The translations under genes were made by a program, and so were the position numbers. A stretch of 64,000 nt of DNA from Idiomarina aquatica (GTDB lineage: Bacteria; Pseudomonadota; Gammaproteobacteria; Enterobacterales; Alteromonadaceae). How positions within the stretch are numbered: position 1 is the stretch's first letter; each line of letters begins with the position of its first letter. Shown here piece after piece: positions 1-64,000 of this stretch. Location of the stretch: the NCBI RefSeq assembly GCF_004362895.1, contig NZ_SNXI01000002.1, positions 124,001-188,000 on the forward strand, written 5' to 3'. Below the pieces are notes generated by a model. It ran no database searches, was not told the origin of the DNA, and saw only the letters and a program-made list of their open reading frames with translations.

Positions 1-2
1 GA

Positions 3-500
3 GTGCTGATAAGAGATCGCAAAGAAGAACTCTGTGGTGATGAAGTGTCCATGAATCGTGTACTTGCTGATGATGTTGAAAATGTCGAAGCTGATCTTTA
101 TTTGATGACACACACGACAAACCCTTTGCTGCAGCCTGAGACTATCAAAAAAGCCATAACGCGTTTTAATAACCTCAAAGAAAAGCGTGAAGCTGATTCA
201 CTGTTTACGGTTAACAAAGTGCAGACGCGCTTTTATAAAGAAGACATGACACCCGTAAACCATGACCCAAATAACTTGATACCAACTCAAGACCTTGAGC
301 CGTGGTATGAAGAAAACTCTAATCTGTATTTATTTACCCGAGAAAGTTTCGCCAAAACGAACGCGCGGATTGGTGCTAACCCGAAAATGATGCAAACCCC
401 CGCACTTGAATCATCGGATATCGATACGCCCGATGATTGGGATATGGCGGTGATTGCGGCTCAGTACTTCATTAATAAAGGAATTGTGAACAATGTTTAA
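3..500 (+). CDS. Acylneuraminate cytidylyltransferase family protein, 5' end missing
   Basis: Partial gene: the reading frame is open to the window edge, so about 165 C-terminal residues remain of a family usually about 230 long. The piece has the look of CMP-sugar synthetases (NeuA/PtmB/KdsB type): a 'THTTNPLL' segment followed by a helix of the 'A(I/V)xxFN' type, and near the end 'ESSDIDTPDDWDMA', the usual closing motif of CMP-nonulosonate synthetases. These enzymes activate a sialic-acid-like sugar with CTP in the cytosol. The next gene overlaps by 8 bp, so they are translated together. The substrate (sialic, legionaminic, pseudaminic or a Kdo-like acid) cannot be told from this piece. 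The GT29-like domain encoded downstream would be a natural user of a CMP-sugar. Confidence 0.8.
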   Translation: MLIRDRKEELCGDEVSMNRVLADDVENVEADLYLMTHTTNPLLQPETIKKAITRFNNLKEKREADSLFTVNKVQTRFYKEDMTPVNHDPNNLIPTQDLEPWYEENSNLYLFTRESFAKTNARIGANPKMMQTPALESSDIDTPDDWDMAVIAAQYFINKGIVNNV

Positions 501-1434
501 AGTGCTAGTCACATGCCCGCCAATGTTAGGAATGTTTGAGCATTTCGTGGAACCTGCCAAAGAGCTTGGGATTGAACTTGTGCCTGCGAAAACAACGCAA
601 GTGTTAACCGAGCAAGAATTGATGGAGTTGTTACCAGAATACGACGGCTGGATTATTGGGGATGACCCCGCAACGCGACAGGTATTCGAAGCCGCTAAAG
701 CGGGTAAGTTGAAGGCGGCCGTAAAGTGGGGGATTGGCGTAGATAACGTCGATTTTGCGGCGTGTAAAGACCTAAACATTACGATCACTAATACGCCCAA
801 TATGTTTGGTACTGAAGTCGCTGATGTTGCCGTTGGGTATTTACTAGGTTTAGCACGTCAGACTTTTTTTATTGATAGAGAAATTCGCACTAACAATGGT
901 TGGCCTAAACCGGCGGGTATGAGCCTGACAGGCAAAACAATAGGTGTTGTTGGTTACGGTGATATTGGCTATAACGTAGCGAAACGCCTTATGGGCTTTG
1001 ATGTAAACGTGATTGCTTATGACCCAGGCGTTGAAGGCTCTCGGGGGCTTGAATACGTAGAGCGTTGCCCTTGGCCAGAAAACCTCAGTGAACTTGATTT
1101 TCTGATTTTTACCTGCGCTCTCAATAAGCACAACCACCATATGTTGAATAAAGAGACGTTGAGTCAGTTAAAACAAGGAGCCCAGGTTATCAATGTCGCG
1201 CGTGGACCATTGATTAACGAAAGTGATTTGATTACAGCACTAGAATCGAACCACATTAAAGCGGCTGCACTGGATGTATTTGAAGTAGAACCACTACCCA
1301 AAAGCTCGCCACTTAGAGATATGCCCCAGTGTATCTTTGGCTCTCATAATGGGAGTAACACCAATGAAGGTGTAATTAGAGCGAGTTACAAGGCGCTTGA
1401 AGAAATGAAAAAATTTTTAGAAGAAACACTATGA
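493..1434 (+). CDS. D-2-hydroxyacid dehydrogenase, SerA-like
   Basis: NAD-dependent D-isomer-specific 2-hydroxyacid dehydrogenase of 313 residues. Visible are the nucleotide-binding glycine motif GVVGYGDIG near residues 150-158, the catalytic Arg in 'NVARGPLI' (about 236), Glu in 'EVEP' (about 264) and His in 'SHNG' (about 284). It lacks the C-terminal ACT domain of housekeeping SerA, so a role in serine synthesis is unlikely to be its main job. It overlaps the CMP-sugar synthetase before it by 8 bp and the SDR after it by 4 bp. This tight coupling suggests it makes or modifies a precursor of the activated acidic sugar; the substrate is an inference only. Confidence 0.82.
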   Translation: MFKVLVTCPPMLGMFEHFVEPAKELGIELVPAKTTQVLTEQELMELLPEYDGWIIGDDPATRQVFEAAKAGKLKAAVKWGIGVDNVDFAACKDLNITITNTPNMFGTEVADVAVGYLLGLARQTFFIDREIRTNNGWPKPAGMSLTGKTIGVVGYGDIGYNVAKRLMGFDVNVIAYDPGVEGSRGLEYVERCPWPENLSELDFLIFTCALNKHNHHMLNKETLSQLKQGAQVINVARGPLINESDLITALESNHIKAAALDVFEVEPLPKSSPLRDMPQCIFGSHNGSNTNEGVIRASYKALEEMKKFLEETL

Positions 1435-2189
1435 CAAAAAACGAACAAAAGTTTGCGCTTATCACCGGTGCGAACGGTGGTATCGGTCAGGCACTTTGTA
1501 AAACTTTTACGGAGGAAGGCTACGAGGTTATCGCAACTGACGTGCACGAACAGCCTACAGAATCTTTAATCTTCAGTCGTTACGTCTCCATTGACTTAAA
1601 TAAGTTAGTCGAAAGCGAATCTTATGCCACTGACAGAACGAATGAAATAAAGTCGCTCTTACCGAACAGAGAACTACACGCGCTAATCAATAATGCGGCA
1701 ATACAGATTTTGGGGGGAGTAGACTCTCTCACCAGAGCAGACTGGAACCAAACTCTAAATGTTAATTTGCAGGCACCATTCTTTTTAGTGCAAACGTTAA
1801 AAAATGAACTAGAGGCGTGCAGAGGCTCTATAGTAAACATTAGTAGTATCCATGCAAAACTGACGAAGAGGAATTTCGTAGCCTATGCAACCAGTAAGTC
1901 TGCTTTGAGCGGTATGACTAAAGCTATGTCAGTTGACCTTGGAGCGAAAGTTAAAGTGAATGGAGTTGCGCCAGCAGCTATCGAGACGGAGATGCTTATA
2001 AGTGGATTTAGTGAGAACCGAGAAGGACTAGCTAAATTAAATGATTATCACCCAACAGGAACAATTGGTGAGCCCCGAGAAGTTGCAACTACGGCTTTAT
2101 TTCTTGCGAACAGCAACACGCGCTTCTTAAATGGAGAGATTTTAGAAATAAATGGAGGTATTGGAAACTGCCTTCATGATCCTGATTAA
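1431..2189 (+). CDS. SDR family oxidoreductase
   Basis: Short-chain dehydrogenase/reductase of 252 residues, a full-length classical SDR. The cofactor motif TGANGGIG is at residues 13-20, the NNAA motif near residue 88, a Ser in 'NISSIH' near 139 and the catalytic YATSK near 152-156. The C-terminus 'LNGEILEINGG' is typical of classical SDRs. The start ATG overlaps the previous stop (ATGA), and its own last base is shared with the start of the giant glycosyltransferase. In operons with CMP-sugar synthetases, for example ptmA/ptmB of Campylobacter, such SDRs act in nonulosonic acid synthesis. That parallel is drawn from context and is not proved by the sequence. Confidence 0.82.
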   Translation: MTKNEQKFALITGANGGIGQALCKTFTEEGYEVIATDVHEQPTESLIFSRYVSIDLNKLVESESYATDRTNEIKSLLPNRELHALINNAAIQILGGVDSLTRADWNQTLNVNLQAPFFLVQTLKNELEACRGSIVNISSIHAKLTKRNFVAYATSKSALSGMTKAMSVDLGAKVKVNGVAPAAIETEMLISGFSENREGLAKLNDYHPTGTIGEPREVATTALFLANSNTRFLNGEILEINGGIGNCLHDPD

Positions 2190-5100
2190 TGGTTAAAAAA
2201 ATGGAAATTAAGAAGTTTTATAAGCTACTTAGAGAAAAGCAGTATCAATTGGCGTTAGATCTTTTGTCTGATGGTAAAGTTACACAAATAGAGGGCCAAA
2301 ATAAAAGATTGAAAATACTCTGTAATCAACTTCTAGGTAATGGTATTGAGTCATTGAAATTAGACTCCAACCCTATCTTAGACTCTGTATTAGCTCAAAC
2401 AGTAGATAAAAGTCTAACGTCGTTGTCTGGCGAAATCATCCCGGAAGAAGAGATTTATCGACTGATAAAAGAATATTTAGAATACGACCATGAAGAGGCA
2501 ATCCGGAATATAGCTTTTGATGAGCAAAAAATAATTAAAGGAGAATTTGACAAATTTTTAGAAGAGAAAAAACAAAAGATAGAGGCACGATTAGATATTT
2601 ATGAAAAAATATTAAACTACAAATTTTCAGAATATCCGAATCGCTATTTAACTGAATTTCCCCGCTTAAAAGGCAAAAAGAATGATTCGGCAGACGTCAC
2701 TATTTCTTTTTTATTTGCATTTAAGAATAGGGCTTCAAGAGCAAAAATATCTTTTAAAAGCCTAGTTGATAGTATTAAAAATTTTGAAAAAGTTAAAAAA
2801 ACATTTAAATTCGAGATAGTCCTAGTCGAACAAAGTTCTTATGACCAAGCTTATAATTTTTTTAGTGATAAGGCTGATTTTGTAAAATATGAAAGGCTAG
2901 ATTTTTCCAATAGAGAAGTCAACAAGCTAGAAATGTTAAATCATGCTTTTCATGTTTCCTCCGGTGATATACTAGCCATTTGTGACGTCGACTATATTTT
3001 CGAAGGAGATTTTGTAAGAAAATTAGCGGAACGTGTTGAAAACTCATCTTTAGCTGAAACAGCTTTGGCCTTCAATTGTTTTGAGACTCATGTCCATAAG
3101 CGAGGAGGGCGACTCGCCGGTGCAGGGACTCCAGAAGGATACTTTTGGTTGCTAAATCGTGATATGTTTTTAATATGCACTAATCAGGCCGATTTTTGCA
3201 AGCATAATGTGGCTATAGATGTACATGTAAAGCAAAAACTCATTCAGCATGGTTATAGGATTCTAAACGGTTCTCACGCGCAGAATGATAAGTGTATAAT
3301 AATGCGGCTGCCTCATCAAAACCGATACAACCACTCCTGTGATGCTGCTATTTCAGATAGTAATTTAGATAAATTATACGACCCAATTAAGGATGGCGGA
3401 GTATTCTCAGAAATAAAAAAAGCTGTTTTCTTAACAAGTGAAATTATTACCGGCGAAGACAATATGCTTAGTGATGTTGCCTCTTATTTCAGAAAACATG
3501 ACGTTAACATAATACCACGAGTGTCATTTACTAAAGACGAGAAGTTTGACTTTATAATTACGGGCAGGGATATTACCGCTTTCGATTATATAAGGGAATA
3601 TATTATTAACTACGACACACCAGTTATTCAAGTTATAAGCGAAGAAGTATTTCGTGACGAATTTAGGCATACAGCAAATTGGATTTCAAATGTTTTCCCT
3701 AACTTATATCTCTTGTTTTTGAATGATTTATTTCCGTATGAAAACTCAAAGGGAGCTAAAGTTGGCGGTGTTAGCACTTTTACATTATCCACATTCGACG
3801 AAGGGTTAAGCATAGCTGACTTGCGTAAAAAGACGGTAAATCTAAAAGTCCCATTTCTGCATGATGCCAAAGTAAAGAATTTAATTAGAAGGAATGTTAG
3901 GGTAAATAACTTTTACTCAACGAATAGGATCTCGTTCCGAAGCGATACTAATGGGTTTGATTTCCCTAAGGAAAATAGTCAAATTTATTTAAAAAACAAA
4001 TTTTATAATGATAACTTTTTTTACTCTAAGAGTAAGAGCGAAGTCTACAACTATTTCGATAAGCTTGATATCAACAGAAACCTTGTGGCTGAAGATATAA
4101 GTCATAACTTGGAACTGCTCTTAAACGATCAATTTGACTTTAAGAATCAGCAAGTTGTTATTCTTCTTGACCCTACATGTTTAGACCAAAAGTCTGGCAT
4201 ATCCACGTATTTGATAAATATGTACAAATTTCTGAAGTTAAGTCGGCTTGTTGAGAATATAATCTATTTCAAAAATCCTTTTGAATCTTCTTTGGCTAAT
4301 AATAGAGAGTTATTTAGAGAATATGTTGCTGATACTTTCAATAAGTATCGAAAGTACGAAGGCAATATGGTTTTCTGGGATTCAGAGGCTCATTATCCTG
4401 GATTTTATTTAGATTCATGTTTTACAAAAATTTTGGTAACTCATTGTAGCGCGCTTCTTGCTGCTAAGTTGGATAAAAAGTTAGCTCTACCACTTAGTAA
4501 AGGTCTTAATGCCATATTGAAAAGTGAAATAGATAATATTAGAAGTGCGGATTTCGTTATCAGTCCTACGCTGTATCATGATAAAAAGCAAAAGGATTTT
4601 TATTCAGATATAGGTAAATCTTTTGTTGAATATGAGAGTTCCATAATTACAAATTATGTAAATGACAGCTACAATAAATTAATTTCATATTCAGACAGAA
4701 GCTTTGATTTATGCTTCGTCGGCCGCCCCCAACTACTTAAAGGATTTGATAAAATCGTCTCCTTACTAGATGAGATTTATGGTTTAAAACTTGCGATTTT
4801 AACCAATTCAGCGAATGATATGACCGACAAGGTTAAAAACTTTCATAATGTCACTTTATACTATGATGTTAAAGCCGACGAAATAATCGAGGTTTTAAGA
4901 GAAAGTAAGTTTTTGATTGATTTATCTGAACATCATAGCTGTAGCTCTGTGCTCTTAGAGGCTATAAACTCCAAAACTCCCGCGATTTTAAGAGATATCG
5001 ACACATATAAGGAAGTGCTTAAAGGTTCTAGACTAAAAGAACTTAGCTTGTTTTTAAGTGATAAAGAGTGCCAAGATTCAAAGCTTATGGCAAGTTTGAT

Positions 5101-5953
5101 TAAAGATAAGATTAGCTGTAATCAAAAGCTGTTTGATGATGAACCGGAAAAGTGCGACAAGATTTTCAACGATTTTCTTTTGAAAAATTACATGGAAAAT
5201 TATTTTTTCTTCAGGTCTATTTTTTCAAAGATAGGTTTTAGACATAAGAGATATCGAAATTCGTCGGCGTTTAATGAGTATCTGAATGGGAAACGGGTGG
5301 TTAATGTAGTTCATAGCCCAGCTCTAGAAGAGGGGGATGGTAAGTTTATTGATTCTTTTGACTGTATAGTTCGTTTTAACCGGGCACTTGAAAACATTGA
5401 GCCAATGAAACACGGGTCCCGAACCGACCTTTTATATAGTTGCATAAACAGGAGTCCCGAGTCTGGTAATATGATTGCTGAGACTTATAACGAGTTTGTT
5501 GTTGATTCGGGAGCATGGGTAGCGAAAGCTTATCCAAATTTGAATTGGACCGGGCGGTTTTCCTTTGATTTAGATTTTAGAGCAGGCGCCACCTATGATA
5601 ATTATTCGTTCGAGTCGTTTAATAAAGCTCCCAAACGTACATCTGAGTTTTCGCGCGAGTGGTTTGAGTGGCTAGAATATTTTATGGATTGCCGTCCAAA
5701 CACCGGGGTTTTGGGGATATTGGATCTTCTTCAATATGATATTAGTGAGCTGTATTTAAAGGGATATACCTTTTTCCAAGGTGGTTATGACTTTTCTTAC
5801 AGAAGGCAAAACGAGAACGAGGTTTTAGAATACATGGAAAAAGCAGGATATCATAATCAATATAGACAAAACCTACTTCTTAGGAAGCTTATAATGACTG
5901 ACGCTCGTGTGAAGTATGACGCTTCACTAGAAAATATCTTAGTAGAAATGTGA
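2189..5953 (+). CDS. Multidomain glycosyltransferase (GT-A, GT4-like and GT29-like domains)
   Basis: A 1254-residue protein, far longer than single glycosyltransferases. Residues about 1-165 are charged and helical. Residues about 168-400 form a GT-A domain with a 'CDVDY' metal-binding DxD motif near 265. Residues about 655-965 resemble a GT4 GT-B domain ('CFVGRPQLLKGFDK' near 842, then a 'CSSVLLEAINS' segment in place of the usual ExxxxxxxE region). Residues about 1030-1254 carry motifs of sialyltransferase family GT29: a motif L-like stretch with 'IDSFDCIVRFN' and 'HGSRTDL' (about 1034-1085) and a motif S-like 'RPNTGVLGILDLL' (about 1168). A possible motif VS reads HNQYRQ. It closes an operon that makes a CMP-sugar. 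The DNA is very AT-rich compared with genes after 9.4 kb. Donors and order of transfer are inference. Confidence 0.72.
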   Translation: MVKKMEIKKFYKLLREKQYQLALDLLSDGKVTQIEGQNKRLKILCNQLLGNGIESLKLDSNPILDSVLAQTVDKSLTSLSGEIIPEEEIYRLIKEYLEYDHEEAIRNIAFDEQKIIKGEFDKFLEEKKQKIEARLDIYEKILNYKFSEYPNRYLTEFPRLKGKKNDSADVTISFLFAFKNRASRAKISFKSLVDSIKNFEKVKKTFKFEIVLVEQSSYDQAYNFFSDKADFVKYERLDFSNREVNKLEMLNHAFHVSSGDILAICDVDYIFEGDFVRKLAERVENSSLAETALAFNCFETHVHKRGGRLAGAGTPEGYFWLLNRDMFLICTNQADFCKHNVAIDVHVKQKLIQHGYRILNGSHAQNDKCIIMRLPHQNRYNHSCDAAISDSNLDKLYDPIKDGGVFSEIKKAVFLTSEIITGEDNMLSDVASYFRKHDVNIIPRVSFTKDEKFDFIITGRDITAFDYIREYIINYDTPVIQVISEEVFRDEFRHTANWISNVFPNLYLLFLNDLFPYENSKGAKVGGVSTFTLSTFDEGLSIADLRKKTVNLKVPFLHDAKVKNLIRRNVRVNNFYSTNRISFRSDTNGFDFPKENSQIYLKNKFYNDNFFYSKSKSEVYNYFDKLDINRNLVAEDISHNLELLLNDQFDFKNQQVVILLDPTCLDQKSGISTYLINMYKFLKLSRLVENIIYFKNPFESSLANNRELFREYVADTFNKYRKYEGNMVFWDSEAHYPGFYLDSCFTKILVTHCSALLAAKLDKKLALPLSKGLNAILKSEIDNIRSADFVISPTLYHDKKQKDFYSDIGKSFVEYESSIITNYVNDSYNKLISYSDRSFDLCFVGRPQLLKGFDKIVSLLDEIYGLKLAILTNSANDMTDKVKNFHNVTLYYDVKADEIIEVLRESKFLIDLSEHHSCSSVLLEAINSKTPAILRDIDTYKEVLKGSRLKELSLFLSDKECQDSKLMASLIKDKISCNQKLFDDEPEKCDKIFNDFLLKNYMENYFFFRSIFSKIGFRHKRYRNSSAFNEYLNGKRVVNVVHSPALEEGDGKFIDSFDCIVRFNRALENIEPMKHGSRTDLLYSCINRSPESGNMIAETYNEFVVDSGAWVAKAYPNLNWTGRFSFDLDFRAGATYDNYSFESFNKAPKRTSEFSREWFEWLEYFMDCRPNTGVLGILDLLQYDISELYLKGYTFFQGGYDFSYRRQNENEVLEYMEKAGYHNQYRQNLLLRKLIMTDARVKYDASLENILVEM

Positions 5954-6094
5954 GCCGGTTCTATTAACGACGTGATTTTTAACTATTTAAGTTGAATGTT
6001 TCAAGATATTTTAATGATTAAAAAAAGGCATGGTTAGATTGATGGCTATTCACTCGTTTAGATTTTCTCGAAAGTCGGTTGTACCGGGGCTGCT
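5954..6094. other. AT-rich gap before galE
   Basis: These 141 bases separate the giant glycosyltransferase from the epimerase gene. No hairpin followed by a T-run was found, and no convincing -35/-10 pair with correct spacing. There is no open frame of note. The following gene may be transcribed by read-through or from a promoter I cannot recognise. Confidence 0.4.
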
Positions 6095-7123
6095 ATGAAG
6101 GTACTCGTAACTGGAGGTGCGGGCTTTATTGGAACTCACATAATAGTATGTCTTCTGGAAAGGGGGCATGATGTTCATGTCCTTGATGATTTTTCTAACT
6201 CATCCGAAAAGGCATTAAAACGTGTTAAAAATATTACCGGCAAATTTATCCGCTTTACGAAAGGTTCAATACTAGATGGCGCGTTGTTATCTTACCTTTT
6301 TGCAAACGAATCATTTGATAGCGTCATACATCTGGCAGCATTTAAAGCCGTGGGTGAGTCCTCTACAAATCCGTTGAAATACTATGAGAACAATGTCGTT
6401 GGGACTCTTGTATTGTCTCGTGCTATGAAAAATTTTGGGGTCAAGCGTTTAATATTTAGCTCTTCAGCTACTGTTTATGGCGACGGTGTTCAAATGCCGC
6501 TCACTGAATCTTCGTGTGTTCAAGATCCAACCAATCCTTATGGCAGAACAAAATTAATGATGGAACAGATTCTGACAGATCTGGCAAAGTCCGATCCATC
6601 TTGGGATATCACGGTATTGCGATATTTTAATCCTGTTGGGGCTCATTCAAGTGGGCTAATTGGAGAAGACCCAAATGGAATACCGAATAATTTGATGCCA
6701 TTTGTGTCCCAAGTTGCCGTAGGGAAGCGAGACAAGGTGTCTGTGTTTGGTAACGACTATGATACCCCGGATGGAACCGGTGTTAGAGACTATATTCATA
6801 TAGAAGACTTGGCTCTTGGGCATGTTAAGGCATTGGAAAAGCAAAATAGTGATCAACGCGGTAGCTCCCGTAATATAAAGATCTACAATCTGGGGACGGG
6901 TCGGGGGTATAGTGTTCTGGAAGTCATTGAAGCATTCAGTAGGGCTTCTGGTAAAAAGATTCCATACGAAATAGTGAAACGCAGGCCGGGCGATGTTGCA
7001 AAGTGTTGGGCGGATCCCAGTAAATCAGAATTAGAACTCGGATGGAAAGCAACTCGGGATTTGATTCAAATGTGTCGTGACGCATGGAATTGGCAGGTGA
7101 ATAACCCCGAGGGGTATGAATAG
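6095..7123 (+). CDS. galE: UDP-glucose 4-epimerase
   Basis: Extended SDR of 342 residues, close to the usual 338-340 of GalE. The NAD-binding motif TGGAGFIG lies at residues 7-14, Ser/Thr in 'FSSSATVYGD' near 128-137 and the catalytic 'YGRTK' near 149-153. The segment 'LRYFNPVGAHSSGLIGEDP' is characteristic of GalE and separates it from other sugar epimerases. It interconverts UDP-glucose and UDP-galactose in the cytosol, and here would supply UDP-galactose for polysaccharide or glycan assembly. The ribosome site before ATG 6095 is weak. It stands alone between two glycosyltransferase genes, and the next gene downstream is on the opposite strand. Confidence 0.9.
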   Translation: MKVLVTGGAGFIGTHIIVCLLERGHDVHVLDDFSNSSEKALKRVKNITGKFIRFTKGSILDGALLSYLFANESFDSVIHLAAFKAVGESSTNPLKYYENNVVGTLVLSRAMKNFGVKRLIFSSSATVYGDGVQMPLTESSCVQDPTNPYGRTKLMMEQILTDLAKSDPSWDITVLRYFNPVGAHSSGLIGEDPNGIPNNLMPFVSQVAVGKRDKVSVFGNDYDTPDGTGVRDYIHIEDLALGHVKALEKQNSDQRGSSRNIKIYNLGTGRGYSVLEVIEAFSRASGKKIPYEIVKRRPGDVAKCWADPSKSELELGWKATRDLIQMCRDAWNWQVNNPEGYE

Positions 7124-7181
7124 TTACAAGCTGACATTACACCATCCATTACATTTGTATTCGGAGATTTTTGATATAACG

Positions 7182-8321
7182 TTAGTTAGTTTGATTTGCT
7201 CTTAGTCGAAGTTGTGACTTCATGTAATAGTTATTTCTATGCTCTTGTGTAGCGAGCCTTAACTGTAAGAGCTTGGCTAAGTCATTGCGCTTATCGTCAC
7301 AAACAAATGAGCTCTCCAAAATGAGATCTAATAGGCGTGTAAATTTGGACTTATGGTCGATATGCGTGCCTGCGTGGACCTTAAGATATTCGGTTACATC
7401 TTTTTGGGAAAATTTCAAAAAAATTTTATTTTTTAAAATGGCTTCAAGTTGATCGGGTCCATTGGCAATGGACGATATCTCAGCTATCGTTTTGAATTTA
7501 TCAACCGACTCTTCGCGCGGAGGGAAGTAAACTACAGGTACATTCAATGCTAGTGACTCGAGTATCACGGTACTGAATCTAGAAACAACGCACGCGCATC
7601 GAGAAATAGTCTCATGAAGCGGCATTGATGAAACGTATTTCATGAAGCGACTCGGAGTATCTTCGCTTGGGTGGACCGCAATAACTGGCTTCATGCCTGC
7701 GGACTGTATGGCCTGAAATGCGTCGTTCAGCCACTTCGTCTTACAGTGAGCAAGTGCGCCATAGCTAAAGTTGTAATTTATAAGAGCTTCAGAAGTATTT
7801 TGGTCTGTACTCGTGCTGATCGGTCTCAGTGTAGAAATTCTCGGATTGCCGACAACATTAACCGACTGTCTCGAATCGTGAAAAAAGCGTTTGTCGTATG
7901 GGCAAGGTAGTAGGATGTGTTTTGCGCATTGATAAGGAAACCTAGGGGTTGGGCTAAGTTCATCGTAATAATCCTGGACTCCTTCAGCTATAGCAATGGA
8001 TGGTAATTTGGCGTCATTATAGGCTTCGACAAGCACTCGAGCTGAGCGCTCCCAGTCATTAAAAACACAAAGCATTGCAGGTAAGTCGCCTTTAGCGATA
8101 AGCTCTTCGAGACGAACAACATTTAAATGCTTCGAAATTTCATGCTCTTGTATGAAAGATAGACGATCTTTCACACTCGGGTCGATGTAGTAGCTTGCTG
8201 AATCGATTAGAATTAATTTGTAGGGTAAGTTTTCTAAACTTAGCAAACCTTGCAATATATCTAAGTGGTATGGCTTGTGCGGCAAGAAAGCGATAACCAA
8301 TTTATTAAAATCAAAGTGCAT
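7182..8321 (-). CDS. Probable GT-B-fold polysaccharide glycosyltransferase
   Basis: A 379-residue protein I cannot place in a family with certainty. The architecture suggests a GT-B fold: an N-terminal Rossmann-like half starting 'LVIAFLPHKPYHLDIL', a middle 'VNVVGNPRIS' turn near residue 155, and a C-terminal half with 'AVHPSEDTPSRF' and 'SRFSTVILESLALNVPVVYFPP'. That arrangement is common in CDP-glycerol or capsule transferases and UDP-GlcNAc 2-epimerase-like proteins. There is no signal peptide or membrane segment. It is the only minus-strand gene in the first 34 kb and is divergent from the next GT2 gene, with start codons practically adjacent, so the promoter of each must lie inside the other or be shared. 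Confidence 0.6.
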   Translation of the reverse strand: MHFDFNKLVIAFLPHKPYHLDILQGLLSLENLPYKLILIDSASYYIDPSVKDRLSFIQEHEISKHLNVVRLEELIAKGDLPAMLCVFNDWERSARVLVEAYNDAKLPSIAIAEGVQDYYDELSPTPRFPYQCAKHILLPCPYDKRFFHDSRQSVNVVGNPRISTLRPISTSTDQNTSEALINYNFSYGALAHCKTKWLNDAFQAIQSAGMKPVIAVHPSEDTPSRFMKYVSSMPLHETISRCACVVSRFSTVILESLALNVPVVYFPPREESVDKFKTIAEISSIANGPDQLEAILKNKIFLKFSQKDVTEYLKVHAGTHIDHKSKFTRLLDLILESSFVCDDKRNDLAKLLQLRLATQEHRNNYYMKSQLRLRANQTN

Positions 8322-8380
8322 TTTTGTCTCGAAACGCGTTTACGATAAACCTAAAAGGCCAGAGGTTCATTCAACAAATT

Positions 8381-9319
8381 ATGACAATCTTAATTCCTAA
8401 GATATCAATAGTAACCCGAACAAAAAATCGGAACCTACTTTTAGGACGGTGCATGCAAACTATATTCAGTCAGTCTATCACTGATGATTTGGAATGGATA
8501 ATCGTAAATGACGGTGGAGGCAAGCATGAGGTTGACACGGTTGTTGGGGCACTTAATGGCGAAAAAAGCAATTTAAAAACGAATATTATTCATCTTGAAC
8601 AGTCTGTTGGTCGTGCAAGTGCTGCTAATATTGGATGCGAGGCTTCCTCTGGCGAGCTGTTGGTGTTGTTAGATGATGATGACTCCTGGCATGACACGTT
8701 TTTGGAGGAGGTAGCTGCCGTCTTTCGGGAGAATAATTCACTCAGTATTATATCGACACACTCTGAGCGGGTTGAAGAGGAGCTTATAGGTGGTGAGATC
8801 TTTCAGCAGCGTCGTGAAAATGCGGAGTTTAACAGTGAAAAAATTTCGTTTTTAGGGATGTGCGCCTTTAACCGGTTGGCACTAAATAGCGTGGTGTTCA
8901 AAAAGTCTGTTTTTGATGATATCGGCGGATTTGACGAGTCTATGGATTTGCTCGAGGACTATGACTTTTTCATAAGAGCTATGTTGAAGTACGATGTTTA
9001 TGTGATTCCTAAAGTCTTGTCTCGATTTCACGTTCGTGTCTCGGAAAAAGATGGTAGCTCTTACGCGAATAGCACAACATCTATGCAACAGCTGCACGAG
9101 CAAACTCTCGCTTCTTACAGAAATAAAATGATTCGAAAGGATTTAGTGGATGGCCAGATTGGAGTAGGTCATTATCTTGCTTTGGGTGAAATGTATCACG
9201 AGCAGATCTTAGCAAGAAAGGAATTTAGGCTTGGAATTCAGTCTTTATTCGGTTTAGTGAACCCAGTTGTTCTCGTAAAAAAACTATTGGGAAAATTAAG
9301 AGTTGAGCGGAATAAGTGA
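8381..9319 (+). CDS. Glycosyltransferase family 2 protein
   Basis: GT-A glycosyltransferase of 312 residues from ATG 8381. The start 'PKISIVTRTKNRN' is the usual GT2 opening, the 'VNDGGG' turn follows near residue 45, and a run of aspartates ('LLDDDDSW') near residue 100 is the metal and nucleotide binding DxD region. 'GGFDESMDLLEDYDFFIRA' is the acceptor-side motif common in this family. An in-frame TTG at 8324 would add 19 residues but would abut the divergent gene; I prefer ATG 8381, with AGAGG upstream. It is cytosolic or membrane-associated. It is the last gene of the AT-rich segment. Donor and acceptor are unknown. Confidence 0.8.
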   Translation: MTILIPKISIVTRTKNRNLLLGRCMQTIFSQSITDDLEWIIVNDGGGKHEVDTVVGALNGEKSNLKTNIIHLEQSVGRASAANIGCEASSGELLVLLDDDDSWHDTFLEEVAAVFRENNSLSIISTHSERVEEELIGGEIFQQRRENAEFNSEKISFLGMCAFNRLALNSVVFKKSVFDDIGGFDESMDLLEDYDFFIRAMLKYDVYVIPKVLSRFHVRVSEKDGSSYANSTTSMQQLHEQTLASYRNKMIRKDLVDGQIGVGHYLALGEMYHEQILARKEFRLGIQSLFGLVNPVVLVKKLLGKLRVERNK

Positions 9320-9360
9320 TAGAGTTAAACATACAAAAATAATAAAGACTTACAGTTGAT

Positions 9361-10128
9361 ATGCTAAAACACGTTCAAATCATAACCTGTGTAATCACAC
9401 TCAGCGCCTGCGCCGAATACCAAGGCAGCAAGTTCGATAATCCGCGTATTGACTGTGGTGACTACGCCACTACGGTGCCCAATAACTTACCCATACCCGT
9501 TAAAGCTGAAGGTGCCTGGGCGATTATGGGCTCCTCGTCTGCCTTTGGCGCGGGAGCAAGTAGTTATAGCGAGAGCTGGGCCGGGCAATTAACCGATAAA
9601 CTGGGTCAACATGGCGTAGCGGTCGAGAATACCTCAAAAGGCGGCTACACCACCTACCATGCCTTGCCGGCCAGCTGCGATGTACCGTTTTACCGCAAAC
9701 AACCCGATCCCGAGCACAACCTGGATAAAGCCTTATCTTACGAGCCTCGCGTTGTCGTTATGTCGTACCCCAGCAATGACGCAGCCAGCGGCTATACCGC
9801 GCGCGAAGCCGCGGCCAATGTCTTGTTGATGCGTCAAAAGCTGGCTGACAAGAATATTCCGCTGGTCGTCATTTCCGCGCAACCGCGGCCGCTCAGTGCG
9901 GACGGACAAGAGGCCTTGTTGGGCTTTGATACGCTACTCAATGAAGCCATGGGCCCGTGTTTTGTTAATGTCTACGATAAACTGCATGGCACAGACGGCA
10001 AGCTCGTACCGGAATACGACCACGACACGGTGCATGTCACGAACGCCGGGCATGATGTGATTTATCAAGCATTGGCTGAAACCATTAACAGTAAACAGTG
10101 TATTGCGGTAAATGGCGTCGAATTATAA
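9361..10128 (+). CDS. SGNH/GDSL hydrolase family lipoprotein
   Basis: A 255-residue secreted protein. The N-terminus ends in the lipobox LSAC (Cys 17), so it should be a lipoprotein. The SGNH blocks are visible: 'GSSSAFGAG' near 57-65 with the nucleophile Ser, 'PSNDA' near 137-141, and 'DTVHVTNAGH' near 222-231 with the Asp-His pair. Such enzymes remove or transfer acyl groups on sugars or lipids. It overlaps the AlgJ/AlgX-like gene by 17 bp, so the two probably act together on a polysaccharide in the periplasm. It is the first gene after the rise in GC content. Confidence 0.78.
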   Translation: MLKHVQIITCVITLSACAEYQGSKFDNPRIDCGDYATTVPNNLPIPVKAEGAWAIMGSSSAFGAGASSYSESWAGQLTDKLGQHGVAVENTSKGGYTTYHALPASCDVPFYRKQPDPEHNLDKALSYEPRVVVMSYPSNDAASGYTAREAAANVLLMRQKLADKNIPLVVISAQPRPLSADGQEALLGFDTLLNEAMGPCFVNVYDKLHGTDGKLVPEYDHDTVHVTNAGHDVIYQALAETINSKQCIAVNGVEL

Positions 10129-11440
10129 ATTAAGTATAACGCGAGCGGCGAAGCAGGTTGACGGACTGCACGGCTTTGCACTCGACCAGCCGCAAACTTC
10201 GCAGACCATAACTGACGTTGAATTAAGCGGCGGCCGCTTGCGGTTTTTTGGCTGGGTATTAGCGGACGAAGACGGTGCAGTGCCATCCGTGTATATCAAA
10301 GAGGCCGGTCAGCGTCACCCGCTGCCATTGAATACCGAACGTCCGGATGTCATCAACACTGTGTTGGGGCAGCACGCCCAAGCACATCCCCAGTTAACCT
10401 GTGGCTTCGACCACTACCTGCAGTTGACCGCGGATAGCGCGGAGTTGTGTGTTGTGAGCAATGACCAAGAACACACGCTGTTTACCCTGTCAGTCGAAGG
10501 CAGTTTAAAGGTACTGGAAGGCAAAGACGGTTGGTTGTTTTTGGATAATGACGCCAATGACAGTGTGGCACAGCACACGGGTAAAATGGCCTTAGGGCTG
10601 TTATCACGTTGGGGCTGGCAACGGTTTTTTAAGCAAACGCAGCAGTTAGCGCAGCCCTTCGCGCTGATGATTGCGCCTTCTAAAGAAACGGTCTATCCAC
10701 AGTTTTATCCGATAGTCAAAGCCGGTCAAGCGCCTATAGAGCAGATGCTGGCGCTGGCACCGGCTGATTATCCTGTCGTTTACCCCGTTAGCGCCCTGGC
10801 GAACGCAGCCATGCGCACATTTCGTAAAAACGATACTCACTGGAGTTTACCCGGTGCCTCTGTTGCCAGTCATCAATTATTGGTGACGCTCGGGTTGGGC
10901 GAGCATTCGCGAGTATTTGCTAACGACACCTACGTCGAGCGCGATGTTATTGGTGACTTAGGTAATAAATTGTATCCGTCGGCGCTGTCGGCCGAGGTGA
11001 GCCTGAAGGGTGCTAACTATCATCCCCAAGTGGTTTATGATAATCAGTTACCGAACTTTGGCCGTGCGCTGATTGTTGATAATCCGGATGCCAACAGTGA
11101 TCACAAGTTGGTGATGTTTGCCTCGTCATCGGGTTACTCGATGCTGCACTATCTTTACCGCGTATTTAAACGCATTATATTCGTTCACTCGGCCGGTAAT
11201 GTGGATAAACAGCTATTACAAACGCTTGGTGGTGATTTTGTGGTAAGCCAGACCAATGCCCGTTTTGTCATACGTGCACCCAAGGTTGGCGTATCCGTTA
11301 AAAAGCTAATGCAGCAAAAACTGCGTGCCGAAACCGTCTCAGCTCGTGCTACACTCTTGCAAAAGTCACAGCAACAACAGCAAAAGCACCCAGACGATAG
11401 CGATATTCGGGTTTTGCACCGGTTGCTGGCTAACCGATAA
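10112..11440 (+). CDS. AlgJ/AlgX-like SGNH acetyltransferase-domain protein
   Basis: A 442-residue protein with the hallmarks of the alginate O-acetylation AlgX/AlgJ fold. The domain opens with 'GKDGWLFLDND' near 137-147, has 'SKETVYPQFYP' near 187 and the catalytic-type 'NDTHWSLPG' (Asp-x-His) near 240-248; 'FASSSGYSMLHYL' near 341 may hold the Ser. Residues 1-130 form an extra domain ('LRFFGWVLADEDG') that may bind the glycan. No signal peptide is obvious, which is odd for this family. The C-terminus is rich in Gln. It probably adds or transfers acetyl groups to the exopolysaccharide. No MBOAT (AlgI-like) partner was seen in the window. Confidence 0.7.
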   Translation: MASNYKLSITRAAKQVDGLHGFALDQPQTSQTITDVELSGGRLRFFGWVLADEDGAVPSVYIKEAGQRHPLPLNTERPDVINTVLGQHAQAHPQLTCGFDHYLQLTADSAELCVVSNDQEHTLFTLSVEGSLKVLEGKDGWLFLDNDANDSVAQHTGKMALGLLSRWGWQRFFKQTQQLAQPFALMIAPSKETVYPQFYPIVKAGQAPIEQMLALAPADYPVVYPVSALANAAMRTFRKNDTHWSLPGASVASHQLLVTLGLGEHSRVFANDTYVERDVIGDLGNKLYPSALSAEVSLKGANYHPQVVYDNQLPNFGRALIVDNPDANSDHKLVMFASSSGYSMLHYLYRVFKRIIFVHSAGNVDKQLLQTLGGDFVVSQTNARFVIRAPKVGVSVKKLMQQKLRAETVSARATLLQKSQQQQQKHPDDSDIRVLHRLLANR

Positions 11441-11469
11441 GTCAATAAGAACAGGAAGCGCCGCGGATT

Positions 11470-13185
11470 ATGCACCTTAATCAGCTAACAGGACGTTACA
11501 TCAGCTGGCTCAGTACCTTAACCGGCAAAGTGCAGAAACTGTGTTTTTGGGATCTTTACGCCTCGATTTTTTTGTTTCTGATTAACCAGGTAACTCAGGT
11601 CCTGGTCGTTTTTGTGCCATTAAAACTCCTGGTGATTATTGGCTCGGGCAGCGTTCCGGGATTTATTCAACAGTTTGTACCGACGCTCACCTACGAGGAT
11701 ATGATCACCTACCTGGCACTGGGCGCGGGGCTGGTGTACTTCCTGTATATTGTCAGTGATGTGATACTCACGCGCCGCGCGGCGGCTGCCGGTAAACACA
11801 TCATTCGCCATGCCAACAAAGTCTCGTTGTTTGATAAACAAGAAGACTTTACCAAAGACGTTTTTACGCGTGTCGCTCGCAGCTGGGGCGGTTATATCAT
11901 GGTCGTTGGGGGCATGGCGCTGGGCTTTTTGCTGGATTGGCGTTTGTATTTGGTACTGACCGTGTTAATGGTCTTGCAGTATGTCGGGGTGGGGTTGGTT
12001 TGGCAGCGGTTACAGCGCCCTGAGAACATTGCCAAACGGGCAGAATTTATCACGCGGCGCCCGTTTTTACTGAGCACCTTATCAGCGATAAATTTCGCTG
12101 TGGTGTTTTTAATGATGGTGTACTTCTTTTTGACCGAGGATTATAACTTTCTCATCGCCATTGCCATTATTCTGCTCACCCGCCAGGTGATGATCCGCTT
12201 TAATCTTGCTATTAGTGACGGCTTCTTTTTATTCCAGCAGGAAGCGAAAATCAGTGCGCTGTTTTTCAGTGAGGTGAAATTACAGCAGCAAGTCGGGCAT
12301 GAGGACAAATCCTTTATTGAGTTGTTACTGCCGGCGCAGCGGGGCCAAGTTTTTAGTGCCATTGAACGTGATACCGGCTTGCCGCTGGCGCAATATGCCT
12401 GGCAGTGGAATGATACCGGTATTCGTAATGTCGCCAGCTTTATTGGTCAGCGCGACGGCAACGAATTACTGTTAAAAATTTACCCGGTCAAACAAGAGAA
12501 GAATTTTTTATCGGATCAGCTCATGCTGCAGGAGCTGGCGGATAGCCACCCATTGGCAATGAACATGCTGGCGCACGGCGAAACCTTTGGTGTGCTGTAT
12601 TTAATTGCGGAAGGACCGGTTGGCGAGCTTGTGCCTGGCGCAGAGCGTGCTCAGGTGGTTAATGAGGTGCGTTTAAAAAGCTGGGCTTATGAGCCCGATG
12701 ACAGTTTACTCGATCGATTGTCGCGCAGCGCACCCATGGTGCATGAGCGCCTTGACGCGGATAAAGTGGCACTGTTGGCCATTGCCGATGATATTGATAC
12801 TGAGGCGTTGTCCGAATTTGAGCAACGTCTGCCGGAACTGGTAACGCATATTGATCAACTCCCGTTGTTTATATGGAACAGAAACATCGCGCCGGCGAAC
12901 ATCCGTAAAACGGACGATAAGCTGAACCTGTTGCACTGGCAAAATGTGATTGCAGAGCCGATTGGCATGGGCGCAAGCCCGGCCGAAATTGCAAAAATGG
13001 ACGCGGATGAACTGTTGTCAGCGATACATGAGGGGCGCAAAGACGCAAAGCATGTGCGTGTCTGCGATCTGATGTTGGTGGCTGCATTACCGGCGTTTGA
13101 AGGCGCGTTAAATGCACAAAACTTTAATGCCGCTGCAGCGCAACTCGGTAATTTGAATAAGCTGATCAACGAGTGTCTGCAATGA
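11470..13185 (+). CDS. Membrane protein with ABC-exporter-like TM region and degenerate kinase-like domain
   Basis: A 571-residue protein I do not recognise as a named family. Residues about 28-57, 75-100, 138-177 and 197-240 are hydrophobic and give about six membrane helices, laid out like the membrane half of a type I ABC exporter. No Walker A or ABC signature follows. Instead residues about 295-520 resemble an aminoglycoside-phosphotransferase/kinase fold: 'LLLKIYP' (Lys like the beta-3 lysine) and 'NRNIAPANI...LLHWQNV', which aligns with HGDxxxxN...IDWE but lacks the catalytic Asp residues. It may be a sugar-binding or sensing pseudokinase in the export pathway. It is followed with ATGA overlap by a GT2 gene. 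Confidence 0.5.
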   Translation: MHLNQLTGRYISWLSTLTGKVQKLCFWDLYASIFLFLINQVTQVLVVFVPLKLLVIIGSGSVPGFIQQFVPTLTYEDMITYLALGAGLVYFLYIVSDVILTRRAAAAGKHIIRHANKVSLFDKQEDFTKDVFTRVARSWGGYIMVVGGMALGFLLDWRLYLVLTVLMVLQYVGVGLVWQRLQRPENIAKRAEFITRRPFLLSTLSAINFAVVFLMMVYFFLTEDYNFLIAIAIILLTRQVMIRFNLAISDGFFLFQQEAKISALFFSEVKLQQQVGHEDKSFIELLLPAQRGQVFSAIERDTGLPLAQYAWQWNDTGIRNVASFIGQRDGNELLLKIYPVKQEKNFLSDQLMLQELADSHPLAMNMLAHGETFGVLYLIAEGPVGELVPGAERAQVVNEVRLKSWAYEPDDSLLDRLSRSAPMVHERLDADKVALLAIADDIDTEALSEFEQRLPELVTHIDQLPLFIWNRNIAPANIRKTDDKLNLLHWQNVIAEPIGMGASPAEIAKMDADELLSAIHEGRKDAKHVRVCDLMLVAALPAFEGALNAQNFNAAAAQLGNLNKLINECLQ

Positions 13186-14165
13186 GTTTGCCGTCCGTTA
13201 CCGTGTTACTCGCCAGTTACAACGGCGGCGCCTATATACAGGAGCAGCTGGCCAGCGTTTTGGCAAGCGAAGGTGTCACGGTTAACGTGGTGGTGCGAGA
13301 TGATGGTTCCACTGACGACACGGTGGTTAAGGCACAGTCTTTCGGTTCACGTGTCACGGTAATCCAGCGCACTGAACTTGAGCCTGATTACGGCCACTTA
13401 GCGAATTTTTCGGCGCTTTGTGAACATGCGAAGGCGCATACCAACAGCGACTACTACGCGTTTTGTGACCAGGATGATATATGGTTTGCAGACAAATTGG
13501 TGACGCTGGTCGATGCAATACGCGAAATCGAGGACGCAGGGCAAACTCCGGCGTTGGTGCACTGTGACTTGCAGGTGGTGGACGCCGACTTGCAACCACT
13601 GTCAGAATCGTACTGGCGCTATCAAGGGTTACCGGATCCGGGGCAGCATCGTTTGGATAAACTGATGTATCAGAACGTGGTCACCGGCTGCGCCTGTTTA
13701 TTTAATCGTGCGCTGTTAAATGCGGCGACGCCGGTACCTAACCAAGCCGTTGTGCATGACTACTGGTTTGCGCTGGTGGCAGAAGCCATCGGCAAAGTGA
13801 CATTTATCGACAAGCCCTTGTTGGCTTACCGTCAGCATGGCGCGAATTCAATTGGCTCGGTATCCTTTGATGACCAGCGCAGTTATTTTAAAAAGTTTCT
13901 GTATCAAATGTTGTGGCGGTTCCCGGGTAACCTGGCTGCCAGCCAGAGGCAGGCCAAAGCGTTACTCGAACGCTTTGAGCTGGAGCCGTCAAAGTGTGAA
14001 TTGCTGAGCCGGTTTGCCGCCTTCGCGCAACTCGGTGTGTTTAGGCGCGTACAAGAGGGACACCGTTTGTTGCAAACCCGACAAAAAAGCCTCGGTGAAC
14101 GTTTATATTTGACCGTGGTGTTTTTAATGTTGCCCCGCGAGCATAAAAAGGGACATAAAAAATGA
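13182..14165 (+). CDS. Glycosyltransferase family 2 protein, rhamnosyltransferase-like
   Basis: A GT2 enzyme of 327 residues. It opens with 'VTVLLASYNGGAYIQEQL', the signature of the WbbL/RfbN rhamnosyltransferase-like subgroup. 'VVRDDGSTDDT' follows near residue 38, 'FCDQDDIW' with the DxD near 90-97, and 'HDYWFALVAEAIGKV' near 195. The ATG at 13182 overlaps the upstream stop as ATGA and is preferred over the in-frame GTG at 13173. The downstream GT2 gene also starts with an ATGA overlap, so 11470-16110 is one polycistronic unit. It acts at the cytosolic face of the inner membrane on a lipid-linked glycan; sugar not determined. Confidence 0.83.
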   Translation: MSLPSVTVLLASYNGGAYIQEQLASVLASEGVTVNVVVRDDGSTDDTVVKAQSFGSRVTVIQRTELEPDYGHLANFSALCEHAKAHTNSDYYAFCDQDDIWFADKLVTLVDAIREIEDAGQTPALVHCDLQVVDADLQPLSESYWRYQGLPDPGQHRLDKLMYQNVVTGCACLFNRALLNAATPVPNQAVVHDYWFALVAEAIGKVTFIDKPLLAYRQHGANSIGSVSFDDQRSYFKKFLYQMLWRFPGNLAASQRQAKALLERFELEPSKCELLSRFAAFAQLGVFRRVQEGHRLLQTRQKSLGERLYLTVVFLMLPREHKKGHKK

Positions 14166-14872
14166 CGCAAACCGCCATTGTCATACCGGCCTTAAACGAA
14201 GCGCGTACCATTGCTGCTGTACTAGCATCGGCTAAGCAACTCGCTGTCGACGAGATTATTGTGGTGGATGACGGCAGCGACGACGATACCGCACGTATTG
14301 CTAAGCGCCAGGGTGTTACGGTGTTATCGCACGTGTCGTCGCGCTCGGCATGGTTAGCCATGCAAACCGGGATGCGTTATGCCGTTAAGCGCGGCTACAC
14401 CCGTGTATTGACCATGGATGCCGATGGCCAGCATACCGCAGAGTCTGCGCAGACCTTGCTGAACACCACGGTAAAAGCGGATGCGCTACTGATCGGGTCC
14501 TGCCCGGCACGGGGTTCGCGGTTGCGGCACACGGCCTGGTGGATGTTCCGGCGTTTAACCGGCCTGAAAGTGGGCGATATTACCTCCGGGTTACGGTTGT
14601 ATTCGGGTAAAGCGCTGCATGCCGCCGTGTCACGGCAGGCGTCGATGTTGGAATACCAGGATGTCGGTGTATTGTTGTTGATGAGTCATCTGGCGTTGGA
14701 TATTCGTGAAGTGCAAGTGCCGATGCGCGAGCGTGTGGGCGATAAATCGCGAATATTCAGCTCCTGGGGTAAAGTCATTTACTATATGATAACAACCTTG
14801 CTACTATGTGCGGCAAAAGCGTTCCCGCAAAAAAGTGCCAAATTAGAAAAACGATTAACACATGCTGACTAA
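14162..14872 (+). CDS. Glycosyltransferase family 2 protein, DPM/polyprenyl-phosphate type
   Basis: A compact 236-residue GT2 like dolichol-phosphate mannosyltransferase and undecaprenyl-phosphate sugar transferases: 'TAIVIPALNEARTIAAVL' at the start, 'IIVVDDGSDDDT' near residue 33, 'VLTMDADGQH' (DxD) near 82-91 and 'DITSGLRLYSGKAL' near 139, which matches the acceptor-loop motif of the DPM1 group. It probably moves a sugar onto polyprenyl phosphate or onto the growing glycan. It is followed by a DUF2304 membrane protein, overlapping 11 bp. That GT2-DUF2304 pairing is often seen, so the two likely act as a complex. Confidence 0.83.
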   Translation: MTQTAIVIPALNEARTIAAVLASAKQLAVDEIIVVDDGSDDDTARIAKRQGVTVLSHVSSRSAWLAMQTGMRYAVKRGYTRVLTMDADGQHTAESAQTLLNTTVKADALLIGSCPARGSRLRHTAWWMFRRLTGLKVGDITSGLRLYSGKALHAAVSRQASMLEYQDVGVLLLMSHLALDIREVQVPMRERVGDKSRIFSSWGKVIYYMITTLLLCAAKAFPQKSAKLEKRLTHAD

Positions 14873-15221
14873 CCCGCAAATTATTTCATCCATTATTGGC
14901 CTGGCCATCGGCATTATGATCGTATGGCTGGTTCGCCGCGATCATCTGGTGAGTAAAGACGGCGCACGCTGGCTATTGCTGGCGGTGTTAATTGTTCTGT
15001 ATAGCTTTTTCCCTAAATTGAATGATGCCATTGGCCTGGCGCTGGGTATCAGTTACCCGCCGATTATTCCGGTGTTACTGGGCTTTGGCGTGGTGCTGAT
15101 AAAAATGCTGTTATCAGATATTGAACGCGCCCGTATGCGGGTTGATATTGAACGTTTAGTACAGCGGATGGCGTTACTTGAGCGCGAATTAGAAGATGAG
15201 CGCAACAAAAACAACGACTGA
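14862..15221 (+). CDS. DUF2304 family membrane protein
   Basis: A 119-residue membrane protein with three hydrophobic stretches (about 8-24, 38-52 and 62-82) and a charged coiled tail ('IERLVQRMALLERELEDER') at residues about 95-115. Size, helix layout and position next to a DPM-type GT2 match the DUF2304 family, whose function is not established; a partner role for the neighbouring glycosyltransferase is commonly assumed. It overlaps the gene before by 11 bp and the GT2 after by 26 bp. Confidence 0.72.
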   Translation: MLTNPQIISSIIGLAIGIMIVWLVRRDHLVSKDGARWLLLAVLIVLYSFFPKLNDAIGLALGISYPPIIPVLLGFGVVLIKMLLSDIERARMRVDIERLVQRMALLERELEDERNKNND

Positions 15222-16110
15222 CAAGGTACCCTGGCTAACTCTTGCGGTATTGGTACATAACCCTGACCGCGCCTACCTTGATGATTTATTTGAATCGTTA
15301 CTGAAGCAATCTGAACCGTTTTATCTGGATATTATTGATGACTCGCCTGTAGCTCAGTCAGATATCAAGATACCCGATGCTTTGAATGCGCGCTATATCC
15401 GTCATAACAGTAATGCCCATGGCCTGTCCGGTAACTGGAATTTTGCCGTTCGTGAGGCGCGCAGTCGCTGGGTGAGTGTGCTGCATCAGGATGACATGCT
15501 GCATGCGGACTACACGCAAATTATTGCTGAATTGATTGATACCTACCCCAGAGCATCGGCGGTGTTTAGCCACGCCCGTATTATTGATGAAAATGGACGA
15601 CCGGCGAGCACGTTGGCTGACCGGGTAAAACAGCGTTTACTGAAAAAAATAGAGGGAACGCGGTATACACTCGCTGGTGATGAAGGCTCCGCGACCTTAT
15701 TGCGCGGTAACTTTATCTTTTGCCCCGCGGTATGTTTTAACCGCGACATGCTCGGTTTGCATGGATTTAATGAGCGTTGGAAAATGGTGCCTGACCTGGC
15801 GCTTTATCTGCATTTGTTGTTTAAGGGACACATGCTGGCCGGCAGTAAAAAGGTGGGGATGCTTTATCGTCGCCACCAAGCGCAGGCGACCGCAAAATAC
15901 CAGGCAACCGGGCTGCGCTTTGAAGAAGAGTTTGCTTTGTACCGACAAATGCTGCCGTGTTATGAACTCGAGGGCTGGTGGCGAGCGGAGCAGGCGGCAG
16001 AGCGGGCGACCATATTAAAGTTGCACGTGGGCAAAGAAATGTTGAGCCGTCTTTTGCGTGGGCAGGTTTGGCAGGCGTTAAAGCTGGGTCGGTATTTTTT
16101 CCGATCATAA
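15196..16110 (+). CDS. Glycosyltransferase family 2 protein
   Basis: A 304-residue GT2. It begins 'VPWLTLAVLVHNPDRAYLDDLF', has 'IIDDSPV' near 49 and 'LHQDDMLHADY' (DxD region) near residues 97-107, then 'GFNERWKMVPDLALYLHLLFKG' near 192. It starts 26 bp inside the DUF2304 gene and ends the operon. Its stop codon overlaps an A-tract that serves as the U-tract of a minus-strand terminator. The sugar it transfers cannot be told. Confidence 0.8.
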   Translation: MSATKTTTDKVPWLTLAVLVHNPDRAYLDDLFESLLKQSEPFYLDIIDDSPVAQSDIKIPDALNARYIRHNSNAHGLSGNWNFAVREARSRWVSVLHQDDMLHADYTQIIAELIDTYPRASAVFSHARIIDENGRPASTLADRVKQRLLKKIEGTRYTLAGDEGSATLLRGNFIFCPAVCFNRDMLGLHGFNERWKMVPDLALYLHLLFKGHMLAGSKKVGMLYRRHQAQATAKYQATGLRFEEEFALYRQMLPCYELEGWWRAEQAAERATILKLHVGKEMLSRLLRGQVWQALKLGRYFFRS

Positions 16111-16115
16111 AAAAA

Positions 16116-16230
16116 GCCCCACACAAGGTGGGGCCAAATGAACTTGGAGAAAGCTCTCCGGAACATCTGAGACTTTCCCGCTTGCCAACATTAGGGAGTC
16201 ACAGAGCCGCGTGTCCTTACCAGCTATCAC
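16116..16230 (-). ncRNA. Candidate small RNA ending in an intrinsic terminator
   Basis: Read on the minus strand this gap contains a promoter-like pair (next entry), then about 115 bases able to fold, then a textbook terminator: stem GCCCCAC/GTGGGGC (16134-16128 with 16122-16116) followed by seven U from 16115-16109. Internal hairpins are GGAGA-GCTT-TCTCC (16159-16146) and a bulged GACTCCC/GGG-AGTC stem (16200-16171). No open frame of note is on this strand. The same hairpin on the plus strand has A residues before it and no T-run after it, so it is not a good plus-strand terminator. No known RNA family was recognised. Confidence 0.45.
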
Positions 16231-16235
16231 GAATT

Positions 16236-16264
16236 ATTAGACTACATCTTTACATAGAGTTCAA
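16236..16264 (-). promoter_or_regulatory. Candidate sigma-70 promoter for the minus-strand RNA
   Basis: On the minus strand TTGAAC (16264-16259) and TCTAAT (16241-16236) are separated by exactly 17 bases. They match the -35 and -10 consensus at 4 of 6 and 5 of 6 positions. Transcription would begin near 16229. Confidence 0.42.
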
Positions 16265-16309
16265 ATTTTAATCATTATTTTTTAACGATTATGGCAATCG
16301 ATATCTTGC

Positions 16310-16338
16310 TTGATAGTACAGGCCATAGTCAGTAAGCT
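16310..16338 (+). promoter_or_regulatory. Weak candidate promoter for the SLBB export gene
   Basis: TTGATA (16310-16315) and TAAGCT (16333-16338) are 17 bases apart, 5 of 6 and 3 of 6 matches to consensus. They lie about 40 bases before the ATG at 16375, which has a GAGGG ribosome site. Confidence 0.27.
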
Positions 16339-16374
16339 ATCGCGGGTTAAGCGCACGGTTTTTGAGGGATCTTC

Positions 16375-19089
16375 ATGGCGGGTATAAAAGCAACATTCAT
16401 AAAAACGATAACAGCCGCTGGGCTTCTGCTCAGCTCTGCGCTTGCCTTTGCGCAGAGTATGCCGAATTTAACGCCTGAGCAAATTGAGCAATTTCAAAAT
16501 TTACCCCCTGCGCAGCAACAATTAATTGCCCGCCAGTATGGTATTGATCTCGAGCAACTGCGGCAGCAGCAAATGCAGCAACAGCAGCAGCAAGAAGACA
16601 CGCAGACCAATATTTACCCGCGCGGAACCCAGTTTGATGAGATGGGGAACCCGATTTTTCCGACTGAGATAAAAAACTTATTTGAGCAGGAAGACCAAGA
16701 ACTGAAGCGCTTCGGCGCTGATTTATTCGCGAATGAGCCGCGCTCTTATACACCGGTTAAAGATATCCCAATCCCCGCGCATTATTTAGTGGGGCCCGGC
16801 GATGTCATCAATGTCGTGTTGTTTGGTAAGCAGGACAACAAATACGAGCTTGAGGTCACCCAGGATGGCAGTATCTTAATTCCAAAACTGGGTCCCGTTC
16901 AGGTCGCGGGTTTAACCTACACCGAAACCAAAGACGTGGTGCGCGCGCGGATCAAGGAACAGATGATAGGGGTTGAAGCTGCCGTTAGTCTGGGCGAGTT
17001 GCGCGCAATACAAGTGTTTGTGGTAGGTGAAGCTTATCGTCCGGGCTCGTATACCATAAGCTCGCTGTCGACTATTACGCAGGCTCTGGTTGCCGCCGGT
17101 GGTGTGTCTGAAATTGGTTCGGTTCGCGATATTCAAATTAAGCGAGCTGGAAAAACGGTTGTCAGCTTCGATCTATACGATTTATTGATCGACGGCAATG
17201 CGGTTGATGATTTGGTATTACAGTCAGGTGATGTTGTTCATATTCCGCCCGTGGATCAACTGGTGACGGTAAAGGGTGATGTTGTTCGTCCGGCCATTTA
17301 CGAATTAAAAGGCGAGAAAAGTTTACAGCAGGTGTTAGCGCTGGCTGGGGGCATGAAAGCATCGGCCTTTAAAGAGCAGGTGATTATTGAGCGTGTCGCG
17401 CAAAGCGATCGACAATTACTCACCGCTAACTATGCAACCGAAGCTGGCCGCAATCAGGCGGTGATGGACGGTGATATTATCGACGTCAAAACCACAGCGG
17501 GCGTACCGTCCAATAGTGTTACGTTGGTCGGAGCGGTGACGCGACCCGGTAATTATGCCTGGTATGACGGATTTTCGATTAATGACTTGATTCGCTCGGT
17601 TAATATGGATTTATTACCCGAAGCTGACTTGAGTTACGGCATTGTTGTACGCGAGTCTAACGCGCAGCGCGATATCGAGGTTTTACAATTCGATTTGGCC
17701 AAGGCCATCAGCCAACCAAACTCTGACGCGGATATTGCGCTAAGCCCACGCGACTTTGTGGTGGTGTTTAGTTCGTATGAACAGCAGTCAGAGAGTGAGC
17801 TGACCATTAACAAGCTGACACTGACTGAAGAAGAGCGTGAGCAGGAAAAACGCCTGGAACTGATGAAGCAATACGAAATGCATTTCGTGCAGCAGTTGAT
17901 GGTTGACGAGCAAAGCGAAGCTGAGCGTCAGGCCGAGCTGGAACGTCAGCGTGAAAGCCTGTCATCGTTATTTGTTCAGGGTGAGCAAAACGAGCAGGAA
18001 GAAGTCGAATACACTGAGTTCTCTCGTCATCGTTTGCTCGAACCTATTTTGATGAAGCTGCGTAGCCAAAGCCGGCTGGGCTCAACGGCCCAGTTAGTAT
18101 TTGTGGATGGCGAGGTCCGTTACCCCGGCATCTATCCCCTGCCGATAAACGGTAATGTTAAAGATTTGGTGTTAGCGGCGGGTGGCCTAAAAGAGTCGGC
18201 CTACCTGAAGCGCGCGGAAATCAGTCGTGTCGAAATTATGGGTGAAGAAGCCGACGTTGATTATGTCACCTTTAATTTGGCTAATGCGATGGCCGGCGAT
18301 ATCGACCAGGCGTTGCAGGGACGCGATCGGCTTAATATTTTGCGTATCCCGCAATGGCAGGAAAATTATCAGGTCGAAATTGGCGGCGAAGTTCGCTTCC
18401 CGGGCTCCTACTCGATACGTCGGGGCGATACGCTCAGTGAGCTGATTGAGCGCGCCGGCGGATTAACGGATTACGCCATGGTTGAAGGGGCGGTGTTTAC
18501 CCGCGAGGTGATTAAAGAGCAAGAGCGTGAGCGGATGCGTCGGTTAGCTCGCGATCTTCAACACGAAGTCGTTACCAATAGTATTACCAATACGACCCAG
18601 GCTAATAACCTGAGTTATAACGAGATGCGTAACTTATTACGCGACCTGACCAGTGTGGATCCGGTGGGACGAATGGTTATTGATCTGCCGAGCATCCTGG
18701 CTAACCGTGCCGATCAGGATATACAGCTACGTGACGGCGACTACCTGCATGTACCCACGCAGCAGAACTCAATTAATATTATCGGCGAGGTTCAGTTCGC
18801 CTCAGCGCACCGTTACAAAGATGGTATGACGGTGGATGATTACATCCGTATGAGTGGCGGCCTGAAGGGCAAAGCAGATGAAGAGCGGATTTATGTGATT
18901 AAGGCGGATGGCTCGGTGCAACAACGCGAGAGCAGTTGGTTTGCGGTTACCCACAGCCAGCTTGAACCGGGTGATACCATTGTGGTGCCACTGGATGCTC
19001 AGTACATCGACAATCTGAACTTGTGGACATCCGCAACGCAGATTGTTTACCAGATCTCGGTCGCGATTGCTGCCATTGCCGGATTGTAA
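16375..19089 (+). CDS. SLBB-domain polysaccharide export outer membrane protein
   Basis: A 904-residue secreted protein with a cleavable signal peptide (residues 1-26, ending ALAFAQ); no lipobox, unlike Wza. A Gln-rich stretch lies near residues 57-75. The polysaccharide export domain opens 'YLVGPGDVINVVLFG' near 138-152. A series of SLBB-type beta-grasp units follows, each with a 'V..xGEVxxPGxYxl...Ltelixx AGG' pattern (near 212, 300, 380, 580, 670 and 800). Residues about 475-560 are charged and likely coiled. It probably forms the outer-membrane or periplasmic conduit for the exopolysaccharide made by the preceding genes. No Wzc tyrosine kinase is present; the only Wzz-like partner is at 42196-43101. 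Confidence 0.87.
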   Translation: MAGIKATFIKTITAAGLLLSSALAFAQSMPNLTPEQIEQFQNLPPAQQQLIARQYGIDLEQLRQQQMQQQQQQEDTQTNIYPRGTQFDEMGNPIFPTEIKNLFEQEDQELKRFGADLFANEPRSYTPVKDIPIPAHYLVGPGDVINVVLFGKQDNKYELEVTQDGSILIPKLGPVQVAGLTYTETKDVVRARIKEQMIGVEAAVSLGELRAIQVFVVGEAYRPGSYTISSLSTITQALVAAGGVSEIGSVRDIQIKRAGKTVVSFDLYDLLIDGNAVDDLVLQSGDVVHIPPVDQLVTVKGDVVRPAIYELKGEKSLQQVLALAGGMKASAFKEQVIIERVAQSDRQLLTANYATEAGRNQAVMDGDIIDVKTTAGVPSNSVTLVGAVTRPGNYAWYDGFSINDLIRSVNMDLLPEADLSYGIVVRESNAQRDIEVLQFDLAKAISQPNSDADIALSPRDFVVVFSSYEQQSESELTINKLTLTEEEREQEKRLELMKQYEMHFVQQLMVDEQSEAERQAELERQRESLSSLFVQGEQNEQEEVEYTEFSRHRLLEPILMKLRSQSRLGSTAQLVFVDGEVRYPGIYPLPINGNVKDLVLAAGGLKESAYLKRAEISRVEIMGEEADVDYVTFNLANAMAGDIDQALQGRDRLNILRIPQWQENYQVEIGGEVRFPGSYSIRRGDTLSELIERAGGLTDYAMVEGAVFTREVIKEQERERMRRLARDLQHEVVTNSITNTTQANNLSYNEMRNLLRDLTSVDPVGRMVIDLPSILANRADQDIQLRDGDYLHVPTQQNSINIIGEVQFASAHRYKDGMTVDDYIRMSGGLKGKADEERIYVIKADGSVQQRESSWFAVTHSQLEPGDTIVVPLDAQYIDNLNLWTSATQIVYQISVAIAAIAGL

Positions 19090-19107
19090 TGGGTTGAATA
19101 GTGCCGT

Positions 19108-20175
19108 ATGAAACAGCTCATTAAACGTCTGATCCCCAGCGCCCTGCTGGGGACAGTCAAAAAACAGAAAGAGGCGACCGCGACCGCATTGACGCAACTT
19201 ATGGGTCGCTCGCGCTGGCTGGCTAAGTTGGGTTATGGAGTATTATCATCGCTTTTCTCGCGTGAAAATTATGTGACGGCAGCCGGGATCCGGCGCCATC
19301 ACCAATTAGATAAAGAACCGACCCAGCAGTCGCATGCGCGGTTACGGCGAAATACCCATCGACTAGAAAAAGGCCTGACCATGCAGCCGCGTCGTGAGGT
19401 CTTCGGGTTAGCATATTTGGGGCAACTGGTTGATGACTTTCGGTCTCAGGCGAGCAAGGGCAATGCGTGTCAGGAAGAGCTGCAGTGGGCCAATAGCGTT
19501 TTAACCGAATATTTCTCGTTCGCAGATGAGAGCGAGCCGGCGATAAAACGTGCCCGGGCCCGTTTTTTGGCCTGTGGCTATGTTGGTAACCAGCAAAATT
19601 ACAGCCCTTATGAGCGGCAAACGTCGTTACAGAGCCGGGTTGAATTTGACGAATTTAAAAAGCTGGCGATGCAACGCCGCTCAGTGCGTTGGTTTACCGA
19701 TGAGCGCGTACCTCGGTCATTAGTTGAACGGGCGATGCAGGCCGCGACACTGGCGCCAAGCGCGTGTAATCGACAGCCGTTTAATGTGTATATTATTGAC
19801 GAGGACGACGCATTAAAGCGAGCCGTTAAACAGCCGATGGGCACCGCAGGCTGGGAGCATAATATTCCGATGCTGGCTGTCTTTGTCGGTGATTTTTCCT
19901 GTTTTGAAGCAGCCCGCGACCGTCATGTCCCGTATATTGACGCATCGCTAGCCGCGATGAACTTTATGTTGGCATTAGAAACTTTAGGTTTAGCCAGTTG
20001 TCCGATAAACTGGCCTGATATTGAAATCCGCGAGCGACGGATGGCAAAATTACTGAAACTCGATGCTTGGCAACGCCCCATCATGTGCATGGCCATAGGC
20101 TATGCGCAAGAAGAGGGGGGCATTGCCTTTTCTCAGAAAAAACTACCAGAGCAGTTAATACGTTATGTGGAATAA
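19108..20175 (+). CDS. Nitroreductase family protein with N-terminal extension
   Basis: A 355-residue protein. Residues about 185-345 are a nitroreductase-like flavin domain: 'RRSVRWFTDERV' near 191, 'AATLAPSACNRQPFNVYI' near 212 and a C-terminal 'IMCMAIGYAQEEG'. Residues 1-180 are an extension without a clear family; it includes 'RRNTHRLEKGLTMQPRREVFG', seen in nitroreductase proteins of polysaccharide loci. FMN-dependent reduction is expected, but the substrate is unknown. It lies 18 bp after the export gene and overlaps the first secretion gene by 11 bp, so it physically links the polysaccharide genes to the type II secretion operon. Confidence 0.72.
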   Translation: MKQLIKRLIPSALLGTVKKQKEATATALTQLMGRSRWLAKLGYGVLSSLFSRENYVTAAGIRRHHQLDKEPTQQSHARLRRNTHRLEKGLTMQPRREVFGLAYLGQLVDDFRSQASKGNACQEELQWANSVLTEYFSFADESEPAIKRARARFLACGYVGNQQNYSPYERQTSLQSRVEFDEFKKLAMQRRSVRWFTDERVPRSLVERAMQAATLAPSACNRQPFNVYIIDEDDALKRAVKQPMGTAGWEHNIPMLAVFVGDFSCFEAARDRHVPYIDASLAAMNFMLALETLGLASCPINWPDIEIRERRMAKLLKLDAWQRPIMCMAIGYAQEEGGIAFSQKKLPEQLIRYVE

Positions 20176-20596
20176 ACGAATGAACCAGCACACCACGCGT
20201 CGACAAAATGTCCGTGGCTTTACTTTGATCGAGCTCCTGATTGTTATCGTGATTTTGGGCTTACTTGCGTCCTTGGTTGCGCCGACGATGTTTTCTAAGG
20301 TCACGTCGTCACAGCGCGACACTGCGGCAACACAAATGCAAATGTTTGAGACAGCATTAGACACTTACCGCCTCGATGTCGGCCGTTACCCGGAAAAACT
20401 GGAAGAAGTACGCGAGTCGGATGCACCGAACTGGGACGGGCCTTATCTTCCCAAGGCATTACCCAAAGACCCTTGGGGTAACGATTATGTTTACCGTACA
20501 CCGGGTGAGAATGGCCAGCCCTATTACATGGCGTCAATGGGCGCTGATGGTCAAGAAGGTGGCGAGGAAGACAACGCGGATATCGTGCATCAATGA
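20165..20596 (+). CDS. gspG: Type II secretion major pseudopilin GspG
   Basis: A 143-residue pseudopilin. After a short basic leader comes the prepilin peptidase site 'RGFTLIELLIVIVILGLLASLVAP' with Gly(-1), Phe(+1) and Glu(+5). The C-terminal half has the GspG signature 'YRLDVGRYP...LPKDPWGNDYVY' and an acidic tail. GspG polymerises into the periplasmic pseudopilus that pushes substrates through the secretin. An in-frame ATG at 20180 would give a shorter leader. It overlaps the nitroreductase gene by 11 bp and the ATPase gene by 4 bp. No prepilin peptidase gene is in the window, so PilD elsewhere must process it. Confidence 0.9.
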   Translation: MWNKRMNQHTTRRQNVRGFTLIELLIVIVILGLLASLVAPTMFSKVTSSQRDTAATQMQMFETALDTYRLDVGRYPEKLEEVRESDAPNWDGPYLPKALPKDPWGNDYVYRTPGENGQPYYMASMGADGQEGGEEDNADIVHQ

Positions 20597-22257
20597 TTCA
20601 GCAAACACTGGTTGAACAGCTTCAGGCTGAGTTTAGTGTATCTTCGGGGGACCTAGACAAAGCCATACAGTACCAAGACAAATATGGCGGCCGGCTAGAG
20701 CAGATTTTAGTCAATATGGGGTCTTTACCTGAAGACCAGCTACCACAACTGTATGCGCAAAGTTTTCAGTTGCCAACGTTTGATATCCGACAGTGGGAAG
20801 AATGGACAGCACCCGAGTTAGATCCGGGGCTGCTTGATTTCTTTGTGGAGCAAGACTGGATCCCATTGCAAGTCCGAGATGACAATTGGACTTTTGCTGT
20901 TAAGTATCCGCTAAACTTGGCAGTTAACGAATGGCTAGAGTCCAATGAGGTTGATTTGACGCTGTTTATAGCTAGTGAACAAGACATTAGCCACTTTAAA
21001 TCGTTGTTGAATGAAAATGATAGTGATGGCCTGTCCTTTGATGAACTCTCGGGGGATGAAGAAGAGCGACTGCGCGAGTTGGCGTCGGAGGCTCCCACAG
21101 TAAACTTGTTAAACTCGCTAATAAGTCGCGCGCTTCGGCGCGGAGCGTCTGATATGCACCTAGAGCCTTTCCAAGGGGCATACCGAGTTCGTTTCCGCAT
21201 CGACGGTGTCTTGCACGATATCGAGACTTTGCCGCCACGTATGCAACTTCCGATTGTAACGCGCTTGAAGATATTGTCGGGTATGGACATTGCTGAAAAG
21301 CGTCGTCCCCAAGATGGCAAAATTGAAATGAAAATAGCCAACAAGGAACTCGACATCCGTGTGTCTTCGATGCCGCTCGCCAAGGGCGAGAGTGTCGTAA
21401 TGCGCTTCTTGTTAAAAGAATCTGTGCGTTATGACATGGAAGTTTTAGGTCTGGCTCCTGATGTTCGTCAGTGGATAAACGAGGATCTGCAAAAGACCTC
21501 AGGTGTTATTTTGCTGACTGGCCCGACGGGCTCTGGTAAGACCACAAGCTTGTATACTTTTCTTAATCAGCTTAATGATGACGAAGTAAAAATAGTAACA
21601 CTCGAAGACCCGGTCGAATATCAGCTTCCCGGCGTGAATCAAGTTCAGGTTAATCGTGATATCGGTTATGACTTTGCGTCAGGCCTACGTTCTATTGTAC
21701 GTCAGGATCCCGACATCATTATGTTAGGTGAAATCCGTGACCAGGAAACCGCGCGCATTGCTATGCAGTCGGCTTTAACAGGACACTTAGTGTTTTCAAC
21801 CGTGCATACTAACGATGCGGCCAGCGCCTATACGCGTTTGCTGGATCTCGGCGTAGAAGAATTTCTGCTAAATGCTGCCTTGGTATCTATCGTAGCACAG
21901 CGTCTTGCAAGAAAGGTTTGCCCACATTGTTCAGAGCCCCACCCTGAGGCCGAACACTTGGTTGCGCGTAACAAGATACATGCCATTGCTGAAAGGTTCG
22001 GTATCGAAAAACTTGATATTCGGCAAGCAAAAGGCTGTGAGCAGTGCGGTCATACCGGTTACTCAGGACGGGTAGCAGTAACCGAATACCTGCGGTGTGA
22101 TGACGATATCGTGACTCTGCCAAAAGACAGCGAGTTTTTAACCAAAGCGCGTCGCTTAAACCAAGAGCTGGGACGGCGAAATCTGTTACAAGATGGGTTA
22201 TATAAAGCCGCCCAGGGGATTACAACGATAGAAGAAGTGTTGCGGGTAGCAGGCTGA
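20593..22257 (+). CDS. gspE: Type II secretion ATPase GspE
   Basis: A 554-residue traffic ATPase. Residues 1-150 form the N1/MshEN-like domain that docks on GspL. The C-terminal motor has Walker A GPTGSGKT near 311-318, the Asp box 'VTLEDPVEYQ' near 337, Walker B 'IIMLGEIRDQETA' near 376 and the His box 'LVFSTVHTNDA' near 398. Two CxxC pairs (about 442 and 481) make the four-cysteine zinc site typical of GspE/PilB. It powers pseudopilus assembly from the cytosol. ATGA-type overlap links it to gspG, and its last base is the first base of gspF. Confidence 0.92.
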   Translation: MIQQTLVEQLQAEFSVSSGDLDKAIQYQDKYGGRLEQILVNMGSLPEDQLPQLYAQSFQLPTFDIRQWEEWTAPELDPGLLDFFVEQDWIPLQVRDDNWTFAVKYPLNLAVNEWLESNEVDLTLFIASEQDISHFKSLLNENDSDGLSFDELSGDEEERLRELASEAPTVNLLNSLISRALRRGASDMHLEPFQGAYRVRFRIDGVLHDIETLPPRMQLPIVTRLKILSGMDIAEKRRPQDGKIEMKIANKELDIRVSSMPLAKGESVVMRFLLKESVRYDMEVLGLAPDVRQWINEDLQKTSGVILLTGPTGSGKTTSLYTFLNQLNDDEVKIVTLEDPVEYQLPGVNQVQVNRDIGYDFASGLRSIVRQDPDIIMLGEIRDQETARIAMQSALTGHLVFSTVHTNDAASAYTRLLDLGVEEFLLNAALVSIVAQRLARKVCPHCSEPHPEAEHLVARNKIHAIAERFGIEKLDIRQAKGCEQCGHTGYSGRVAVTEYLRCDDDIVTLPKDSEFLTKARRLNQELGRRNLLQDGLYKAAQGITTIEEVLRVAG

Positions 22258-23459
22258 TGCCAAATTATAAGTACGAAGCCTACGATCAGTCCGGTGCCAG
22301 AATGAGTGGCGCAATAAACGCTGTGGATGAGAAAGGTGCGCTCGCCGAGTTGAAGGCGCAAAAATTGATACCGATATCCGTTAGCGAACAAACGAGCAAC
22401 AAAAGCTTGTTTGACGGTCTGAGTTCACGAGTAACGTTGTCTGATCTGGAGTTTTTTACATCAGAGCTGAGCTTATTGTTGCAAAGCGGGGTGCGTATTG
22501 ATAAGGGCATTGATATTATCAGGCGTTCTAAATCAAAGCCCGCATTAGCATCGCTGCTTAGCGACATTAGCCAAAGTTTGAAACGTGGGGGGTCACTCTC
22601 TGCTGCCCTGAAAGAGCACCCCAACGTATTTGACAAGTTATATGTAAATTTAGTTGAACTCGGCGAAGCGTCGGGTGAGTTGTCGGACATTTTTGATGGT
22701 TTGGCAAAAGATCTGAAATATAAGCGAGATTTAAATCGGAAGCTTGTTTCTGCCTTGACCTATCCTGCGGTCATCTTCTTTGTGTGTATTGCCTCTATCT
22801 TTTTGATCTTCAATTTTATCGTGCCGCAAATGGCCGACTTATTCAGTCAACAGGATTCACTACCTTGGTATACACAGGCAATGTTGAGTACGGCAGACTG
22901 GATGCAAAATTATCAATGGTTTTTAGTGTTCGGCGTTGTCGGTGCAGTCGCTATTGGTATTAGCTCGCTTCGGGATCATAACAATCGGGAAAAGTTTCAG
23001 CGGTTTCTGCTAACTGTCCCGGGTTTAAAAACAGCGCTGATATCCACTGAACGCATTCGTTTTAATTCGGGTTTAGCGCTAATGCTAAAAGCAGGTATAC
23101 AGATTGACCGAGCGTTAACACTGGCCATCGGTAACTTAAAGTCCGAACCTATCGTGCGTGAACTGACGGTGGCAAAAGAAAAAATTCAACGGGGAGGCGT
23201 GTTAAGTGAGGCTTTGCAGCAGACGTCATTGTACCCTGAATTCTATGTCTCACTGCTAGAGGTGGGTGAAGCATCGGGTAACTTACCCACTATTTTCGAA
23301 GAAATCGCAAACCGCAGTAGACAGGACTTTGAGAGTTGGACCCAACGGTTGACAACGCTTATCGAACCGTTACTAATTTTATTTATGGGGGTCATTGTTG
23401 GTGGCGTTGTCGTTGTGATGCTAATGAGTATGGTGTCCGTAAATGACGTATCGTTTTAA
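22257..23459 (+). CDS. gspF: Type II secretion inner-membrane protein GspF
   Basis: A 400-residue platform protein with the usual two T2SSF repeats: 'FTSELSLLLQSGVRIDKGIDIIRR' near residue 64 and 'FNSGLALMLKAGIQIDRALTLAIG' near 267. Membrane helices lie near 165-190, 215-240 and 370-395. The N-terminus 'YKYEAYDQSGARMSGAINA' is the GspF/PilC opening. It binds GspE and GspL and couples ATP hydrolysis to pilin addition. It shares one base with gspE and overlaps the next pseudopilin gene by 17 bp. Confidence 0.92.
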   Translation: MPNYKYEAYDQSGARMSGAINAVDEKGALAELKAQKLIPISVSEQTSNKSLFDGLSSRVTLSDLEFFTSELSLLLQSGVRIDKGIDIIRRSKSKPALASLLSDISQSLKRGGSLSAALKEHPNVFDKLYVNLVELGEASGELSDIFDGLAKDLKYKRDLNRKLVSALTYPAVIFFVCIASIFLIFNFIVPQMADLFSQQDSLPWYTQAMLSTADWMQNYQWFLVFGVVGAVAIGISSLRDHNNREKFQRFLLTVPGLKTALISTERIRFNSGLALMLKAGIQIDRALTLAIGNLKSEPIVRELTVAKEKIQRGGVLSEALQQTSLYPEFYVSLLEVGEASGNLPTIFEEIANRSRQDFESWTQRLTTLIEPLLILFMGVIVGGVVVVMLMSMVSVNDVSF

Positions 23460-23868
23460 AGCAGGTTTTGGCTTTACGCTTCTCGAATTGCTGACAACCC
23501 TTGCTATCGCTGGCACAGCGATGGCGCTTGTTGCGCCCCTTGCGGTGGAACAAGTGAGTAAGATGGAGGCTCGCGCTGAGGCCTCACGATTAAATGATCA
23601 AATCGGCAGGTGGTCGTTTATGGCGTTTTCCAGAGGGTGCCCGATATCATTAGATTTAGCCGAGAGTGTAATAACTATCTCGTCAGAAGGGTGTGATTTC
23701 TCTGAACGCATAACACACGAATACATCAGCTTTCCGCATCAAGTTATCAAGTTTTCCAGCTCAGGATTTACAGACGTTACTCGATTGTCATACAACTACG
23801 ATGGCTCTGTCCGGCAAGTTGACTTTGAAGAAGCCTTGGTCAATCAGACCGCGGAGGTCGGGGAGTGA
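23443..23868 (+). CDS. GspH-like minor pseudopilin
   Basis: A 141-residue prepilin-like protein. The cleavage site is 'FGFTLLELLTTLAIAGTAMA', with Gly(-1), Phe(+1) and Glu(+5). The rest is a short beta-rich domain with two cysteines. Position after gspF and before the I and J genes makes GspH the best call, but sequence alone does not settle it. It would sit in or near the pseudopilus tip. Confidence 0.72.
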   Translation: MTYRFKAGFGFTLLELLTTLAIAGTAMALVAPLAVEQVSKMEARAEASRLNDQIGRWSFMAFSRGCPISLDLAESVITISSEGCDFSERITHEYISFPHQVIKFSSSGFTDVTRLSYNYDGSVRQVDFEEALVNQTAEVGE

Positions 23869-24269
23869 GTTGTAACCGAGGGTTCACGCTTATTGAGGTG
23901 CTTGTTGCTTCCGTCATCCTGATGGGAGCGATTGCTGTAGCGAATGCGGTTTACAGCAATGCAGTTGAAGCAACACTAAAATCAAGAGCTGCCCTGGAGC
24001 TTAATAAAAACCTGCCGATAGTGTTGGCGAATGTGCGCAGGGAGGTTCGTGAAGCCCCCACCAAAAGCAATGGTTCAGGGCAAGTATTTGGTCTCAGTTA
24101 CCAATGGACAAAAGAATTGGTTGAGAAGGCGGCACCTCCTCCGCAGTTTGATGTTGATGAACGAAGGATGGTTAGGTACGAAGAGAAATTTTCACTATGG
24201 CTTGTGACCCTCAACGTGCAATATCAAGGTAAAACACGAACTTTTGAGTTAAATGAGGTGACTTGGTGA
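23865..24269 (+). CDS. GspI-like minor pseudopilin
   Basis: A 134-residue protein starting with GTG inside the previous stop (GTGA). The cleavage motif 'NRGFTLIEVLVASVILMGAIA' is very close to that of GspI, whose hallmark is 'IEVLVA'. A short periplasmic domain ends in 'FELNEVTW'. It is expected to form the tip complex with the J and K pseudopilins encoded next. It overlaps the J gene by 4 to 7 bp depending on the start. Confidence 0.76.
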   Translation: MSCNRGFTLIEVLVASVILMGAIAVANAVYSNAVEATLKSRAALELNKNLPIVLANVRREVREAPTKSNGSGQVFGLSYQWTKELVEKAAPPPQFDVDERRMVRYEEKFSLWLVTLNVQYQGKTRTFELNEVTW

Positions 24270-24967
24270 GACGAAGAGTTGCCGCTCGTGGTTTTACTTT
24301 GATAGAACTATTGATTTCACTGGTGATTTTAAGTTCGCTCGTGACTCTGGCGGGCTTCGCCTACACAACATATCTCGATCGCTGGCAAGAAAATCTTGGA
24401 GATTTCGACTCAACGCTTCATGACGTGCGCAGTCGTATGTTGGTAAACCAAGCTCTACAAAGCGTCTATCCCTTCATCGTGACCTCAGGTGAGAACGGTG
24501 CTGTAGCACCTTTCTTTTTTGGTGAAAAAAACTTAGTCGAAGGGGTGGTTGGTACTGGTATATTCAATAACGCTAACGCCGGTATTTTTAAGTTAGAATT
24601 AAAAGGCGATACGCTAACTTACTTTGAACGCTCCACCGCAGATGTTTTGTTGGAGCAGGCGCAGCAAGAATTCACTTACGACCGGCAGTTACGGCTTATA
24701 TCTGACGTCTCGGAGATTACTTACCGCTATTATGGCTGGCCCAGTTATGATGACAAACTCGAATTTTTATCAGGTAACGGATCGGACAGTCGTCGCTGGT
24801 TTGATAGATACTTGAGTTCAGAAACAGGGTTACTACCAGAAAAAATTGAGTTGAATATACGAATTAATGAAAGTTCACCCACACGCTTGATATACAATGT
24901 TGCCAACGGTGCCGATGTCATTATGGGTCGCTATTTCAATGATGAGGATGAAGCCAGTGGTTTTTAG
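24266..24967 (+). CDS. GspJ-like minor pseudopilin
   Basis: A protein of about 233 residues with the prepilin motif 'ARGFTLIELLISLVILSSLVTLAG' and a large periplasmic domain, matching GspJ in size and position. I use the GTG at 24266, which overlaps the previous stop; a TTG three bases earlier is also in frame. It should join the I and K subunits at the pseudopilus tip. Its end overlaps the K gene by 26 bp. Confidence 0.74.
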   Translation: MRRRVAARGFTLIELLISLVILSSLVTLAGFAYTTYLDRWQENLGDFDSTLHDVRSRMLVNQALQSVYPFIVTSGENGAVAPFFFGEKNLVEGVVGTGIFNNANAGIFKLELKGDTLTYFERSTADVLLEQAQQEFTYDRQLRLISDVSEITYRYYGWPSYDDKLEFLSGNGSDSRRWFDRYLSSETGLLPEKIELNIRINESSPTRLIYNVANGADVIMGRYFNDEDEASGF

Positions 24968-25883
24968 TAGAAACAAAGGCGGAACCCAGACAGGCGTTGC
25001 ACTTATACAGGCCATAGTTTTAAGTGCGGTACTCAGTATTATATTGTTGTTTCTTAATACATCGGCGAAAAAAAACGTTGAGGCCGCGCAAACGTTACAA
25101 GACAAGAATCAGGCGCTTGTTGACTTATATAGTACCGAGGCGCAGTTGCTTTACGATTTGTTCACCAACGAGCATGTCAGCGGTGAGTATGCGAAGGGGC
25201 GTTGGTACTTTTGGGGTAAGCCTTTTAATATGGATGAAACTGCGGTCGTTTCGATACAGGATCAAGCCGGTTTACTTAATCTACATCAGCTCGCAGAACG
25301 AGAACTCATTGAACTGATTGAACGGCTGGGTTATGACAAAGCAAAAGCAGCTGAGGTGGCTCATTCGTTAATTGATTGGCAAGACAGTGATAATGATACC
25401 CTACCTCGAGGTGCAGAGCGACAGGCTTATCAGTTTGGGCCTCGGAACAAACCGATGCCTGAACTGTCTGAAATCAATTGGTTGCCACAGGTGCCTTTTG
25501 AATTACGTGAAACGTTACAAGATTATGTCACAATATTTAGCCCAGGCTATTTTAATCCAGCTAACGCGCCCGATAAATTACTTGCAGCGACGTTAGATGT
25601 TGGTAAGCTGTCCGACCCTGTAAAAGAGTTTAGACTTGGGCGTTCATCCACTAAAGATTTTAAGGACGTGAGTCAATTAGAGACTGATGAAGGTGTGTAT
25701 TTTTTTACCAGCAAACATTTAGCATACAAAATTGCGGTAACGGTAGGGCAGTCCACGATGGCCAAGCAGATGCAAGTGGTGATCGACCCATATAGCGATA
25801 GCGCACAGAATACCCTAAAAGTACTGTCAATCAACTGGGGCGATAAAGGCCTAATTAATGAGAAGTTAGAAGATAATGAGTAG
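24942..25883 (+). CDS. GspK-like minor pseudopilin
   Basis: A 313-residue protein from ATG 24942. Its prepilin segment 'TGVALIQAIVLSAVLSIILLFL' lacks Glu at +5, as is usual for GspK, the tip subunit. The large soluble part contains 'VSIQDQAGLLNLH' and 'LIDWQDSDNDTLPRGAE', matching the GspK motifs 'i.DeqGriNLN' and 'i.DWiDaDd...GAE'. In-frame codons upstream (from 24897) lie deep inside the J gene and are unlikely starts. It overlaps the GspL-like gene by 8 bp. Confidence 0.82.
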   Translation: MRMKPVVFSRNKGGTQTGVALIQAIVLSAVLSIILLFLNTSAKKNVEAAQTLQDKNQALVDLYSTEAQLLYDLFTNEHVSGEYAKGRWYFWGKPFNMDETAVVSIQDQAGLLNLHQLAERELIELIERLGYDKAKAAEVAHSLIDWQDSDNDTLPRGAERQAYQFGPRNKPMPELSEINWLPQVPFELRETLQDYVTIFSPGYFNPANAPDKLLAATLDVGKLSDPVKEFRLGRSSTKDFKDVSQLETDEGVYFFTSKHLAYKIAVTVGQSTMAKQMQVVIDPYSDSAQNTLKVLSINWGDKGLINEKLEDNE

Positions 25884-26964
25884 TTCGCGATTATTAGAAA
25901 AACTGACACATCTCGTGAATGGCGCGATATCACCATTGATTGGCTATTTCAGTACACGAGTGCACAGCGCTGACCTTATCCCTCTTGGCTCGACTAAAAA
26001 GGTGGGTAAAAGACCAGTTTGGGTGATAGGTAGAAAGCACTATCGTGAATGGGTAAAGCATTACCCCATGAACGAAAAAAAGTTGGTTAAAAAAGCGCTG
26101 AAACTCGATGCGTCTGAGAGTCATGCCCATATTTTGGTAAAGTCAGATACAGGTGGCTATGATGTCGTTTTTTGGCGTTTCGACACGTCTAAACTGCCAT
26201 CTGGGAGTGTTTTCATTCCCGAGTCTTATCTGATTGGAAAATCGTTAAAGAAAAATGAAGTAGCAACGATAATTACACCTGACGGTCGATTGTTTGTTGC
26301 AAATCAGCAAGGTCTGTCTCGCTCTGCGAAAGAGACTCAACTAATGACCTCGGCTGAGCAGTTTGCTGTCAGTATTGGCCTTTCTGAACCTAAATCGCAG
26401 CGTCAGTACGAACTAGCGACCCTTATCGAGGAAGGGTTTTTGAGAGTAATCCCTAATGCGGGTTCGTTCTTGAGTCAACAGCAGCGAACCTTACCGCCCT
26501 TATGGCGAGTCGCGCTACCGGCCATTATTGTAGCACTGCTGTACCTTGCCGGGTCGAGTGCCTATCTCTCGATAAAGCTTAATTCAGTGCAAGAAAGTTA
26601 CGAATCGCGTCAGGATGAGCTCACCGCGGCATTGGAAAAGCAAGACCGAGTCAGGCAGCTTGAACGTTCCTTGCAAACATATCAAGAAATCGATCAGACC
26701 ACTGCATCTTCGTTTTATATTTGGTCTTTGTTAAAACCTCTGTTTGAACAAAAGGACGTAAGCTTCCGAAGAATTACATACATTGATGGTAGTTTTGAAA
26801 TTTTTGGCAGCGCTGAACGTGCGACTGATGTTTTGAGGACCTTGTCACAGTTGGATGGCGTGACCGCCTCCTTTAATCGGCCAGTGTCCAAAAGGCGAGC
26901 TGAAGAAATATTTAGCATCGAATTGAGCTACTCGCCTCAGCTCTCGGGAGGCGGTAATGACTAA
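25876..26964 (+). CDS. GspL-like inner-membrane platform protein
   Basis: A 362-residue protein laid out as GspL: a cytosolic domain (about 1-205), one membrane helix 'LPAIIVALLYLAGSSAYLSI' near 213-233, a coiled stretch near 240-270 and a small periplasmic ferredoxin-like domain at the end. Sequence similarity to well-known GspL is faint, and it also recalls PilM/PilN fusions. Position between K and M is the main support. It would recruit the ATPase to the membrane. It overlaps both neighbours by 8 bp. Confidence 0.6.
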   Translation: MSSSRLLEKLTHLVNGAISPLIGYFSTRVHSADLIPLGSTKKVGKRPVWVIGRKHYREWVKHYPMNEKKLVKKALKLDASESHAHILVKSDTGGYDVVFWRFDTSKLPSGSVFIPESYLIGKSLKKNEVATIITPDGRLFVANQQGLSRSAKETQLMTSAEQFAVSIGLSEPKSQRQYELATLIEEGFLRVIPNAGSFLSQQQRTLPPLWRVALPAIIVALLYLAGSSAYLSIKLNSVQESYESRQDELTAALEKQDRVRQLERSLQTYQEIDQTTASSFYIWSLLKPLFEQKDVSFRRITYIDGSFEIFGSAERATDVLRTLSQLDGVTASFNRPVSKRRAEEIFSIELSYSPQLSGGGND

Positions 26965-27514
26965 AACAAGGCAATACCAGCTCTTATCGATTGTAGCAGT
27001 TCTGGTCATAATCAAATTCGTTGTACAGCCGATATTAGAATGGCAAAACGAAACGTTAGATAACATCGCGGTAAGTGAACGGCGGCTAGAGTCGGGGCTA
27101 GATGCTATAGAAAAAAGTGACGAATACGAGCTGAAAGCAATCCAGTTAGGGCAAGAGTTGTCGAATTCTAAGGGCGGGCTTATGAGTTTCGTGGGAGCCA
27201 ATGCCTTTCAGTTAGAGCAGCAAACAGCATTCGAAAACATAGCGTCCCAACACAATATTACAGTTGAGTCTGCGTCATGGTCTCCGATGCAAACTATGGA
27301 TAACGGGATTTTAGAGCATCGTTTAGATGTGACTTTGATTGGCGACACAGAGGATATTATTGCATTACAAGCTCAACTGGAGTTGGAAAACGAAAACGCA
27401 ATGGTATTGACGGAATACAACTTTGTCATAACCCGACACCTGCAGTTCAGTTTGGGTACGGTCAGAGGCCAGGCCACAGTGTCCTTTTTCATGGAACCGG
27501 AAGGGGGGCTGTAA
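26957..27514 (+). CDS. GspM-like inner-membrane platform protein
   Basis: A 185-residue bitopic protein: a short cytosolic start, a membrane helix near 8-28 ('LLSIVAVLVIIKFVVQPIL'), a coiled region near 30-70 and a small periplasmic alpha-beta domain. This is the plan of GspM and PilO. Its place after the L gene supports GspM, which stabilises GspL. Sequence identity to characterised GspM proteins looks low. It overlaps L by 8 bp and shares a base with the next gene. Confidence 0.6.
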   Translation: MTKTRQYQLLSIVAVLVIIKFVVQPILEWQNETLDNIAVSERRLESGLDAIEKSDEYELKAIQLGQELSNSKGGLMSFVGANAFQLEQQTAFENIASQHNITVESASWSPMQTMDNGILEHRLDVTLIGDTEDIIALQAQLELENENAMVLTEYNFVITRHLQFSLGTVRGQATVSFFMEPEGGL

Positions 27515-28077
27515 TGCAATTAATGTCACTTAAACCCTCTAAGCTTGATATCTTTATCTTGGTCTTGGCGTTACTTGTCGCCGGGTGGGATTTCGTCAGC
27601 CGGTTAAGCCTGCCTAATTCACACGAGTCGTCTGATAGTTCGAAAACCGAAGTGGCGTCTTCGAAGAACGGCGCGAAAGCACAATTTAATCCTGAACAAC
27701 TGCTCTCATATTATCAATCATATGGTGGTAAAGATGAAAGCAATGATACGAGTGATGGGGCGGATAGCAAACCTGAACTGAGTGAGGCCGAGAGAATTAA
27801 GCAGAACGACCCATGGAAAGACGAGGGAATCGTTCTGGGCAACTTCAAATATCGCTTGGCTGGTGTTTTTATCGATGAGACACGAACTGCAGTTTTACAA
27901 AGTTATTCATACGAAGATGGCCAGCGAAGGGTTAAGGCTGTTACGCAAGGTGAAAATATGGGAGAAGTCTTAGTCTCTGAGGTGTGGCCTAAATATATCG
28001 TTTTGAGCTTAAATCGTGGTGGCTCGGCCCAAGATAAAAGAATAGACCTTTACCCGCAGAGCGGGTCGGACAATTGA
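27514..28077 (+). CDS. GspC-like protein with HR domain
   Basis: A 187-residue protein with one N-terminal membrane helix (about 11-28), a low-complexity Ser/Asp/Lys linker (about 35-100) and a C-terminal beta domain ('YRLAGVFIDETRTAVLQ...VWPKYIVLSLNRGG') like the homology region of GspC or the PilP beta domain. It lacks the PDZ or coiled C-terminus of full GspC. It probably bridges the inner-membrane platform and the secretin encoded next. Placing C directly before D is common; placing both at the end of the operon is not. Confidence 0.6.
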   Translation: MQLMSLKPSKLDIFILVLALLVAGWDFVSRLSLPNSHESSDSSKTEVASSKNGAKAQFNPEQLLSYYQSYGGKDESNDTSDGADSKPELSEAERIKQNDPWKDEGIVLGNFKYRLAGVFIDETRTAVLQSYSYEDGQRRVKAVTQGENMGEVLVSEVWPKYIVLSLNRGGSAQDKRIDLYPQSGSDN

Positions 28078-28084
28078 GGTGCGC

Positions 28085-30175
28085 ATGTATTTAAAGAAAA
28101 CCATCGTTATAGCATTGGCAGTCGCACTTTCCGGCTGCTCGGTCCTACAAACAAGAGAAGTGACTAACGAAAAAGTCACGGTACAGAAGTCAGCTATCGA
28201 GGGTGGCGAGCTTTCCGAACGCATAGTGGATGAAACAAGCGCAACCAGTGAAGATGAAAAAGCCACCTCTTTGTTGACTCCTTCGGAGCGATTTGAACGC
28301 TTGGAAGTGATGCGGTTGCAAGAAGTAGGCGAGACGGATGTCGCAAGCCTGTCAGACCGATTCTCTACCGCAACGGCGGTTAATGTCACGTCAAACCAAA
28401 TGCCGGTCAATGAATTCATCCATTACGTGATGGGTGATGTACTCGAAATAAACTACATTGTTGACACTAAAGCGGCGTCTGACAAAAAAGTTGTTACTCT
28501 GAATCTTCAGAATCAAGTTAATGAGCGTGAATTGTTCAATATCTCCCGCAGTATTTTAGAGCGTAACGGCTATCAGATTAGCCTTAAAGACAATGTCTTC
28601 TATATAACGACGTTAAGTGACTCCATATCACAAAACATGATTGTTGGTATTGGTAGGGAGCCCCAGAATGTCCCTCAGACGGATCAGCAAATCACTCAGA
28701 TTCTGAGTCTTGACTACGGTTATAACAGCAAAATGGGATTGGTTTTACAAACCATGGCCGACGTGCAGATCAGGGAAGATGACAAGCAAGGCGTTTTGTT
28801 TTTGACTGGCCGCCGCACAGAGATTTTAAAAGCGATTGATTTTATAAACTTAGTCGATAATCCAAGCCCGTTGTCAAGAAATATCGGCATTCTTGAACTT
28901 GTTTTCCTGAGCCCACAAGAGCTTGTGGACCAGCTACAGCGCGTAATGGGAAATGAGGGGATAATGGTTGATACTCGTGCGAATCCATCAGCCTCGATTA
29001 TTCTGACTCCAATCGAGACGACTTCGCAGGTCGTGTTGTTTGCGCGCGACGAAAAATTCCTTCAGCGCGCCCAATACTGGGCAAATCGCTTGGATAAGGC
29101 AGATAACTCGTCAGGAAGCCGGTATTTCGTATTTCAGCCTGAATTCGCCAGGGCTTCGGACTTAGGTGATAGCCTTGGGCCGTTAATCGGTCAGGTCAGT
29201 CCCGCGGGTAACAATCGCAGTGAACAATCCAGCGCCGGCACCAGTGCGAATGAACCGCGCCGTGCACAGGGAGGAAGCTCAGCTTCCGCGGAGTCTGAAA
29301 ATCTAAAAATGATTGTCGATGAGCGCACCAACTCTTTAGTATTTTTCACCACAGGTGAAATATATAACAAGCTGCTACCGTTAATCAGGCGATTAGATAC
29401 GCAACCAAAACAGGTGATGTTAGAAGTTATCATTGCAGAGGTCACGTTAAGTGACAGCTTTGAAAAGGGCGTTGAGTTTACGCTGCGCGGTAATGACCAG
29501 GTTGTGACTACTGAAGGAAGCTTCGGACTCGACGGCATCGGTGGTCTGACCTATGCGTTAACGGGTGTTGATGGTGACTTACGGTTTAAGCTTTTTCAGG
29601 ATTCAAGTCTCGTCAATGTGTTATCTAGACCGAGCGTAGTGGTTAGAGATGGCGTTACTGCAAGCATTAGTGTGGGGACTGATATCCCGACTGTGGGTCA
29701 AACAACATCCGACCCTATCGCGGGAGAGAGACAAACGACTCAGATTGAATACAGGAAAACCGGTATTGAACTCAGCGTGACACCAACGGTGAATTCAAAG
29801 GGCGTAGTCATAATGACGATTGACCAAAGTATTAGTAACACGACCGACGGTGGCGTGAGTGTTGGCGGGTCACCCTCTATTTTTGAGCGAAGCATTAACA
29901 CAGAGGTGGTAGCGGATAGTGGACAAACTGTTATCCTGGGTGGTTTGATCAGCGAGAACAAGACAAAGTCGGATACCAAAGTGCCCGGGTTAGGAAACTT
30001 GCCAATAATAGGTAACTTGTTTCGGGCTGATACCGATTCAACGGAAAAGACAGAACTTGTTGTTCTGGTGACTCCGCGTATCGTCGAGCGAAGTGACCAG
30101 TGGAAGAGTTTAAAGGATCAATTTCAACGTCAGTTTAACCAACTTGATCTTAACAATAATGTTATTGAAAACTGA
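28085..30175 (+). CDS. gspD: Type II secretion secretin GspD, lipoprotein form
   Basis: A 696-residue outer-membrane secretin from ATG 28085 (GAGG 6 bases upstream; an in-frame GTG at 28079 is an alternative). The leader ends in the lipobox LSGC (Cys 18), so the protein should be lipidated and may pilot itself, as known for HxcQ-type secretins; no separate pilotin is present. An N0 domain starts near residue 98, N-type KH-like domains follow, with a Ser-rich linker near 375-400. The secretin core 'VMLEVIIAEV' starts near 444, with 'RPSVVVRDG', 'GTDIPTVGQ' and 'PGLGNLPIIGNLFR' near the end. It forms the exit channel. Confidence 0.9.
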   Translation: MYLKKTIVIALAVALSGCSVLQTREVTNEKVTVQKSAIEGGELSERIVDETSATSEDEKATSLLTPSERFERLEVMRLQEVGETDVASLSDRFSTATAVNVTSNQMPVNEFIHYVMGDVLEINYIVDTKAASDKKVVTLNLQNQVNERELFNISRSILERNGYQISLKDNVFYITTLSDSISQNMIVGIGREPQNVPQTDQQITQILSLDYGYNSKMGLVLQTMADVQIREDDKQGVLFLTGRRTEILKAIDFINLVDNPSPLSRNIGILELVFLSPQELVDQLQRVMGNEGIMVDTRANPSASIILTPIETTSQVVLFARDEKFLQRAQYWANRLDKADNSSGSRYFVFQPEFARASDLGDSLGPLIGQVSPAGNNRSEQSSAGTSANEPRRAQGGSSASAESENLKMIVDERTNSLVFFTTGEIYNKLLPLIRRLDTQPKQVMLEVIIAEVTLSDSFEKGVEFTLRGNDQVVTTEGSFGLDGIGGLTYALTGVDGDLRFKLFQDSSLVNVLSRPSVVVRDGVTASISVGTDIPTVGQTTSDPIAGERQTTQIEYRKTGIELSVTPTVNSKGVVIMTIDQSISNTTDGGVSVGGSPSIFERSINTEVVADSGQTVILGGLISENKTKSDTKVPGLGNLPIIGNLFRADTDSTEKTELVVLVTPRIVERSDQWKSLKDQFQRQFNQLDLNNNVIEN

Positions 30176-30217
30176 TGATGATTTTTATATTGTTGAATCG
30201 CACAATAACAATGAATT

Positions 30218-30235
30218 CAGTAAATTATTTTACTG
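30218..30235 (+). terminator. Weak AT-rich hairpin after gspD
   Basis: CAGTAAA-TTAT-TTTACTG forms a perfect 7-bp stem 43 bases after the gspD stop. It is AT-rich and followed by AGTTTG, not a full T-run, so it could be a weak terminator, an mRNA end-stabiliser or a protein-binding site. Confidence 0.3.
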
Positions 30236-30252
30236 AGTTTGTAAAAGAAGTG

Positions 30253-30282
30253 TTGACAGCTATTCAAGTGAATGAATAGACT
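30253..30282 (+). promoter_or_regulatory. Promoter of the candidate S-layer gene
   Basis: A perfect -35 TTGACA (30253-30258) is followed after 18 bases by TAGACT (30277-30282, 4 of 6). The start site would be near 30289, leaving a leader of about 97 bases before the ATG at 30386. Confidence 0.55.
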
Positions 30283-30288
30283 GTTACC

Positions 30289-30385
30289 TGTCGTGGAGGT
30301 TCTCCGCCTTCGCGTGTTTTTAAAATATTGGAACGGGCGAGAAGACCCAAAGTTCCAGTTTCATGAAACTTGGAGAAAGGAAAAT
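30289..30385 (+). promoter_or_regulatory. Structured 5' leader with strong ribosome binding site
   Basis: The leader contains GGAG-GTT-CTCC (30295-30305), a GGAAC/GTTCC pairing, and the palindrome AGTTTC-AT-GAAACT that ends just before the ribosome site GGAGAAAGGA. Hairpins placed like this are known to lengthen the life of mRNAs for abundant outer-surface proteins; that role is inferred here. Confidence 0.45.
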
Positions 30386-31825
30386 ATGAAAACTTTCAAT
30401 AAAACTCTATTAGCAGCGTTTGTTGCTTCAGCTTCTGCTGGCGCGTTTGCTGCTGGTGAAAAAATTACTGTTCCTGGTGCTAATGATGGCTGTTGGGACG
30501 AAGGTACTTATTACTGTGCATCAGTAGGTGCCGAAGGTCTTGCGTTGGGTAACGACGTAATTACCCACAATGGTTTTGACTTTGTTATTGATGCTGGTGT
30601 CACCGGTATGGATGACATTGACCGCATCTTGATTGAAGTTTCTGGTGCTCAATTTACCCTTGATGCTGACACTATTTTCGGTGATGAAGCAGTAGGTAAC
30701 TTGACTAAAGATGGCGCAACCGTTGGTTCGTTTACTCCTCAGCTGCAAACTCTTAACTCTTTAGCTCTGAGCTTCGACGCTGGTGAAAACTTTACCACTA
30801 CAGCTACACCAGGCGACTCAATGGTTAACGTTGAATTGCGTAACCTTAAACTTGACCTTGATGGCGCAGGTTTAGGTGATAACGTTCAAGTAACTGTCAA
30901 AGCACAGAAACTGCTTGGAACAAACAACTTTACTACTGTTAGCCAAGCTTCTGGTACAGTTGCTGAAGTGGTAAGCCAGTTAGGTCTGAATACGTTCTCC
31001 GGCACCTCTATTTCGACCCGTTACTCAGGCGAAACTATTAACGCGACTAACCGTTTATCGTTCACTACTGGTTCTGCACTAGAAACTACTTTAGGTTTGA
31101 GCTTGCAAGACCGTGGTGTTAACTACGCATCTGTTGAAGCGGTATCAGGCGGCGAATACGCGATGACTGTTACCGGCGACTTTGGTTTCTTAGATGCTGA
31201 TGGCGACGGTGAGCTTGACGAAGGCGTTGCTGTTACAGCTGGTACTGGTGATATCGAATTCGCAGAAGACTTCAGCAGCTTCGTAGTAACCAACAGTGCT
31301 GCTGCAATCTCTGGTTCTGGTTCAAACGTGAACCAAGACGTTAAGATCGAGCTTGATGGCGAGCGCGAAATCCCTGAGCTTTCAGCTACAGGTACCATGG
31401 CATTCAACTATCAAACAGTTCTTCCTTCAAACACTGCAATCGGTGGTGGTACGTTCGAAGAGTCTGCATTGGTAGCAAGCTGGGCACTACAAGGTGTAAC
31501 TACTACATTTAGCTACATGCCTTACGGTCCTAGCATCAGCCAAATCTTGTTCGTAACTAACAACGGTTACAATGATGGTCGCATCACTGTTTCTGGTTGG
31601 GACGAAGCAGGTAACAAATACGGTCCAGTAACTCTTGATAAAGTTGCTACAGCACGTGGCGTAACAAAAGTAACTGGTGAAGTAGAACAGGCAATGCTTG
31701 CGGAAGGCTTCTCTGGTCGTGGCGCACTTAAGTTAAGCATCACTGTTAATACTTCAAGCGCTGAAGTATATGGTGCATACAACGTAGGTGGTGCAGACCG
31801 CGGTTACGTTCCAGCACAGCAATAA
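30386..31825 (+). CDS. Candidate S-layer or abundant secreted surface protein
   Basis: A 479-residue protein from ATG 30386 with an ideal ribosome site. Signal peptide residues 1-23 end in GAFA-AG. The mature part is acidic, rich in Ala, Gly, Thr, Val and Asp, almost without Cys apart from an early C-x7-C pair, and predicted mostly beta. An EF-hand-like loop DADGDGELDEG lies near 270-280. Codon use is strongly biased to GGT, GCT, ACT, CGT and AAC, unlike neighbouring genes, as in the most highly expressed proteins. A strong promoter, leader and terminator frame it. I judge it likely to be an S-layer protein, perhaps like Slr4 described from Pseudoalteromonas, and the main substrate of the upstream secretion system. 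No homology search was possible. Confidence 0.62.
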   Translation: MKTFNKTLLAAFVASASAGAFAAGEKITVPGANDGCWDEGTYYCASVGAEGLALGNDVITHNGFDFVIDAGVTGMDDIDRILIEVSGAQFTLDADTIFGDEAVGNLTKDGATVGSFTPQLQTLNSLALSFDAGENFTTTATPGDSMVNVELRNLKLDLDGAGLGDNVQVTVKAQKLLGTNNFTTVSQASGTVAEVVSQLGLNTFSGTSISTRYSGETINATNRLSFTTGSALETTLGLSLQDRGVNYASVEAVSGGEYAMTVTGDFGFLDADGDGELDEGVAVTAGTGDIEFAEDFSSFVVTNSAAAISGSGSNVNQDVKIELDGEREIPELSATGTMAFNYQTVLPSNTAIGGGTFEESALVASWALQGVTTTFSYMPYGPSISQILFVTNNGYNDGRITVSGWDEAGNKYGPVTLDKVATARGVTKVTGEVEQAMLAEGFSGRGALKLSITVNTSSAEVYGAYNVGGADRGYVPAQQ

Positions 31826-31840
31826 TCGCTTATTTGTACG

Positions 31841-33433
31841 ATGTATAATATAGCGAACAAAAAAGGGTGGCTTTGCCACCCTTTTTTTTACTCATTATTA
31901 GGCTTAATAATTATCTCAATTGCTTATTGTGAGGTAATTTCAGTTCCATTCTACTTTGACGATAACGTCACCATTTTTTCAAAAACCGTACAGATTATTG
32001 CTTCCGAAATTTGGTCGCCGGTGACGAGGACAGTCGCCGACCTAAGCTTTATGTTGCAACGTAACTTCTTTGGTGATGTAGCTAGCGGCTATCACATTGT
32101 TTCAGTCGTGTTGCATGGTAAGGTATTTATTCTAGCCATCAGCGTTCTTCTGTCACAGTTGCAAGGCAGTAACCGCCAAAACCCCGGTGCGCTTTTAACT
32201 TTTACAGCAGTTTTGATGATTGCCCTATGGGCGATGTCACCCATAAATTCACAGGCTGTAGTATACGTCGCTCAGCAATATGTGCTGTGGTGTGCATTAT
32301 TTTCCCTGTTGTCCCTAATTACTCTCATTAAGGCATACAACGGCCACCGAAGAATATTGATGACAGTTCTTACGCTGACTTTTTGGATTTTGGCAGTAAA
32401 ATCAAAACAGACGGCATTATTTTTACCCTTAATTTATATTTGCTATACGCTGATATTTCACAAACGATTTTCGGATCATATGCGGCTACTACTGGCGGGT
32501 TTGCTGTTGGGGGTAACGCTATTAATCATCGCTTCGATTCAGGTTCCGACGATTGATCAGATAACTCGCGAAACATTAGCTGTGCCCCGGCTTGAGTATA
32601 TTAAAGCCCAATCGGTGATTTTATGGAGCTACTGGGAATTAGTATTTTGGCCTGACCCCTTAGTTTTGGACTATGGCATTAGGGAAAATATATTCTCTGA
32701 TGTTCAAGTTGCCATAGCAAGTATTGCTCATCTATTTGTTATTTCCGGGGCGATACTGGTCGCACGTAAGTTACCGTTTCTCACACTGGCGGTGTTATCC
32801 TTCTATATTTTGCATATAGTTGAATCAAGTTTTGTGCCTATTCAGGACTTTAAACTTGAACATCGAATGTACTTACCTTCACTTTTTTTCACCATATTTT
32901 TGAGTATTCAAATTATAAAGCTCCTTCCAAAACAATGGCTAAAAGTTGTCGCCCCTACTTTAACTGTCGTTGTTCTTCTGCAAGGCTATGTGGTTCATCA
33001 ACGTATTGATGCGTGGAGTGAACCAGAACAGTTTTATCAACAGGAGCTACAAAATTCCTACCAAAAGTTTTGGCGAACAGAGAATCAGTTGGGTGCACTG
33101 TATTTGGAGAAAGGCCAATATCAACGCGCAGCCGAAATTTTTACAAAGTTGCTTCAGGATAAGACGGTTCCGAATAATGAGGCCATCTTACTAAATGCGG
33201 TCGCTGCTTTTTCAGGGCTTGAACGTTGGGCTATTGTGGAGCGATTAGAGAATATGATTATCCCACACTTCAGTCAGTTAACAGCGATAAACAAATCACG
33301 CCTGTTAATTAATCGCGCAATCAGATTCGCTGCAAACGGTGATTGTGACAGTGCTATCCAATCGTATGAAGAGTCAAAGCGCTATTCGGAGTATACCGAA
33401 GCTCACGAAGTGAGGCTGCCAGGTTGTTTGTGA
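31841..33433 (+). CDS. GT-C-like membrane glycosyltransferase with TPR-type C-terminus
   Basis: A 530-residue membrane protein with about ten helices over residues 17-400, a first-loop acidic pair 'FYFDDN' near 38-42 and 'EHRMYLPSLFF' near 340. These are features of the Tmtc/PMT-like GT-C proteins that put sugars from a lipid carrier onto proteins in the periplasm. Residues about 405-530 are helical repeats of TPR type ('LGALYLEKGQYQRAAEIF'). Only ATG 31841 opens this frame sensibly, yet it lacks a ribosome site and its first codons span the terminator, so expression probably depends on read-through and coupling from the surface-protein gene 15 bases upstream. It may glycosylate that protein; this is inference. 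Confidence 0.6.
   Translation: MYNIANKKGWLCHPFFYSLLGLIIISIAYCEVISVPFYFDDNVTIFSKTVQIIASEIWSPVTRTVADLSFMLQRNFFGDVASGYHIVSVVLHGKVFILAISVLLSQLQGSNRQNPGALLTFTAVLMIALWAMSPINSQAVVYVAQQYVLWCALFSLLSLITLIKAYNGHRRILMTVLTLTFWILAVKSKQTALFLPLIYICYTLIFHKRFSDHMRLLLAGLLLGVTLLIIASIQVPTIDQITRETLAVPRLEYIKAQSVILWSYWELVFWPDPLVLDYGIRENIFSDVQVAIASIAHLFVISGAILVARKLPFLTLAVLSFYILHIVESSFVPIQDFKLEHRMYLPSLFFTIFLSIQIIKLLPKQWLKVVAPTLTVVVLLQGYVVHQRIDAWSEPEQFYQQELQNSYQKFWRTENQLGALYLEKGQYQRAAEIFTKLLQDKTVPNNEAILLNAVAAFSGLERWAIVERLENMIIPHFSQLTAINKSRLLINRAIRFAANGDCDSAIQSYEESKRYSEYTEAHEVRLPGCL
31859..31889 (+). terminator. Strong intrinsic terminator
   Basis: Stem GGGTGGC-TTT-GCCACCC (31865-31881) is followed by eight T and preceded by six A, so it may work in both directions. 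It ends the candidate S-layer transcript and lies within codons 7-17 of the next gene. Confidence 0.88.
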
Positions 33434-33450
33434 TAGCGGGAGAGCTTTAA

Positions 33451-34809
33451 GTGGGAAGGTTCATACGTACTGATCGTTTACGCTCGGAGGTGAAATGCTA
33501 TCCAGTCAAGTCAGAAAGAGAATGTAGTTCTGGCTGTTTTTCTTTTTTCGGACTTGAGAATAGCAGTCCGGGAACTCACTCTTTTACTGCAGCCGGCTAT
33601 GCTATAAGCCACTTTACGATTGTTGATGGATGCTATCAGGTGCCCGCTGGATGTGAAGTCGATTTGGACAAATCCAATTCGACAAAAGTATATTGGCAGT
33701 TTCTTCCGAGAAATGCGGACAATAGTAGGGGAGCTACTATTAGAGACGTTATTTCAAAGTTAGAAAACGCAATGACCTTAAATAGTGAGCAGCTTCGAAA
33801 CCGCCAAATCGTGGTCCCATTGAGCGGCGGATACGACAGCCGCGCTATTCTTCTCGCGCTAGTAAAATTAGGATACAAAAATATTCTAACGTTTACCTTT
33901 GGACGCCCGTCCAGCCCGGAAGTCACCCTAAGCCATTCGATAGCAAAAAAGCTTGGTGTCAATTGGCATTGCGTTACCTACACCAAGGCGACCTGGCGTC
34001 GCTTAAAAAACGACCCCGAATTTAATCGTTATCTTCACTTTTGCTCTAAGGGCATTTCGGTGCCTAACGTGCAGGTCTATCCGGCATTGGAGCAACTGGT
34101 GAAACGGGGTGTTATTAAACCGGATGCGATCGTATTACCCGGCCACACGGGTGATTTTGTATCCGGAGGACATATCCCTGCCGAGCTGATGTATTCCTAC
34201 GACGACGTTGAGCAGCTTCAACACTTAGGTAACGTCATTGTTAAAAAGCACTTTAAGTTTGACCGAAAGTTGCGTAAATCAGGACAAACTCCTGAGTATT
34301 TAATGGCGCAGTTACGAGAACGGTTTACACATTACGCGGGTAAGGGCTATCCGCTGGCGACGATGTTTGAGGCCTGGGAATGTTCGGAGCGTCAGGCTAA
34401 GTTTATTGTTAACTCGAACCGGTATTATGAATTTTTTAATCTTGACTGGTTTATGCCGCTCTGGGAAGACAATTTCGTCGATTTTTGGGTCGAGGTGCCG
34501 TATTCGCAGCGCAAAGATAAAAAACTGTGGATTGAGGCTGTCGAGCAACTTTGGCAAGACGTCACCGGTGAGAAAGAGCCTCTTGGGCATGCAGAAACTC
34601 ACCTGGCAGACTGGCAGTTAAAGTGGAAGCATCGGTTGGATTACTTTTTTGATAACAACCATCTGCTACAACTCGTGCCATTCTCGCGCTGGTTAAAATA
34701 TAAGCTCCATTTAAGTAATAAGAACGGTAGTTTGTATGGTTATCTTGCCGATGTCATGTTAGCCCGTTATCGGTTGGGTAAGCCGGAATCTCCTATTTGG
34801 CCAAAATAG
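33451..34809 (+). CDS. Asparagine synthetase-related protein without glutaminase centre
   Basis: A 452-residue protein starting at GTG 33451 with GGGAGAG upstream. The ATP-pyrophosphatase motif 'PLSGGYDSRAIL' near 122-133 and the C-terminal synthetase domain are clear. The N-terminus is not a class II glutaminase: there is no Cys at position 2, and the first 110 residues are shorter than that domain. It may therefore use another amine donor or have a changed reaction. Asn-synthetase-like genes in polysaccharide loci often amidate uronic acids or modify glycans. It is convergent with the flippase gene, 29 bases apart, and follows the GT-C gene by 17 bases. Confidence 0.72.
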   Translation: MGRFIRTDRLRSEVKCYPVKSERECSSGCFSFFGLENSSPGTHSFTAAGYAISHFTIVDGCYQVPAGCEVDLDKSNSTKVYWQFLPRNADNSRGATIRDVISKLENAMTLNSEQLRNRQIVVPLSGGYDSRAILLALVKLGYKNILTFTFGRPSSPEVTLSHSIAKKLGVNWHCVTYTKATWRRLKNDPEFNRYLHFCSKGISVPNVQVYPALEQLVKRGVIKPDAIVLPGHTGDFVSGGHIPAELMYSYDDVEQLQHLGNVIVKKHFKFDRKLRKSGQTPEYLMAQLRERFTHYAGKGYPLATMFEAWECSERQAKFIVNSNRYYEFFNLDWFMPLWEDNFVDFWVEVPYSQRKDKKLWIEAVEQLWQDVTGEKEPLGHAETHLADWQLKWKHRLDYFFDNNHLLQLVPFSRWLKYKLHLSNKNGSLYGYLADVMLARYRLGKPESPIWPK

Positions 34810-34838
34810 CGATTTATACTCTTGGTTATTAATACTAC

Positions 34839-36134
34839 TTAAGGCCGTCGTCGACTGGTAATAATTGCCAGCGATATAATCAATAGGTTGTGCAATAAAC
34901 TGACCAACGAGTAGCCCGCGATGGCAACAAGCATTGAGTCATAAATTTCAGCGCCTAAAACCAAAGCGCCTATGCGCATGGTTAATGTAACCATATTAAT
35001 AACCAGCGCCCAGTGCTGCACATGTAATACCATCACGGCTTTTAACGCGGGCGGGTTGGCAAACATTACCCACACCCATAACGCGAGCCACTGTGCCATC
35101 TCGCCGGCCGTTTGCCACTGCTTGCCGAAGGCGATAGAGAAAAGTTCAGGTCCCCACACAACAACAATACCAAATGGCACGGCGCCTAATGCCAGTAACG
35201 CGAGTGTTCCTTTAATAATGGTAGCAGTCAGTGATTTGCCTGAGTGCTGCAGTTTTGCCAGTTTGGGATAATAAACATCGCCCACGGCGCGACCTAACAT
35301 AACAGACGGCGCGCTCATGATTGTTCGCGAAAGCGTATACCAGCCAGCAACGGCGGGACTAAACAAGGCGCTTAGTAGAAGCACTGGCAAACTAATAGAC
35401 ACAGCATTGAGGGCCTGCTGTGGCATTTGGAACAAAGGGAACTGGCGAAACTTTCTCAGTAAAAGTTTAAAGCCAACGTTAAGACGTGCTTTTTCGCTTA
35501 ATTTTAACGAAGGACGGTAGCGACTGAGTAATAATACAAAAAATGCCTGCCCCAACGTTTGAATGACAATAAGCGTGAGCGCCAGCGGAACAAAGAGCCC
35601 CGCACCCACTTTACTACCGTTAACCAGAAACGACTGCAATATAGCAATGCGCGCAATACGTTTAAACTCACCCTGCCGGATGAGCCATTGCTGTAACACC
35701 TGATAAACACCAGCAAACAACATTGCAACCGGTAACAGCATCAAGTATCCCGATGCGCTGGAAAAGTTAAGGATATTAGCAATAGCGGAATGAAACAGTG
35801 CAAGCGTAATAAATACCGTCAGCGCAAGTGCATAGGTTGCTCTAAGGCACAACTGCATAAGCCGTACGGCGGTTTCGTCGCGCCTCGGTAAAACAATGGC
35901 AGCAGGCAGGGTAAGTGCCGCTAACGGCAGCAATACGTTAAGTAGTGCCACAAACGCCCCCAGTTCACCGATTGTTTCGGGGGAGTATAAGCGGGTGACT
36001 AATGGTGTAAATGCGATAGTTAGCGCCTGCGCACCGGCGGTACCTGACACCATAATCAGAATGCTTTTAATCAGCGTTGAACTCATAAGCTGGCGAGCTG
36101 CTGAATTCAGTTTAGGTATTGCGCGGCGCATCAT
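34839..36134 (-). CDS. Wzx-type oligosaccharide flippase
   Basis: A 431-residue polytopic protein of the MOP/PST flippase family, with about 12-14 membrane helices and the opening 'ILIMVSGTAGAQALTIAFTPLVTRLYSPETIGELGAF', typical of polysaccharide_synt proteins. It would move lipid-linked repeat units across the inner membrane for polymerisation by the Wzy-like protein encoded at 39807-41063. It overlaps the GT2 gene by 4 bp and is the last gene of the minus-strand operon. Confidence 0.86.
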   Translation of the reverse strand: MMRRAIPKLNSAARQLMSSTLIKSILIMVSGTAGAQALTIAFTPLVTRLYSPETIGELGAFVALLNVLLPLAALTLPAAIVLPRRDETAVRLMQLCLRATYALALTVFITLALFHSAIANILNFSSASGYLMLLPVAMLFAGVYQVLQQWLIRQGEFKRIARIAILQSFLVNGSKVGAGLFVPLALTLIVIQTLGQAFFVLLLSRYRPSLKLSEKARLNVGFKLLLRKFRQFPLFQMPQQALNAVSISLPVLLLSALFSPAVAGWYTLSRTIMSAPSVMLGRAVGDVYYPKLAKLQHSGKSLTATIIKGTLALLALGAVPFGIVVVWGPELFSIAFGKQWQTAGEMAQWLALWVWVMFANPPALKAVMVLHVQHWALVINMVTLTMRIGALVLGAEIYDSMLVAIAGYSLVSLLHNLLIISLAIITSRRRP

Positions 36135-36874
36135 GAATGCTTTTTTAGGCCAAGCCGAACGTAGTGCATAAACGTAAGGATTGTTCGCGGTAGCGACAAC
36201 TTTTCAACATCACGGTAAAGCTGCCACTGGTAACTGAGTACCCGTAACTTATTATGGGAAATGCCACCATCTAACCGATAATTGGCCAGTGGCTCCAGAA
36301 TGGCTTTGGCACGGTGCTCATCTTTGAGTATGTTTAGCCAAAGTGCCATATCCTGACGTTTACGTATAGCGGGCATATAGCGGGTGCCACAAAGCGCGCG
36401 ATCATAAACGGCGGTTAGGCAACCAATAACGTTAGACTTTAGCAACTCGTTGTAGTCAGTTGTTTCTGGCGGGTAAAAGCTCTCGCGCTTGCCGTTACTG
36501 TCAAACCGGTCGTAAGCGCTGTAACACAATGCGACAGTTTCATTTTGCATGAATGCCAGTTGCTTTTCCAATTTATTCGGATACCACAAGTCATCCGCGT
36601 CCAAAAACGCGATATAACGCCCCTGAGCGCGTTTAATGGCGCTATTACGGGCTTTGCCTGCACCGCCATTTTCAGTCAGCTTTTCGAGTTTTATACGAGG
36701 CTCATTGTCGGCATATTTTTGTATTACAGCGACCGTATCATCATTCGAGCCATCATCGCTAATCAGCAGCTCCCAGTGGCGGTAACTTTGCGCCATAACG
36801 GACTCAATACTGGCCGCTATGGTCTGGGCCGAGTTATAACTCGGCATGATGATGCTGACTAACTGGTCGTTCAT
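36131..36874 (-). CDS. Glycosyltransferase family 2 protein
   Basis: A 247-residue GT2. It opens 'VSIIMPSYNSAQTIAASIESVMAQSY', has 'LISDDGSNDDT' near residue 36, 'YIAFLDADDLWYPNKLEKQL' with the DxD near 88, and 'KRQDMALWLNILK' near 168. This layout matches WaaE/KdtX-like and exopolysaccharide GT2 enzymes. It lies 3 bases after the epimerase gene in the minus-strand operon. The sugar added is unknown. Confidence 0.84.
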   Translation of the reverse strand: MNDQLVSIIMPSYNSAQTIAASIESVMAQSYRHWELLISDDGSNDDTVAVIQKYADNEPRIKLEKLTENGGAGKARNSAIKRAQGRYIAFLDADDLWYPNKLEKQLAFMQNETVALCYSAYDRFDSNGKRESFYPPETTDYNELLKSNVIGCLTAVYDRALCGTRYMPAIRKRQDMALWLNILKDEHRAKAILEPLANYRLDGGISHNKLRVLSYQWQLYRDVEKLSLPRTILTFMHYVRLGLKKHS

Positions 36875-36877
36875 GGG

Positions 36878-37837
36878 TTATTTAAATTCGTTTTGAATAG
36901 TTTTACTGAGTGCCGCGGGCAAATCGACAGGAGGCGTAAACCCGGTTGCGTCACGATATTTGGAGCCAAACTGCGTGGTTGCGCAGAATTTTTTCACCCG
37001 AACCGAACTGATAGGAAACTCCCGGCCGGTAACTTTGGCCAGTAGGTCAAAGCCATAGCCACCGAGCATGCCCAGCGCATAGGGCAGCCGCAGTTTTGAG
37101 GGTTTCTTATCCAACGCCTGGTTGGCAATCGTCACCAGTTCATTAACGGGCAGGTCGGGCTTGTCGGCATAGTTAAAGACTTCCAGCGAGCCGTCAAAAC
37201 TCAGTCGATGCTGAATAAAGGCGGCGACATTCTCGACGTAGGCCAGTGACTTCTTGTTGGTGCCGTCACCAATCATGATAAAGTTGCCCGAGGATATTTG
37301 TTTTAGGAGGTTATAGACGTTACCGCGATTTCCCTCGCCAAATACCACGGTCGGGCGGATAATCGTTAAGGTCCGATTATCTTTATCTTCCTCAAGCCAT
37401 TTTAGGTAAACCTGTTCAGCTTCGTATTTGGACTGACCGTAATGGTTAAAATAATTGATATCACCGTCTTCAAACGTTTCTTGCTCAACTAGTCCGTAAA
37501 TCGCTACGCTCGACGTGAAAATAATATGCTGGATATCGTTGTCCCGGGCCGCCTGGCAGACATTTTCAGCGCCCTGAACGTTGACGTCATAATAGCGTTG
37601 GATTGGCTGGACGTTATCCTTGTGTTCTGCTGATAAATTGATAATACAGTCTTTACCCTTAAGTGCGTCGCTTAGCTGCGCGGGTTGTGTCACGTCGCAA
37701 GGGATAACCAGCTGTGGGAACCCAGCGCTGGGAGCAATATCGAGGATCGAAAAGCTGACATTGTCTTGCTCTGACAATCGTTGGCACAACCGTGTCCCAA
37801 TAAAACCTGACCCGCCAATAACTGCGACGTTTTTCAT
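36878..37837 (-). CDS. NAD-dependent sugar epimerase/dehydratase
   Basis: An extended SDR of 319 residues from the ATG at 37837; an in-frame GTG at 37876 would overlap the previous gene and seems less likely. 'VIGGSGFIGTRLC' near residues 5-17 binds NAD(P). 'FTSSVAIYG' near 110 and 'YFNHYGQSKYEAE' near 130-140 give the catalytic Tyr-x3-Lys. The C-terminus is of the WbpP/Gne 'UDP-hexose' type but the exact product is open (C4 epimer or 4-keto reduction). It sits between two GT2 genes, 7 bases after the upstream one. Confidence 0.77.
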   Translation of the reverse strand: MKNVAVIGGSGFIGTRLCQRLSEQDNVSFSILDIAPSAGFPQLVIPCDVTQPAQLSDALKGKDCIINLSAEHKDNVQPIQRYYDVNVQGAENVCQAARDNDIQHIIFTSSVAIYGLVEQETFEDGDINYFNHYGQSKYEAEQVYLKWLEEDKDNRTLTIIRPTVVFGEGNRGNVYNLLKQISSGNFIMIGDGTNKKSLAYVENVAAFIQHRLSFDGSLEVFNYADKPDLPVNELVTIANQALDKKPSKLRLPYALGMLGGYGFDLLAKVTGREFPISSVRVKKFCATTQFGSKYRDATGFTPPVDLPAALSKTIQNEFK

Positions 37838-37844
37838 AAACTGC

Positions 37845-38738
37845 TTATCCTTTGTATCTAATTTTGCCAAGCGCACGTTTCAGGCCGCCAAAATACTGCT
37901 GTAAGAGTAAGGCGACAACAGAGCGGTAATTATAACGATTAACCCGGCGCACGGCCTCAAACCCGGTTAGGGATTGGCCTTTCATTTTTAGCTCGATGAT
38001 GCGCATAGAGTTTAACTGATTTTTGCTCATCGTGTGACGATGCTTTTGCAAAAAAATGTCAAAGGCACGAGCGCGTTTCGCGGTGCTCTTGGTGATGCGA
38101 CCTTGCTCGTGGTCGGTATACCAGAGGTAACTGGCGCTTTTTAATTTAATCGCCGGGCCGAAACGTTCCATCAGCCGCAACCAGGTGTCGTAGTCCTGCA
38201 TGGCGGGCATTTCTGGGTCAAAGCCGTCGACACGTCTTAGGTAGTCTGTACGGGTAAATACCTGATTACCTATAAAATTATAGTGACGCATCATGTTCAG
38301 GGTAATTCGACCGTGGTCAAACTGCCGTGTGATCTGACCCTCAGCCGTCACTTCAGTGATACATGCAGCGACACAGGCTAATGGTTGTTTTTTTTCGTTA
38401 TCGATAAACGCATCAAGCAGCTCTTCGACGCGCTGTGGAGCAAATGCGTCGTCGTCATCGAGCCCGGTAATAAATTCACCGTCTGCTGCGGCTAGGGCAA
38501 GGTTACGCGCGTGACAAGCGCCCTGTGGTGTCTCGTTACGGACAATTTTAATCTTAGCCCGCTGCTCATCGGTTAAGGTCTTTGCCAACGTATCTGCGGC
38601 TGGTGGCGCTGACCCATCATCGGCTACGATGATCTCGATATTCGGATAGCTTTGTGCAAAAACCGACTGTAGAGCGCGGTGCAGCATCTGCGGGCGGTTA
38701 TGGGTCGCGATATAAACGGTAACTAACGGTTGTGTCAT
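37845..38738 (-). CDS. Glycosyltransferase family 2 protein
   Basis: A 297-residue GT2 with 'LVTVYIATHNRPQMLHRALQ' at the start, 'IIVADDGSAPP' near residue 36, 'FITGLDDDDAFAPQRVEEL' near 90 (DxD) and 'MPAMQDYDTWLRLMERFG' near 176. The middle part carries a conserved 'GACHARNLAL' loop. It overlaps the GT4 gene by 4 bp, so translation is coupled. It is a cytosolic-face enzyme building the repeat unit; donor unknown. Confidence 0.85.
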   Translation of the reverse strand: MTQPLVTVYIATHNRPQMLHRALQSVFAQSYPNIEIIVADDGSAPPAADTLAKTLTDEQRAKIKIVRNETPQGACHARNLALAAADGEFITGLDDDDAFAPQRVEELLDAFIDNEKKQPLACVAACITEVTAEGQITRQFDHGRITLNMMRHYNFIGNQVFTRTDYLRRVDGFDPEMPAMQDYDTWLRLMERFGPAIKLKSASYLWYTDHEQGRITKSTAKRARAFDIFLQKHRHTMSKNQLNSMRIIELKMKGQSLTGFEAVRRVNRYNYRSVVALLLQQYFGGLKRALGKIRYKG

Positions 38739-39814
38739 GAGGATTCATTCATCGTTTTCAGCACCTCAACCATGCGGTCGGTTGTGGCCGCCATTGAGAA
38801 ATTTTCATGCGCATACTCAAAACCGGCCTGCGCTAGCTGTTGTGCCTCCCGGGTGTTGGCAATGAAACGTTGCATGGCCTGAGTCAGCTGCTCGGTGGAC
38901 TCTGACGAGACCAGTAGCCCGGTTTTTTCATGCATGATGATCTCAGGTAAACCGCCGACTCTGGTGGCGATGGTAGGGCGCTGCGCGGCCAGCGCTTCAA
39001 TAGCCGACACACCAAAGCTCTCGATACGGCTGCTGAGTACAACAATATCCATTTTATTAATTTCTGCGGGCACCTGATAACTGGGCACGACACCGACAAA
39101 GGTGACTTGTTCGCTAATACCCAGCTGTTGCGTCAATGCCTCAAGCTCTGCCCGTTGCGGACCGTCACCAACTAGCCTTAATTGCAGCTGCTGCTGTAAT
39201 TCGGGGCTGGCACCATGATATAAGTCGGCAAAACTTTTAATCAGAATATCGATGCCGTAGCGATGGTCGAGTTTCTTGGCGGTACCGATCGTCAGGCTAT
39301 TATGGCTGAAGGCCGGCCGTGTCGCGGCATAGTTTTCCAGTTGCACCCCAAATGGGGTGACGTCGACAGGGACGTCACCTATCAGACCCCTGACCTGTTT
39401 CGCCATATCGTGACTTGTGGAGGCAATTTTTGTGGCACGCTTTAATGACCAGCGGATCCAGGCTTTATGCAGAGCCGAGCGATACGGGAATTCATATACA
39501 TCAGATCCCCACACCGATAAGAGGTAGGGGCGTTTTAAGCTTAAAGCGGCTAAGGTTCCGTAGCCGCTCGCAAAATGGACATGAATAATATCGGGATCAA
39601 TGGCCGAGATGAGCCGCTTTAACGCGCTTCGGTTAAGGAAATACCCCTTAAACCCGCCATGTGGCAATTGCTTAATAGTAATTGCGGGGTCGTAAGGCTC
39701 GGTTGCCGCGTGTTGCGTTATTACGGTGACGTCATAGCCACGCGCAGCCAAAGCATGCGCCCATTTATGCGTGTGATTGACATTAGCAGGAGCCAGGATA
39801 GCGAGTTTAGTCAT
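38735..39814 (-). CDS. Glycosyltransferase family 4 protein
   Basis: A 359-residue GT-B enzyme. The acceptor-side N-terminal half reads 'LAILAPANVNHTHKWAHALAARGYDVTVIT', with 'DIIHVHFASGYG' near 75. The donor-side half has 'IGTAKKLDHRYGIDILIKSF' near 175 and the classic ExxxxxxxE region 'ESFGVSAIEALAAQRPTIATRVGGLPEII' near 262-290. It overlaps the polymerase gene by 8 bp. It adds one retained-configuration sugar to the repeat unit; identity unknown. Confidence 0.87.
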   Translation of the reverse strand: MTKLAILAPANVNHTHKWAHALAARGYDVTVITQHAATEPYDPAITIKQLPHGGFKGYFLNRSALKRLISAIDPDIIHVHFASGYGTLAALSLKRPYLLSVWGSDVYEFPYRSALHKAWIRWSLKRATKIASTSHDMAKQVRGLIGDVPVDVTPFGVQLENYAATRPAFSHNSLTIGTAKKLDHRYGIDILIKSFADLYHGASPELQQQLQLRLVGDGPQRAELEALTQQLGISEQVTFVGVVPSYQVPAEINKMDIVVLSSRIESFGVSAIEALAAQRPTIATRVGGLPEIIMHEKTGLLVSSESTEQLTQAMQRFIANTREAQQLAQAGFEYAHENFSMAATTDRMVEVLKTMNESS

Positions 39815-41063
39815 GGTTTATTGGGCTCCCTGAATGTACTTTTTCTTGTTGCTCGCGCTGATAGATGAGTAAACCTAAAAATAGATAGAGAGGGGGGTAA
39901 TAGACCGCCGAACTTATCGCAACAATAGACATAAAAACCGGCGCGGCAAACACAAACTTGCTCCAGGGCAAACGTTTCACGTAACTTTTAATGAGAAAGT
40001 AGTAAAATAGATAATAACTAATGCCGGCGTAGACCAACACTTCAACGTAGAAAAAATGAGGAGAGAAGTATTCAACAGGCTCGCTCCAATTCACGTTCTT
40101 GAACGTAATATTAATAGAGCCCCAACCAGCGCCAAACAACCAGTCTAAGGGGCCAAACAGTGCCATCATGTCAAACATGACAAGTAATGCGTAAACGCGA
40201 ATTGCCGACGAGAAAATTTCACCGCTTTCAGCTAAGCTCCTGACCAGTTCGGGTTGGGCAATCAAATCAGTGGCTTGAACGAGAGTTTTTCCAATAACGT
40301 TAACTTGTTCAAAAAAGATGGCGTAAAGAACGGGTGTGATGATGAAGATGAATGCCAGTACACCAATTCTGGCCCAGCGACTTTGTACCAGAGCAATAAA
40401 CATGTACTGCAATAAAATACACAGGATTGCGATTTTGGCATCAAGCACGAAAGCGATGGGTAGAGCGATAGCTGTTAAGACATAAAACTTTGTCTTTGAG
40501 CCCAATAAGAAGATGCTCATACTAGCGAAAAGTACGGTAACAATGTTCGTATTTACGTTACTCCAAATGCCGCCTCCGACTTGGTGACCCTCTCCGGTCA
40601 GAGGCAGCATCGCCAATAATGAAAATCCAAGAGCATATTCTATGCATGCGAGCAATAGTGTTGCAGCAGCACTGTAAAAGAAAATAGCGACTAAAACGTC
40701 TCTTGCGAGCAGTTTATAAACTTCAATTGAAAACAGAAAAATAAACAGCGTAAGTATAAAATATGACAAATAAAGAAAATAGCGTGCGCTCAACTCACCA
40801 AAATAAAGATGCTTTAATAAGGAAAAGCTTAAAAAAGCAAACACAAGCAGCGCGACGCGATAGGTTCTGCGGGTTATAAACTTTGTTTTTAGTGCAGTCA
40901 GGTAGTAGAGCGTAAGCCCCAGAGTGATTACCAGAATAAAAAACTTAAGTTGAGCTAAGCCTAATAGCGGTGCGCATAACGCCGTGATGAGCAGCAGCCT
41001 GCCCATCAAAAAGCGTTGCTGAGATAGCGCGTTATTCTGTTCCGGTAATGGCTGCTTCGACAT
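39807..41063 (-). CDS. Wzy-like O-antigen/exopolysaccharide polymerase
   Basis: A 418-residue protein with about 11-12 hydrophobic helices and a larger periplasmic loop near residues 270-340 ('GPLDWLFGAGWGSINITFKN...EPVEYFSPHFFYVEVLVYAGI'). The 'HNxxxxxxxxxG'-like loop motif is the main sign of Wzy/O-antigen ligase-like proteins, which share little sequence otherwise. Context (flippase, Wzz, initiating transferase) makes polymerase the best call. It overlaps the pyruvyltransferase gene by 32 bp. Confidence 0.75.
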   Translation of the reverse strand: MSKQPLPEQNNALSQQRFLMGRLLLITALCAPLLGLAQLKFFILVITLGLTLYYLTALKTKFITRRTYRVALLVFAFLSFSLLKHLYFGELSARYFLYLSYFILTLFIFLFSIEVYKLLARDVLVAIFFYSAAATLLLACIEYALGFSLLAMLPLTGEGHQVGGGIWSNVNTNIVTVLFASMSIFLLGSKTKFYVLTAIALPIAFVLDAKIAILCILLQYMFIALVQSRWARIGVLAFIFIITPVLYAIFFEQVNVIGKTLVQATDLIAQPELVRSLAESGEIFSSAIRVYALLVMFDMMALFGPLDWLFGAGWGSINITFKNVNWSEPVEYFSPHFFYVEVLVYAGISYYLFYYFLIKSYVKRLPWSKFVFAAPVFMSIVAISSAVYYPPLYLFLGLLIYQREQQEKVHSGSPINHD

Positions 41064-42189
41064 GGTTCCACATGCTCTGGCTAATCTCTTTTAGCTCTGC
41101 TGCTTTAGCCTTTAATGACCGCTGTTTATCTGCGGTCATCGCAGCTTGTAACGTTTCTTTAAACTGTTCACGAGAAACTTTAGGCGAAAGTAGAAATTCT
41201 GAAAACTGATAGTCTTCAAACAAACGCTCGTATTTATGACTCCAGCTCGTGCCTAAACATGGCGTTGCCTGAGATAATGCGCTTACACAGCCGTGAAAAC
41301 GTGAGCAAATGACAGCTTTTGCCGCCCCGATTACGCCCTTTACTTCAAGAGGATGGTCGAGCTTTATGATTTCAACAGGCTTTTCAAGCAACGAATTAAT
41401 TTTTTCGCAAATGGCTTGGTCACCGTCACCCTCGTGATTTAAAAACAGAGGTGTTAGTCCCAATTCGCGAATAGAGTCGATCGCGTTTTTAAATACATCG
41501 ACATAGCGTTTCCGCCACTCGGGCATGTGGGTATTCTTTGCGTTAATCATATTGCTGTTAGGGATTAACAGTACAGTATCGTCCGCTATGCATAAGTGTT
41601 CGGGTACAGCGCCTTCGACTAGGTTGGTAAAATCCGGATATTGATGAAGATTATTTGATTCTCCAATCATGCCTTTTAAATGGTCAAAACTGGTTTTCTC
41701 ACGCGCTGCAATAAATGTGGCAAGCGGCAAACTCTGGCTGAAATATTTTCGATCTGAGCTACGTGTAAACGGGCCGAAGGCCTGTGGCAAGAATACATAG
41801 GGTTGATTCCTGCGCTTGGCTCTTTTTAACTCTCCAGCGAGGTGAGGGGCCTTAAGTGCTCCCCATTGATCACCGTACGCGAAGCCAGAGGCGTCAAGCA
41901 CTAAATCGATGTCAGCCTCGGTTATTATACCCCATTGATGTTTTAAATAATGCTTTATGGACTTGGGTAATCTATCTGCGAGTGCATTGAGATCAAGCCG
42001 GTTTTTTCGCAATGATAATTTCTGAAAGGCGTCTACCTGACAGCGCTTTCTATAGGGTGAGAACGGGTTTGGCGCTAAAACAATATCAGCCTCGGGCCAA
42101 CGCTTGTTTATTTGTTGAATGACTGCGTGAAGCATTAATTCAGCGCCTTTGTTGACGAACTGAACGCCTTTGATTTCGATAAGTTTCAT
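41032..42189 (-). CDS. Polysaccharide pyruvyl transferase family protein
   Basis: A 385-residue protein of the CsaB/WcaK/GumL type. It opens 'LIEIKGVQFVNKGAELMLHAVIQQI', typical of this family, and has 'VICSRFHGCVSALSQATPCLGTSWSHKYE' near 290-318, whose SRFHG motif is the family signature. These enzymes transfer pyruvate from phosphoenolpyruvate to a sugar of the glycan, giving it negative charge; pyruvylated wall glycans anchor SLH-type S-layers in Gram-positives. It lies 6 bases after the Wzz-like gene. Confidence 0.82.
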   Translation of the reverse strand: MKLIEIKGVQFVNKGAELMLHAVIQQINKRWPEADIVLAPNPFSPYRKRCQVDAFQKLSLRKNRLDLNALADRLPKSIKHYLKHQWGIITEADIDLVLDASGFAYGDQWGALKAPHLAGELKRAKRRNQPYVFLPQAFGPFTRSSDRKYFSQSLPLATFIAAREKTSFDHLKGMIGESNNLHQYPDFTNLVEGAVPEHLCIADDTVLLIPNSNMINAKNTHMPEWRKRYVDVFKNAIDSIRELGLTPLFLNHEGDGDQAICEKINSLLEKPVEIIKLDHPLEVKGVIGAAKAVICSRFHGCVSALSQATPCLGTSWSHKYERLFEDYQFSEFLLSPKVSREQFKETLQAAMTADKQRSLKAKAAELKEISQSMWNHVEAAITGTE

Positions 42190-42195
42190 GAATGT

Positions 42196-43101
42196 CTATG
42201 ACTGTCTAAGGTAGTGTCGTGTTAAAACAAAAAGAACGCTCAGAATGCCGCCAAGCAGCGTGATAACGATGCATATCAGAGGGCGATTCGGTTTTGCTTT
42301 ATCTTCCGGGATAACAGCCGGATCAAGCGTTTCGAAGATATACTCGTCGCGGGCGTTAGCCAGCATCATAGTCTGTAGTTGGCGTTCGATAAGCTCTGCG
42401 AACACTTCCTGCATGTTGGCTAGCTGCGTGGTTTGTAGTTTTTCTTCCAGGTAAGCAATGCTTTTTTCGGCTTCGGTTACATCCCGAACCCGCATTTTTT
42501 CGTTAAGTTCGAAGAGTAAGTTACTGACCCATTCGGCGGCAACCGGTGCGGATGGATGAAAAACCGAGATAGTCGCGAATCCTGTCTCGGTATCCTCTTC
42601 AATCACCAATATGTCTTCGCGGAACGTATTTACGGCTTCCCATAAGGACGGTTTGGGTGTTTTGGGTGGTTCTACGTCGCGCACCCATTCATTACTTTCA
42701 GGGTTATAGATATCCGTATTGTAGCTGAGCTTACCGGATACCGGGTTCCACTCTTCGGCCGCCATGACTTGCGGCAAAATATCGTACTTTTCGATAAAGT
42801 CGCTTAAAAACGCACGTGAAGTCAGGATTTCAAGCGCGATAGCCCCTTTATCACTTTGTTGAGCATTGAGGTTCAGACCCGCAATGGCGCCCAGCCCCCC
42901 GAGTTGGCCAGCCAACCCACTCAGGCCACCATTTTTCGACTCTTCAGATTGTCCGACAGTAATTTCTGCTCGGTAAATATTAGGCAACGAGAGCGCGATG
43001 ACGACGCTCAGTATGGCAAAAACAAGCGTAAAGCCAATGATGAAGAGCTTTTTGCGCCACAGGACTTGCCAGATCTCAATTATACTTACGTCGTCTTTCA
43101 T
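42196..43101 (-). CDS. Wzz-type chain length determinant protein
   Basis: A 301-residue protein with two membrane helices, near residues 18-38 ('LFIIGFTLVFAILSVVIALS') and 275-295, and a long helical periplasmic domain between. 'NIYRAEITVGQSEE' after the first helix and 'IPEDKAKPNRPLICIVITLLGG' before the second are typical of Wzz/PCP proteins. No cytosolic kinase domain follows, so it is a PCP1-type regulator that sets polymer length. Its ATG has a TCC-rich complement upstream, read as AAGGAT on the coding strand. It lies 9 bases after the ugd gene. Confidence 0.86.
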   Translation of the reverse strand: MKDDVSIIEIWQVLWRKKLFIIGFTLVFAILSVVIALSLPNIYRAEITVGQSEESKNGGLSGLAGQLGGLGAIAGLNLNAQQSDKGAIALEILTSRAFLSDFIEKYDILPQVMAAEEWNPVSGKLSYNTDIYNPESNEWVRDVEPPKTPKPSLWEAVNTFREDILVIEEDTETGFATISVFHPSAPVAAEWVSNLLFELNEKMRVRDVTEAEKSIAYLEEKLQTTQLANMQEVFAELIERQLQTMMLANARDEYIFETLDPAVIPEDKAKPNRPLICIVITLLGGILSVLFVLTRHYLRQS

Positions 43102-43110
43102 GAGTTATCC

Positions 43111-44445
43111 TTAATTCCGACGCCCAATACCACGATAAACAAAACCGAGTTCTGCCATATCGACGGGGTCGAATAAATTACGACCGTCGAATATCATCGG
43201 CGTTTTCAGGTTTTGTTTCAATGTATCCCACTCCGGCGCCCAAAACTCTTTCCATTCGGTGCATAAGATCAATGCGGTGGCGTTTTCGGTGGCCTGATAG
43301 GCGCACTCGCAGTAGTGGATTTTACCGCTGGTGTCGGTGTCCAGTTGTTCTTTTTTAAGGTTATCCAGTGCTTGAGGGTCAAACACCTTAACATCGGCGC
43401 CCGCCGCTAGTAGAAGTTTAAGAATTTCCAGGCTGGGGGCTTCACGAATATCATCGGTATTCGGTTTAAAGGCGATGCCCCATAACGCAAAGGTTTGGCC
43501 TTGTAGGTTGTCGCCAAATTGATCAATCACGGCGTTGCCAAGCTTTTCTTTCTGCTTGGCATTGACGCTACGAACAGATTTTAACATTTCGGCGTCATAG
43601 CCCAGCTCGTTGGCACAGCTGAGCAATGCAATGGTGTCTTTCGGGAAGCACGAGCCGCCATAACCACAACCGGGGTAGATAAAGTGATAGCCGATACGCG
43701 GGTCAGAACCGATACCGCGACGCACGTCTTCGATATCTGCGCCGCATAAATCGGCAATGTTGGCCATTTCGTTCATGAAACTAATTTTAGTCGCCAGCAT
43801 GCAGTTGGCGGCATACTTGGTCAGCTCTGCACTGACGTTATCCATGAAGATAATTTTGTCGTGATTGCGGTTGAATGGCGCATACAGCTCCAGCATCAGC
43901 TCGCGCGAACTGTCTTTATCGGTGCCGACGATAATACGATCCGGTTTGCGGCAGTCACTAAGGGCGCTGCCTTCTTTTAAGAATTCCGGATTGGAAATCA
44001 CATCGAACGCGATGTCTTCGCCGCGCTCGCTTAGCTGCTCCTGAATCACCGCTTTAACTTTTTCGGCGGTTTTTAGCGGAACCGTTGACTTGATGATCAC
44101 AGCAGCCGGCTGCGTCATTTTTTGGCCGATTTCTTTGGCAACGGCATACACCGCGCGCATGTCGGCCTGGCCTGTTGCTGACTCCGGGGTGCCGACGGCA
44201 ATAAAAATGGCGTCCTGGTCTTTTATCGCCAGCGTACCGTCAGTGGCAAAGGTCAGATGACCTTTTTTCTGTTCGTTGATAATGACCGGTGATAAGCCCG
44301 GCTCATAAATATCGACAATCCCTTGCTTTAGGTTGTTGATGCGCTGCTCGTTGATATCCACGCAGGTCACTTTGTGGCCACACTCTGCCATCACCGCAGC
44401 CTGCACTAAACCCACGTATCCACATCCAAATACTGAAACTTTCAT
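43111..44445 (-). CDS. ugd: UDP-glucose 6-dehydrogenase
   Basis: A 444-residue enzyme from the ATG at 44445, preceded by AGGAAG; an upstream in-frame start would add 34 non-conserved residues. 'VSVFGCGYVGLVQAAVMAECGHKV' is the NAD-binding opening. 'SNPEFLKEGSAL' near 160, 'GYGGSCFPKDTIAL' near 256 with the catalytic Cys, and 'ALWGIAFKPNTDDIREAPSL' near 316 are diagnostic. It oxidises UDP-glucose to UDP-glucuronate, so the polymer probably contains uronic acid. It is the first gene of the minus-strand operon and is divergent from the WecA-type gene. Confidence 0.92.
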   Translation of the reverse strand: MKVSVFGCGYVGLVQAAVMAECGHKVTCVDINEQRINNLKQGIVDIYEPGLSPVIINEQKKGHLTFATDGTLAIKDQDAIFIAVGTPESATGQADMRAVYAVAKEIGQKMTQPAAVIIKSTVPLKTAEKVKAVIQEQLSERGEDIAFDVISNPEFLKEGSALSDCRKPDRIIVGTDKDSSRELMLELYAPFNRNHDKIIFMDNVSAELTKYAANCMLATKISFMNEMANIADLCGADIEDVRRGIGSDPRIGYHFIYPGCGYGGSCFPKDTIALLSCANELGYDAEMLKSVRSVNAKQKEKLGNAVIDQFGDNLQGQTFALWGIAFKPNTDDIREAPSLEILKLLLAAGADVKVFDPQALDNLKKEQLDTDTSGKIHYCECAYQATENATALILCTEWKEFWAPEWDTLKQNLKTPMIFDGRNLFDPVDMAELGFVYRGIGRRN

Positions 44446-44615
44446 TGCACTGTCTTCTTCCTGAAATTTAGCCGCGCAATCATACCCCAAACCAAGGACT
44501 GAGAAAAGTAAAGCAAATGTTAATCTCGCTGAGTAAAGAACATTCACAGGTTGCTGAATTTAAGCTATTATTGCGGACATTTGTAAGAAGTCGACTTTTT
44601 ATACACGGAGAGTCT
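44446..44615. promoter_or_regulatory. Divergent control region between ugd operon and WecA-type gene
   Basis: These 170 bases must hold promoters for both directions. The ribosome site CGGAGAG before ATG 44616 is clear. I could not identify a -35/-10 pair with good spacing on either strand, nor a JUMPstart/ops element. Confidence 0.4.
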
Positions 44616-45695
44616 ATGCCAACCCTCGGGGTCATTTTGCTTACGTTCGTAGGCTGCGCTGCTGCTATGGCCTGGTTAAGCCCGGTAGCTGAAAAGATTG
44701 GGCTTGTCGACATACCAAATAAACGGAAAGTGCATTCCGGGCATGTGCCTCTTATCGGTGGCATAGCGATGTTCGGGGCGCTGCTTTTGTCGTGTTTTTT
44801 GTTCGCCCAGTATAACCAGCTGTTGTCTTTATACCTGATATCCTGTGGTTTTATTGTGTTTATCGGCGTTTTAGATGACAAATATGACCTGAAAGTGTCT
44901 TTACGCGTTGTTGCGCAGGTACTCATCGCCTCAATTTTAGTGTTTGGTGCTGAATTACACTTGCAACAATTTGGCGATTTGATGGGCTTGGGTGTCATTG
45001 AGCTTGGCGTTGCCGGCCCATTTATTACCGTTGTCGCGGTATTGGCGGCAATTAATTGTTTCAATATGGTCGATGGTATTGATGGCTTGGCTGGGAGTAT
45101 GGCCCTTATCACCTTCCTGGGTATTGCAACACTCGGCGTACAAGGCGGGAATTGGAGTGTGGTTGTCCTGACATTTGTTGGGGCAACTATCGCCTACCTG
45201 ATGTTTAATTTGCGCTGGCCAGCCCGACGACTCCCAAAAGTCTTTATGGGCGATGCCGGCAGTATGCTGATTGGTTTAACCGTTGTCTGGCTACTTGTCA
45301 TTAATACGCAGGGTCCGGATTCAACCTTCAGGCCGGTGACGAGTTTGTGGTTAATTGCCTTACCGCTAATGGATATGACGGCAATTATGTTCCGCCGTAT
45401 GCGGAAAGGGCACAGCCCGTTTGAGCCAGATCGAGAACATATCCATCACATTTTTCTTCGGGTAGGTTTTACCCCCATTCAGAGTCTGCTTATCATCAGC
45501 TTCGTCGGTGTTTTGTTTGCAACTTTCGGTGTTATGGGGGAGCTGTTTAATTGGCCGGCCTGGGTCATGTTCGGTACGTTTTTACTGCTGTTTGCGGGCT
45601 ATTGTGCATCGCTACGGCACATTTGGGTGTTATCAAAGTGGTTCCGTCGCTGGCGGGGAATTGAACCTGAAGTCACCGAAAAAACGAAATATTAA
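44616..45695 (+). CDS. Undecaprenyl-phosphate sugar-1-phosphate transferase, WecA/MraY family
   Basis: A 359-residue membrane protein from ATG 44616 (strong GGAGAG site). The opening 'DIPNKRKVHSGHVPLIGGIAM', the 'FIGVLDDKYDL' Asp-Asp motif near 90, 'NCFNMVDGIDGLAGS' near 145-160, 'VFMGDAGSMLIG' near 207 and 'REHIHHIFLR' near 270 are all classic WecA motifs. About 11 membrane helices. It places GlcNAc-1-phosphate or a related sugar phosphate on undecaprenyl phosphate and starts repeat-unit synthesis for the operon on the other strand. Gene symbol withheld because this could be the O-antigen or the exopolysaccharide starter. Confidence 0.86.
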   Translation: MPTLGVILLTFVGCAAAMAWLSPVAEKIGLVDIPNKRKVHSGHVPLIGGIAMFGALLLSCFLFAQYNQLLSLYLISCGFIVFIGVLDDKYDLKVSLRVVAQVLIASILVFGAELHLQQFGDLMGLGVIELGVAGPFITVVAVLAAINCFNMVDGIDGLAGSMALITFLGIATLGVQGGNWSVVVLTFVGATIAYLMFNLRWPARRLPKVFMGDAGSMLIGLTVVWLLVINTQGPDSTFRPVTSLWLIALPLMDMTAIMFRRMRKGHSPFEPDREHIHHIFLRVGFTPIQSLLIISFVGVLFATFGVMGELFNWPAWVMFGTFLLLFAGYCASLRHIWVLSKWFRRWRGIEPEVTEKTKY

Positions 45696-45712
45696 TAAAA
45701 ACAAGGAAGGTT

Positions 45713-47176
45713 ATGCCATTAATTAAGGGTCCCCATTTATCACTTGATTACAGCTATCAGCATATTACGATTTCTGAACTGACAAAGACGAGTCAGCTAC
45801 CCGATTCTTTTGCGCAATTAAAACAAAAATTGGTTAAGGGGGAGTTCAGAAACCCAACCGAGAACCGACCGGTTTCTCATTGCCTTGCTCGCTCCATTCA
45901 TTCTGTTGTTGATAAAAAGAAATCGACCCGTTTTTGCGACATTGTGCGCAAATTGCGCTCGGGGCGTTGGCTAGGTTCAACGGGCCAGCCGATAACTGAT
46001 GTGGTTAACCTGGGCGTCGGAGGCTCTGACTTAGGTCCTTTAATGGGGGCTGCCGCACTTAACGAATTTGCTGATGATGCGACCCTGCATAACTTAAATG
46101 TGCATTTTGTGTCGTCGATGGACGGTGGGCAGTTGCACAAGTTATTGCCAACGCTTGATGCCGAAACGACGTTATTTATAATCGCGTCGAAATCCTTTGG
46201 CACCATCGATACTCTGGCCAATGTGGCAACGGTACGCGAGTGGGTTAAGCCGGTGCTGAATGATGATGGTTGGCTGGCGCATCATGTTATTGGGGTTTCA
46301 TCTAACGCTCAGCGTATGGTGGATTATGGCATCCCGGCGGCGCACCAACTTACTTTCGGCGAGGGCGTCGGCGGCCGTTACTCGTTATGGTCCGCGATTG
46401 GGTTAAGCATTGCGTTAGCGACAGGGCTTCATGTTTTTGAGCAGATGCTGGCGGGCGCACGGGCGATGGACGAGCACTTCGTCGAAGCACCGATTGAACA
46501 GAACATTCCGGTTCTGATGGCTCTGTATGGCGCCTATAACCGTGAACAGCGTGGCATCAATAACTTAGCGATTTTGCCGTATGACGGTCGGCTGCAAATG
46601 CTTCCTTCGTATTTACAGCAGCTCGATATGGAAAGTAACGGTAAGCAGTGTCGGTATGATGGCGAGGCTATTGATTATGCCACCGGTCCGATTATCTGGG
46701 GGGGGCATGGGCCAAATGGGCAGCATGCGTTTTTCCAGCATTTGCATCAGGGCTATGATGATTTTGCTGCGGATTTCATCATTGTTCTGTCCCGACATGC
46801 GCCGGGGTTCTCTTCCAACGTTGCAGATGCGCTGGCGGCGCAGCAACGCTTGTCGGTGGCCAATGCGCTAGCACATCGGCGTTTAATGTGGTTTGGTTCG
46901 TCGGATGGCACGCCGCGTAATGAATACCCGGGTAAACATCCGTCGAACGCGCTGGTGATGGAAGAACTGACACCTGAAAGTTTTGGCGCACTGATTGCTG
47001 CCTACGAGCATAAAGTGTTTACGCAAGGCGTTATATGGCAGATTAACTCGTTTGACCAGCCCGGGGTGGAGAAGGGTAAGAAGATAGCCACTGAGATTTA
47101 TGACGCCATAGAAAACGGCAGCGAATTAAGTAATATTGACGAATCAACGGCGTATTGGATTAATAAATTGCGGTAA
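45713..47176 (+). CDS. pgi: Glucose-6-phosphate isomerase
   Basis: A 487-residue enzyme, shorter than the E. coli form (549) but in the range of many relatives. Visible are 'VVNLGVGGSDLGPLMGAAAL' near 94-113, 'IASKSFGTIDTLANV' near 156, 'GGRYSLWSAIGLSIAL' near 220 (PGI signature 1 region), 'MESNGKQ' near 304 and 'QLDMESNG'/'FDQPGVEKGKKIA' near 450 (signature 2 region). It interconverts glucose-6-phosphate and fructose-6-phosphate, feeding nucleotide sugars. It follows the WecA-type gene by 17 bases with AAGGAAGG as ribosome site, so it is part of the same transcript. Confidence 0.93.
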   Translation: MPLIKGPHLSLDYSYQHITISELTKTSQLPDSFAQLKQKLVKGEFRNPTENRPVSHCLARSIHSVVDKKKSTRFCDIVRKLRSGRWLGSTGQPITDVVNLGVGGSDLGPLMGAAALNEFADDATLHNLNVHFVSSMDGGQLHKLLPTLDAETTLFIIASKSFGTIDTLANVATVREWVKPVLNDDGWLAHHVIGVSSNAQRMVDYGIPAAHQLTFGEGVGGRYSLWSAIGLSIALATGLHVFEQMLAGARAMDEHFVEAPIEQNIPVLMALYGAYNREQRGINNLAILPYDGRLQMLPSYLQQLDMESNGKQCRYDGEAIDYATGPIIWGGHGPNGQHAFFQHLHQGYDDFAADFIIVLSRHAPGFSSNVADALAAQQRLSVANALAHRRLMWFGSSDGTPRNEYPGKHPSNALVMEELTPESFGALIAAYEHKVFTQGVIWQINSFDQPGVEKGKKIATEIYDAIENGSELSNIDESTAYWINKLR

Positions 47177-47259
47177 CGCGCGTCCTGACGCACGGAAAAA
47201 AGCAGATCCGTAGCGTGCGTCCTGACGCACGGCAAGAACCGGTCGCGTCAGGACGCGAC
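47177..47259. repeat. REP-like cluster of three palindromes
   Basis: Three 18-base palindromes: 47177-47194 (variant CGCGCGTC-CT-GACGCACG), 47214-47231 (CGTGCGTC-CT-GACGCACG) and 47242-47259 (GTCGCGTC-AG-GACGCGAC). They start right behind the pgi stop codon and may form hairpins that protect the mRNA end. Confidence 0.75.
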
Positions 47260-47279
47260 GTACGACGAAGACACCCGAT

Positions 47280-48029
47280 ATGGAGCACACATTGCTAAAG
47301 GAACTAGAAAAAATCGCGCGTGACGCAGGTGCGGCGATTATGGCGATTTACCAAAGTGAGGACTTTGATGTTCAGCTGAAGGGCGACGACAGCCCGCTGA
47401 CCAAAGCCGACCTTGCCGCGCACCAGGTTATCGTTGATGGTTTGCGTAAACTGAATGTTCAATATCCCATTATCTCTGAAGAATCCGCTGATATCGACTG
47501 GGAGCTGCGCAAGCATTGGCATCGCTATTGGCTGGTTGACCCTCTGGATGGCACTAAAGAGTTTATCAAGCGCAACGGCGAGTTTACTGTCAATATTGCC
47601 TTGATCGAACGAGGCCAACCGATTCTGGGTGTGGTTTACGCGCCTGATTTAGATGCTATGTACATTGGTGAGCGTGATAAAGGCGCCCGCTTGAACGGTG
47701 AGGCTATTACTGTATGTCATGAATCACCGCAAACGCTGCGAGTCGTCGGTTCGCGTTCCCATGCCTCGCAGGAAACCACCGACTGGCTGGAGCAGTTAGG
47801 CAAGCCCTACGAAATGGTGCCGATGGGCAGTTCGTTAAAAATTTGTCTGGTAGCGGAAGGCAAAGCCGATGTTTACCCCCGCTTAGGGCCCACGTCTGAA
47901 TGGGACACCGCTGCTGCGCACGCGGTTTTGACTGCCGCAGGTGGGTCGGTGACCACAGTGGATGGTGAACCGTTGCTCTACAATCAAAAAGAATCGTTTT
48001 TGAACCCGTACTTTATTGCACGCCCTTAA
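47280..48029 (+). CDS. cysQ: 3'(2'),5'-bisphosphate nucleotidase CysQ
   Basis: A 249-residue member of the inositol monophosphatase superfamily. 'DDSPLTKADLAAH' near 36, 'IISEES' near 62, 'WLVDPLDGTKEFIKRNGEFTVNIALIE' near 84-110 and 'GPTSEWDTAAAHAVLTAAGG' near 200 carry the metal-binding Glu and Asp residues. The 'KEFIKRNGEF' form is specific to CysQ. It hydrolyses PAP left by sulfate activation. Its stop codon lies inside a repeat shared with the 3' end of hipB. Confidence 0.9.
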   Translation: MEHTLLKELEKIARDAGAAIMAIYQSEDFDVQLKGDDSPLTKADLAAHQVIVDGLRKLNVQYPIISEESADIDWELRKHWHRYWLVDPLDGTKEFIKRNGEFTVNIALIERGQPILGVVYAPDLDAMYIGERDKGARLNGEAITVCHESPQTLRVVGSRSHASQETTDWLEQLGKPYEMVPMGSSLKICLVAEGKADVYPRLGPTSEWDTAAAHAVLTAAGGSVTTVDGEPLLYNQKESFLNPYFIARP

Positions 48030-48116
48030 ACCGCGAGCAAAGCGAGCCCAAACCGACCGTAGGTCCCAAACCCGAGCTCGGTTTAGGTTCGCGACACGAG
48101 ATCAATCGTACAATTC
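48027..48116. repeat. Palindrome-rich 3' repeat after cysQ
   Basis: The first 22 bases (48027-48048) match, on the opposite strand, 63938-63959 behind hipB at 20 of 22 positions. Further small palindromes GACC-GTA-GGTC and CCGAGCTCGG follow. Another REP-like family distinct from the CGTGCGTC type. Confidence 0.6.
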
Positions 48117-48211
48117 GAGCGACTAACGGCATTTTAAGATTCAGGTCATACCTGTTAACATCTCCGACCTGAAATCGCTTACATCCATAAAAGTTAAATG
48201 TTAGAAACACT

Positions 48212-48256
48212 TTGTAACACTCTCCGTTACAACTTGTTAAAGAAAGTTAATAGAAT
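48212..48256 (+). promoter_or_regulatory. Inverted repeat and possible promoter before the protease gene
   Basis: TTGTAAC-N7-GTTACAA (48212-48232) is a perfect 7-bp inverted repeat, a likely regulator site. A TAGAAT -10-like box (48251-48256) lies 18 bases after TTACAA at the repeat's right arm, so a bound regulator would cover the -35 region. No regulator is identified. Confidence 0.35.
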
Positions 48257-48294
48257 GTGCCCTTGAGATTATACAACTTGTTGAAAAACCAATA

Positions 48295-48352
48295 CGTGCG
48301 TCAGGACGCACGGTACAGGTTGTGTAATTTGTAGCGTGCGTCCCGACGCACG
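48295..48352. repeat. REP-like pair before the protease gene
   Basis: Two palindromes, CGTGCGTC-AG-GACGCACG (48295-48312) and CGTGCGTC-CC-GACGCACG (48335-48352). They lie in the leader of the protease gene, ending 25 bases before its ATG, an unusual place for REP sequences. Confidence 0.72.
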
Positions 48353-48377
48353 TTAATAACAACAAGAAGAGGGCATT

Positions 48378-50627
48378 ATGGCGCGAAATACCTTTAAGCT
48401 GACCGCGCTGTCAGCAGCAGTACTTATGGGCTTGACCGCCTGTGGTGGTGATGGAGATACCAACTTTGCTCCGGATGTGAGCGCACAGAACATAGACGGC
48501 GGCCTACAATGGGTCCCCGTAACCGGTCAAGTGACCGCTACCGATGCGAACAATGATTCGTTATCTTTTTCAGCAAGTGTCGTGGCTTCTGAAGGAGGAG
48601 AAACCCCCGGAACGGTTTCTATCGATGGTAGTGGTCACTTCTCATATATTCCACTAACCACGGCGCCGGCAACCATCAATGTGCAAGTCAGTGACGGTCA
48701 GGAAACGACCACAGCGCAGGTACAAGTTTCTGGCATCGCCGGCGACCCGCTGGCCTACCAACAGTGGCACTTGCGCAACACAGGGCAAAAAGCCTATGCG
48801 CAAAGTGAAGAATTCATCGCATTTTTAGTTAACGTTCTGGGCTGGCCCGAAGAGCAAGCGCGCGCAAACTTTATTGACGACAGCGTTTCGGTGGCCGGCA
48901 ACGATATGAACGTGATCGAGGCCCATGCACAGGGAGCCTACGGTCAGGGGATGATGGTTGCTGTAGTCGACTCAGGCCTGGAAATCAATCACCCGGATTT
49001 ACAAGCGAATATCGCACCGAACAAATCACTGAATTTCATTCCGGATGCCAGCAATAAAATGGATCCGACCAGTACCTCCGTATTTGGCGATCACGGTACA
49101 TCCGTGGGTGGTTTGATTGCAGCGGTCGCCGGTAACGACGAAGGCGGACGTGGCGTTGCACCGCAAGCGCAATTATTCGGCTTAAACTTTTTGGGTGGTC
49201 AGGGTACACAAACCATGCTCAACCTGGCGTTAAGCCACGGTTTACCGGGCAGTGGAGTATCAGACTCTGACCCTGTAGTTGCGTATAACCGGAGTTACGG
49301 CATTTCGTTGCCATTTGCATTGTATACGTCGGTTGCTGAAAGTACTTATGAACAATACACAGCAACGGAGTTGCGTAACGGCCTGGGCGCTGTAAACGTG
49401 AAGTCAGCAGGTAACGCATTCAATAATACCGGCAATGCCGGCTTGTTCAGCAATATTTGCTCGGCCTCGGGCGCTGCTCAATACGGTCTGACTTGCCTTA
49501 ACGGCAATCTGGACCCTTCTAACGCGAACTTTTTTACAACAACAGTAGCCGCTGTTAATGCTGACGGTACTCACACCAGCTATTCGACAGCTGGCTCTAA
49601 CGTTTTTGTCGCAGCGCCGGCGGGTGAATATGGTGAGATTGAGCCAGCGATGGTAACGACTGACCAGTCAACGTGTTTACAAGGTTACAGTGGCTTCCCT
49701 TATCAGGATGCAATTGACAGTCAGACCGGAATTCCTGGCTATTTCGCGGGCACACGGCCGTTTAACGCGCCGGGCCACCCTGAAAATCCAAACTGTAATT
49801 ATACCTCGACCTTTAACGGAACGTCATCTGCTGCACCGAATGCCTCAGGTGTGGTGGCCTTGATTGGTTCAGCGAACCCCGCGCTAAGCGCACGTGAAAT
49901 TCGTCACGTCCTTGCCAATACCTCAACGCAGGTTGACGCAGAGGATCTGGGTGTTGTGATTCCAGCGGGTAGTGGTGAATTTGTCGCCGATCCGGGCTGG
50001 ATAGAGAATGCAGCCGGTTACGCGTTCAACTTAAAATACGGCTTTGGTCGTGTTGATGCAGGCGCCGCCGTAAGCTTGGCAAAGGAATGGCAGCCAGGCT
50101 CACTAGGACAGTTGCTGAGTACCGGTTGGATGAGTGTTTCACCAGAGCAAGCGCTTGAAATCCCGGATAATAATGCAGAGGGTGTGAGCTATAGCTTTAC
50201 GGTTGATGGTGATCTGACGTTAGAAGGTATTCAGGTTCAGTTAACCGTTAGTAATGACGACTTGTCGAGTGTTAACGACTCCGGAGAGGCGGTGTGTGGA
50301 TTGACGACAGCAGGTAACGACCTTGCGATCGAGCTGACGTCACCGGCAGGTACAACCACTCAGTTATTGTCTGGCTTGCAAGCGCTTAACATCGGAGCTG
50401 ATGGCTTCTGCAGTGATTATATTCTGGAGAACACGACGTTCTTAGCTAATGCGTTTTATGGCGAGAACCTCCGCGGTGAGTGGACCATACGTTTGGTCGA
50501 CGTTAATGGTGATGACCTGACTGCTGATGCGCGCGGGCTTAACTTGTCTGCCGAAGAAACGTTTAGCAATAATTCAGTGCCGTCAGTGTTTGAACACATT
50601 GATTTCCGTGCCTTTGGGCATCAATAA
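48378..50627 (+). CDS. Secreted subtilase (S8, kexin-like) with P domain
   Basis: A 749-residue serine protease. The leader ends in a lipobox LTAC (Cys near 22), so it may be surface-anchored. A cadherin/Ig-like domain spans about 30-120. The catalytic triad is Asp near 198 ('VVDSGLEINHPDL'), His near 239 ('GDHGTSVGG') and Ser near 483 ('NGTSSAAPNASG'), with 'SAGN' near 345 for the oxyanion Asn. A P/proprotein-convertase domain follows from about 600 ('YSFTVDGDLTLEGIQVQLTV...GEWTIRLVDV'). No inhibitory propeptide precedes the catalytic domain, as in the Aeromonas sobria protease ASP. The small gene after it probably supplies the chaperone. Confidence 0.86.
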   Translation: MARNTFKLTALSAAVLMGLTACGGDGDTNFAPDVSAQNIDGGLQWVPVTGQVTATDANNDSLSFSASVVASEGGETPGTVSIDGSGHFSYIPLTTAPATINVQVSDGQETTTAQVQVSGIAGDPLAYQQWHLRNTGQKAYAQSEEFIAFLVNVLGWPEEQARANFIDDSVSVAGNDMNVIEAHAQGAYGQGMMVAVVDSGLEINHPDLQANIAPNKSLNFIPDASNKMDPTSTSVFGDHGTSVGGLIAAVAGNDEGGRGVAPQAQLFGLNFLGGQGTQTMLNLALSHGLPGSGVSDSDPVVAYNRSYGISLPFALYTSVAESTYEQYTATELRNGLGAVNVKSAGNAFNNTGNAGLFSNICSASGAAQYGLTCLNGNLDPSNANFFTTTVAAVNADGTHTSYSTAGSNVFVAAPAGEYGEIEPAMVTTDQSTCLQGYSGFPYQDAIDSQTGIPGYFAGTRPFNAPGHPENPNCNYTSTFNGTSSAAPNASGVVALIGSANPALSAREIRHVLANTSTQVDAEDLGVVIPAGSGEFVADPGWIENAAGYAFNLKYGFGRVDAGAAVSLAKEWQPGSLGQLLSTGWMSVSPEQALEIPDNNAEGVSYSFTVDGDLTLEGIQVQLTVSNDDLSSVNDSGEAVCGLTTAGNDLAIELTSPAGTTTQLLSGLQALNIGADGFCSDYILENTTFLANAFYGENLRGEWTIRLVDVNGDDLTADARGLNLSAEETFSNNSVPSVFEHIDFRAFGHQ

Positions 50628-50644
50628 ACGCGAGGAGAATAAGC

Positions 50645-51118
50645 ATGAAATTAATGAAAACTGTGGTTCTTATGAGCCTCTCATCTGCGTTCATGGTGAC
50701 TAGCGTTATGGCACAGGAGCCGTTGCTAAAACCTGTTGAAGCGGTCGGTAATGCGCCGTTATTAGCGTCAAAAAGTTACAAACAATACCGTGTGGACAGT
50801 AGTGAAATTGACTCAGCACAGGTGTCAGATCGTGCGGCGGGTCGGCTTATTGCCGGTACTAAAGTGGTGAATACGCTATCCGGTGAGCCAGGCGAGGTAT
50901 CGGGTATTGTTGCGGTACTGATTAACGATCAAAATATTGATGCGTTAGCACAGCAGTTTGGACTGGCGGTGGAGCGTCGTTACGATCGTTTGAATCTAGC
51001 GTTACTGAAAGCAGAAGCCGGTACGGATATGCTGCAATTGCGCAGAGACATGATGGGTGTTGATGGCATTTCAGGTGTTGATATCGAGATTGTTGAGCAG
51101 TTGCGCAGCACACAGTAG
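50645..51118 (+). CDS. Putative external chaperone of the subtilase (Aeromonas ORF2-like)
   Basis: A 157-residue secreted protein with a signal peptide (about 1-23, ending VMAQ). The C-terminal part ('SGIVAVLINDQNIDALAQQFGLAVERRYDRLNLALLKAE') resembles an I9/propeptide-like fold. It lies 17 bases after the protease gene, with GAGGAG as ribosome site. In Aeromonas sobria a protein of similar size encoded directly behind the kexin-like protease ASP, called ORF2, is needed for ASP folding and stays bound to it. Size, order, secretion and fold type all fit, but the similarity is judged by eye only. Confidence 0.65.
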   Translation: MKLMKTVVLMSLSSAFMVTSVMAQEPLLKPVEAVGNAPLLASKSYKQYRVDSSEIDSAQVSDRAAGRLIAGTKVVNTLSGEPGEVSGIVAVLINDQNIDALAQQFGLAVERRYDRLNLALLKAEAGTDMLQLRRDMMGVDGISGVDIEIVEQLRSTQ

Positions 51119-51145
51119 ATTGCGGCTTTAGCGCGACAAATAAAA

Positions 51146-51178
51146 AGCCTGATTTCGATATGAAATCAGGCTTTTTTT
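51146..51178 (+). terminator. Intrinsic terminator after the protease-chaperone operon
   Basis: AGCCTGATTTC-GATAT-GAAATCAGGCT with a following T-run; A residues on the other side make it probably bidirectional, so it can also serve the TonB receptor transcript from the minus strand. Confidence 0.88.
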
Positions 51179-51193
51179 ATCTAACGTGTTTTG

Positions 51194-51257
51194 CTCGCGC
51201 CGAAGGCGGCGAGCTACGCTGTTAGAGCGAACCGTACGTCGCGCCTCGCGGCGCGAC
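51194..51257. repeat. GC-rich palindromes between chaperone and TonB receptor genes
   Basis: CTCGCGCC-GAA-GGCGGCGAG (51194-51213, imperfect) and GTCGCGCC-TCGC-GGCGCGAC (51238-51257, perfect arms). The second ends 7 bases before the stop of the TonB receptor gene. Confidence 0.62.
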
Positions 51258-51264
51258 TTGGCTA

Positions 51265-53835
51265 TCAGAACGAGTAGCTTAGCTTGGTGTAAACAAAGCG
51301 ACCGCGCGGGTTGTGCACGCTTGGCGCATAACCGTACAGGTCGTTGTTAAACGCTTCCGGTGGCTCTTCGTCAAACAAATTGGTTGAACCCAGCGTGACA
51401 CGGAAGTTTGAAGTCACATCGTAGTAGGCTTGTAAATCAACCAATAGTTGGCTGTCGACCATCCGTGTTTTTGATGCTTCAACATCTGCTGGCGCCTGGT
51501 AATCCTCGAACTCTCCGATGTAGTTCAGGTTCAGGTTAACGCCAAAGGCGTCACGTGCCCACTCGGCACGAGCCGTCCAACGGTGCTCCGGATACTCATA
51601 CTCTCCGGCATAGTCGATACCGTCTTTCTCGAACTTGCTCATGTAAGACCAGTCAACGCCTAAACGGATATCGCCCAGTTGCTGTACCTGCCAGGTGTAG
51701 TTAGCAGAGAAATCCAGACCGGCTGCTTCCTGGCTCGATAAGTTCACGTAGGTGTTGTACAACACCGCCAGCTCACCTAAACGGTCGCCCGGTAGCGGGT
51801 CGCGACGCTCACAAACGGTACTGTTTTGGTCATTACAGTTTGCTGCGTAGACATTCTCGAAGTCGTTCTGAACAATCTTGTTGTCTTGTTCGATTGACCA
51901 GTAGTCTGCCGAGATATCAAACGCGTCAGTCACCTGCCAGATACCACCAATGTTGTAGTTTGATGACTCTTCCGGCTCCAGGCCATCTGAACCAGAGAAT
52001 ACGATGGTGTAATCCAACGGCACACAGCTCTCGTTGTCGGCTTCGCAACGGAAGGTATCGACAAAGAAGGTTGAAACTTGTGACGGACCTAGGCCAATTT
52101 GTGCCAACGATGGTGCACGGAAACCTTCACCGTACGATGCACGCAGGGTGACGTCATCCGACGGGCGCCATTGCAGTTTAAACTGCGGGTTAAAGGTCGA
52201 GCCAAAGTCGCTGTAATCATCGTAGCGGCCGGCTGCGGTAAGCTCGAGCTGGTCGGTAATCGGTACCAGGAACTCGACATACGCGGCCCATTGGTCACGC
52301 GCAGCTTCGGCCTGCACAGACTCGGTACCGAAGATTAAGCCCCGCTGGAACTGATCATCCGGTTGGTCAAATACGTCTTCTTCACGGTACTCAAGACCTG
52401 CTGCCATCGAGACCCAATGGTCGCCCAGCTGGAATGCTTCGCCGGCAATACTGGCGTCCATTGCAGTTAAGTGCGACTCGCCGCGACGTACCAGTGAGGT
52501 GGTGATATCGTTGATAACCGCCGGGTCATTGATGGTACCGCCGAATGGGTTGTAATTACCTAAGTTGATTTGCTCCTGCAGGAAGTCTGTGCGCACCCAG
52601 CCTTGCTCACGCGAACCGGTTTGCATGCCTTCACTGCGGCCTTTCTGGTACGACACATCCCAGTTCCAGCCGTCTAAATCACCGCGCAGTCCGGCAATAA
52701 AACGCAGGGTGTCAGACTCGACGTCCCAGATACGGGCGCCGGCATCAACAGTACGGAAGAAGTTGATATCAACACGTTCGCCCCAAGGGTTATTGGGGTG
52801 ATCAGCGGGGACATACAGGCCGGCATCTGCGTCCAATGGCGTCGGTGCACCACCGGCCATCGAGCGGTTATGTTGTGCCGCAATTTCGATATAGGCCTCA
52901 ACGTCACGGCTTAGCTCACGACGTGACTGAATGATAGCGCCCACGCGTTCTGCTTCCGGGAAGATTTGTGCATAAGGGCCGTAGTCAAAGACGCAGCGCG
53001 TACCAACTGTTGAGCTCGGTGGGCAATCCGGATCCGGTTGCTCGGCGCCGTCAACGATGAAGCTACCCGGGAAACCACGCGATGAGCGGAAGTCGTTTCC
53101 GCCGTAAGGGGCTTGGTTAGCGGTGCCATTACGACCAAACTCAGCGCCAAAAATTGAGGTGTTTTTCCAGTAGTCCATGATAACGGTGGTGTTACCTTTA
53201 TCGTCACCGGTACCCCATACCAGGCTCATGCTGGTCTCTTCATAGTTAACATCGCCGGTGGTACCACCGTGGCTAACAGAGAGCTCGGTGCCGACAAAAT
53301 CGTCACGCAGGATAATGTTGACAACACCGGCAACGGCGTCAGAACCGTAAATAGCAGATGCACCGTCTTTTAGAATGTCGATGCGCTCGATAGCGGCAAC
53401 CGGAATGGTGTTGATATCGACGAAGGAGTTAGCTACACCCTCGGCGAACGATGATACCGCGACGCGGCGACCATTAAGCAGCACCAATGTTGAGTCAGCA
53501 CCAAAGCCGCGCAACGAGATTGCGGCTGAGCCGTTAGCGGTGGTGTCCTGGCTGTTCCCCTGAGTAGAGAAGGTACCGACACCGGCTGATGGCAGACGTT
53601 CGAGTAATTGCTGAAGGTTGTTGAAACCTGAGGCTTCAATGTCATCTCGCGAGATGACTTCAACCGGTGATGCGCCTTCCATGTCGGTACGGTTGATCCG
53701 TGAACCGGTTACCTGAATGCGCTCTAAGCGATCGTTTTCGGCTTGCGCCTCGTCCTGTTGTGCATAGCTGACAGGCGACGCAAACACCGCACCTATGGCT
53801 AATGCACACAACGAATACTTAAATGAGTTGTTCAT
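51265..53835 (-). CDS. TonB-dependent outer-membrane receptor
   Basis: An 856-residue receptor. Signal peptide residues 1-25 end in SYAQ. The plug domain (about 38-175) has 'RIQVTGSRINRTDMEGASPVEVISRDDIEASG' and 'ISLRGFGADSTLVLLNGRRV'; the barrel fills the rest and ends in an aromatic residue ('TKLSYSF'), the insertion signal for outer-membrane barrels. The 'VTGSRI' opening and large size place it with the catch-all oligosaccharide/peptide TBDRs common in Alteromonadales, not with siderophore receptors. The ligand is unknown. A CRP/FNR-like palindrome lies about 85-100 bases upstream. Neighbouring protease suggests peptide uptake, as inference. Confidence 0.88.
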   Translation of the reverse strand: MNNSFKYSLCALAIGAVFASPVSYAQQDEAQAENDRLERIQVTGSRINRTDMEGASPVEVISRDDIEASGFNNLQQLLERLPSAGVGTFSTQGNSQDTTANGSAAISLRGFGADSTLVLLNGRRVAVSSFAEGVANSFVDINTIPVAAIERIDILKDGASAIYGSDAVAGVVNIILRDDFVGTELSVSHGGTTGDVNYEETSMSLVWGTGDDKGNTTVIMDYWKNTSIFGAEFGRNGTANQAPYGGNDFRSSRGFPGSFIVDGAEQPDPDCPPSSTVGTRCVFDYGPYAQIFPEAERVGAIIQSRRELSRDVEAYIEIAAQHNRSMAGGAPTPLDADAGLYVPADHPNNPWGERVDINFFRTVDAGARIWDVESDTLRFIAGLRGDLDGWNWDVSYQKGRSEGMQTGSREQGWVRTDFLQEQINLGNYNPFGGTINDPAVINDITTSLVRRGESHLTAMDASIAGEAFQLGDHWVSMAAGLEYREEDVFDQPDDQFQRGLIFGTESVQAEAARDQWAAYVEFLVPITDQLELTAAGRYDDYSDFGSTFNPQFKLQWRPSDDVTLRASYGEGFRAPSLAQIGLGPSQVSTFFVDTFRCEADNESCVPLDYTIVFSGSDGLEPEESSNYNIGGIWQVTDAFDISADYWSIEQDNKIVQNDFENVYAANCNDQNSTVCERRDPLPGDRLGELAVLYNTYVNLSSQEAAGLDFSANYTWQVQQLGDIRLGVDWSYMSKFEKDGIDYAGEYEYPEHRWTARAEWARDAFGVNLNLNYIGEFEDYQAPADVEASKTRMVDSQLLVDLQAYYDVTSNFRVTLGSTNLFDEEPPEAFNNDLYGYAPSVHNPRGRFVYTKLSYSF

Positions 53836-53899
53836 TTTTGTTTTTTTCCCTGTGATTTAAACTCAGACAGTTTGTTTGTCATTAAGATGACATGTTCCT

Positions 53900-53935
53900 T
53901 TATTACACTAAATTAACATATGATCAAGATCATAT
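53900..53935 (-). promoter_or_regulatory. CRP/FNR-family-like palindrome upstream of the TonB receptor
   Basis: ATATGATC-AA-GATCATAT (53918-53935) is a perfect inverted repeat close to the CRP (TGTGA-N6-TCACA) and FNR (TTGAT-N4-ATCAA) patterns but an exact match to neither. A minus-strand -10-like TAATAA (53905-53900) follows, which would place the site near -34. It could also act on the alkaline phosphatase gene. Confidence 0.42.
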
Positions 53936-53969
53936 TTATTGCTTCAGGATGTGGCTCTTTATTTCGTAG

Positions 53970-54013
53970 GTCGCGTCCTGACGCGACATTGCGGACGTGC
54001 GTCAGGACGCACG
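53970..54013. repeat. REP-like pair before the alkaline phosphatase gene
   Basis: GTCGCGTC-CT-GACGCGAC (53970-53987) and CGTGCGTC-AG-GACGCACG (53996-54013), one of each variant in tandem. They lie between the divergent receptor and phosphatase genes. Confidence 0.75.
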
Positions 54014-54097
54014 GTACGGGTTGGCGAGTGTCCCTGTCTTGCTCCTGTAACAAACTCGCGGTAGGATTGCTGGCAATATCCTCATGGAGACGTAATC

Positions 54098-55402
54098 ATG
54101 AAACGTACACTTCTCGCGGCGTCGGTCGCTTTGTTAGCCACTTCGGCTGTTGCTGACGACCACCAGAAACCGAATATTATTTATGTGATTGGCGATGGTA
54201 TGGGCTTTGAGTTTATCAGCGCATACCGTTATGCCATGTCGAATTTAGAGACCAAGGACATCGCGGAAACCCAGTTTGATCACTACCTGACCGGGGCTGC
54301 CACCACATATCCCGAGGATGACACCTGGGTAACGGATTCGGCAGCGGGAGCAACGGCATTGGCAGCGGGCGAGAAGTCCTACAACGGCGCCATTGGTATG
54401 GATAACGACAAAACCGCGTTAAAAACGGTGATGGAATACGCCAAAGATAGTGGCTATATGACTGGGTCAGTATCCACCTCACAGGTGAACCATGCGACGC
54501 CGGCATCGTTTTTCTCACATCACCCGTCGCGCTATGAGTACAACGAAATCGCGGATTTGATGGCGCAGCAATACATCAAAGACGAAGCGTCTTACGATGT
54601 GTTATTAGGCGGTGGTCAGCAGTATTTTATCCGTGACGATAAAAACTGGGTCGAGTTGTTACAGCAACATGGGCTGCAGGTGATTCAGGATATGCAGATG
54701 CTGGATCAGGTAGAGCAGGCTCCGGTAATGGGCTTGTTTGCGCCGAAAGGCCTGCCGCATGCTATCGATGAAGGTAAAGACTCACTTGCGCGTATGACCT
54801 CTACAGCATTGCGTTTATTGTCGGCAGAAGACAAGCCATTTGCGCTAATGATTGAAGGCAGCCAGATTGATTGGTGTGGCCATGCTAACGATATCGCCTG
54901 TGCGGTGCACGAGATGGATTCGTTAAATAAAACGCTGGAAGTGGTTAACGAGTTTATTGCTGAGAACCCGAATACCTTGTTTGTGATGACGGCTGACCAC
55001 TCGACCGGCGGGCTAACGCTGGGCCGTGATGGCGAATATGCCTGGTACTCGGATCGGGTGATGGCGATTGAGAGCTCTATCGCTACCATGCGCGGTGAGC
55101 TGTTAGAAATGGATGCTGATCAGTGGGCTGATTACGTTGCTGACAAGGTTAATTCTGAATTGACCCAGGACTATATCGACGAGCTGGCGCTGGCTGCTGA
55201 GCAGCAGGGCGAAGCGCGCGAGGAGGCATTGCACAATGCGCTGGTTTACATTACCGGCGACATTACCGGTACCGGCTGGACCGGCAGCGGCCATACTGCC
55301 GTTGATGTCCCGGTTTTTGCCACCGGCCCCAATGCCGACCAATTCCGTGGGTACATGGATAACACCGCATTGGGCAAAAGGTTAATCGACATCGTTCGAT
55401 AA
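54098..55402 (+). CDS. Alkaline phosphatase
   Basis: A 434-residue periplasmic enzyme with a signal peptide (1-19, ending AVAD). 'NIIYVIGDGMG' near 25-35 carries a metal-binding Asp, 'WVTDSAAGATALAAGEKSYNGAIGMD' near 78 the nucleophilic Ser, 'TADHSTGGL' near 300 and 'GSGHTAVDVPVFATGPNADQFRG' near 392 further metal ligands. This is the PhoA/bacterial alkaline phosphatase family. GGAGACG precedes the ATG. It is directly followed by ppk and ppx, which makes a phosphate-handling group. No clear Pho box was seen, so control by phosphate is not shown. Confidence 0.9.
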   Translation: MKRTLLAASVALLATSAVADDHQKPNIIYVIGDGMGFEFISAYRYAMSNLETKDIAETQFDHYLTGAATTYPEDDTWVTDSAAGATALAAGEKSYNGAIGMDNDKTALKTVMEYAKDSGYMTGSVSTSQVNHATPASFFSHHPSRYEYNEIADLMAQQYIKDEASYDVLLGGGQQYFIRDDKNWVELLQQHGLQVIQDMQMLDQVEQAPVMGLFAPKGLPHAIDEGKDSLARMTSTALRLLSAEDKPFALMIEGSQIDWCGHANDIACAVHEMDSLNKTLEVVNEFIAENPNTLFVMTADHSTGGLTLGRDGEYAWYSDRVMAIESSIATMRGELLEMDADQWADYVADKVNSELTQDYIDELALAAEQQGEAREEALHNALVYITGDITGTGWTGSGHTAVDVPVFATGPNADQFRGYMDNTALGKRLIDIVR

Positions 55403-55403
55403 A

Positions 55404-55450
55404 CTTGCGCCAAAGGCGCAAGCTACAGTAGCTCGCGCCTTTGGCGCGAG
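55404..55450. repeat. Two palindromes between alkaline phosphatase and ppk
   Basis: CTTGCGCC-AAA-GGCGCAAG (55404-55422) and CTCGCGCC-TTT-GGCGCGAG (55432-55450). The first begins right after the phosphatase stop. Either could end or stabilise the upstream mRNA; no T-run follows. Confidence 0.7.
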
Positions 55451-55484
55451 TATGGGTCGAACAAGCGTCAGGGCTGGTGGCGGA

Positions 55485-57569
55485 ATGAAGTTTTTCAACA
55501 AAGAACTCAGTTGGTTGTCGTTTAACGAGCGGGTGCTGCAGGAAGCGGCGGATGCTGCGGTGCCGGTGGTGGAACGAATGCGCTTTCTGGGCATTTTTTC
55601 CAGCAATATGGACGAGTTCTTTCAGGTGCGGGTGGCCGCCGTGCGGCGACACATCTTCTTTAGTCAGTCTGAGGAAGAACGCAGCCGCTATGAACGCCTG
55701 ATGGCGCAGCTGCAAAGCAAGGTTAACGAGCTACAGCAGCAATTTGATGCGATCTTGCCGCAAGTTGTCAGTGCTTTAAAGCAACACCACATCCACCTGC
55801 TCGAGCCTCATCAGCTCAATGTCGACGAAAAACAGCGGGTTAAGTTCTTTTTTATCGAAAAAGTCCGCCGCCATCTGGTACCTATTCTGGTTACCGAAAA
55901 AACCGACCTACGCAACGTGCTGCGCGAGGACGAGAACTATCTGTGTGTCGAAATCCTCGATGATAATCATAAACGCTATGCGCTGATCGAAGTACCCGCT
56001 GATGCCATGGATCGTTTTATCAAATTACCCACCAGCGGTCGCACACGGGATCATAAGATCCTGTTTTTAGACGATATCCTGCAGCTGAATCTTGATGAAC
56101 TGTTCCGCGGCATTGTGCCGTTTAAGCGGTTGCGGGCGTTCTCTTTCAAAATGACCCGTGATGCTGAATACCATCCGTCTGATGACATCGAGCAAAGTAT
56201 TCTTGAGCGTATGGAAGAAGGGCTTAAGCAGCGCTTTAAGGCCGACCCTGTGCGTCTGGTTTACGATAAGAAAATGCCCGATGAAATGCTGGTGTTTTTA
56301 AGTGAAAAGCTGGATCTGAACCGCTTTGATTCCTTGGTCGCTGGCGGTCGTTACCGTAATACGCGAGACTTCGCTAAGTTTCCGAATTACGGGAGAGCGT
56401 CGCTGGAACATCCGCGGCAGCCGGCGCTGTTGCACCCAAAGTTCTACCGTTTCGACAACGTTTTTGATGCCGTTCGCAGCAGCGATATTTTGCTGTATTA
56501 CCCGTACCACCGCTTCGCTCATTTTACCGAGTTTGTGCGTCAGGCCGCGTATGACCCGAATGTGACCCGTATTGCCATTTGTATTTATCGGGTAGCACCG
56601 CACTCGCGTATTCTGCATTCGTTGACCGATGCCGTACAAAACGGCAAACACGTTACCGTGATGGTAGAGTTGCAGGCGCGGTTTGACGAGGAAGCCAACA
56701 TAGAGTGGGCGAAGGAACTTACCGAAGCGGGAGTGCATGTCAGTTTTGGTATTCATGGCTTAAAAGTGCACTCGAAACTGGTGCTGGTACATCGCCGTGA
56801 AGGTATTACCGAGCGCCGCTATGCGGTGATCGGTACCGGTAACTTCCACGAAGGTACCGCGCAGGTGTATACCGATTTTAGCCTGTTTACCTGCGATAAC
56901 GCGATTACGGCGGATGTCGATAATGTTTTTAATTATCTTGAGCAACCGTATAGGCAGACAAAATTCAGAGAGCTGATGGTGGCGCCGGTGACCATGCGGC
57001 AGCGGCTGACCGATTATATCGAGTACGAAATTGAACAGGCTCAGCAGGACCGGCCGGCGGCGATATTTATCAAAGTAAACAACCTGGTTGATGACAGCTT
57101 GATTGTGCAGTTGTACCGGGCGTCGCGAGCCGGAGTAAAGATCCGGGCGATCGTGCGCGGTATGTGCGCATTGCGCGCCGGGGTCAAAGATTTGAGCGAA
57201 AACATCGAAGTGCGCAGTATTGTTGACCGTTACCTGGAGCACCCGCGGGTCTATTATTTTGAACATGGCGGACAGCAGGAACTGTTTATTGCCTCCGCGG
57301 ATTTAATGACCCGCAACCTTGATCATCGGGTGGAAGTTGCGGTGCCGGTGCGCGATGCAGATGCCCGCCAGGATGTATTACAGGTGATGGAATTACAATG
57401 GCGTGATCGGGCTAAGTCGCGGGTGATTGATGCTGAACAACGCAACACGTACGTCATTGAGCGCGAACAGGCGGGTAAACGTAAGACCAAAAAATCACGC
57501 CTGCTGCGATCGCAGACGGCGATTTACCGTTATTTTAAACGCCGGAGTCATGACTATGAGCGCGAATAG
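55485..57569 (+). CDS. ppk: Polyphosphate kinase 1
   Basis: A 694-residue enzyme from ATG 55485; an earlier in-frame start at 55452 would add 11 residues out of a palindromic region. 'KELSWLSFNERVLQEAAD' near 5 and 'SNMDEFFQVRV' near 42 are diagnostic PPK1 openings. 'HGLKVHSKLVLV' near 422-433 holds the His that becomes phosphorylated, and 'TGNFHEGTAQVYTDFSLFT' near 450 is the next conserved block. It makes polyphosphate from ATP reversibly. The ppx start lies inside its last codons (20-bp overlap). Confidence 0.94.
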   Translation: MKFFNKELSWLSFNERVLQEAADAAVPVVERMRFLGIFSSNMDEFFQVRVAAVRRHIFFSQSEEERSRYERLMAQLQSKVNELQQQFDAILPQVVSALKQHHIHLLEPHQLNVDEKQRVKFFFIEKVRRHLVPILVTEKTDLRNVLREDENYLCVEILDDNHKRYALIEVPADAMDRFIKLPTSGRTRDHKILFLDDILQLNLDELFRGIVPFKRLRAFSFKMTRDAEYHPSDDIEQSILERMEEGLKQRFKADPVRLVYDKKMPDEMLVFLSEKLDLNRFDSLVAGGRYRNTRDFAKFPNYGRASLEHPRQPALLHPKFYRFDNVFDAVRSSDILLYYPYHRFAHFTEFVRQAAYDPNVTRIAICIYRVAPHSRILHSLTDAVQNGKHVTVMVELQARFDEEANIEWAKELTEAGVHVSFGIHGLKVHSKLVLVHRREGITERRYAVIGTGNFHEGTAQVYTDFSLFTCDNAITADVDNVFNYLEQPYRQTKFRELMVAPVTMRQRLTDYIEYEIEQAQQDRPAAIFIKVNNLVDDSLIVQLYRASRAGVKIRAIVRGMCALRAGVKDLSENIEVRSIVDRYLEHPRVYYFEHGGQQELFIASADLMTRNLDHRVEVAVPVRDADARQDVLQVMELQWRDRAKSRVIDAEQRNTYVIEREQAGKRKTKKSRLLRSQTAIYRYFKRRSHDYERE

Positions 57570-59058
57570 CCCGTCTCAACAGCAGTTTGCCGCGCTCGAT
57601 TTGGGCTCGAACAGTTTCCACCTGATTATTGCGCGACTGGTTGAAGGCCAGTTACAGCCGATTTTTAAATTTAAGCAGCCGGTACAGCTGGCGCAGGGTC
57701 TGAATGGGCGTTATTTGTCAGATGCCGCGATTGCCCGCGGGCTGGAAGCGTTAAAACAATGCGCGGTGCGGCTGGAAGGATTTACTACTGATAGCGTTAA
57801 AGTGGTGGCGACGCACACCTTGCGGCGGGCAAAAAATCGCAAGCAATTTTTAGCGGCTGCGGCTAAGGTTCTGCCGTTCCCGATTGAGGTGATTTCCGGG
57901 CGCGAAGAAGCGCGTTTGATCTATCGTGGGGTCAGCGAGACCATCGCCGATAGTGTCGGCGAGCTGGTGATTGATATTGGCGGCGGCAGTAGTGAGTTTG
58001 CCTTTGGTAAAAACAAACAGGCGTCGGTGTTGAGTTCGCGCAGTGTCGGCAGTCTGGCGTGCACAACGCAGTTTTTTAACGACGGTAAAATTAGCGCCAA
58101 GCGCTTCGATAAGGCTGTGGTTTATGTGCGCCAACAGATTGAACCGGTTGCTAATGCGCTTGCCGGCAAACGGGTGCAGGCGGTTTACGGTACATCGGGC
58201 ACCGTCAAGGCGATTTACCAGTGGGTGAGTAAAACGATAAATTCCTCCGCAAGCGGGTTAACCATGGCCGATTTGTTGGCATGCCGCGACCAGCTGATTG
58301 CGGCGAAGCATGTTGATAATCTGCAAACCGAGGTGATTTCTGACGATCGACGCGTATCGATAGTGGGTGGCCTGGCGGTATTAATTGGGATATTTGAAGA
58401 GCTGGAACTGGAGCGTCTGCAACCTCATGATGCTGCGCTGCGCGAGGGCGTTTTGTACGAACTGGCGCAGGAAGTGCTGAGCCTCGAGGACGTGCGTGAA
58501 CGAACGATTTATAGTTTGGCACAACGGTATTCGGTCGATGAGGCGCAGGCAAGCCGGGTATGGCGCACCGCTTGTCAGCTTTATCAGGCTGTGGCTGCGG
58601 TTTGGCAGATTGACTCGCACGATATGGAGTTGTTGTTGGAAGGTACTGCCAAGCTGCACGAAGTCGGCTTGAGTATCAGTGCCAGCGGGGTACAGAAACA
58701 TTCTGGTTATATCCTCAGCAATGCGTACATGCCGGGTTTTAATGCCGAAGAGCAGCGATTATTAGCCACGGTGGTGCGGTTTTTTCGGAAAAAACTCAAA
58801 CCGGAAGAATTTCCCGAGTTGGCATTATTTGATCAGAGCCAGCTGGTAAAGCTGATTTTAATTCTGCGGCTGGCGGTGGTCATTAACAGTGACCGGCAGG
58901 ACCGGCGGCTAGTGGACGGCGTTAGCGTTAAAGAGAGCCAATTGACGCTCAAACTAACTAAAGCCGCCCGCTTAGACGCCGTGCTGCAGGCCCAGCTCGA
59001 TGACGAAGCCGCCACCTTTAAAAAGCTCGGCTATCGACTGCTGTACGTCGCGTCCTGA
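57550..59058 (+). CDS. ppx: Exopolyphosphatase
   Basis: A 502-residue Ppx/GppA family enzyme from ATG 57550 (GGAG 5 bases before); an in-frame start at 57427 lies deep in ppk. 'FAALDLGSNSFHLIIARL' near 13 and 'VIDIGGGSSEFAFGK' near 141 are the two phosphate-binding loops of the actin-like fold; 'VYGTSGTVKAIYQW' near 213 follows. The C-terminal HD-like helical domain makes it a full-length Ppx. It degrades polyphosphate from the end. The gene's last three codons and stop lie inside a GTCGCGTC-type palindrome, so the repeat supplies the stop codon. Confidence 0.9.
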   Translation: MTMSANSPSQQQFAALDLGSNSFHLIIARLVEGQLQPIFKFKQPVQLAQGLNGRYLSDAAIARGLEALKQCAVRLEGFTTDSVKVVATHTLRRAKNRKQFLAAAAKVLPFPIEVISGREEARLIYRGVSETIADSVGELVIDIGGGSSEFAFGKNKQASVLSSRSVGSLACTTQFFNDGKISAKRFDKAVVYVRQQIEPVANALAGKRVQAVYGTSGTVKAIYQWVSKTINSSASGLTMADLLACRDQLIAAKHVDNLQTEVISDDRRVSIVGGLAVLIGIFEELELERLQPHDAALREGVLYELAQEVLSLEDVRERTIYSLAQRYSVDEAQASRVWRTACQLYQAVAAVWQIDSHDMELLLEGTAKLHEVGLSISASGVQKHSGYILSNAYMPGFNAEEQRLLATVVRFFRKKLKPEEFPELALFDQSQLVKLILILRLAVVINSDRQDRRLVDGVSVKESQLTLKLTKAARLDAVLQAQLDDEAATFKKLGYRLLYVAS

Positions 59059-59096
59059 CGCGACATTGCGATGCCGGGCGTGCGTCAGGACGCACG
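59047..59096. repeat. REP-like pair overlapping the ppx stop codon
   Basis: GTCGCGTC-CT-GACGCGAC (59047-59064) contains the ppx stop TGA at 59056-59058. CGTGCGTC-AG-GACGCACG (59079-59096) follows. The order of the two variants and the spacing copy the pair at 53970-54013. Confidence 0.78.
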
Positions 59097-59190
59097 GTAC
59101 AGGGTATTTTATTCGGTAGGTCGATCGCTGGACAAAAAATTACCACTGAATTATGCTTGTTTTACGGTTATAGCACGGTGAGGAAGCCCG

Positions 59191-59397
59191 ATGGAGTTAA
59201 TTGATCGTAATCAGTATCCGCAGCTTGATCGCTTACTGTGGGATACCAAACAGCAATATTTTACGCATAAAGAGGCAATAACGATTTATGAAGATCGCTG
59301 GCGCTTTTTGTTTGAAACTGAGCTGACAGCCAAGGAGCGTAAACTGATTGCAGGACTAACGAAGGAATTTGGCATCTTTCTGCCCGCAGTTGCCTGA
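59191..59397 (+). CDS. Small protein upstream of AbiEii-like toxin, possible antitoxin
   Basis: A 68-residue protein with no family I recognise; helical, mixed charge, no signal peptide or DNA-binding motif ('DRNQYPQLDRLLWDTKQQYFTHKEAITIYEDRW'). Ribosome site GTGAGGAAG lies upstream of ATG 59191. Its stop overlaps the next start (TGATG), so the two are translated together. An antitoxin or regulator role is inferred only from this pairing. It is far smaller than the AbiEi antitoxin that usually goes with AbiEii. Confidence 0.6.
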   Translation: MELIDRNQYPQLDRLLWDTKQQYFTHKEAITIYEDRWRFLFETELTAKERKLIAGLTKEFGIFLPAVA

Positions 59398-60110
59398 TGG
59401 AAAGCTATCAGCCAGTGGCTTACACGCAACCTCACCATCAACTGATCGAACAGTTGCTACAAGGATTCAATCACGAGTACCTTGGTTCCCACAATATTTT
59501 ATTTGGCGGTGGCACCCGCATAGCACTCGAACTAAAAGAGTATCGTACCTCTGTTGATATCGATTTTTTATGTGCCAATAAAGAGGCTTACCGGGCCGTT
59601 CGACGTCAAGTTACATCGCAGTCACTGGGTGAGTTAGTTAGACGCGAATTTACTTATGTACCCGAAATTCGTTTTGATCGATATGGCGTCAGGACATTTT
59701 TAGAGCAGAATGGCGAGCAAGTTAAACTTGAATTCGTGGCGTTCGATGATTATCAATTAGCTAAAGACGCACGAAACAGTCTCTTCCCAGTACCTTTTAT
59801 TGATCAGACTTCGTGTTTCACGACCAAACTGCTTGCTAATGCTGACCGAGCCGGCCAAAAGCCCTATAAAGATATATTTGATATTGTCGCGATGGCCGCA
59901 GCCTGGGGCCCAATCCCTGACTCGTCGCTGCGAGAGGCTGCAAATCATTACAGCGAAAAAGTTGTCATACAGGGGCTGAAAAAAGCGTTGGAAGGATTTA
60001 GTGACAATTTGGAGCGTTATCAAGAAGCTGCCGGTGCAATGAATATTTCATCCGACTTTTTTGAATCAACCTTGCAACCGACAGCAGAGAAACTTCGCCG
60101 GAGTTTGTAG
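59397..60110 (+). CDS. Nucleotidyltransferase, AbiEii/AbiGii toxin family
   Basis: A 237-residue protein with the core motifs of the AbiEii/AbiGii family: 'LFGGGTRIALELKEYRTSVDIDFLC' near 35-58 (the GG...T and DxD metal site), 'QVKLEFVAFDD' near 105 (third acidic residue), 'TKLLANADR' near 143 and 'KPYKDIFDIVAM' near 156. Characterised members are toxins that transfer nucleotides, for example MenA- and AbiEii-type enzymes acting on tRNA or using GTP. It is coupled to a 68-residue partner gene. Flanking REP-like palindromes on both sides give the pair the look of an inserted cassette. Confidence 0.8.
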   Translation: MESYQPVAYTQPHHQLIEQLLQGFNHEYLGSHNILFGGGTRIALELKEYRTSVDIDFLCANKEAYRAVRRQVTSQSLGELVRREFTYVPEIRFDRYGVRTFLEQNGEQVKLEFVAFDDYQLAKDARNSLFPVPFIDQTSCFTTKLLANADRAGQKPYKDIFDIVAMAAAWGPIPDSSLREAANHYSEKVVIQGLKKALEGFSDNLERYQEAAGAMNISSDFFESTLQPTAEKLRRSL

Positions 60111-60113
60111 TAC

Positions 60114-60174
60114 CGTGCGTCAGGACGCACGGTACAGAATTTTCTTGCGATGTTGCCGTGCGTCAGGACGCACG
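60114..60174. repeat. REP-like pair between toxin and PKD lipoprotein genes
   Basis: CGTGCGTC-AG-GACGCACG twice (60114-60131 and 60157-60174). The second touches the stop codon of the minus-strand lipoprotein gene at 60175; the first begins 3 bases after the toxin stop. They may end both convergent transcripts. Confidence 0.78.
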
Positions 60175-62079
60175 CTACTTAACGACGATTCGCGCCATGG
60201 TGCGGTCGACATCGCTGGTGCCGGCGCGGATTTCCATGATGACTTCGTATTCGCCGGGCTCTGTGTAAGAGGTTGCGGCGGTGTGATTAAAGGACCACTG
60301 GGTATCGAAGCTGTTGTCGTTATTAAAGTCCCAGCGTACTTCGTAGGCTGACGGTTCTTCGTTGCTGCCGAACGACTTTTCGGCACTAAAAGTTATGCTG
60401 TCACCGACGCTGATTTCGTCCAGCTCTTTATCATGGGTAATTACGCCAACCGGTGGGGTTTTATCGCATGTCATTTCGAAGTGCGTATAACCGTCGGTTT
60501 CAACCTGTTCGAAACACCAGCTTAATTGCTCCGTCCCCAGCAAAAAATCACGGGCAAATACCGGATGCGCTTGCTCTGCGGTATAAGCTTCATAGGTTCT
60601 TAACGCTTTGGCGGCATTGTCAAAAAATGACTTAGCGGCCTGCAAATGAATCTGCGATACATTGCCATCAATATCTCCGCCCTGGTCAATAACTGATAAG
60701 CCTTCAAACATCAGGCTGCTAAAATTGCGCCAATTTTGCTCATCACGCATCCAGTTGAGGAACTCGGCATAAAGGCGATGTGGCGAGTTGCCGGAGGTTT
60801 GCTGAATCGCGTTGTGCAGGAATGGTTTTAGCTGTTCAGCGGTAAGTTGCCCGATGGCCGCACTGGTCAGCGGACACCAGTTAATCGCATCCAGTACCCG
60901 GCACAACCCATGAATCAGCGTCGCCGGAGCATTTTTAGTTAACGACAACTGCTGGAAGTCATCGGTACTAAAAACACGCTCTGTAACAAGGGTACTTAAA
61001 TCGCCAAACAGTTCCCAACCAACAGCCCGTGGATAGGCCAAAGCGACTTTGTCGTGTTGTGTGTTAATGTCGTAGTAGGCGCCGGAATAATTACTGGCAA
61101 CGAACTGGTGCTGATTCTCCGGCTGAATAAAACCAGTGGAATCGGCTACTAACGGATACCATTGAGTGCTGCCCAGTGCGCTGCTTGCCGCCTCAAAGGC
61201 CGCGAATGCGCTATGGTAGACTTCCGGAAACACGTCGTAATTCATCAAGTTCTTGAAGTCAGTGGCTATGCCGTGCTCGATAGTTTTCTTAAAGTCCTCA
61301 AACAGCGGTAGTTTTTTTACCTCGTCAAGTATCAATGCGCGGTCGGCGCGGCTGTATCCCATCATCATCGGCAGCATTGCCACTGTGCCGAGGGCGATTG
61401 AATCCACCGTTATATCGTGATCACCACCACGCCATTTGCTGGACTCGGTATCCATCAGCGAGGGAGCAATCAGGCTTTGGTCGTCCGCTTTAGTCAAAAA
61501 CAGTATCTGGTAGTCCGGTGTTTGGATGGCTCTTATAAAACCCAGGTCACTGTACATGGCCTTCTCTGATAGCGCTGATGATAATTTAAAATGTTCCGAT
61601 AAGTCATAGTTAGAGAAGGCGCTGGTCGCGACTTCTAACGCTCGAACTTTGGGTTGAACTTTAGCCACCGGGTCGGCTTTGTAAACCACCTCGACATCGG
61701 CAATATCGCTGTCGGTGGCGCCATGATTGTCGGTTACGGTGTATTCAAAGCTAATAATTTCGACATCGCCATCGTTAACCTCCGGCGCGGTAAAGGTAAT
61801 TTGATTTGCGTCTGAAGAGGTCAGCGTGACGCTCGGCCCGGCAACCTGATTCCACTCGGCTTTTACAATGGTGCCATCAGCGTCCTCGCCACTGCCGGTG
61901 ATAGTAACCTCGGTGAGCATATCGACCGTTTGCCAATTGCTGGCTTCAGCCGTGGGTGGCTGGTTTTCGATATCAATCGCGACATTGTTGCCGCCATCTT
62001 CCTCTTCTGCACCACAACCAATAAGCAAAGCCGCAACAGCAACTGCCACCAACGAGCGTGAAAAAGTATGCACGTCCAT
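60175..62079 (-). CDS. Lipoprotein with PKD-like domains, function unknown
   Basis: A 634-residue protein with a lipobox LIGC (Cys 22) after the signal peptide. Residues about 40-130 form an Ig-like/PKD domain ('PPTAEASNWQTV...FTAPEV...FEYTVTDNHGATDSD'). The middle (about 150-520) is a helical domain I do not recognise, with 'SALSEKAMYSDLGFIRAIQTPDYQILF' and cysteines near 395 and 403. A second PKD domain ends the protein (about 545-634: 'AYEVRWDFNNDNSFDTQWSFNHTAATSYTEPGEYEV'). It is probably a cell-surface binding or processing protein. It is convergent with the toxin cassette and divergent from hipA. Confidence 0.7.
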   Translation of the reverse strand: MDVHTFSRSLVAVAVAALLIGCGAEEEDGGNNVAIDIENQPPTAEASNWQTVDMLTEVTITGSGEDADGTIVKAEWNQVAGPSVTLTSSDANQITFTAPEVNDGDVEIISFEYTVTDNHGATDSDIADVEVVYKADPVAKVQPKVRALEVATSAFSNYDLSEHFKLSSALSEKAMYSDLGFIRAIQTPDYQILFLTKADDQSLIAPSLMDTESSKWRGGDHDITVDSIALGTVAMLPMMMGYSRADRALILDEVKKLPLFEDFKKTIEHGIATDFKNLMNYDVFPEVYHSAFAAFEAASSALGSTQWYPLVADSTGFIQPENQHQFVASNYSGAYYDINTQHDKVALAYPRAVGWELFGDLSTLVTERVFSTDDFQQLSLTKNAPATLIHGLCRVLDAINWCPLTSAAIGQLTAEQLKPFLHNAIQQTSGNSPHRLYAEFLNWMRDEQNWRNFSSLMFEGLSVIDQGGDIDGNVSQIHLQAAKSFFDNAAKALRTYEAYTAEQAHPVFARDFLLGTEQLSWCFEQVETDGYTHFEMTCDKTPPVGVITHDKELDEISVGDSITFSAEKSFGSNEEPSAYEVRWDFNNDNSFDTQWSFNHTAATSYTEPGEYEVIMEIRAGTSDVDRTMARIVVK

Positions 62080-62196
62080 GTTCGTTTCTCCCGATGTAAA
62101 AGGAGAACAAGAATAGCGTCAGCAACAGGCGAAAAGGATAGAAGAAAGCGCAACACCACGTAGGATATGTGGGACATCGGGACAAACGGTTTGTAC

Positions 62197-62214
62197 GTCG
62201 CGCCCCAACGCGAC
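62197..62214. repeat. Degenerate single REP-like palindrome
   Basis: GTCGCGCC-CC-AACGCGAC has the outer arms of the GTCGCG variant with mismatched inner bases. A worn copy in the gap between the PKD lipoprotein and hipA. Confidence 0.5.
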
Positions 62215-62238
62215 TTTTAATATTCGAACAGTAGTTTG

Positions 62239-62327
62239 CTACCGATTATTATGCAATCCTCAATATAAACGGTAGAATATTACCGTTTTAATGTCTATAG
62301 TACATATAAAGCGGAAACAAACTACCG
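62239..62327 (+). promoter_or_regulatory. Likely operator of the hipA-hipB operon
   Basis: A perfect inverted repeat AAACGGTA-GAATAT-TACCGTTT (62267-62288) overlaps a -10-like TAGAAT (62273-62278). The half-site CTACCG also occurs at 62239-62244 and 62322-62327, and its complement CGGTAG at 62270-62275. This spacing suits binding by the HTH antitoxin and self-repression. Confidence 0.65.
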
Positions 62328-62335
62328 GGTTGAAT

Positions 62336-63667
62336 ATGAGTGAAATAACGCTCCAGCTGTTTAATAAAGGAAGGTGGTGGGACGCTGCTCGTTTAAACTT
62401 TAAAGGCGAGCGAATGAATGACGGCGTCACATTAACCTATTTACACGAATACCTTAAAGATAGTCCACATTACGGTGTTTCTGACTGCTGGGCTTGCAGT
62501 GTCAATGCGCCGGTATCGGTCGCTCCGATAGATTATCCAAACTGGCCGGCATTGCTTGACGATTTGCTTCCCGTGGGTAAGTCCCGTGTTTGGTGGCTTA
62601 ATTATTTGAATATGAGCCGACGTAGTGAGTTTGCACAAAACTATGCACTCCTCACACATGCCTGTATGTCGCCGATTGGCAATATGCGCATTAAAGAGGC
62701 GGTTCCGGCGCTTGCGGGTGTCAATGCACAGCGCTTTAATATTTCTGATGTTGCCAGGTTGCAACACGACTTTCTTGAATATGCGAATGCACAGGGGGCT
62801 GCTGTTGGTGGTGCAACAGGTGCCGGTGGCGTGGCACCTAAACTGTTGTTAATGGTGGAGGATGATCAAGTTTATATTGACGGAGACTTTGCTGGTAAAC
62901 CGCTTGCTGCAATTCCTTATTTGACCAAGTTCGCTCGAAATACACGCTCGACGCGTGATAACGATATTCTGCGAGCTGAGGGCGTTTTTTACCAAGTTCT
63001 TGATGAATTGCTGGCCGATACACCGATAGAAACTATCGCCGTTAGTCATATGCTGACGCTTGAACATGAGTCACAAGTTAGTCTGTGGTTGCCCCGGTTT
63101 GATATTCAGACTAAGGATGGCGTTGCAAGTCGGATCGGTATGGAAAGCATCTATTCCATCATCAATACAGGTCCTGGTAGTTATCAGAATCATTTTGACG
63201 TAATGAGACGGGTGTGGAAAAAAATAAAAAGCAGCACATGCATGTCTAGTGATGACTTCGCAAAGCAATATTTAGCGCGAGATCTGCTTAACCTGGTGTT
63301 TGGTAATTCGGATAACCACGGACGCAATATTTCGTTTTTAAAGTTTGAGGGTGATATTCAGTTTGCACCTATTTATGATTTCGCGCCGATGAAGGCAGAT
63401 CCGGAAATGGTGACACGACTGTTTAAGTGGGGGAGTGACTTTGAATCGGGCGGCCAGGTGCGATTTGATCTCATCGTTAAGGCATTGGACGATTTTTGTG
63501 CTCCGGAAGATCTTTTGGCATTTTTGAATGACTTGGCACAGCGCTTAGTTGGGGTACCTGAACGACTAGAACACTATGGTTGTCCAGAGAGTATTTTTGA
63601 GTTCCCAGCCATTGGTTTTCGCGACCTTCCGAACAAGTTAAGAAATTTTGGAGTCACCTATGACTGA
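62336..63667 (+). CDS. hipA: HipA-family Ser/Thr kinase toxin
   Basis: A 443-residue HipA-like kinase from ATG 62336; an ATG at 62291 lies within a few bases of the operator and likely start site and is less probable. The P-loop region 'GGATGAGGVAPKLLL' near 156-170 corresponds to the Ser150 loop of E. coli HipA, though here Thr or Gly replaces the Ser. 'FGNSDNHGRNISFL' near 322-335 is the catalytic loop with Asp and Asn, and 'YDFAPM' near 346-351 the metal-binding Asp. Known HipA phosphorylates glutamyl-tRNA synthetase and causes growth arrest. It precedes the antitoxin gene, the reverse of classical hipBA, with 8 bp overlap. Confidence 0.85.
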   Translation: MSEITLQLFNKGRWWDAARLNFKGERMNDGVTLTYLHEYLKDSPHYGVSDCWACSVNAPVSVAPIDYPNWPALLDDLLPVGKSRVWWLNYLNMSRRSEFAQNYALLTHACMSPIGNMRIKEAVPALAGVNAQRFNISDVARLQHDFLEYANAQGAAVGGATGAGGVAPKLLLMVEDDQVYIDGDFAGKPLAAIPYLTKFARNTRSTRDNDILRAEGVFYQVLDELLADTPIETIAVSHMLTLEHESQVSLWLPRFDIQTKDGVASRIGMESIYSIINTGPGSYQNHFDVMRRVWKKIKSSTCMSSDDFAKQYLARDLLNLVFGNSDNHGRNISFLKFEGDIQFAPIYDFAPMKADPEMVTRLFKWGSDFESGGQVRFDLIVKALDDFCAPEDLLAFLNDLAQRLVGVPERLEHYGCPESIFEFPAIGFRDLPNKLRNFGVTYD

Positions 63668-63938
63668 TCTGCCGGTAGAAAAACGCAGAGCTATAATGCA
63701 AGCAATAGAGGATGGCCTGTCGAACGGTGAGCTTTCTGTGGGTGAAGCGATAAAAATAATCCGATCTGATTTATATGGTATGAGCCAGGCGCACTATGCG
63801 CGCTTCATGGGGATATCGGATAAAACATTGCGCGATATTGAGAAAGGCAATACCGATCCACGACTATCCATAGTTACGAAACTATTAGAGTCCGGCGGCA
63901 TGCGTTTATCGGCTAAAGCGGTTGGGGTGAGGGTTTAG
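63660..63938 (+). CDS. hipB: HipB-like HTH antitoxin
   Basis: A 92-residue XRE-type DNA-binding protein from ATG 63660; a TTG at 63648 is in frame but less likely. The helix-turn-helix is 'MSQAHYARFMGISDKTLRDIEKG' near 41-63, preceded by an N-terminal helix ('EKRRAIMQAIEDGLSNGE') that may contact HipA. It should bind the inverted repeats upstream of hipA, repress the operon and neutralise the kinase. Its stop codon at 63936-63938 is directly joined to a palindromic repeat. Confidence 0.84.
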   Translation: MTDLPVEKRRAIMQAIEDGLSNGELSVGEAIKIIRSDLYGMSQAHYARFMGISDKTLRDIEKGNTDPRLSIVTKLLESGGMRLSAKAVGVRV

Positions 63939-64000
63939 GCTCGCTGCGCTCGCGGTTTAGGGCCTTCGGCCGGTTTAGGGTTTAACGCGCGAAGCGCCTA
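63938..64000. repeat. Palindrome-rich 3' repeat after hipB, cut by window end
   Basis: Series of short palindromes separated by 'GGTTTAGG'-like spacers: CTCGCTGCGCTCGCG-type, GGCCTTCGGCC and GCGCGAAGCGC. The first 22 bases match the inverse of 48027-48048. Probably an array of one REP-like family. Confidence 0.62.

Follow-up and report, generated by a model that had tools for sequence, protein, structure and literature searches.

Few Gram-negative bacteria have had the tethering of their S-layers to the outer membrane worked out in detail, and the review text available on the question centres on Caulobacter RsaA and LPS. The closest described counterpart of the locus presented here is the S-layer protein Slr4 of Pseudoalteromonas tunicata, already in print beside a dedicated T2SS (PMC7821379), a pairing published in 2020 and 2024. 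It shares with our locus the Pfam family, the slot right behind the T2SS operon and a marine gammaproteobacterial host; the searchable text of that paper is silent on any glycan locus, GT-C/TPR gene or pyruvyltransferase, although its neighbourhood figure may differ. In Aeromonas, vapA and its Sps T2SS lie inside the wb O-antigen cluster (PMC4483657, PMC4413209), and both the polysaccharide-gene flanks and the protein sizes of this A-layer system resemble those in our window (the whole 64,000-nucleotide stretch analysed). The Sps order given in those texts, E-F-G-H-I-J-K-L-M-Orf2-D and then the S-layer gene, is like that of the window, except that gspG comes first in the latter, and O-antigen export is by an ABC transporter (Wzm/Wzt) in Aeromonas, whereas the window locus is of the Wzx/Wzz type. 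This likeness is one of arrangement and protein sizes. The NpdA S-layer gene of Paracidovorax and relatives also lies downstream of a gsp cluster (PMC10765051), but it encodes another S-layer protein in other organisms, and the searchable text contains neither 'polysaccharide' nor 'glycosyl'. Gram-positive SLH S-layers, as described in the available text, sit on CsaB-pyruvylated polymers (PMC6801904) and have in common with our locus an S-layer gene with a PF04230 pyruvyltransferase close by; unlike them, the window's host has an outer membrane and its Slr4 lacks an SLH domain (PF19526 is its sole Pfam family at E<=0.001), and pyruvylation and binding here would be hypothetical.

We read the locus as probably a dedicated export cassette for an S-layer protein of the Slr4 kind, placed within a surface-polysaccharide locus and coupled to a glycan that tethers the S-layer or, less surely, decorates it (Table 1). 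Slr4 would reach the periplasm via Sec, as its N-terminus suggests, and its own T2SS would move it across the outer membrane, as co-occurrence and the published analogues suggest; at the surface it may assemble into a lattice, which has been shown in print only for P. tunicata. By analogy with LPS and the A-layer of Aeromonas salmonicida, the neighbouring Wzx/Wzz-type locus could supply a surface polymer that tethers this lattice. In a minority of genomes, the window's included, a putative GT-C/TPR enzyme might in addition attach sugar to Slr4 or to the polymer, a step of which we are less sure. The end of the secretin gene, the start of the 479-residue ORF and the limits of the two genes behind it lie where an earlier sequence-only reading of this DNA had placed them.

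Table 1. Features of the Slr4 export cassette and the adjoining polysaccharide genes, in window coordinates.
Feature	Position	Strand	Evidence
Wza-like polysaccharide export protein, SLBB repeats	16375..19089	+	PF02563, PF10531
Nitroreductase-like protein, directly upstream of gspG	19108..20175	+	PF00881 E=2.2e-29
gspG-like major pseudopilin	20165..20596	+	PF08334 E=7e-31; TIGR01710 above cut-off
gspE-like ATPase	20593..22257	+	PF00437 E=2.4e-127, PF05157 MshEN; TIGR02533 524 bits vs cut-off 630
gspF-like inner-membrane platform	22257..23459	+	PF00482 E=7.8e-55; TIGR02120 304 bits vs cut-off 424
gspH-like minor pseudopilin	23443..23868	+	Position, N-terminus, order in named loci; no Pfam match
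gspI-like minor pseudopilin	23865..24269	+	PF07963 N-methylation motif; order
gspJ-like minor pseudopilin	24263..24967	+	PF07963; order
gspK-like minor pseudopilin	24897..25883	+	PF21687 E=3.9e-13; ORF overlaps gspJ, start position uncertain
gspL-like	25876..26964	+	Position, size, order; no Pfam match
gspM-like	26957..27514	+	Weak GspM NCBIfam match, E=0.03, below cut-off; order
Small 187-aa protein at the position of Aeromonas Orf2, perhaps GspC/N-like	27514..28077	+	No Pfam match
gspD-like secretin	28079..30175	+	PF00263 E=4.3e-46; TIGR02517 314 bits vs cut-off 351
Promoter-like site TTGACA-18-TAGACT, before slr4	30253..30282	+	Consensus match only
slr4-like S-layer protein gene, 479 aa	30386..31825	+	PF19526 (Slr4) E=9e-25, 88 bits vs cut-off 25
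Multi-TM protein, C-terminal TPR, putative GT-C glycosyltransferase	31841..33433	+	Adjacency to slr4; invariant residues
Asn-synthase-like protein	33451..34809	+	PF00733 E=3.2e-7
Wzx-type flippase	34839..36134	-	PF13440 E=3.1e-18
Glycosyltransferase family 2	36131..36874	-	PF00535
NAD-dependent epimerase/dehydratase	36878..37876	-	PF01370
Glycosyltransferase family 2	37845..38738	-	PF00535
Glycosyltransferase family 4	38735..39814	-	PF00534
Wzy-like candidate	39807..41063	-	About 10 hydrophobic stretches (hydropathy count); no Pfam match
Polysaccharide pyruvyltransferase	41032..42189	-	Grouping with family 7, whose representative matches PF04230; slr4 linkage
Wzz chain-length regulator	42196..43101	-	PF02706 E=1.6e-12
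UDP-glucose/GDP-mannose dehydrogenase	43111..44547	-	PF03721, PF00984, PF03720
PF00953-family (WecA-like) initiating transferase	44517..45695	+	PF00953 E=4.8e-33

Eleven genes (20165-30175), identified from ORFs, Pfam and NCBIfam profiles and gene order, make up the T2SS operon. The core set of secretin, ATPase, platform and major pseudopilin is present (PF00263, PF00437, PF00482, PF08334), and the identities of H, I, J, L and M come chiefly from gene order and size; no gene of the cluster is assigned as a prepilin peptidase (GspO/PilD). Only GspG clears its NCBIfam equivalog cut-off; GspE, GspF and GspD all score lower than theirs, and the T2SS is therefore divergent. The same genome encodes a second T2SS with a canonical GspC, and the GspC profile (PF11356) matches at a single place in the genome, at that second system (C2:58381); the 187-residue protein of the window may be too divergent. 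Of 345 genomes of the host family, 71 have both a close GspD and Slr4, 2 have only the GspD, 8 only Slr4 and 264 neither; in 71 of the 73 loci holding both, gspD is immediately followed by slr4, and the operon order is preserved in 26 of 31 named loci, all counts that are not independent because the genomes are related. Related T2SS that lack an Slr4 after gspD also occur. The near one-to-one co-occurrence, the kept operon order and the second T2SS in the genome lend good support to export of Slr4 through its own T2SS, as the sequence-only reading had proposed. It is very improbable that the T2SS works chiefly for other proteins, with the Slr4-like protein a minor substrate or no S-layer protein at all. 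Identity to the aligned relatives is indeed just 17-27% (19-27% to a set of 27), making this a distant member of the family, but the protein matches PF19526, the pairing with the window type of GspD across the 345 genomes is near absolute, and slr4 has the strongest codon bias of the 49 window genes (ENC 38.8, the lowest, against a median of 54.5), in keeping with its earlier description as codon-optimised.

The slr4 start is an ATG preceded by a stretch resembling a ribosome site, GGAGAAAGG, and the signal peptide noticed earlier is recognisable by eye in the N-terminus, MKTFNKTLLAAFVASASAGAFA. The promoter-like site ahead of the gene is one of 14 in the scanned stretch, where 8.9 are expected by chance. 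The suggested calcium-binding look fared less well: there is one DxDxDG loop, at residue 270, and a stricter local form of the motif occurs in 15 of 85 Slr4 proteins against a mean of 0.66 in shuffled sequences, but the motif itself is found in 27 of 85 (shuffled mean 17.9, maximum 28), and we make no claim of calcium binding because the single loop is not a family-wide feature. The predicted structure (pLDDT 74.9) consists of Ig-like beta sandwiches, whereas threading of the P. tunicata protein gave, in the text available, a beta-helical RsaA-like fold (PMC7821379). Foldseek with the model put antigen I/II, PrgB and other surface-adhesin domains at the top, with whole-model TM-scores of about 0.2; VIA comparison gave Z up to 9.6 with antigen I/II (rmsd 8.6 over 256 residues) and 8.7 with a shaft pilin (rmsd 3.0 over 130 residues). 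From these we take only that the protein may fold as tandem Ig-like beta sandwiches, reading no kinship into the structural matches. The RsaA chain is absent among the Foldseek matches listed, which does not count against RsaA likeness, and PDB searches with a profile and with the single sequence returned no useful match.

On the other side of slr4, the window holds Wzx, Wzz and an initiating transferase, a set typical of Wzx/Wzy-type loci. Such genes recur: of 71 loci, 54 have Wzx after slr4, 39 have Wzz and 57 have a glycosyltransferase, compared with 0, 0 and 3 of 20 control regions, a test that is partly circular because the profiles were built from those very loci; 6 of the 71 have none of the three by the same profiles. 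These counts support a linked polysaccharide locus, recognised earlier in the window, as a general companion of Slr4 loci. Surface loci tend to cluster in genomes, however, and the linkage is therefore no proof of tethering. The export cassette and its polysaccharide neighbours might simply share a region of variable surface genes without a functional link, a reading we regard as unlikely. It would fit the gene content 3' of slr4, which varies widely among genomes, and the restriction of the cassette to 1 of 19 genomes of the host genus, the window's own, which is the only one with Slr4 and also the only one with a full-length match of the window GspD. It sits poorly with the comparable arrangement described in the Aeromonas texts and with the pyruvyltransferase: of its 25 matches scoring 330 bits or more, 20 fall within 20 kb of slr4, against 14 of 67 weaker ones (Fisher p=3e-7, a guide only, as the sequences are related).

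The same enzyme invites a bolder proposal, to which we would give only a slender chance, namely that a pyruvylated or otherwise acidic polysaccharide of the adjoining locus holds Slr4 S-layers on the outer membrane, as an independent Gram-negative parallel to the Gram-positive SLH/CsaB anchor, and that Slr4 itself is glycosylated, in certain lineages, by a dedicated GT-C/TPR enzyme encoded next to its gene. A pyruvyl- or sulfotransferase lies downstream of slr4 in 3 of 12 loci with the GT-C gene and in 47 of 59 others (p=0.0005). We considered whether the GT-C/TPR gene and acidic-group enzymes exclude one another, and abandoned the idea because pyruvyltransferases also occur upstream, 11.6-13.3 kb away in three genomes with the GT-C gene (G192, G113 and G210).

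GT-C enzymes carry acidic catalytic residues in their first loop. The TPR membrane protein behind slr4 has Asp40 and Asp41 there, invariant in 22 homologues along with R63, H92, E328, E340, H341 and R342, and to this extent its earlier assignment as GT-C stands. Confirmation did not come from a low-threshold Pfam scan of the homologues, in which the 25 of 45 families listed include no GT-C family and are mainly TPR repeats, or from structure: the model, built on a five-sequence alignment, is poor (pLDDT 61.7), and Foldseek with it gave nothing at E<=0.001 and mostly TPR proteins at the top, leaving it unusable for fold assignment. Adjacency suggests that Slr4 may be glycosylated, and the glycan locus could serve protein glycosylation outright, the enzyme putting sugar on Slr4 or on the T2SS pseudopilins with no tether role. 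We hold this to be a real but tentative possibility. Of the 23 genomes possessing the gene, 14 have it immediately 3' of slr4, sugar-nucleotide genes come next in most loci with this adjacency, and mapping the adjacency on a GspD tree built from 73 loci takes 5 changes, with well-supported branches requiring 4, each count about one too high because G070 was scored non-adjacent owing to a small reverse ORF in between; several changes imply that the adjacency was gained or lost repeatedly. Yet only 12 of 71 Slr4 loci carry the enzyme (profile), and two genomes (L185 and L186) have it after gspD without slr4. In the genome with the nearest GspD relative (G208) the 530-residue product of the gene after slr4 is a different protein by hydropathy and N-terminus. 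The Asn-synthetase-like enzyme, named as such by the sequence-only reading, is borne out by its Pfam match and lies at most 5 kb downstream of slr4 in all 6 other genomes with a match at E<1e-80.

The self-contained system imagined earlier is thus partly supported, in its export and its polysaccharide linkage. That it is little described is true of the glycan genes beside slr4, for which the searchable literature text has no description, although neighbourhood figures or supplements could show them; the Slr4-T2SS pairing and the Aeromonas arrangement were in print. To that published core we add the 345-genome co-occurrence counts and the linkage to slr4 of the glycan locus, the TPR membrane protein and the pyruvyltransferase. 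The steady linkage of sugar genes hints at a partner in the coat's attachment or decoration, and yields candidates for either role in a widespread marine S-layer: the pyruvyltransferase, Wzx, the GT-C/TPR protein and the Asn-synthase-like protein. With candidate genes named, the tether question becomes testable by single deletions in P. tunicata, for whose strain D2 an slr4 deletion is published. Together with Aeromonas VapA, Slr4 suggests that T2SS-exported S-layers within surface-glycan loci may be a repeated design.

Spread of the cassette on plasmids was considered and set aside; there were just two distant rhizobial GspD matches at E<=1e-50. As a separate observation, a PF00881-family protein, the family of the gene upstream of gspG, adjoins a pyruvyltransferase in 21 loci.

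The protein encoded directly behind the secretin gene is 479 aa long, has a visible signal peptide in its sequence and scores 88 bits with the Pfam profile PF19526 (S-layer protein Slr4; cut-off 25), although its identity to relatives is low, just 19-27% for 27 in one alignment and 17-26% for 32 in another. The codon bias of slr4 is the strongest among 49 genes in the window (ENC 38.8, median 54.5), as would be expected if the protein is very abundant. Between gspD and slr4 lie 210 bases that include a promoter-like site and a ribosome-site-like stretch; 15 bases then lead to the TPR membrane gene and another 17 to the Asn-synthase-like gene. The sequence-only reading, which had proposed an S-layer secretion and modification locus here, was right in what it observed: genes, order, Slr4 match and codon bias were all borne out. 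An AlphaFold model of Slr4 (33 sequences, pLDDT 74.9, pTM 0.58) is a predicted string of Ig-like beta sandwiches and differs from the threading result published in 2020 for the Pseudoalteromonas tunicata protein, a beta-helical L-shape.

Features of the locus (window coordinates)
Feature	Position	Strand
Nitroreductase-like gene, directly upstream of gspG	19108-20175	+
T2SS operon	20165-30175	
Small gene before gspD	27514-28077	
gspD (secretin)	28079-30175	+
slr4	30386-31825	+
TPR membrane gene (putative GT-C)	31841-33433	+
Asn-synthase-like gene	33451-34809	+
Pyruvyltransferase gene	41032-42189	-
Subtilase gene	48378-50627	

The eleven-gene T2SS operon runs G-E-F-H-I-J-K-L-M-small protein-D. 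Pfam identifies G, E, F, K and D, and the other genes were assigned mainly from position, size and order. Only GspG passes its NCBIfam equivalog cut-off; the system is divergent, since GspE, GspF and GspD score below theirs. The small gene before gspD, which has no Pfam match, may stand in for GspC in this subtype of T2SS, and Orf2 of Aeromonas hydrophila is similarly placed.

Elsewhere, the genome carries what looks like a housekeeping T2SS (GspC C2:58381, GspD C2:60580, GspG C2:64090, C2 being a contig label), and in all it has two GspG, one canonical GspC and six secretin matches. Within its own genus, 1 of 19 genomes has Slr4 and 1 of 19 matches the window GspD over its full length, the other 18 giving only secretin matches at identities of 39% or less. 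Family-wide, Slr4 occurs in 79 of 345 genomes (32 of 52 genera) and a close GspD (E<=1e-130) in 73, with both present in 71 genomes, GspD alone in 2, Slr4 alone in 8 and neither in 264. One GspD-only genome (G324) encodes, behind gspD, a protein of 572 aa that BLAST groups with Slr4; in the other (G145) both gspD and the TPR membrane gene are close to contig ends, at 2.4 kb and 0.25 kb from two different ones. In six of the eight Slr4-only genomes a GspD is present but less closely related (E between 1e-85 and 1e-101); the remaining two, G121 and G195, gave no GspD match at E<=1e-40. At the order level Slr4 was found in 7 of 172 genomes: four belong to this family, the window's among them, and the other three to two further families. 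This tight pairing supports the view that the T2SS would be dedicated to Slr4. Loss of the S-layer gene, with the T2SS and glycan genes kept together, would give the arrangement at three fetched loci (L174, L176, L177), where a Wzx gene stands immediately behind a related gspD and slr4 is missing. GspD relatives of 32% identity in deltaproteobacterial genomes (L245, L247), one with a 530-aa ORF directly behind it (L245), could mark further secretin-linked surface proteins.

In the window, the far side of slr4 holds Wzx, Wzz, a Wzy-like candidate, an initiating transferase, glycosyltransferases, a UDP-sugar dehydrogenase and the pyruvyltransferase, and the near side a Wza-like SLBB protein, the nitroreductase and several glycosyltransferases; the S-layer cassette therefore lies inside a polysaccharide region, as it likewise does in Aeromonas. 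We fetched 100 stretches, most reaching from just before gspD to about 16 kb past it, and grouped their proteins into families; those recurring behind slr4 were Wzx flippases, Wzz, glycosyltransferases, sugar-nucleotide enzymes, pyruvyltransferases, nitroreductase-like proteins and sulfotransferases. Among the 71 of 74 Slr4 loci (window included) with at least 8 kb downstream, compared with 20 control stretches of 19 kb taken from the same genomes at a distance of 150 kb, Wzx was found in 54 (controls, 0), Wzz in 39 (0), a glycosyltransferase in 57 (3), sugar-nucleotide enzymes in 46 (1), a pyruvyltransferase in 30 (0) and a sulfotransferase in 26 (0), counts to be read with the caveat that the profiles were trained on the same loci and the genomes are related. 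No Wzx, Wzz or glycosyltransferase was found in six of the 71 (G083, G149, G063, G212, G268, G159). In a named set of 80 loci, members with Slr4 behind gspD show the same glycan picture, but several of these members come from genomes already in the fetched set. Near the locus, the window also encodes a subtilase with a proprotein-convertase P domain, which is plausibly a secreted protease.

At E<=1e-30, a search of 340 genomes with the pyruvyltransferase gave 92 matches, spread over 84 of them; matches of at least 330 bits, the window's included, lie within 20 kb of slr4 in 20 of 25 cases, against 14 of 67 weaker ones (p=3e-7). A nitroreductase-like gene adjoins it in 21 fetched loci, though not in the window. 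The Asn-synthase-like protein is matched in 39 of 345 genomes, with E below 1e-80 in only six besides the window's; in every one of these six the gene has the orientation of slr4 and lies no more than 5 kb downstream of it. The next match (G303, 3e-38) is in a genome without Slr4. By analogy with related enzymes, the Asn-synthase-like protein might amidate a sugar acid in the polymer.

The TPR membrane protein occurs in 23 of 345 genomes, and by coordinates its gene directly follows slr4 in 14 (G000, G023, G070, G074, G078, G092, G113, G115, G116, G144, G159, G171, G192, G210). In the ORF map 12 of the 14 count as the gene next to slr4: a small reverse ORF intervenes in G070, and G116 has only an slr4 fragment at a contig end. 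About 24 and 70 kb separate the gene from slr4 in G076 and G082; in G114 a weak match sits on a different contig, and in G145 the gene is at a contig end; G034, G066, G126 (weak), G317 and G337 have it without Slr4. Mapped on a tree of GspD from 73 loci, adjacency requires five changes, four forced by well-supported branches and one of the five a G070 artefact, and no other member of the 27-locus branch that holds the window GspD has the pair; the pair has therefore formed, or been lost, more than once. In G066 and G317 (L185:4986-6740, L186:8064-9848) the gene stands directly behind a distant gspD without an intervening slr4, which suggests that its product may serve another T2SS substrate or pseudopilins. 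Residues D40, D41, R63, H92, K189, R250, E328, D336, E340, H341 and R342, invariant in 22 homologues, make it look like an enzyme. The GT-C label is putative, drawn from motifs of such enzymes, and was not confirmed by the fold.

The core of the system, Slr4 beside a T2SS, is already known. In the accessible text, Ali et al. (2020) confirmed Slr4 as the P. tunicata S-layer protein, forming a lattice, by TEM and knockout, and reported a T2SS operon immediately upstream and similar arrangements in other species, proposing a dedicated system (PMC7821379); the AnnoView paper repeats the finding (PMC11094555), and a third S-layer protein encoded behind a gsp cluster, NpdA, is described from Betaproteobacteria (PMC10765051). 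A. hydrophila AH-1 carries spsE-F-G-H-I-J-K-L-M-orf2-D and vapA inside its O-antigen cluster (PMC4413209), and the A-layer genes of A. salmonicida likewise lie within one, the layer being said to be LPS-tethered (PMC4483657). So far as sizes are given there, the Aeromonas proteins match those of the window closely (SpsE 552, SpsF 395, SpsG 143, SpsJ 235 and SpsL 371 in A. salmonicida versus 554, 400, 143, 234 and 362; A. hydrophila VapA 469 versus Slr4 479).

Evidence for the window covers gene identity, order, pairing and linkage. Slr4 would enter via Sec, be exported through the T2SS, assemble outside the cell and be tethered to a polymer made by the adjoining glycan locus; with less assurance, the TPR membrane protein might transfer sugar to it. 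The sequence-only reading, a little-described, self-contained system of polysaccharide synthesis, dedicated export, glycosylation and anchoring, holds in part: pairing favors its own T2SS and the polysaccharide genes are linked, but the core was already known. In the openly searchable running text of papers we found none of the following described for Slr4: the steady glycan linkage, the repeated slr4-TPR membrane pair or the slr4-linked pyruvyltransferase group.

At L181 (2615-4360) and L182 the slr4 slot is taken by proteins 581-584 aa long whose N-terminus resembles a signal peptide and which do not match the Slr4 profile used here; relatives grouped with them in G231, G271 and G325 match it weakly, and they are possibly very divergent or replaced S-layer proteins. 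Two to four slr4 copies, 34% to 100% identical within a locus, occur in L121, L122, L125 and L138 (all of one genus, g51), L129, L158 and L178, which looks like paralogue diversification of the surface protein.
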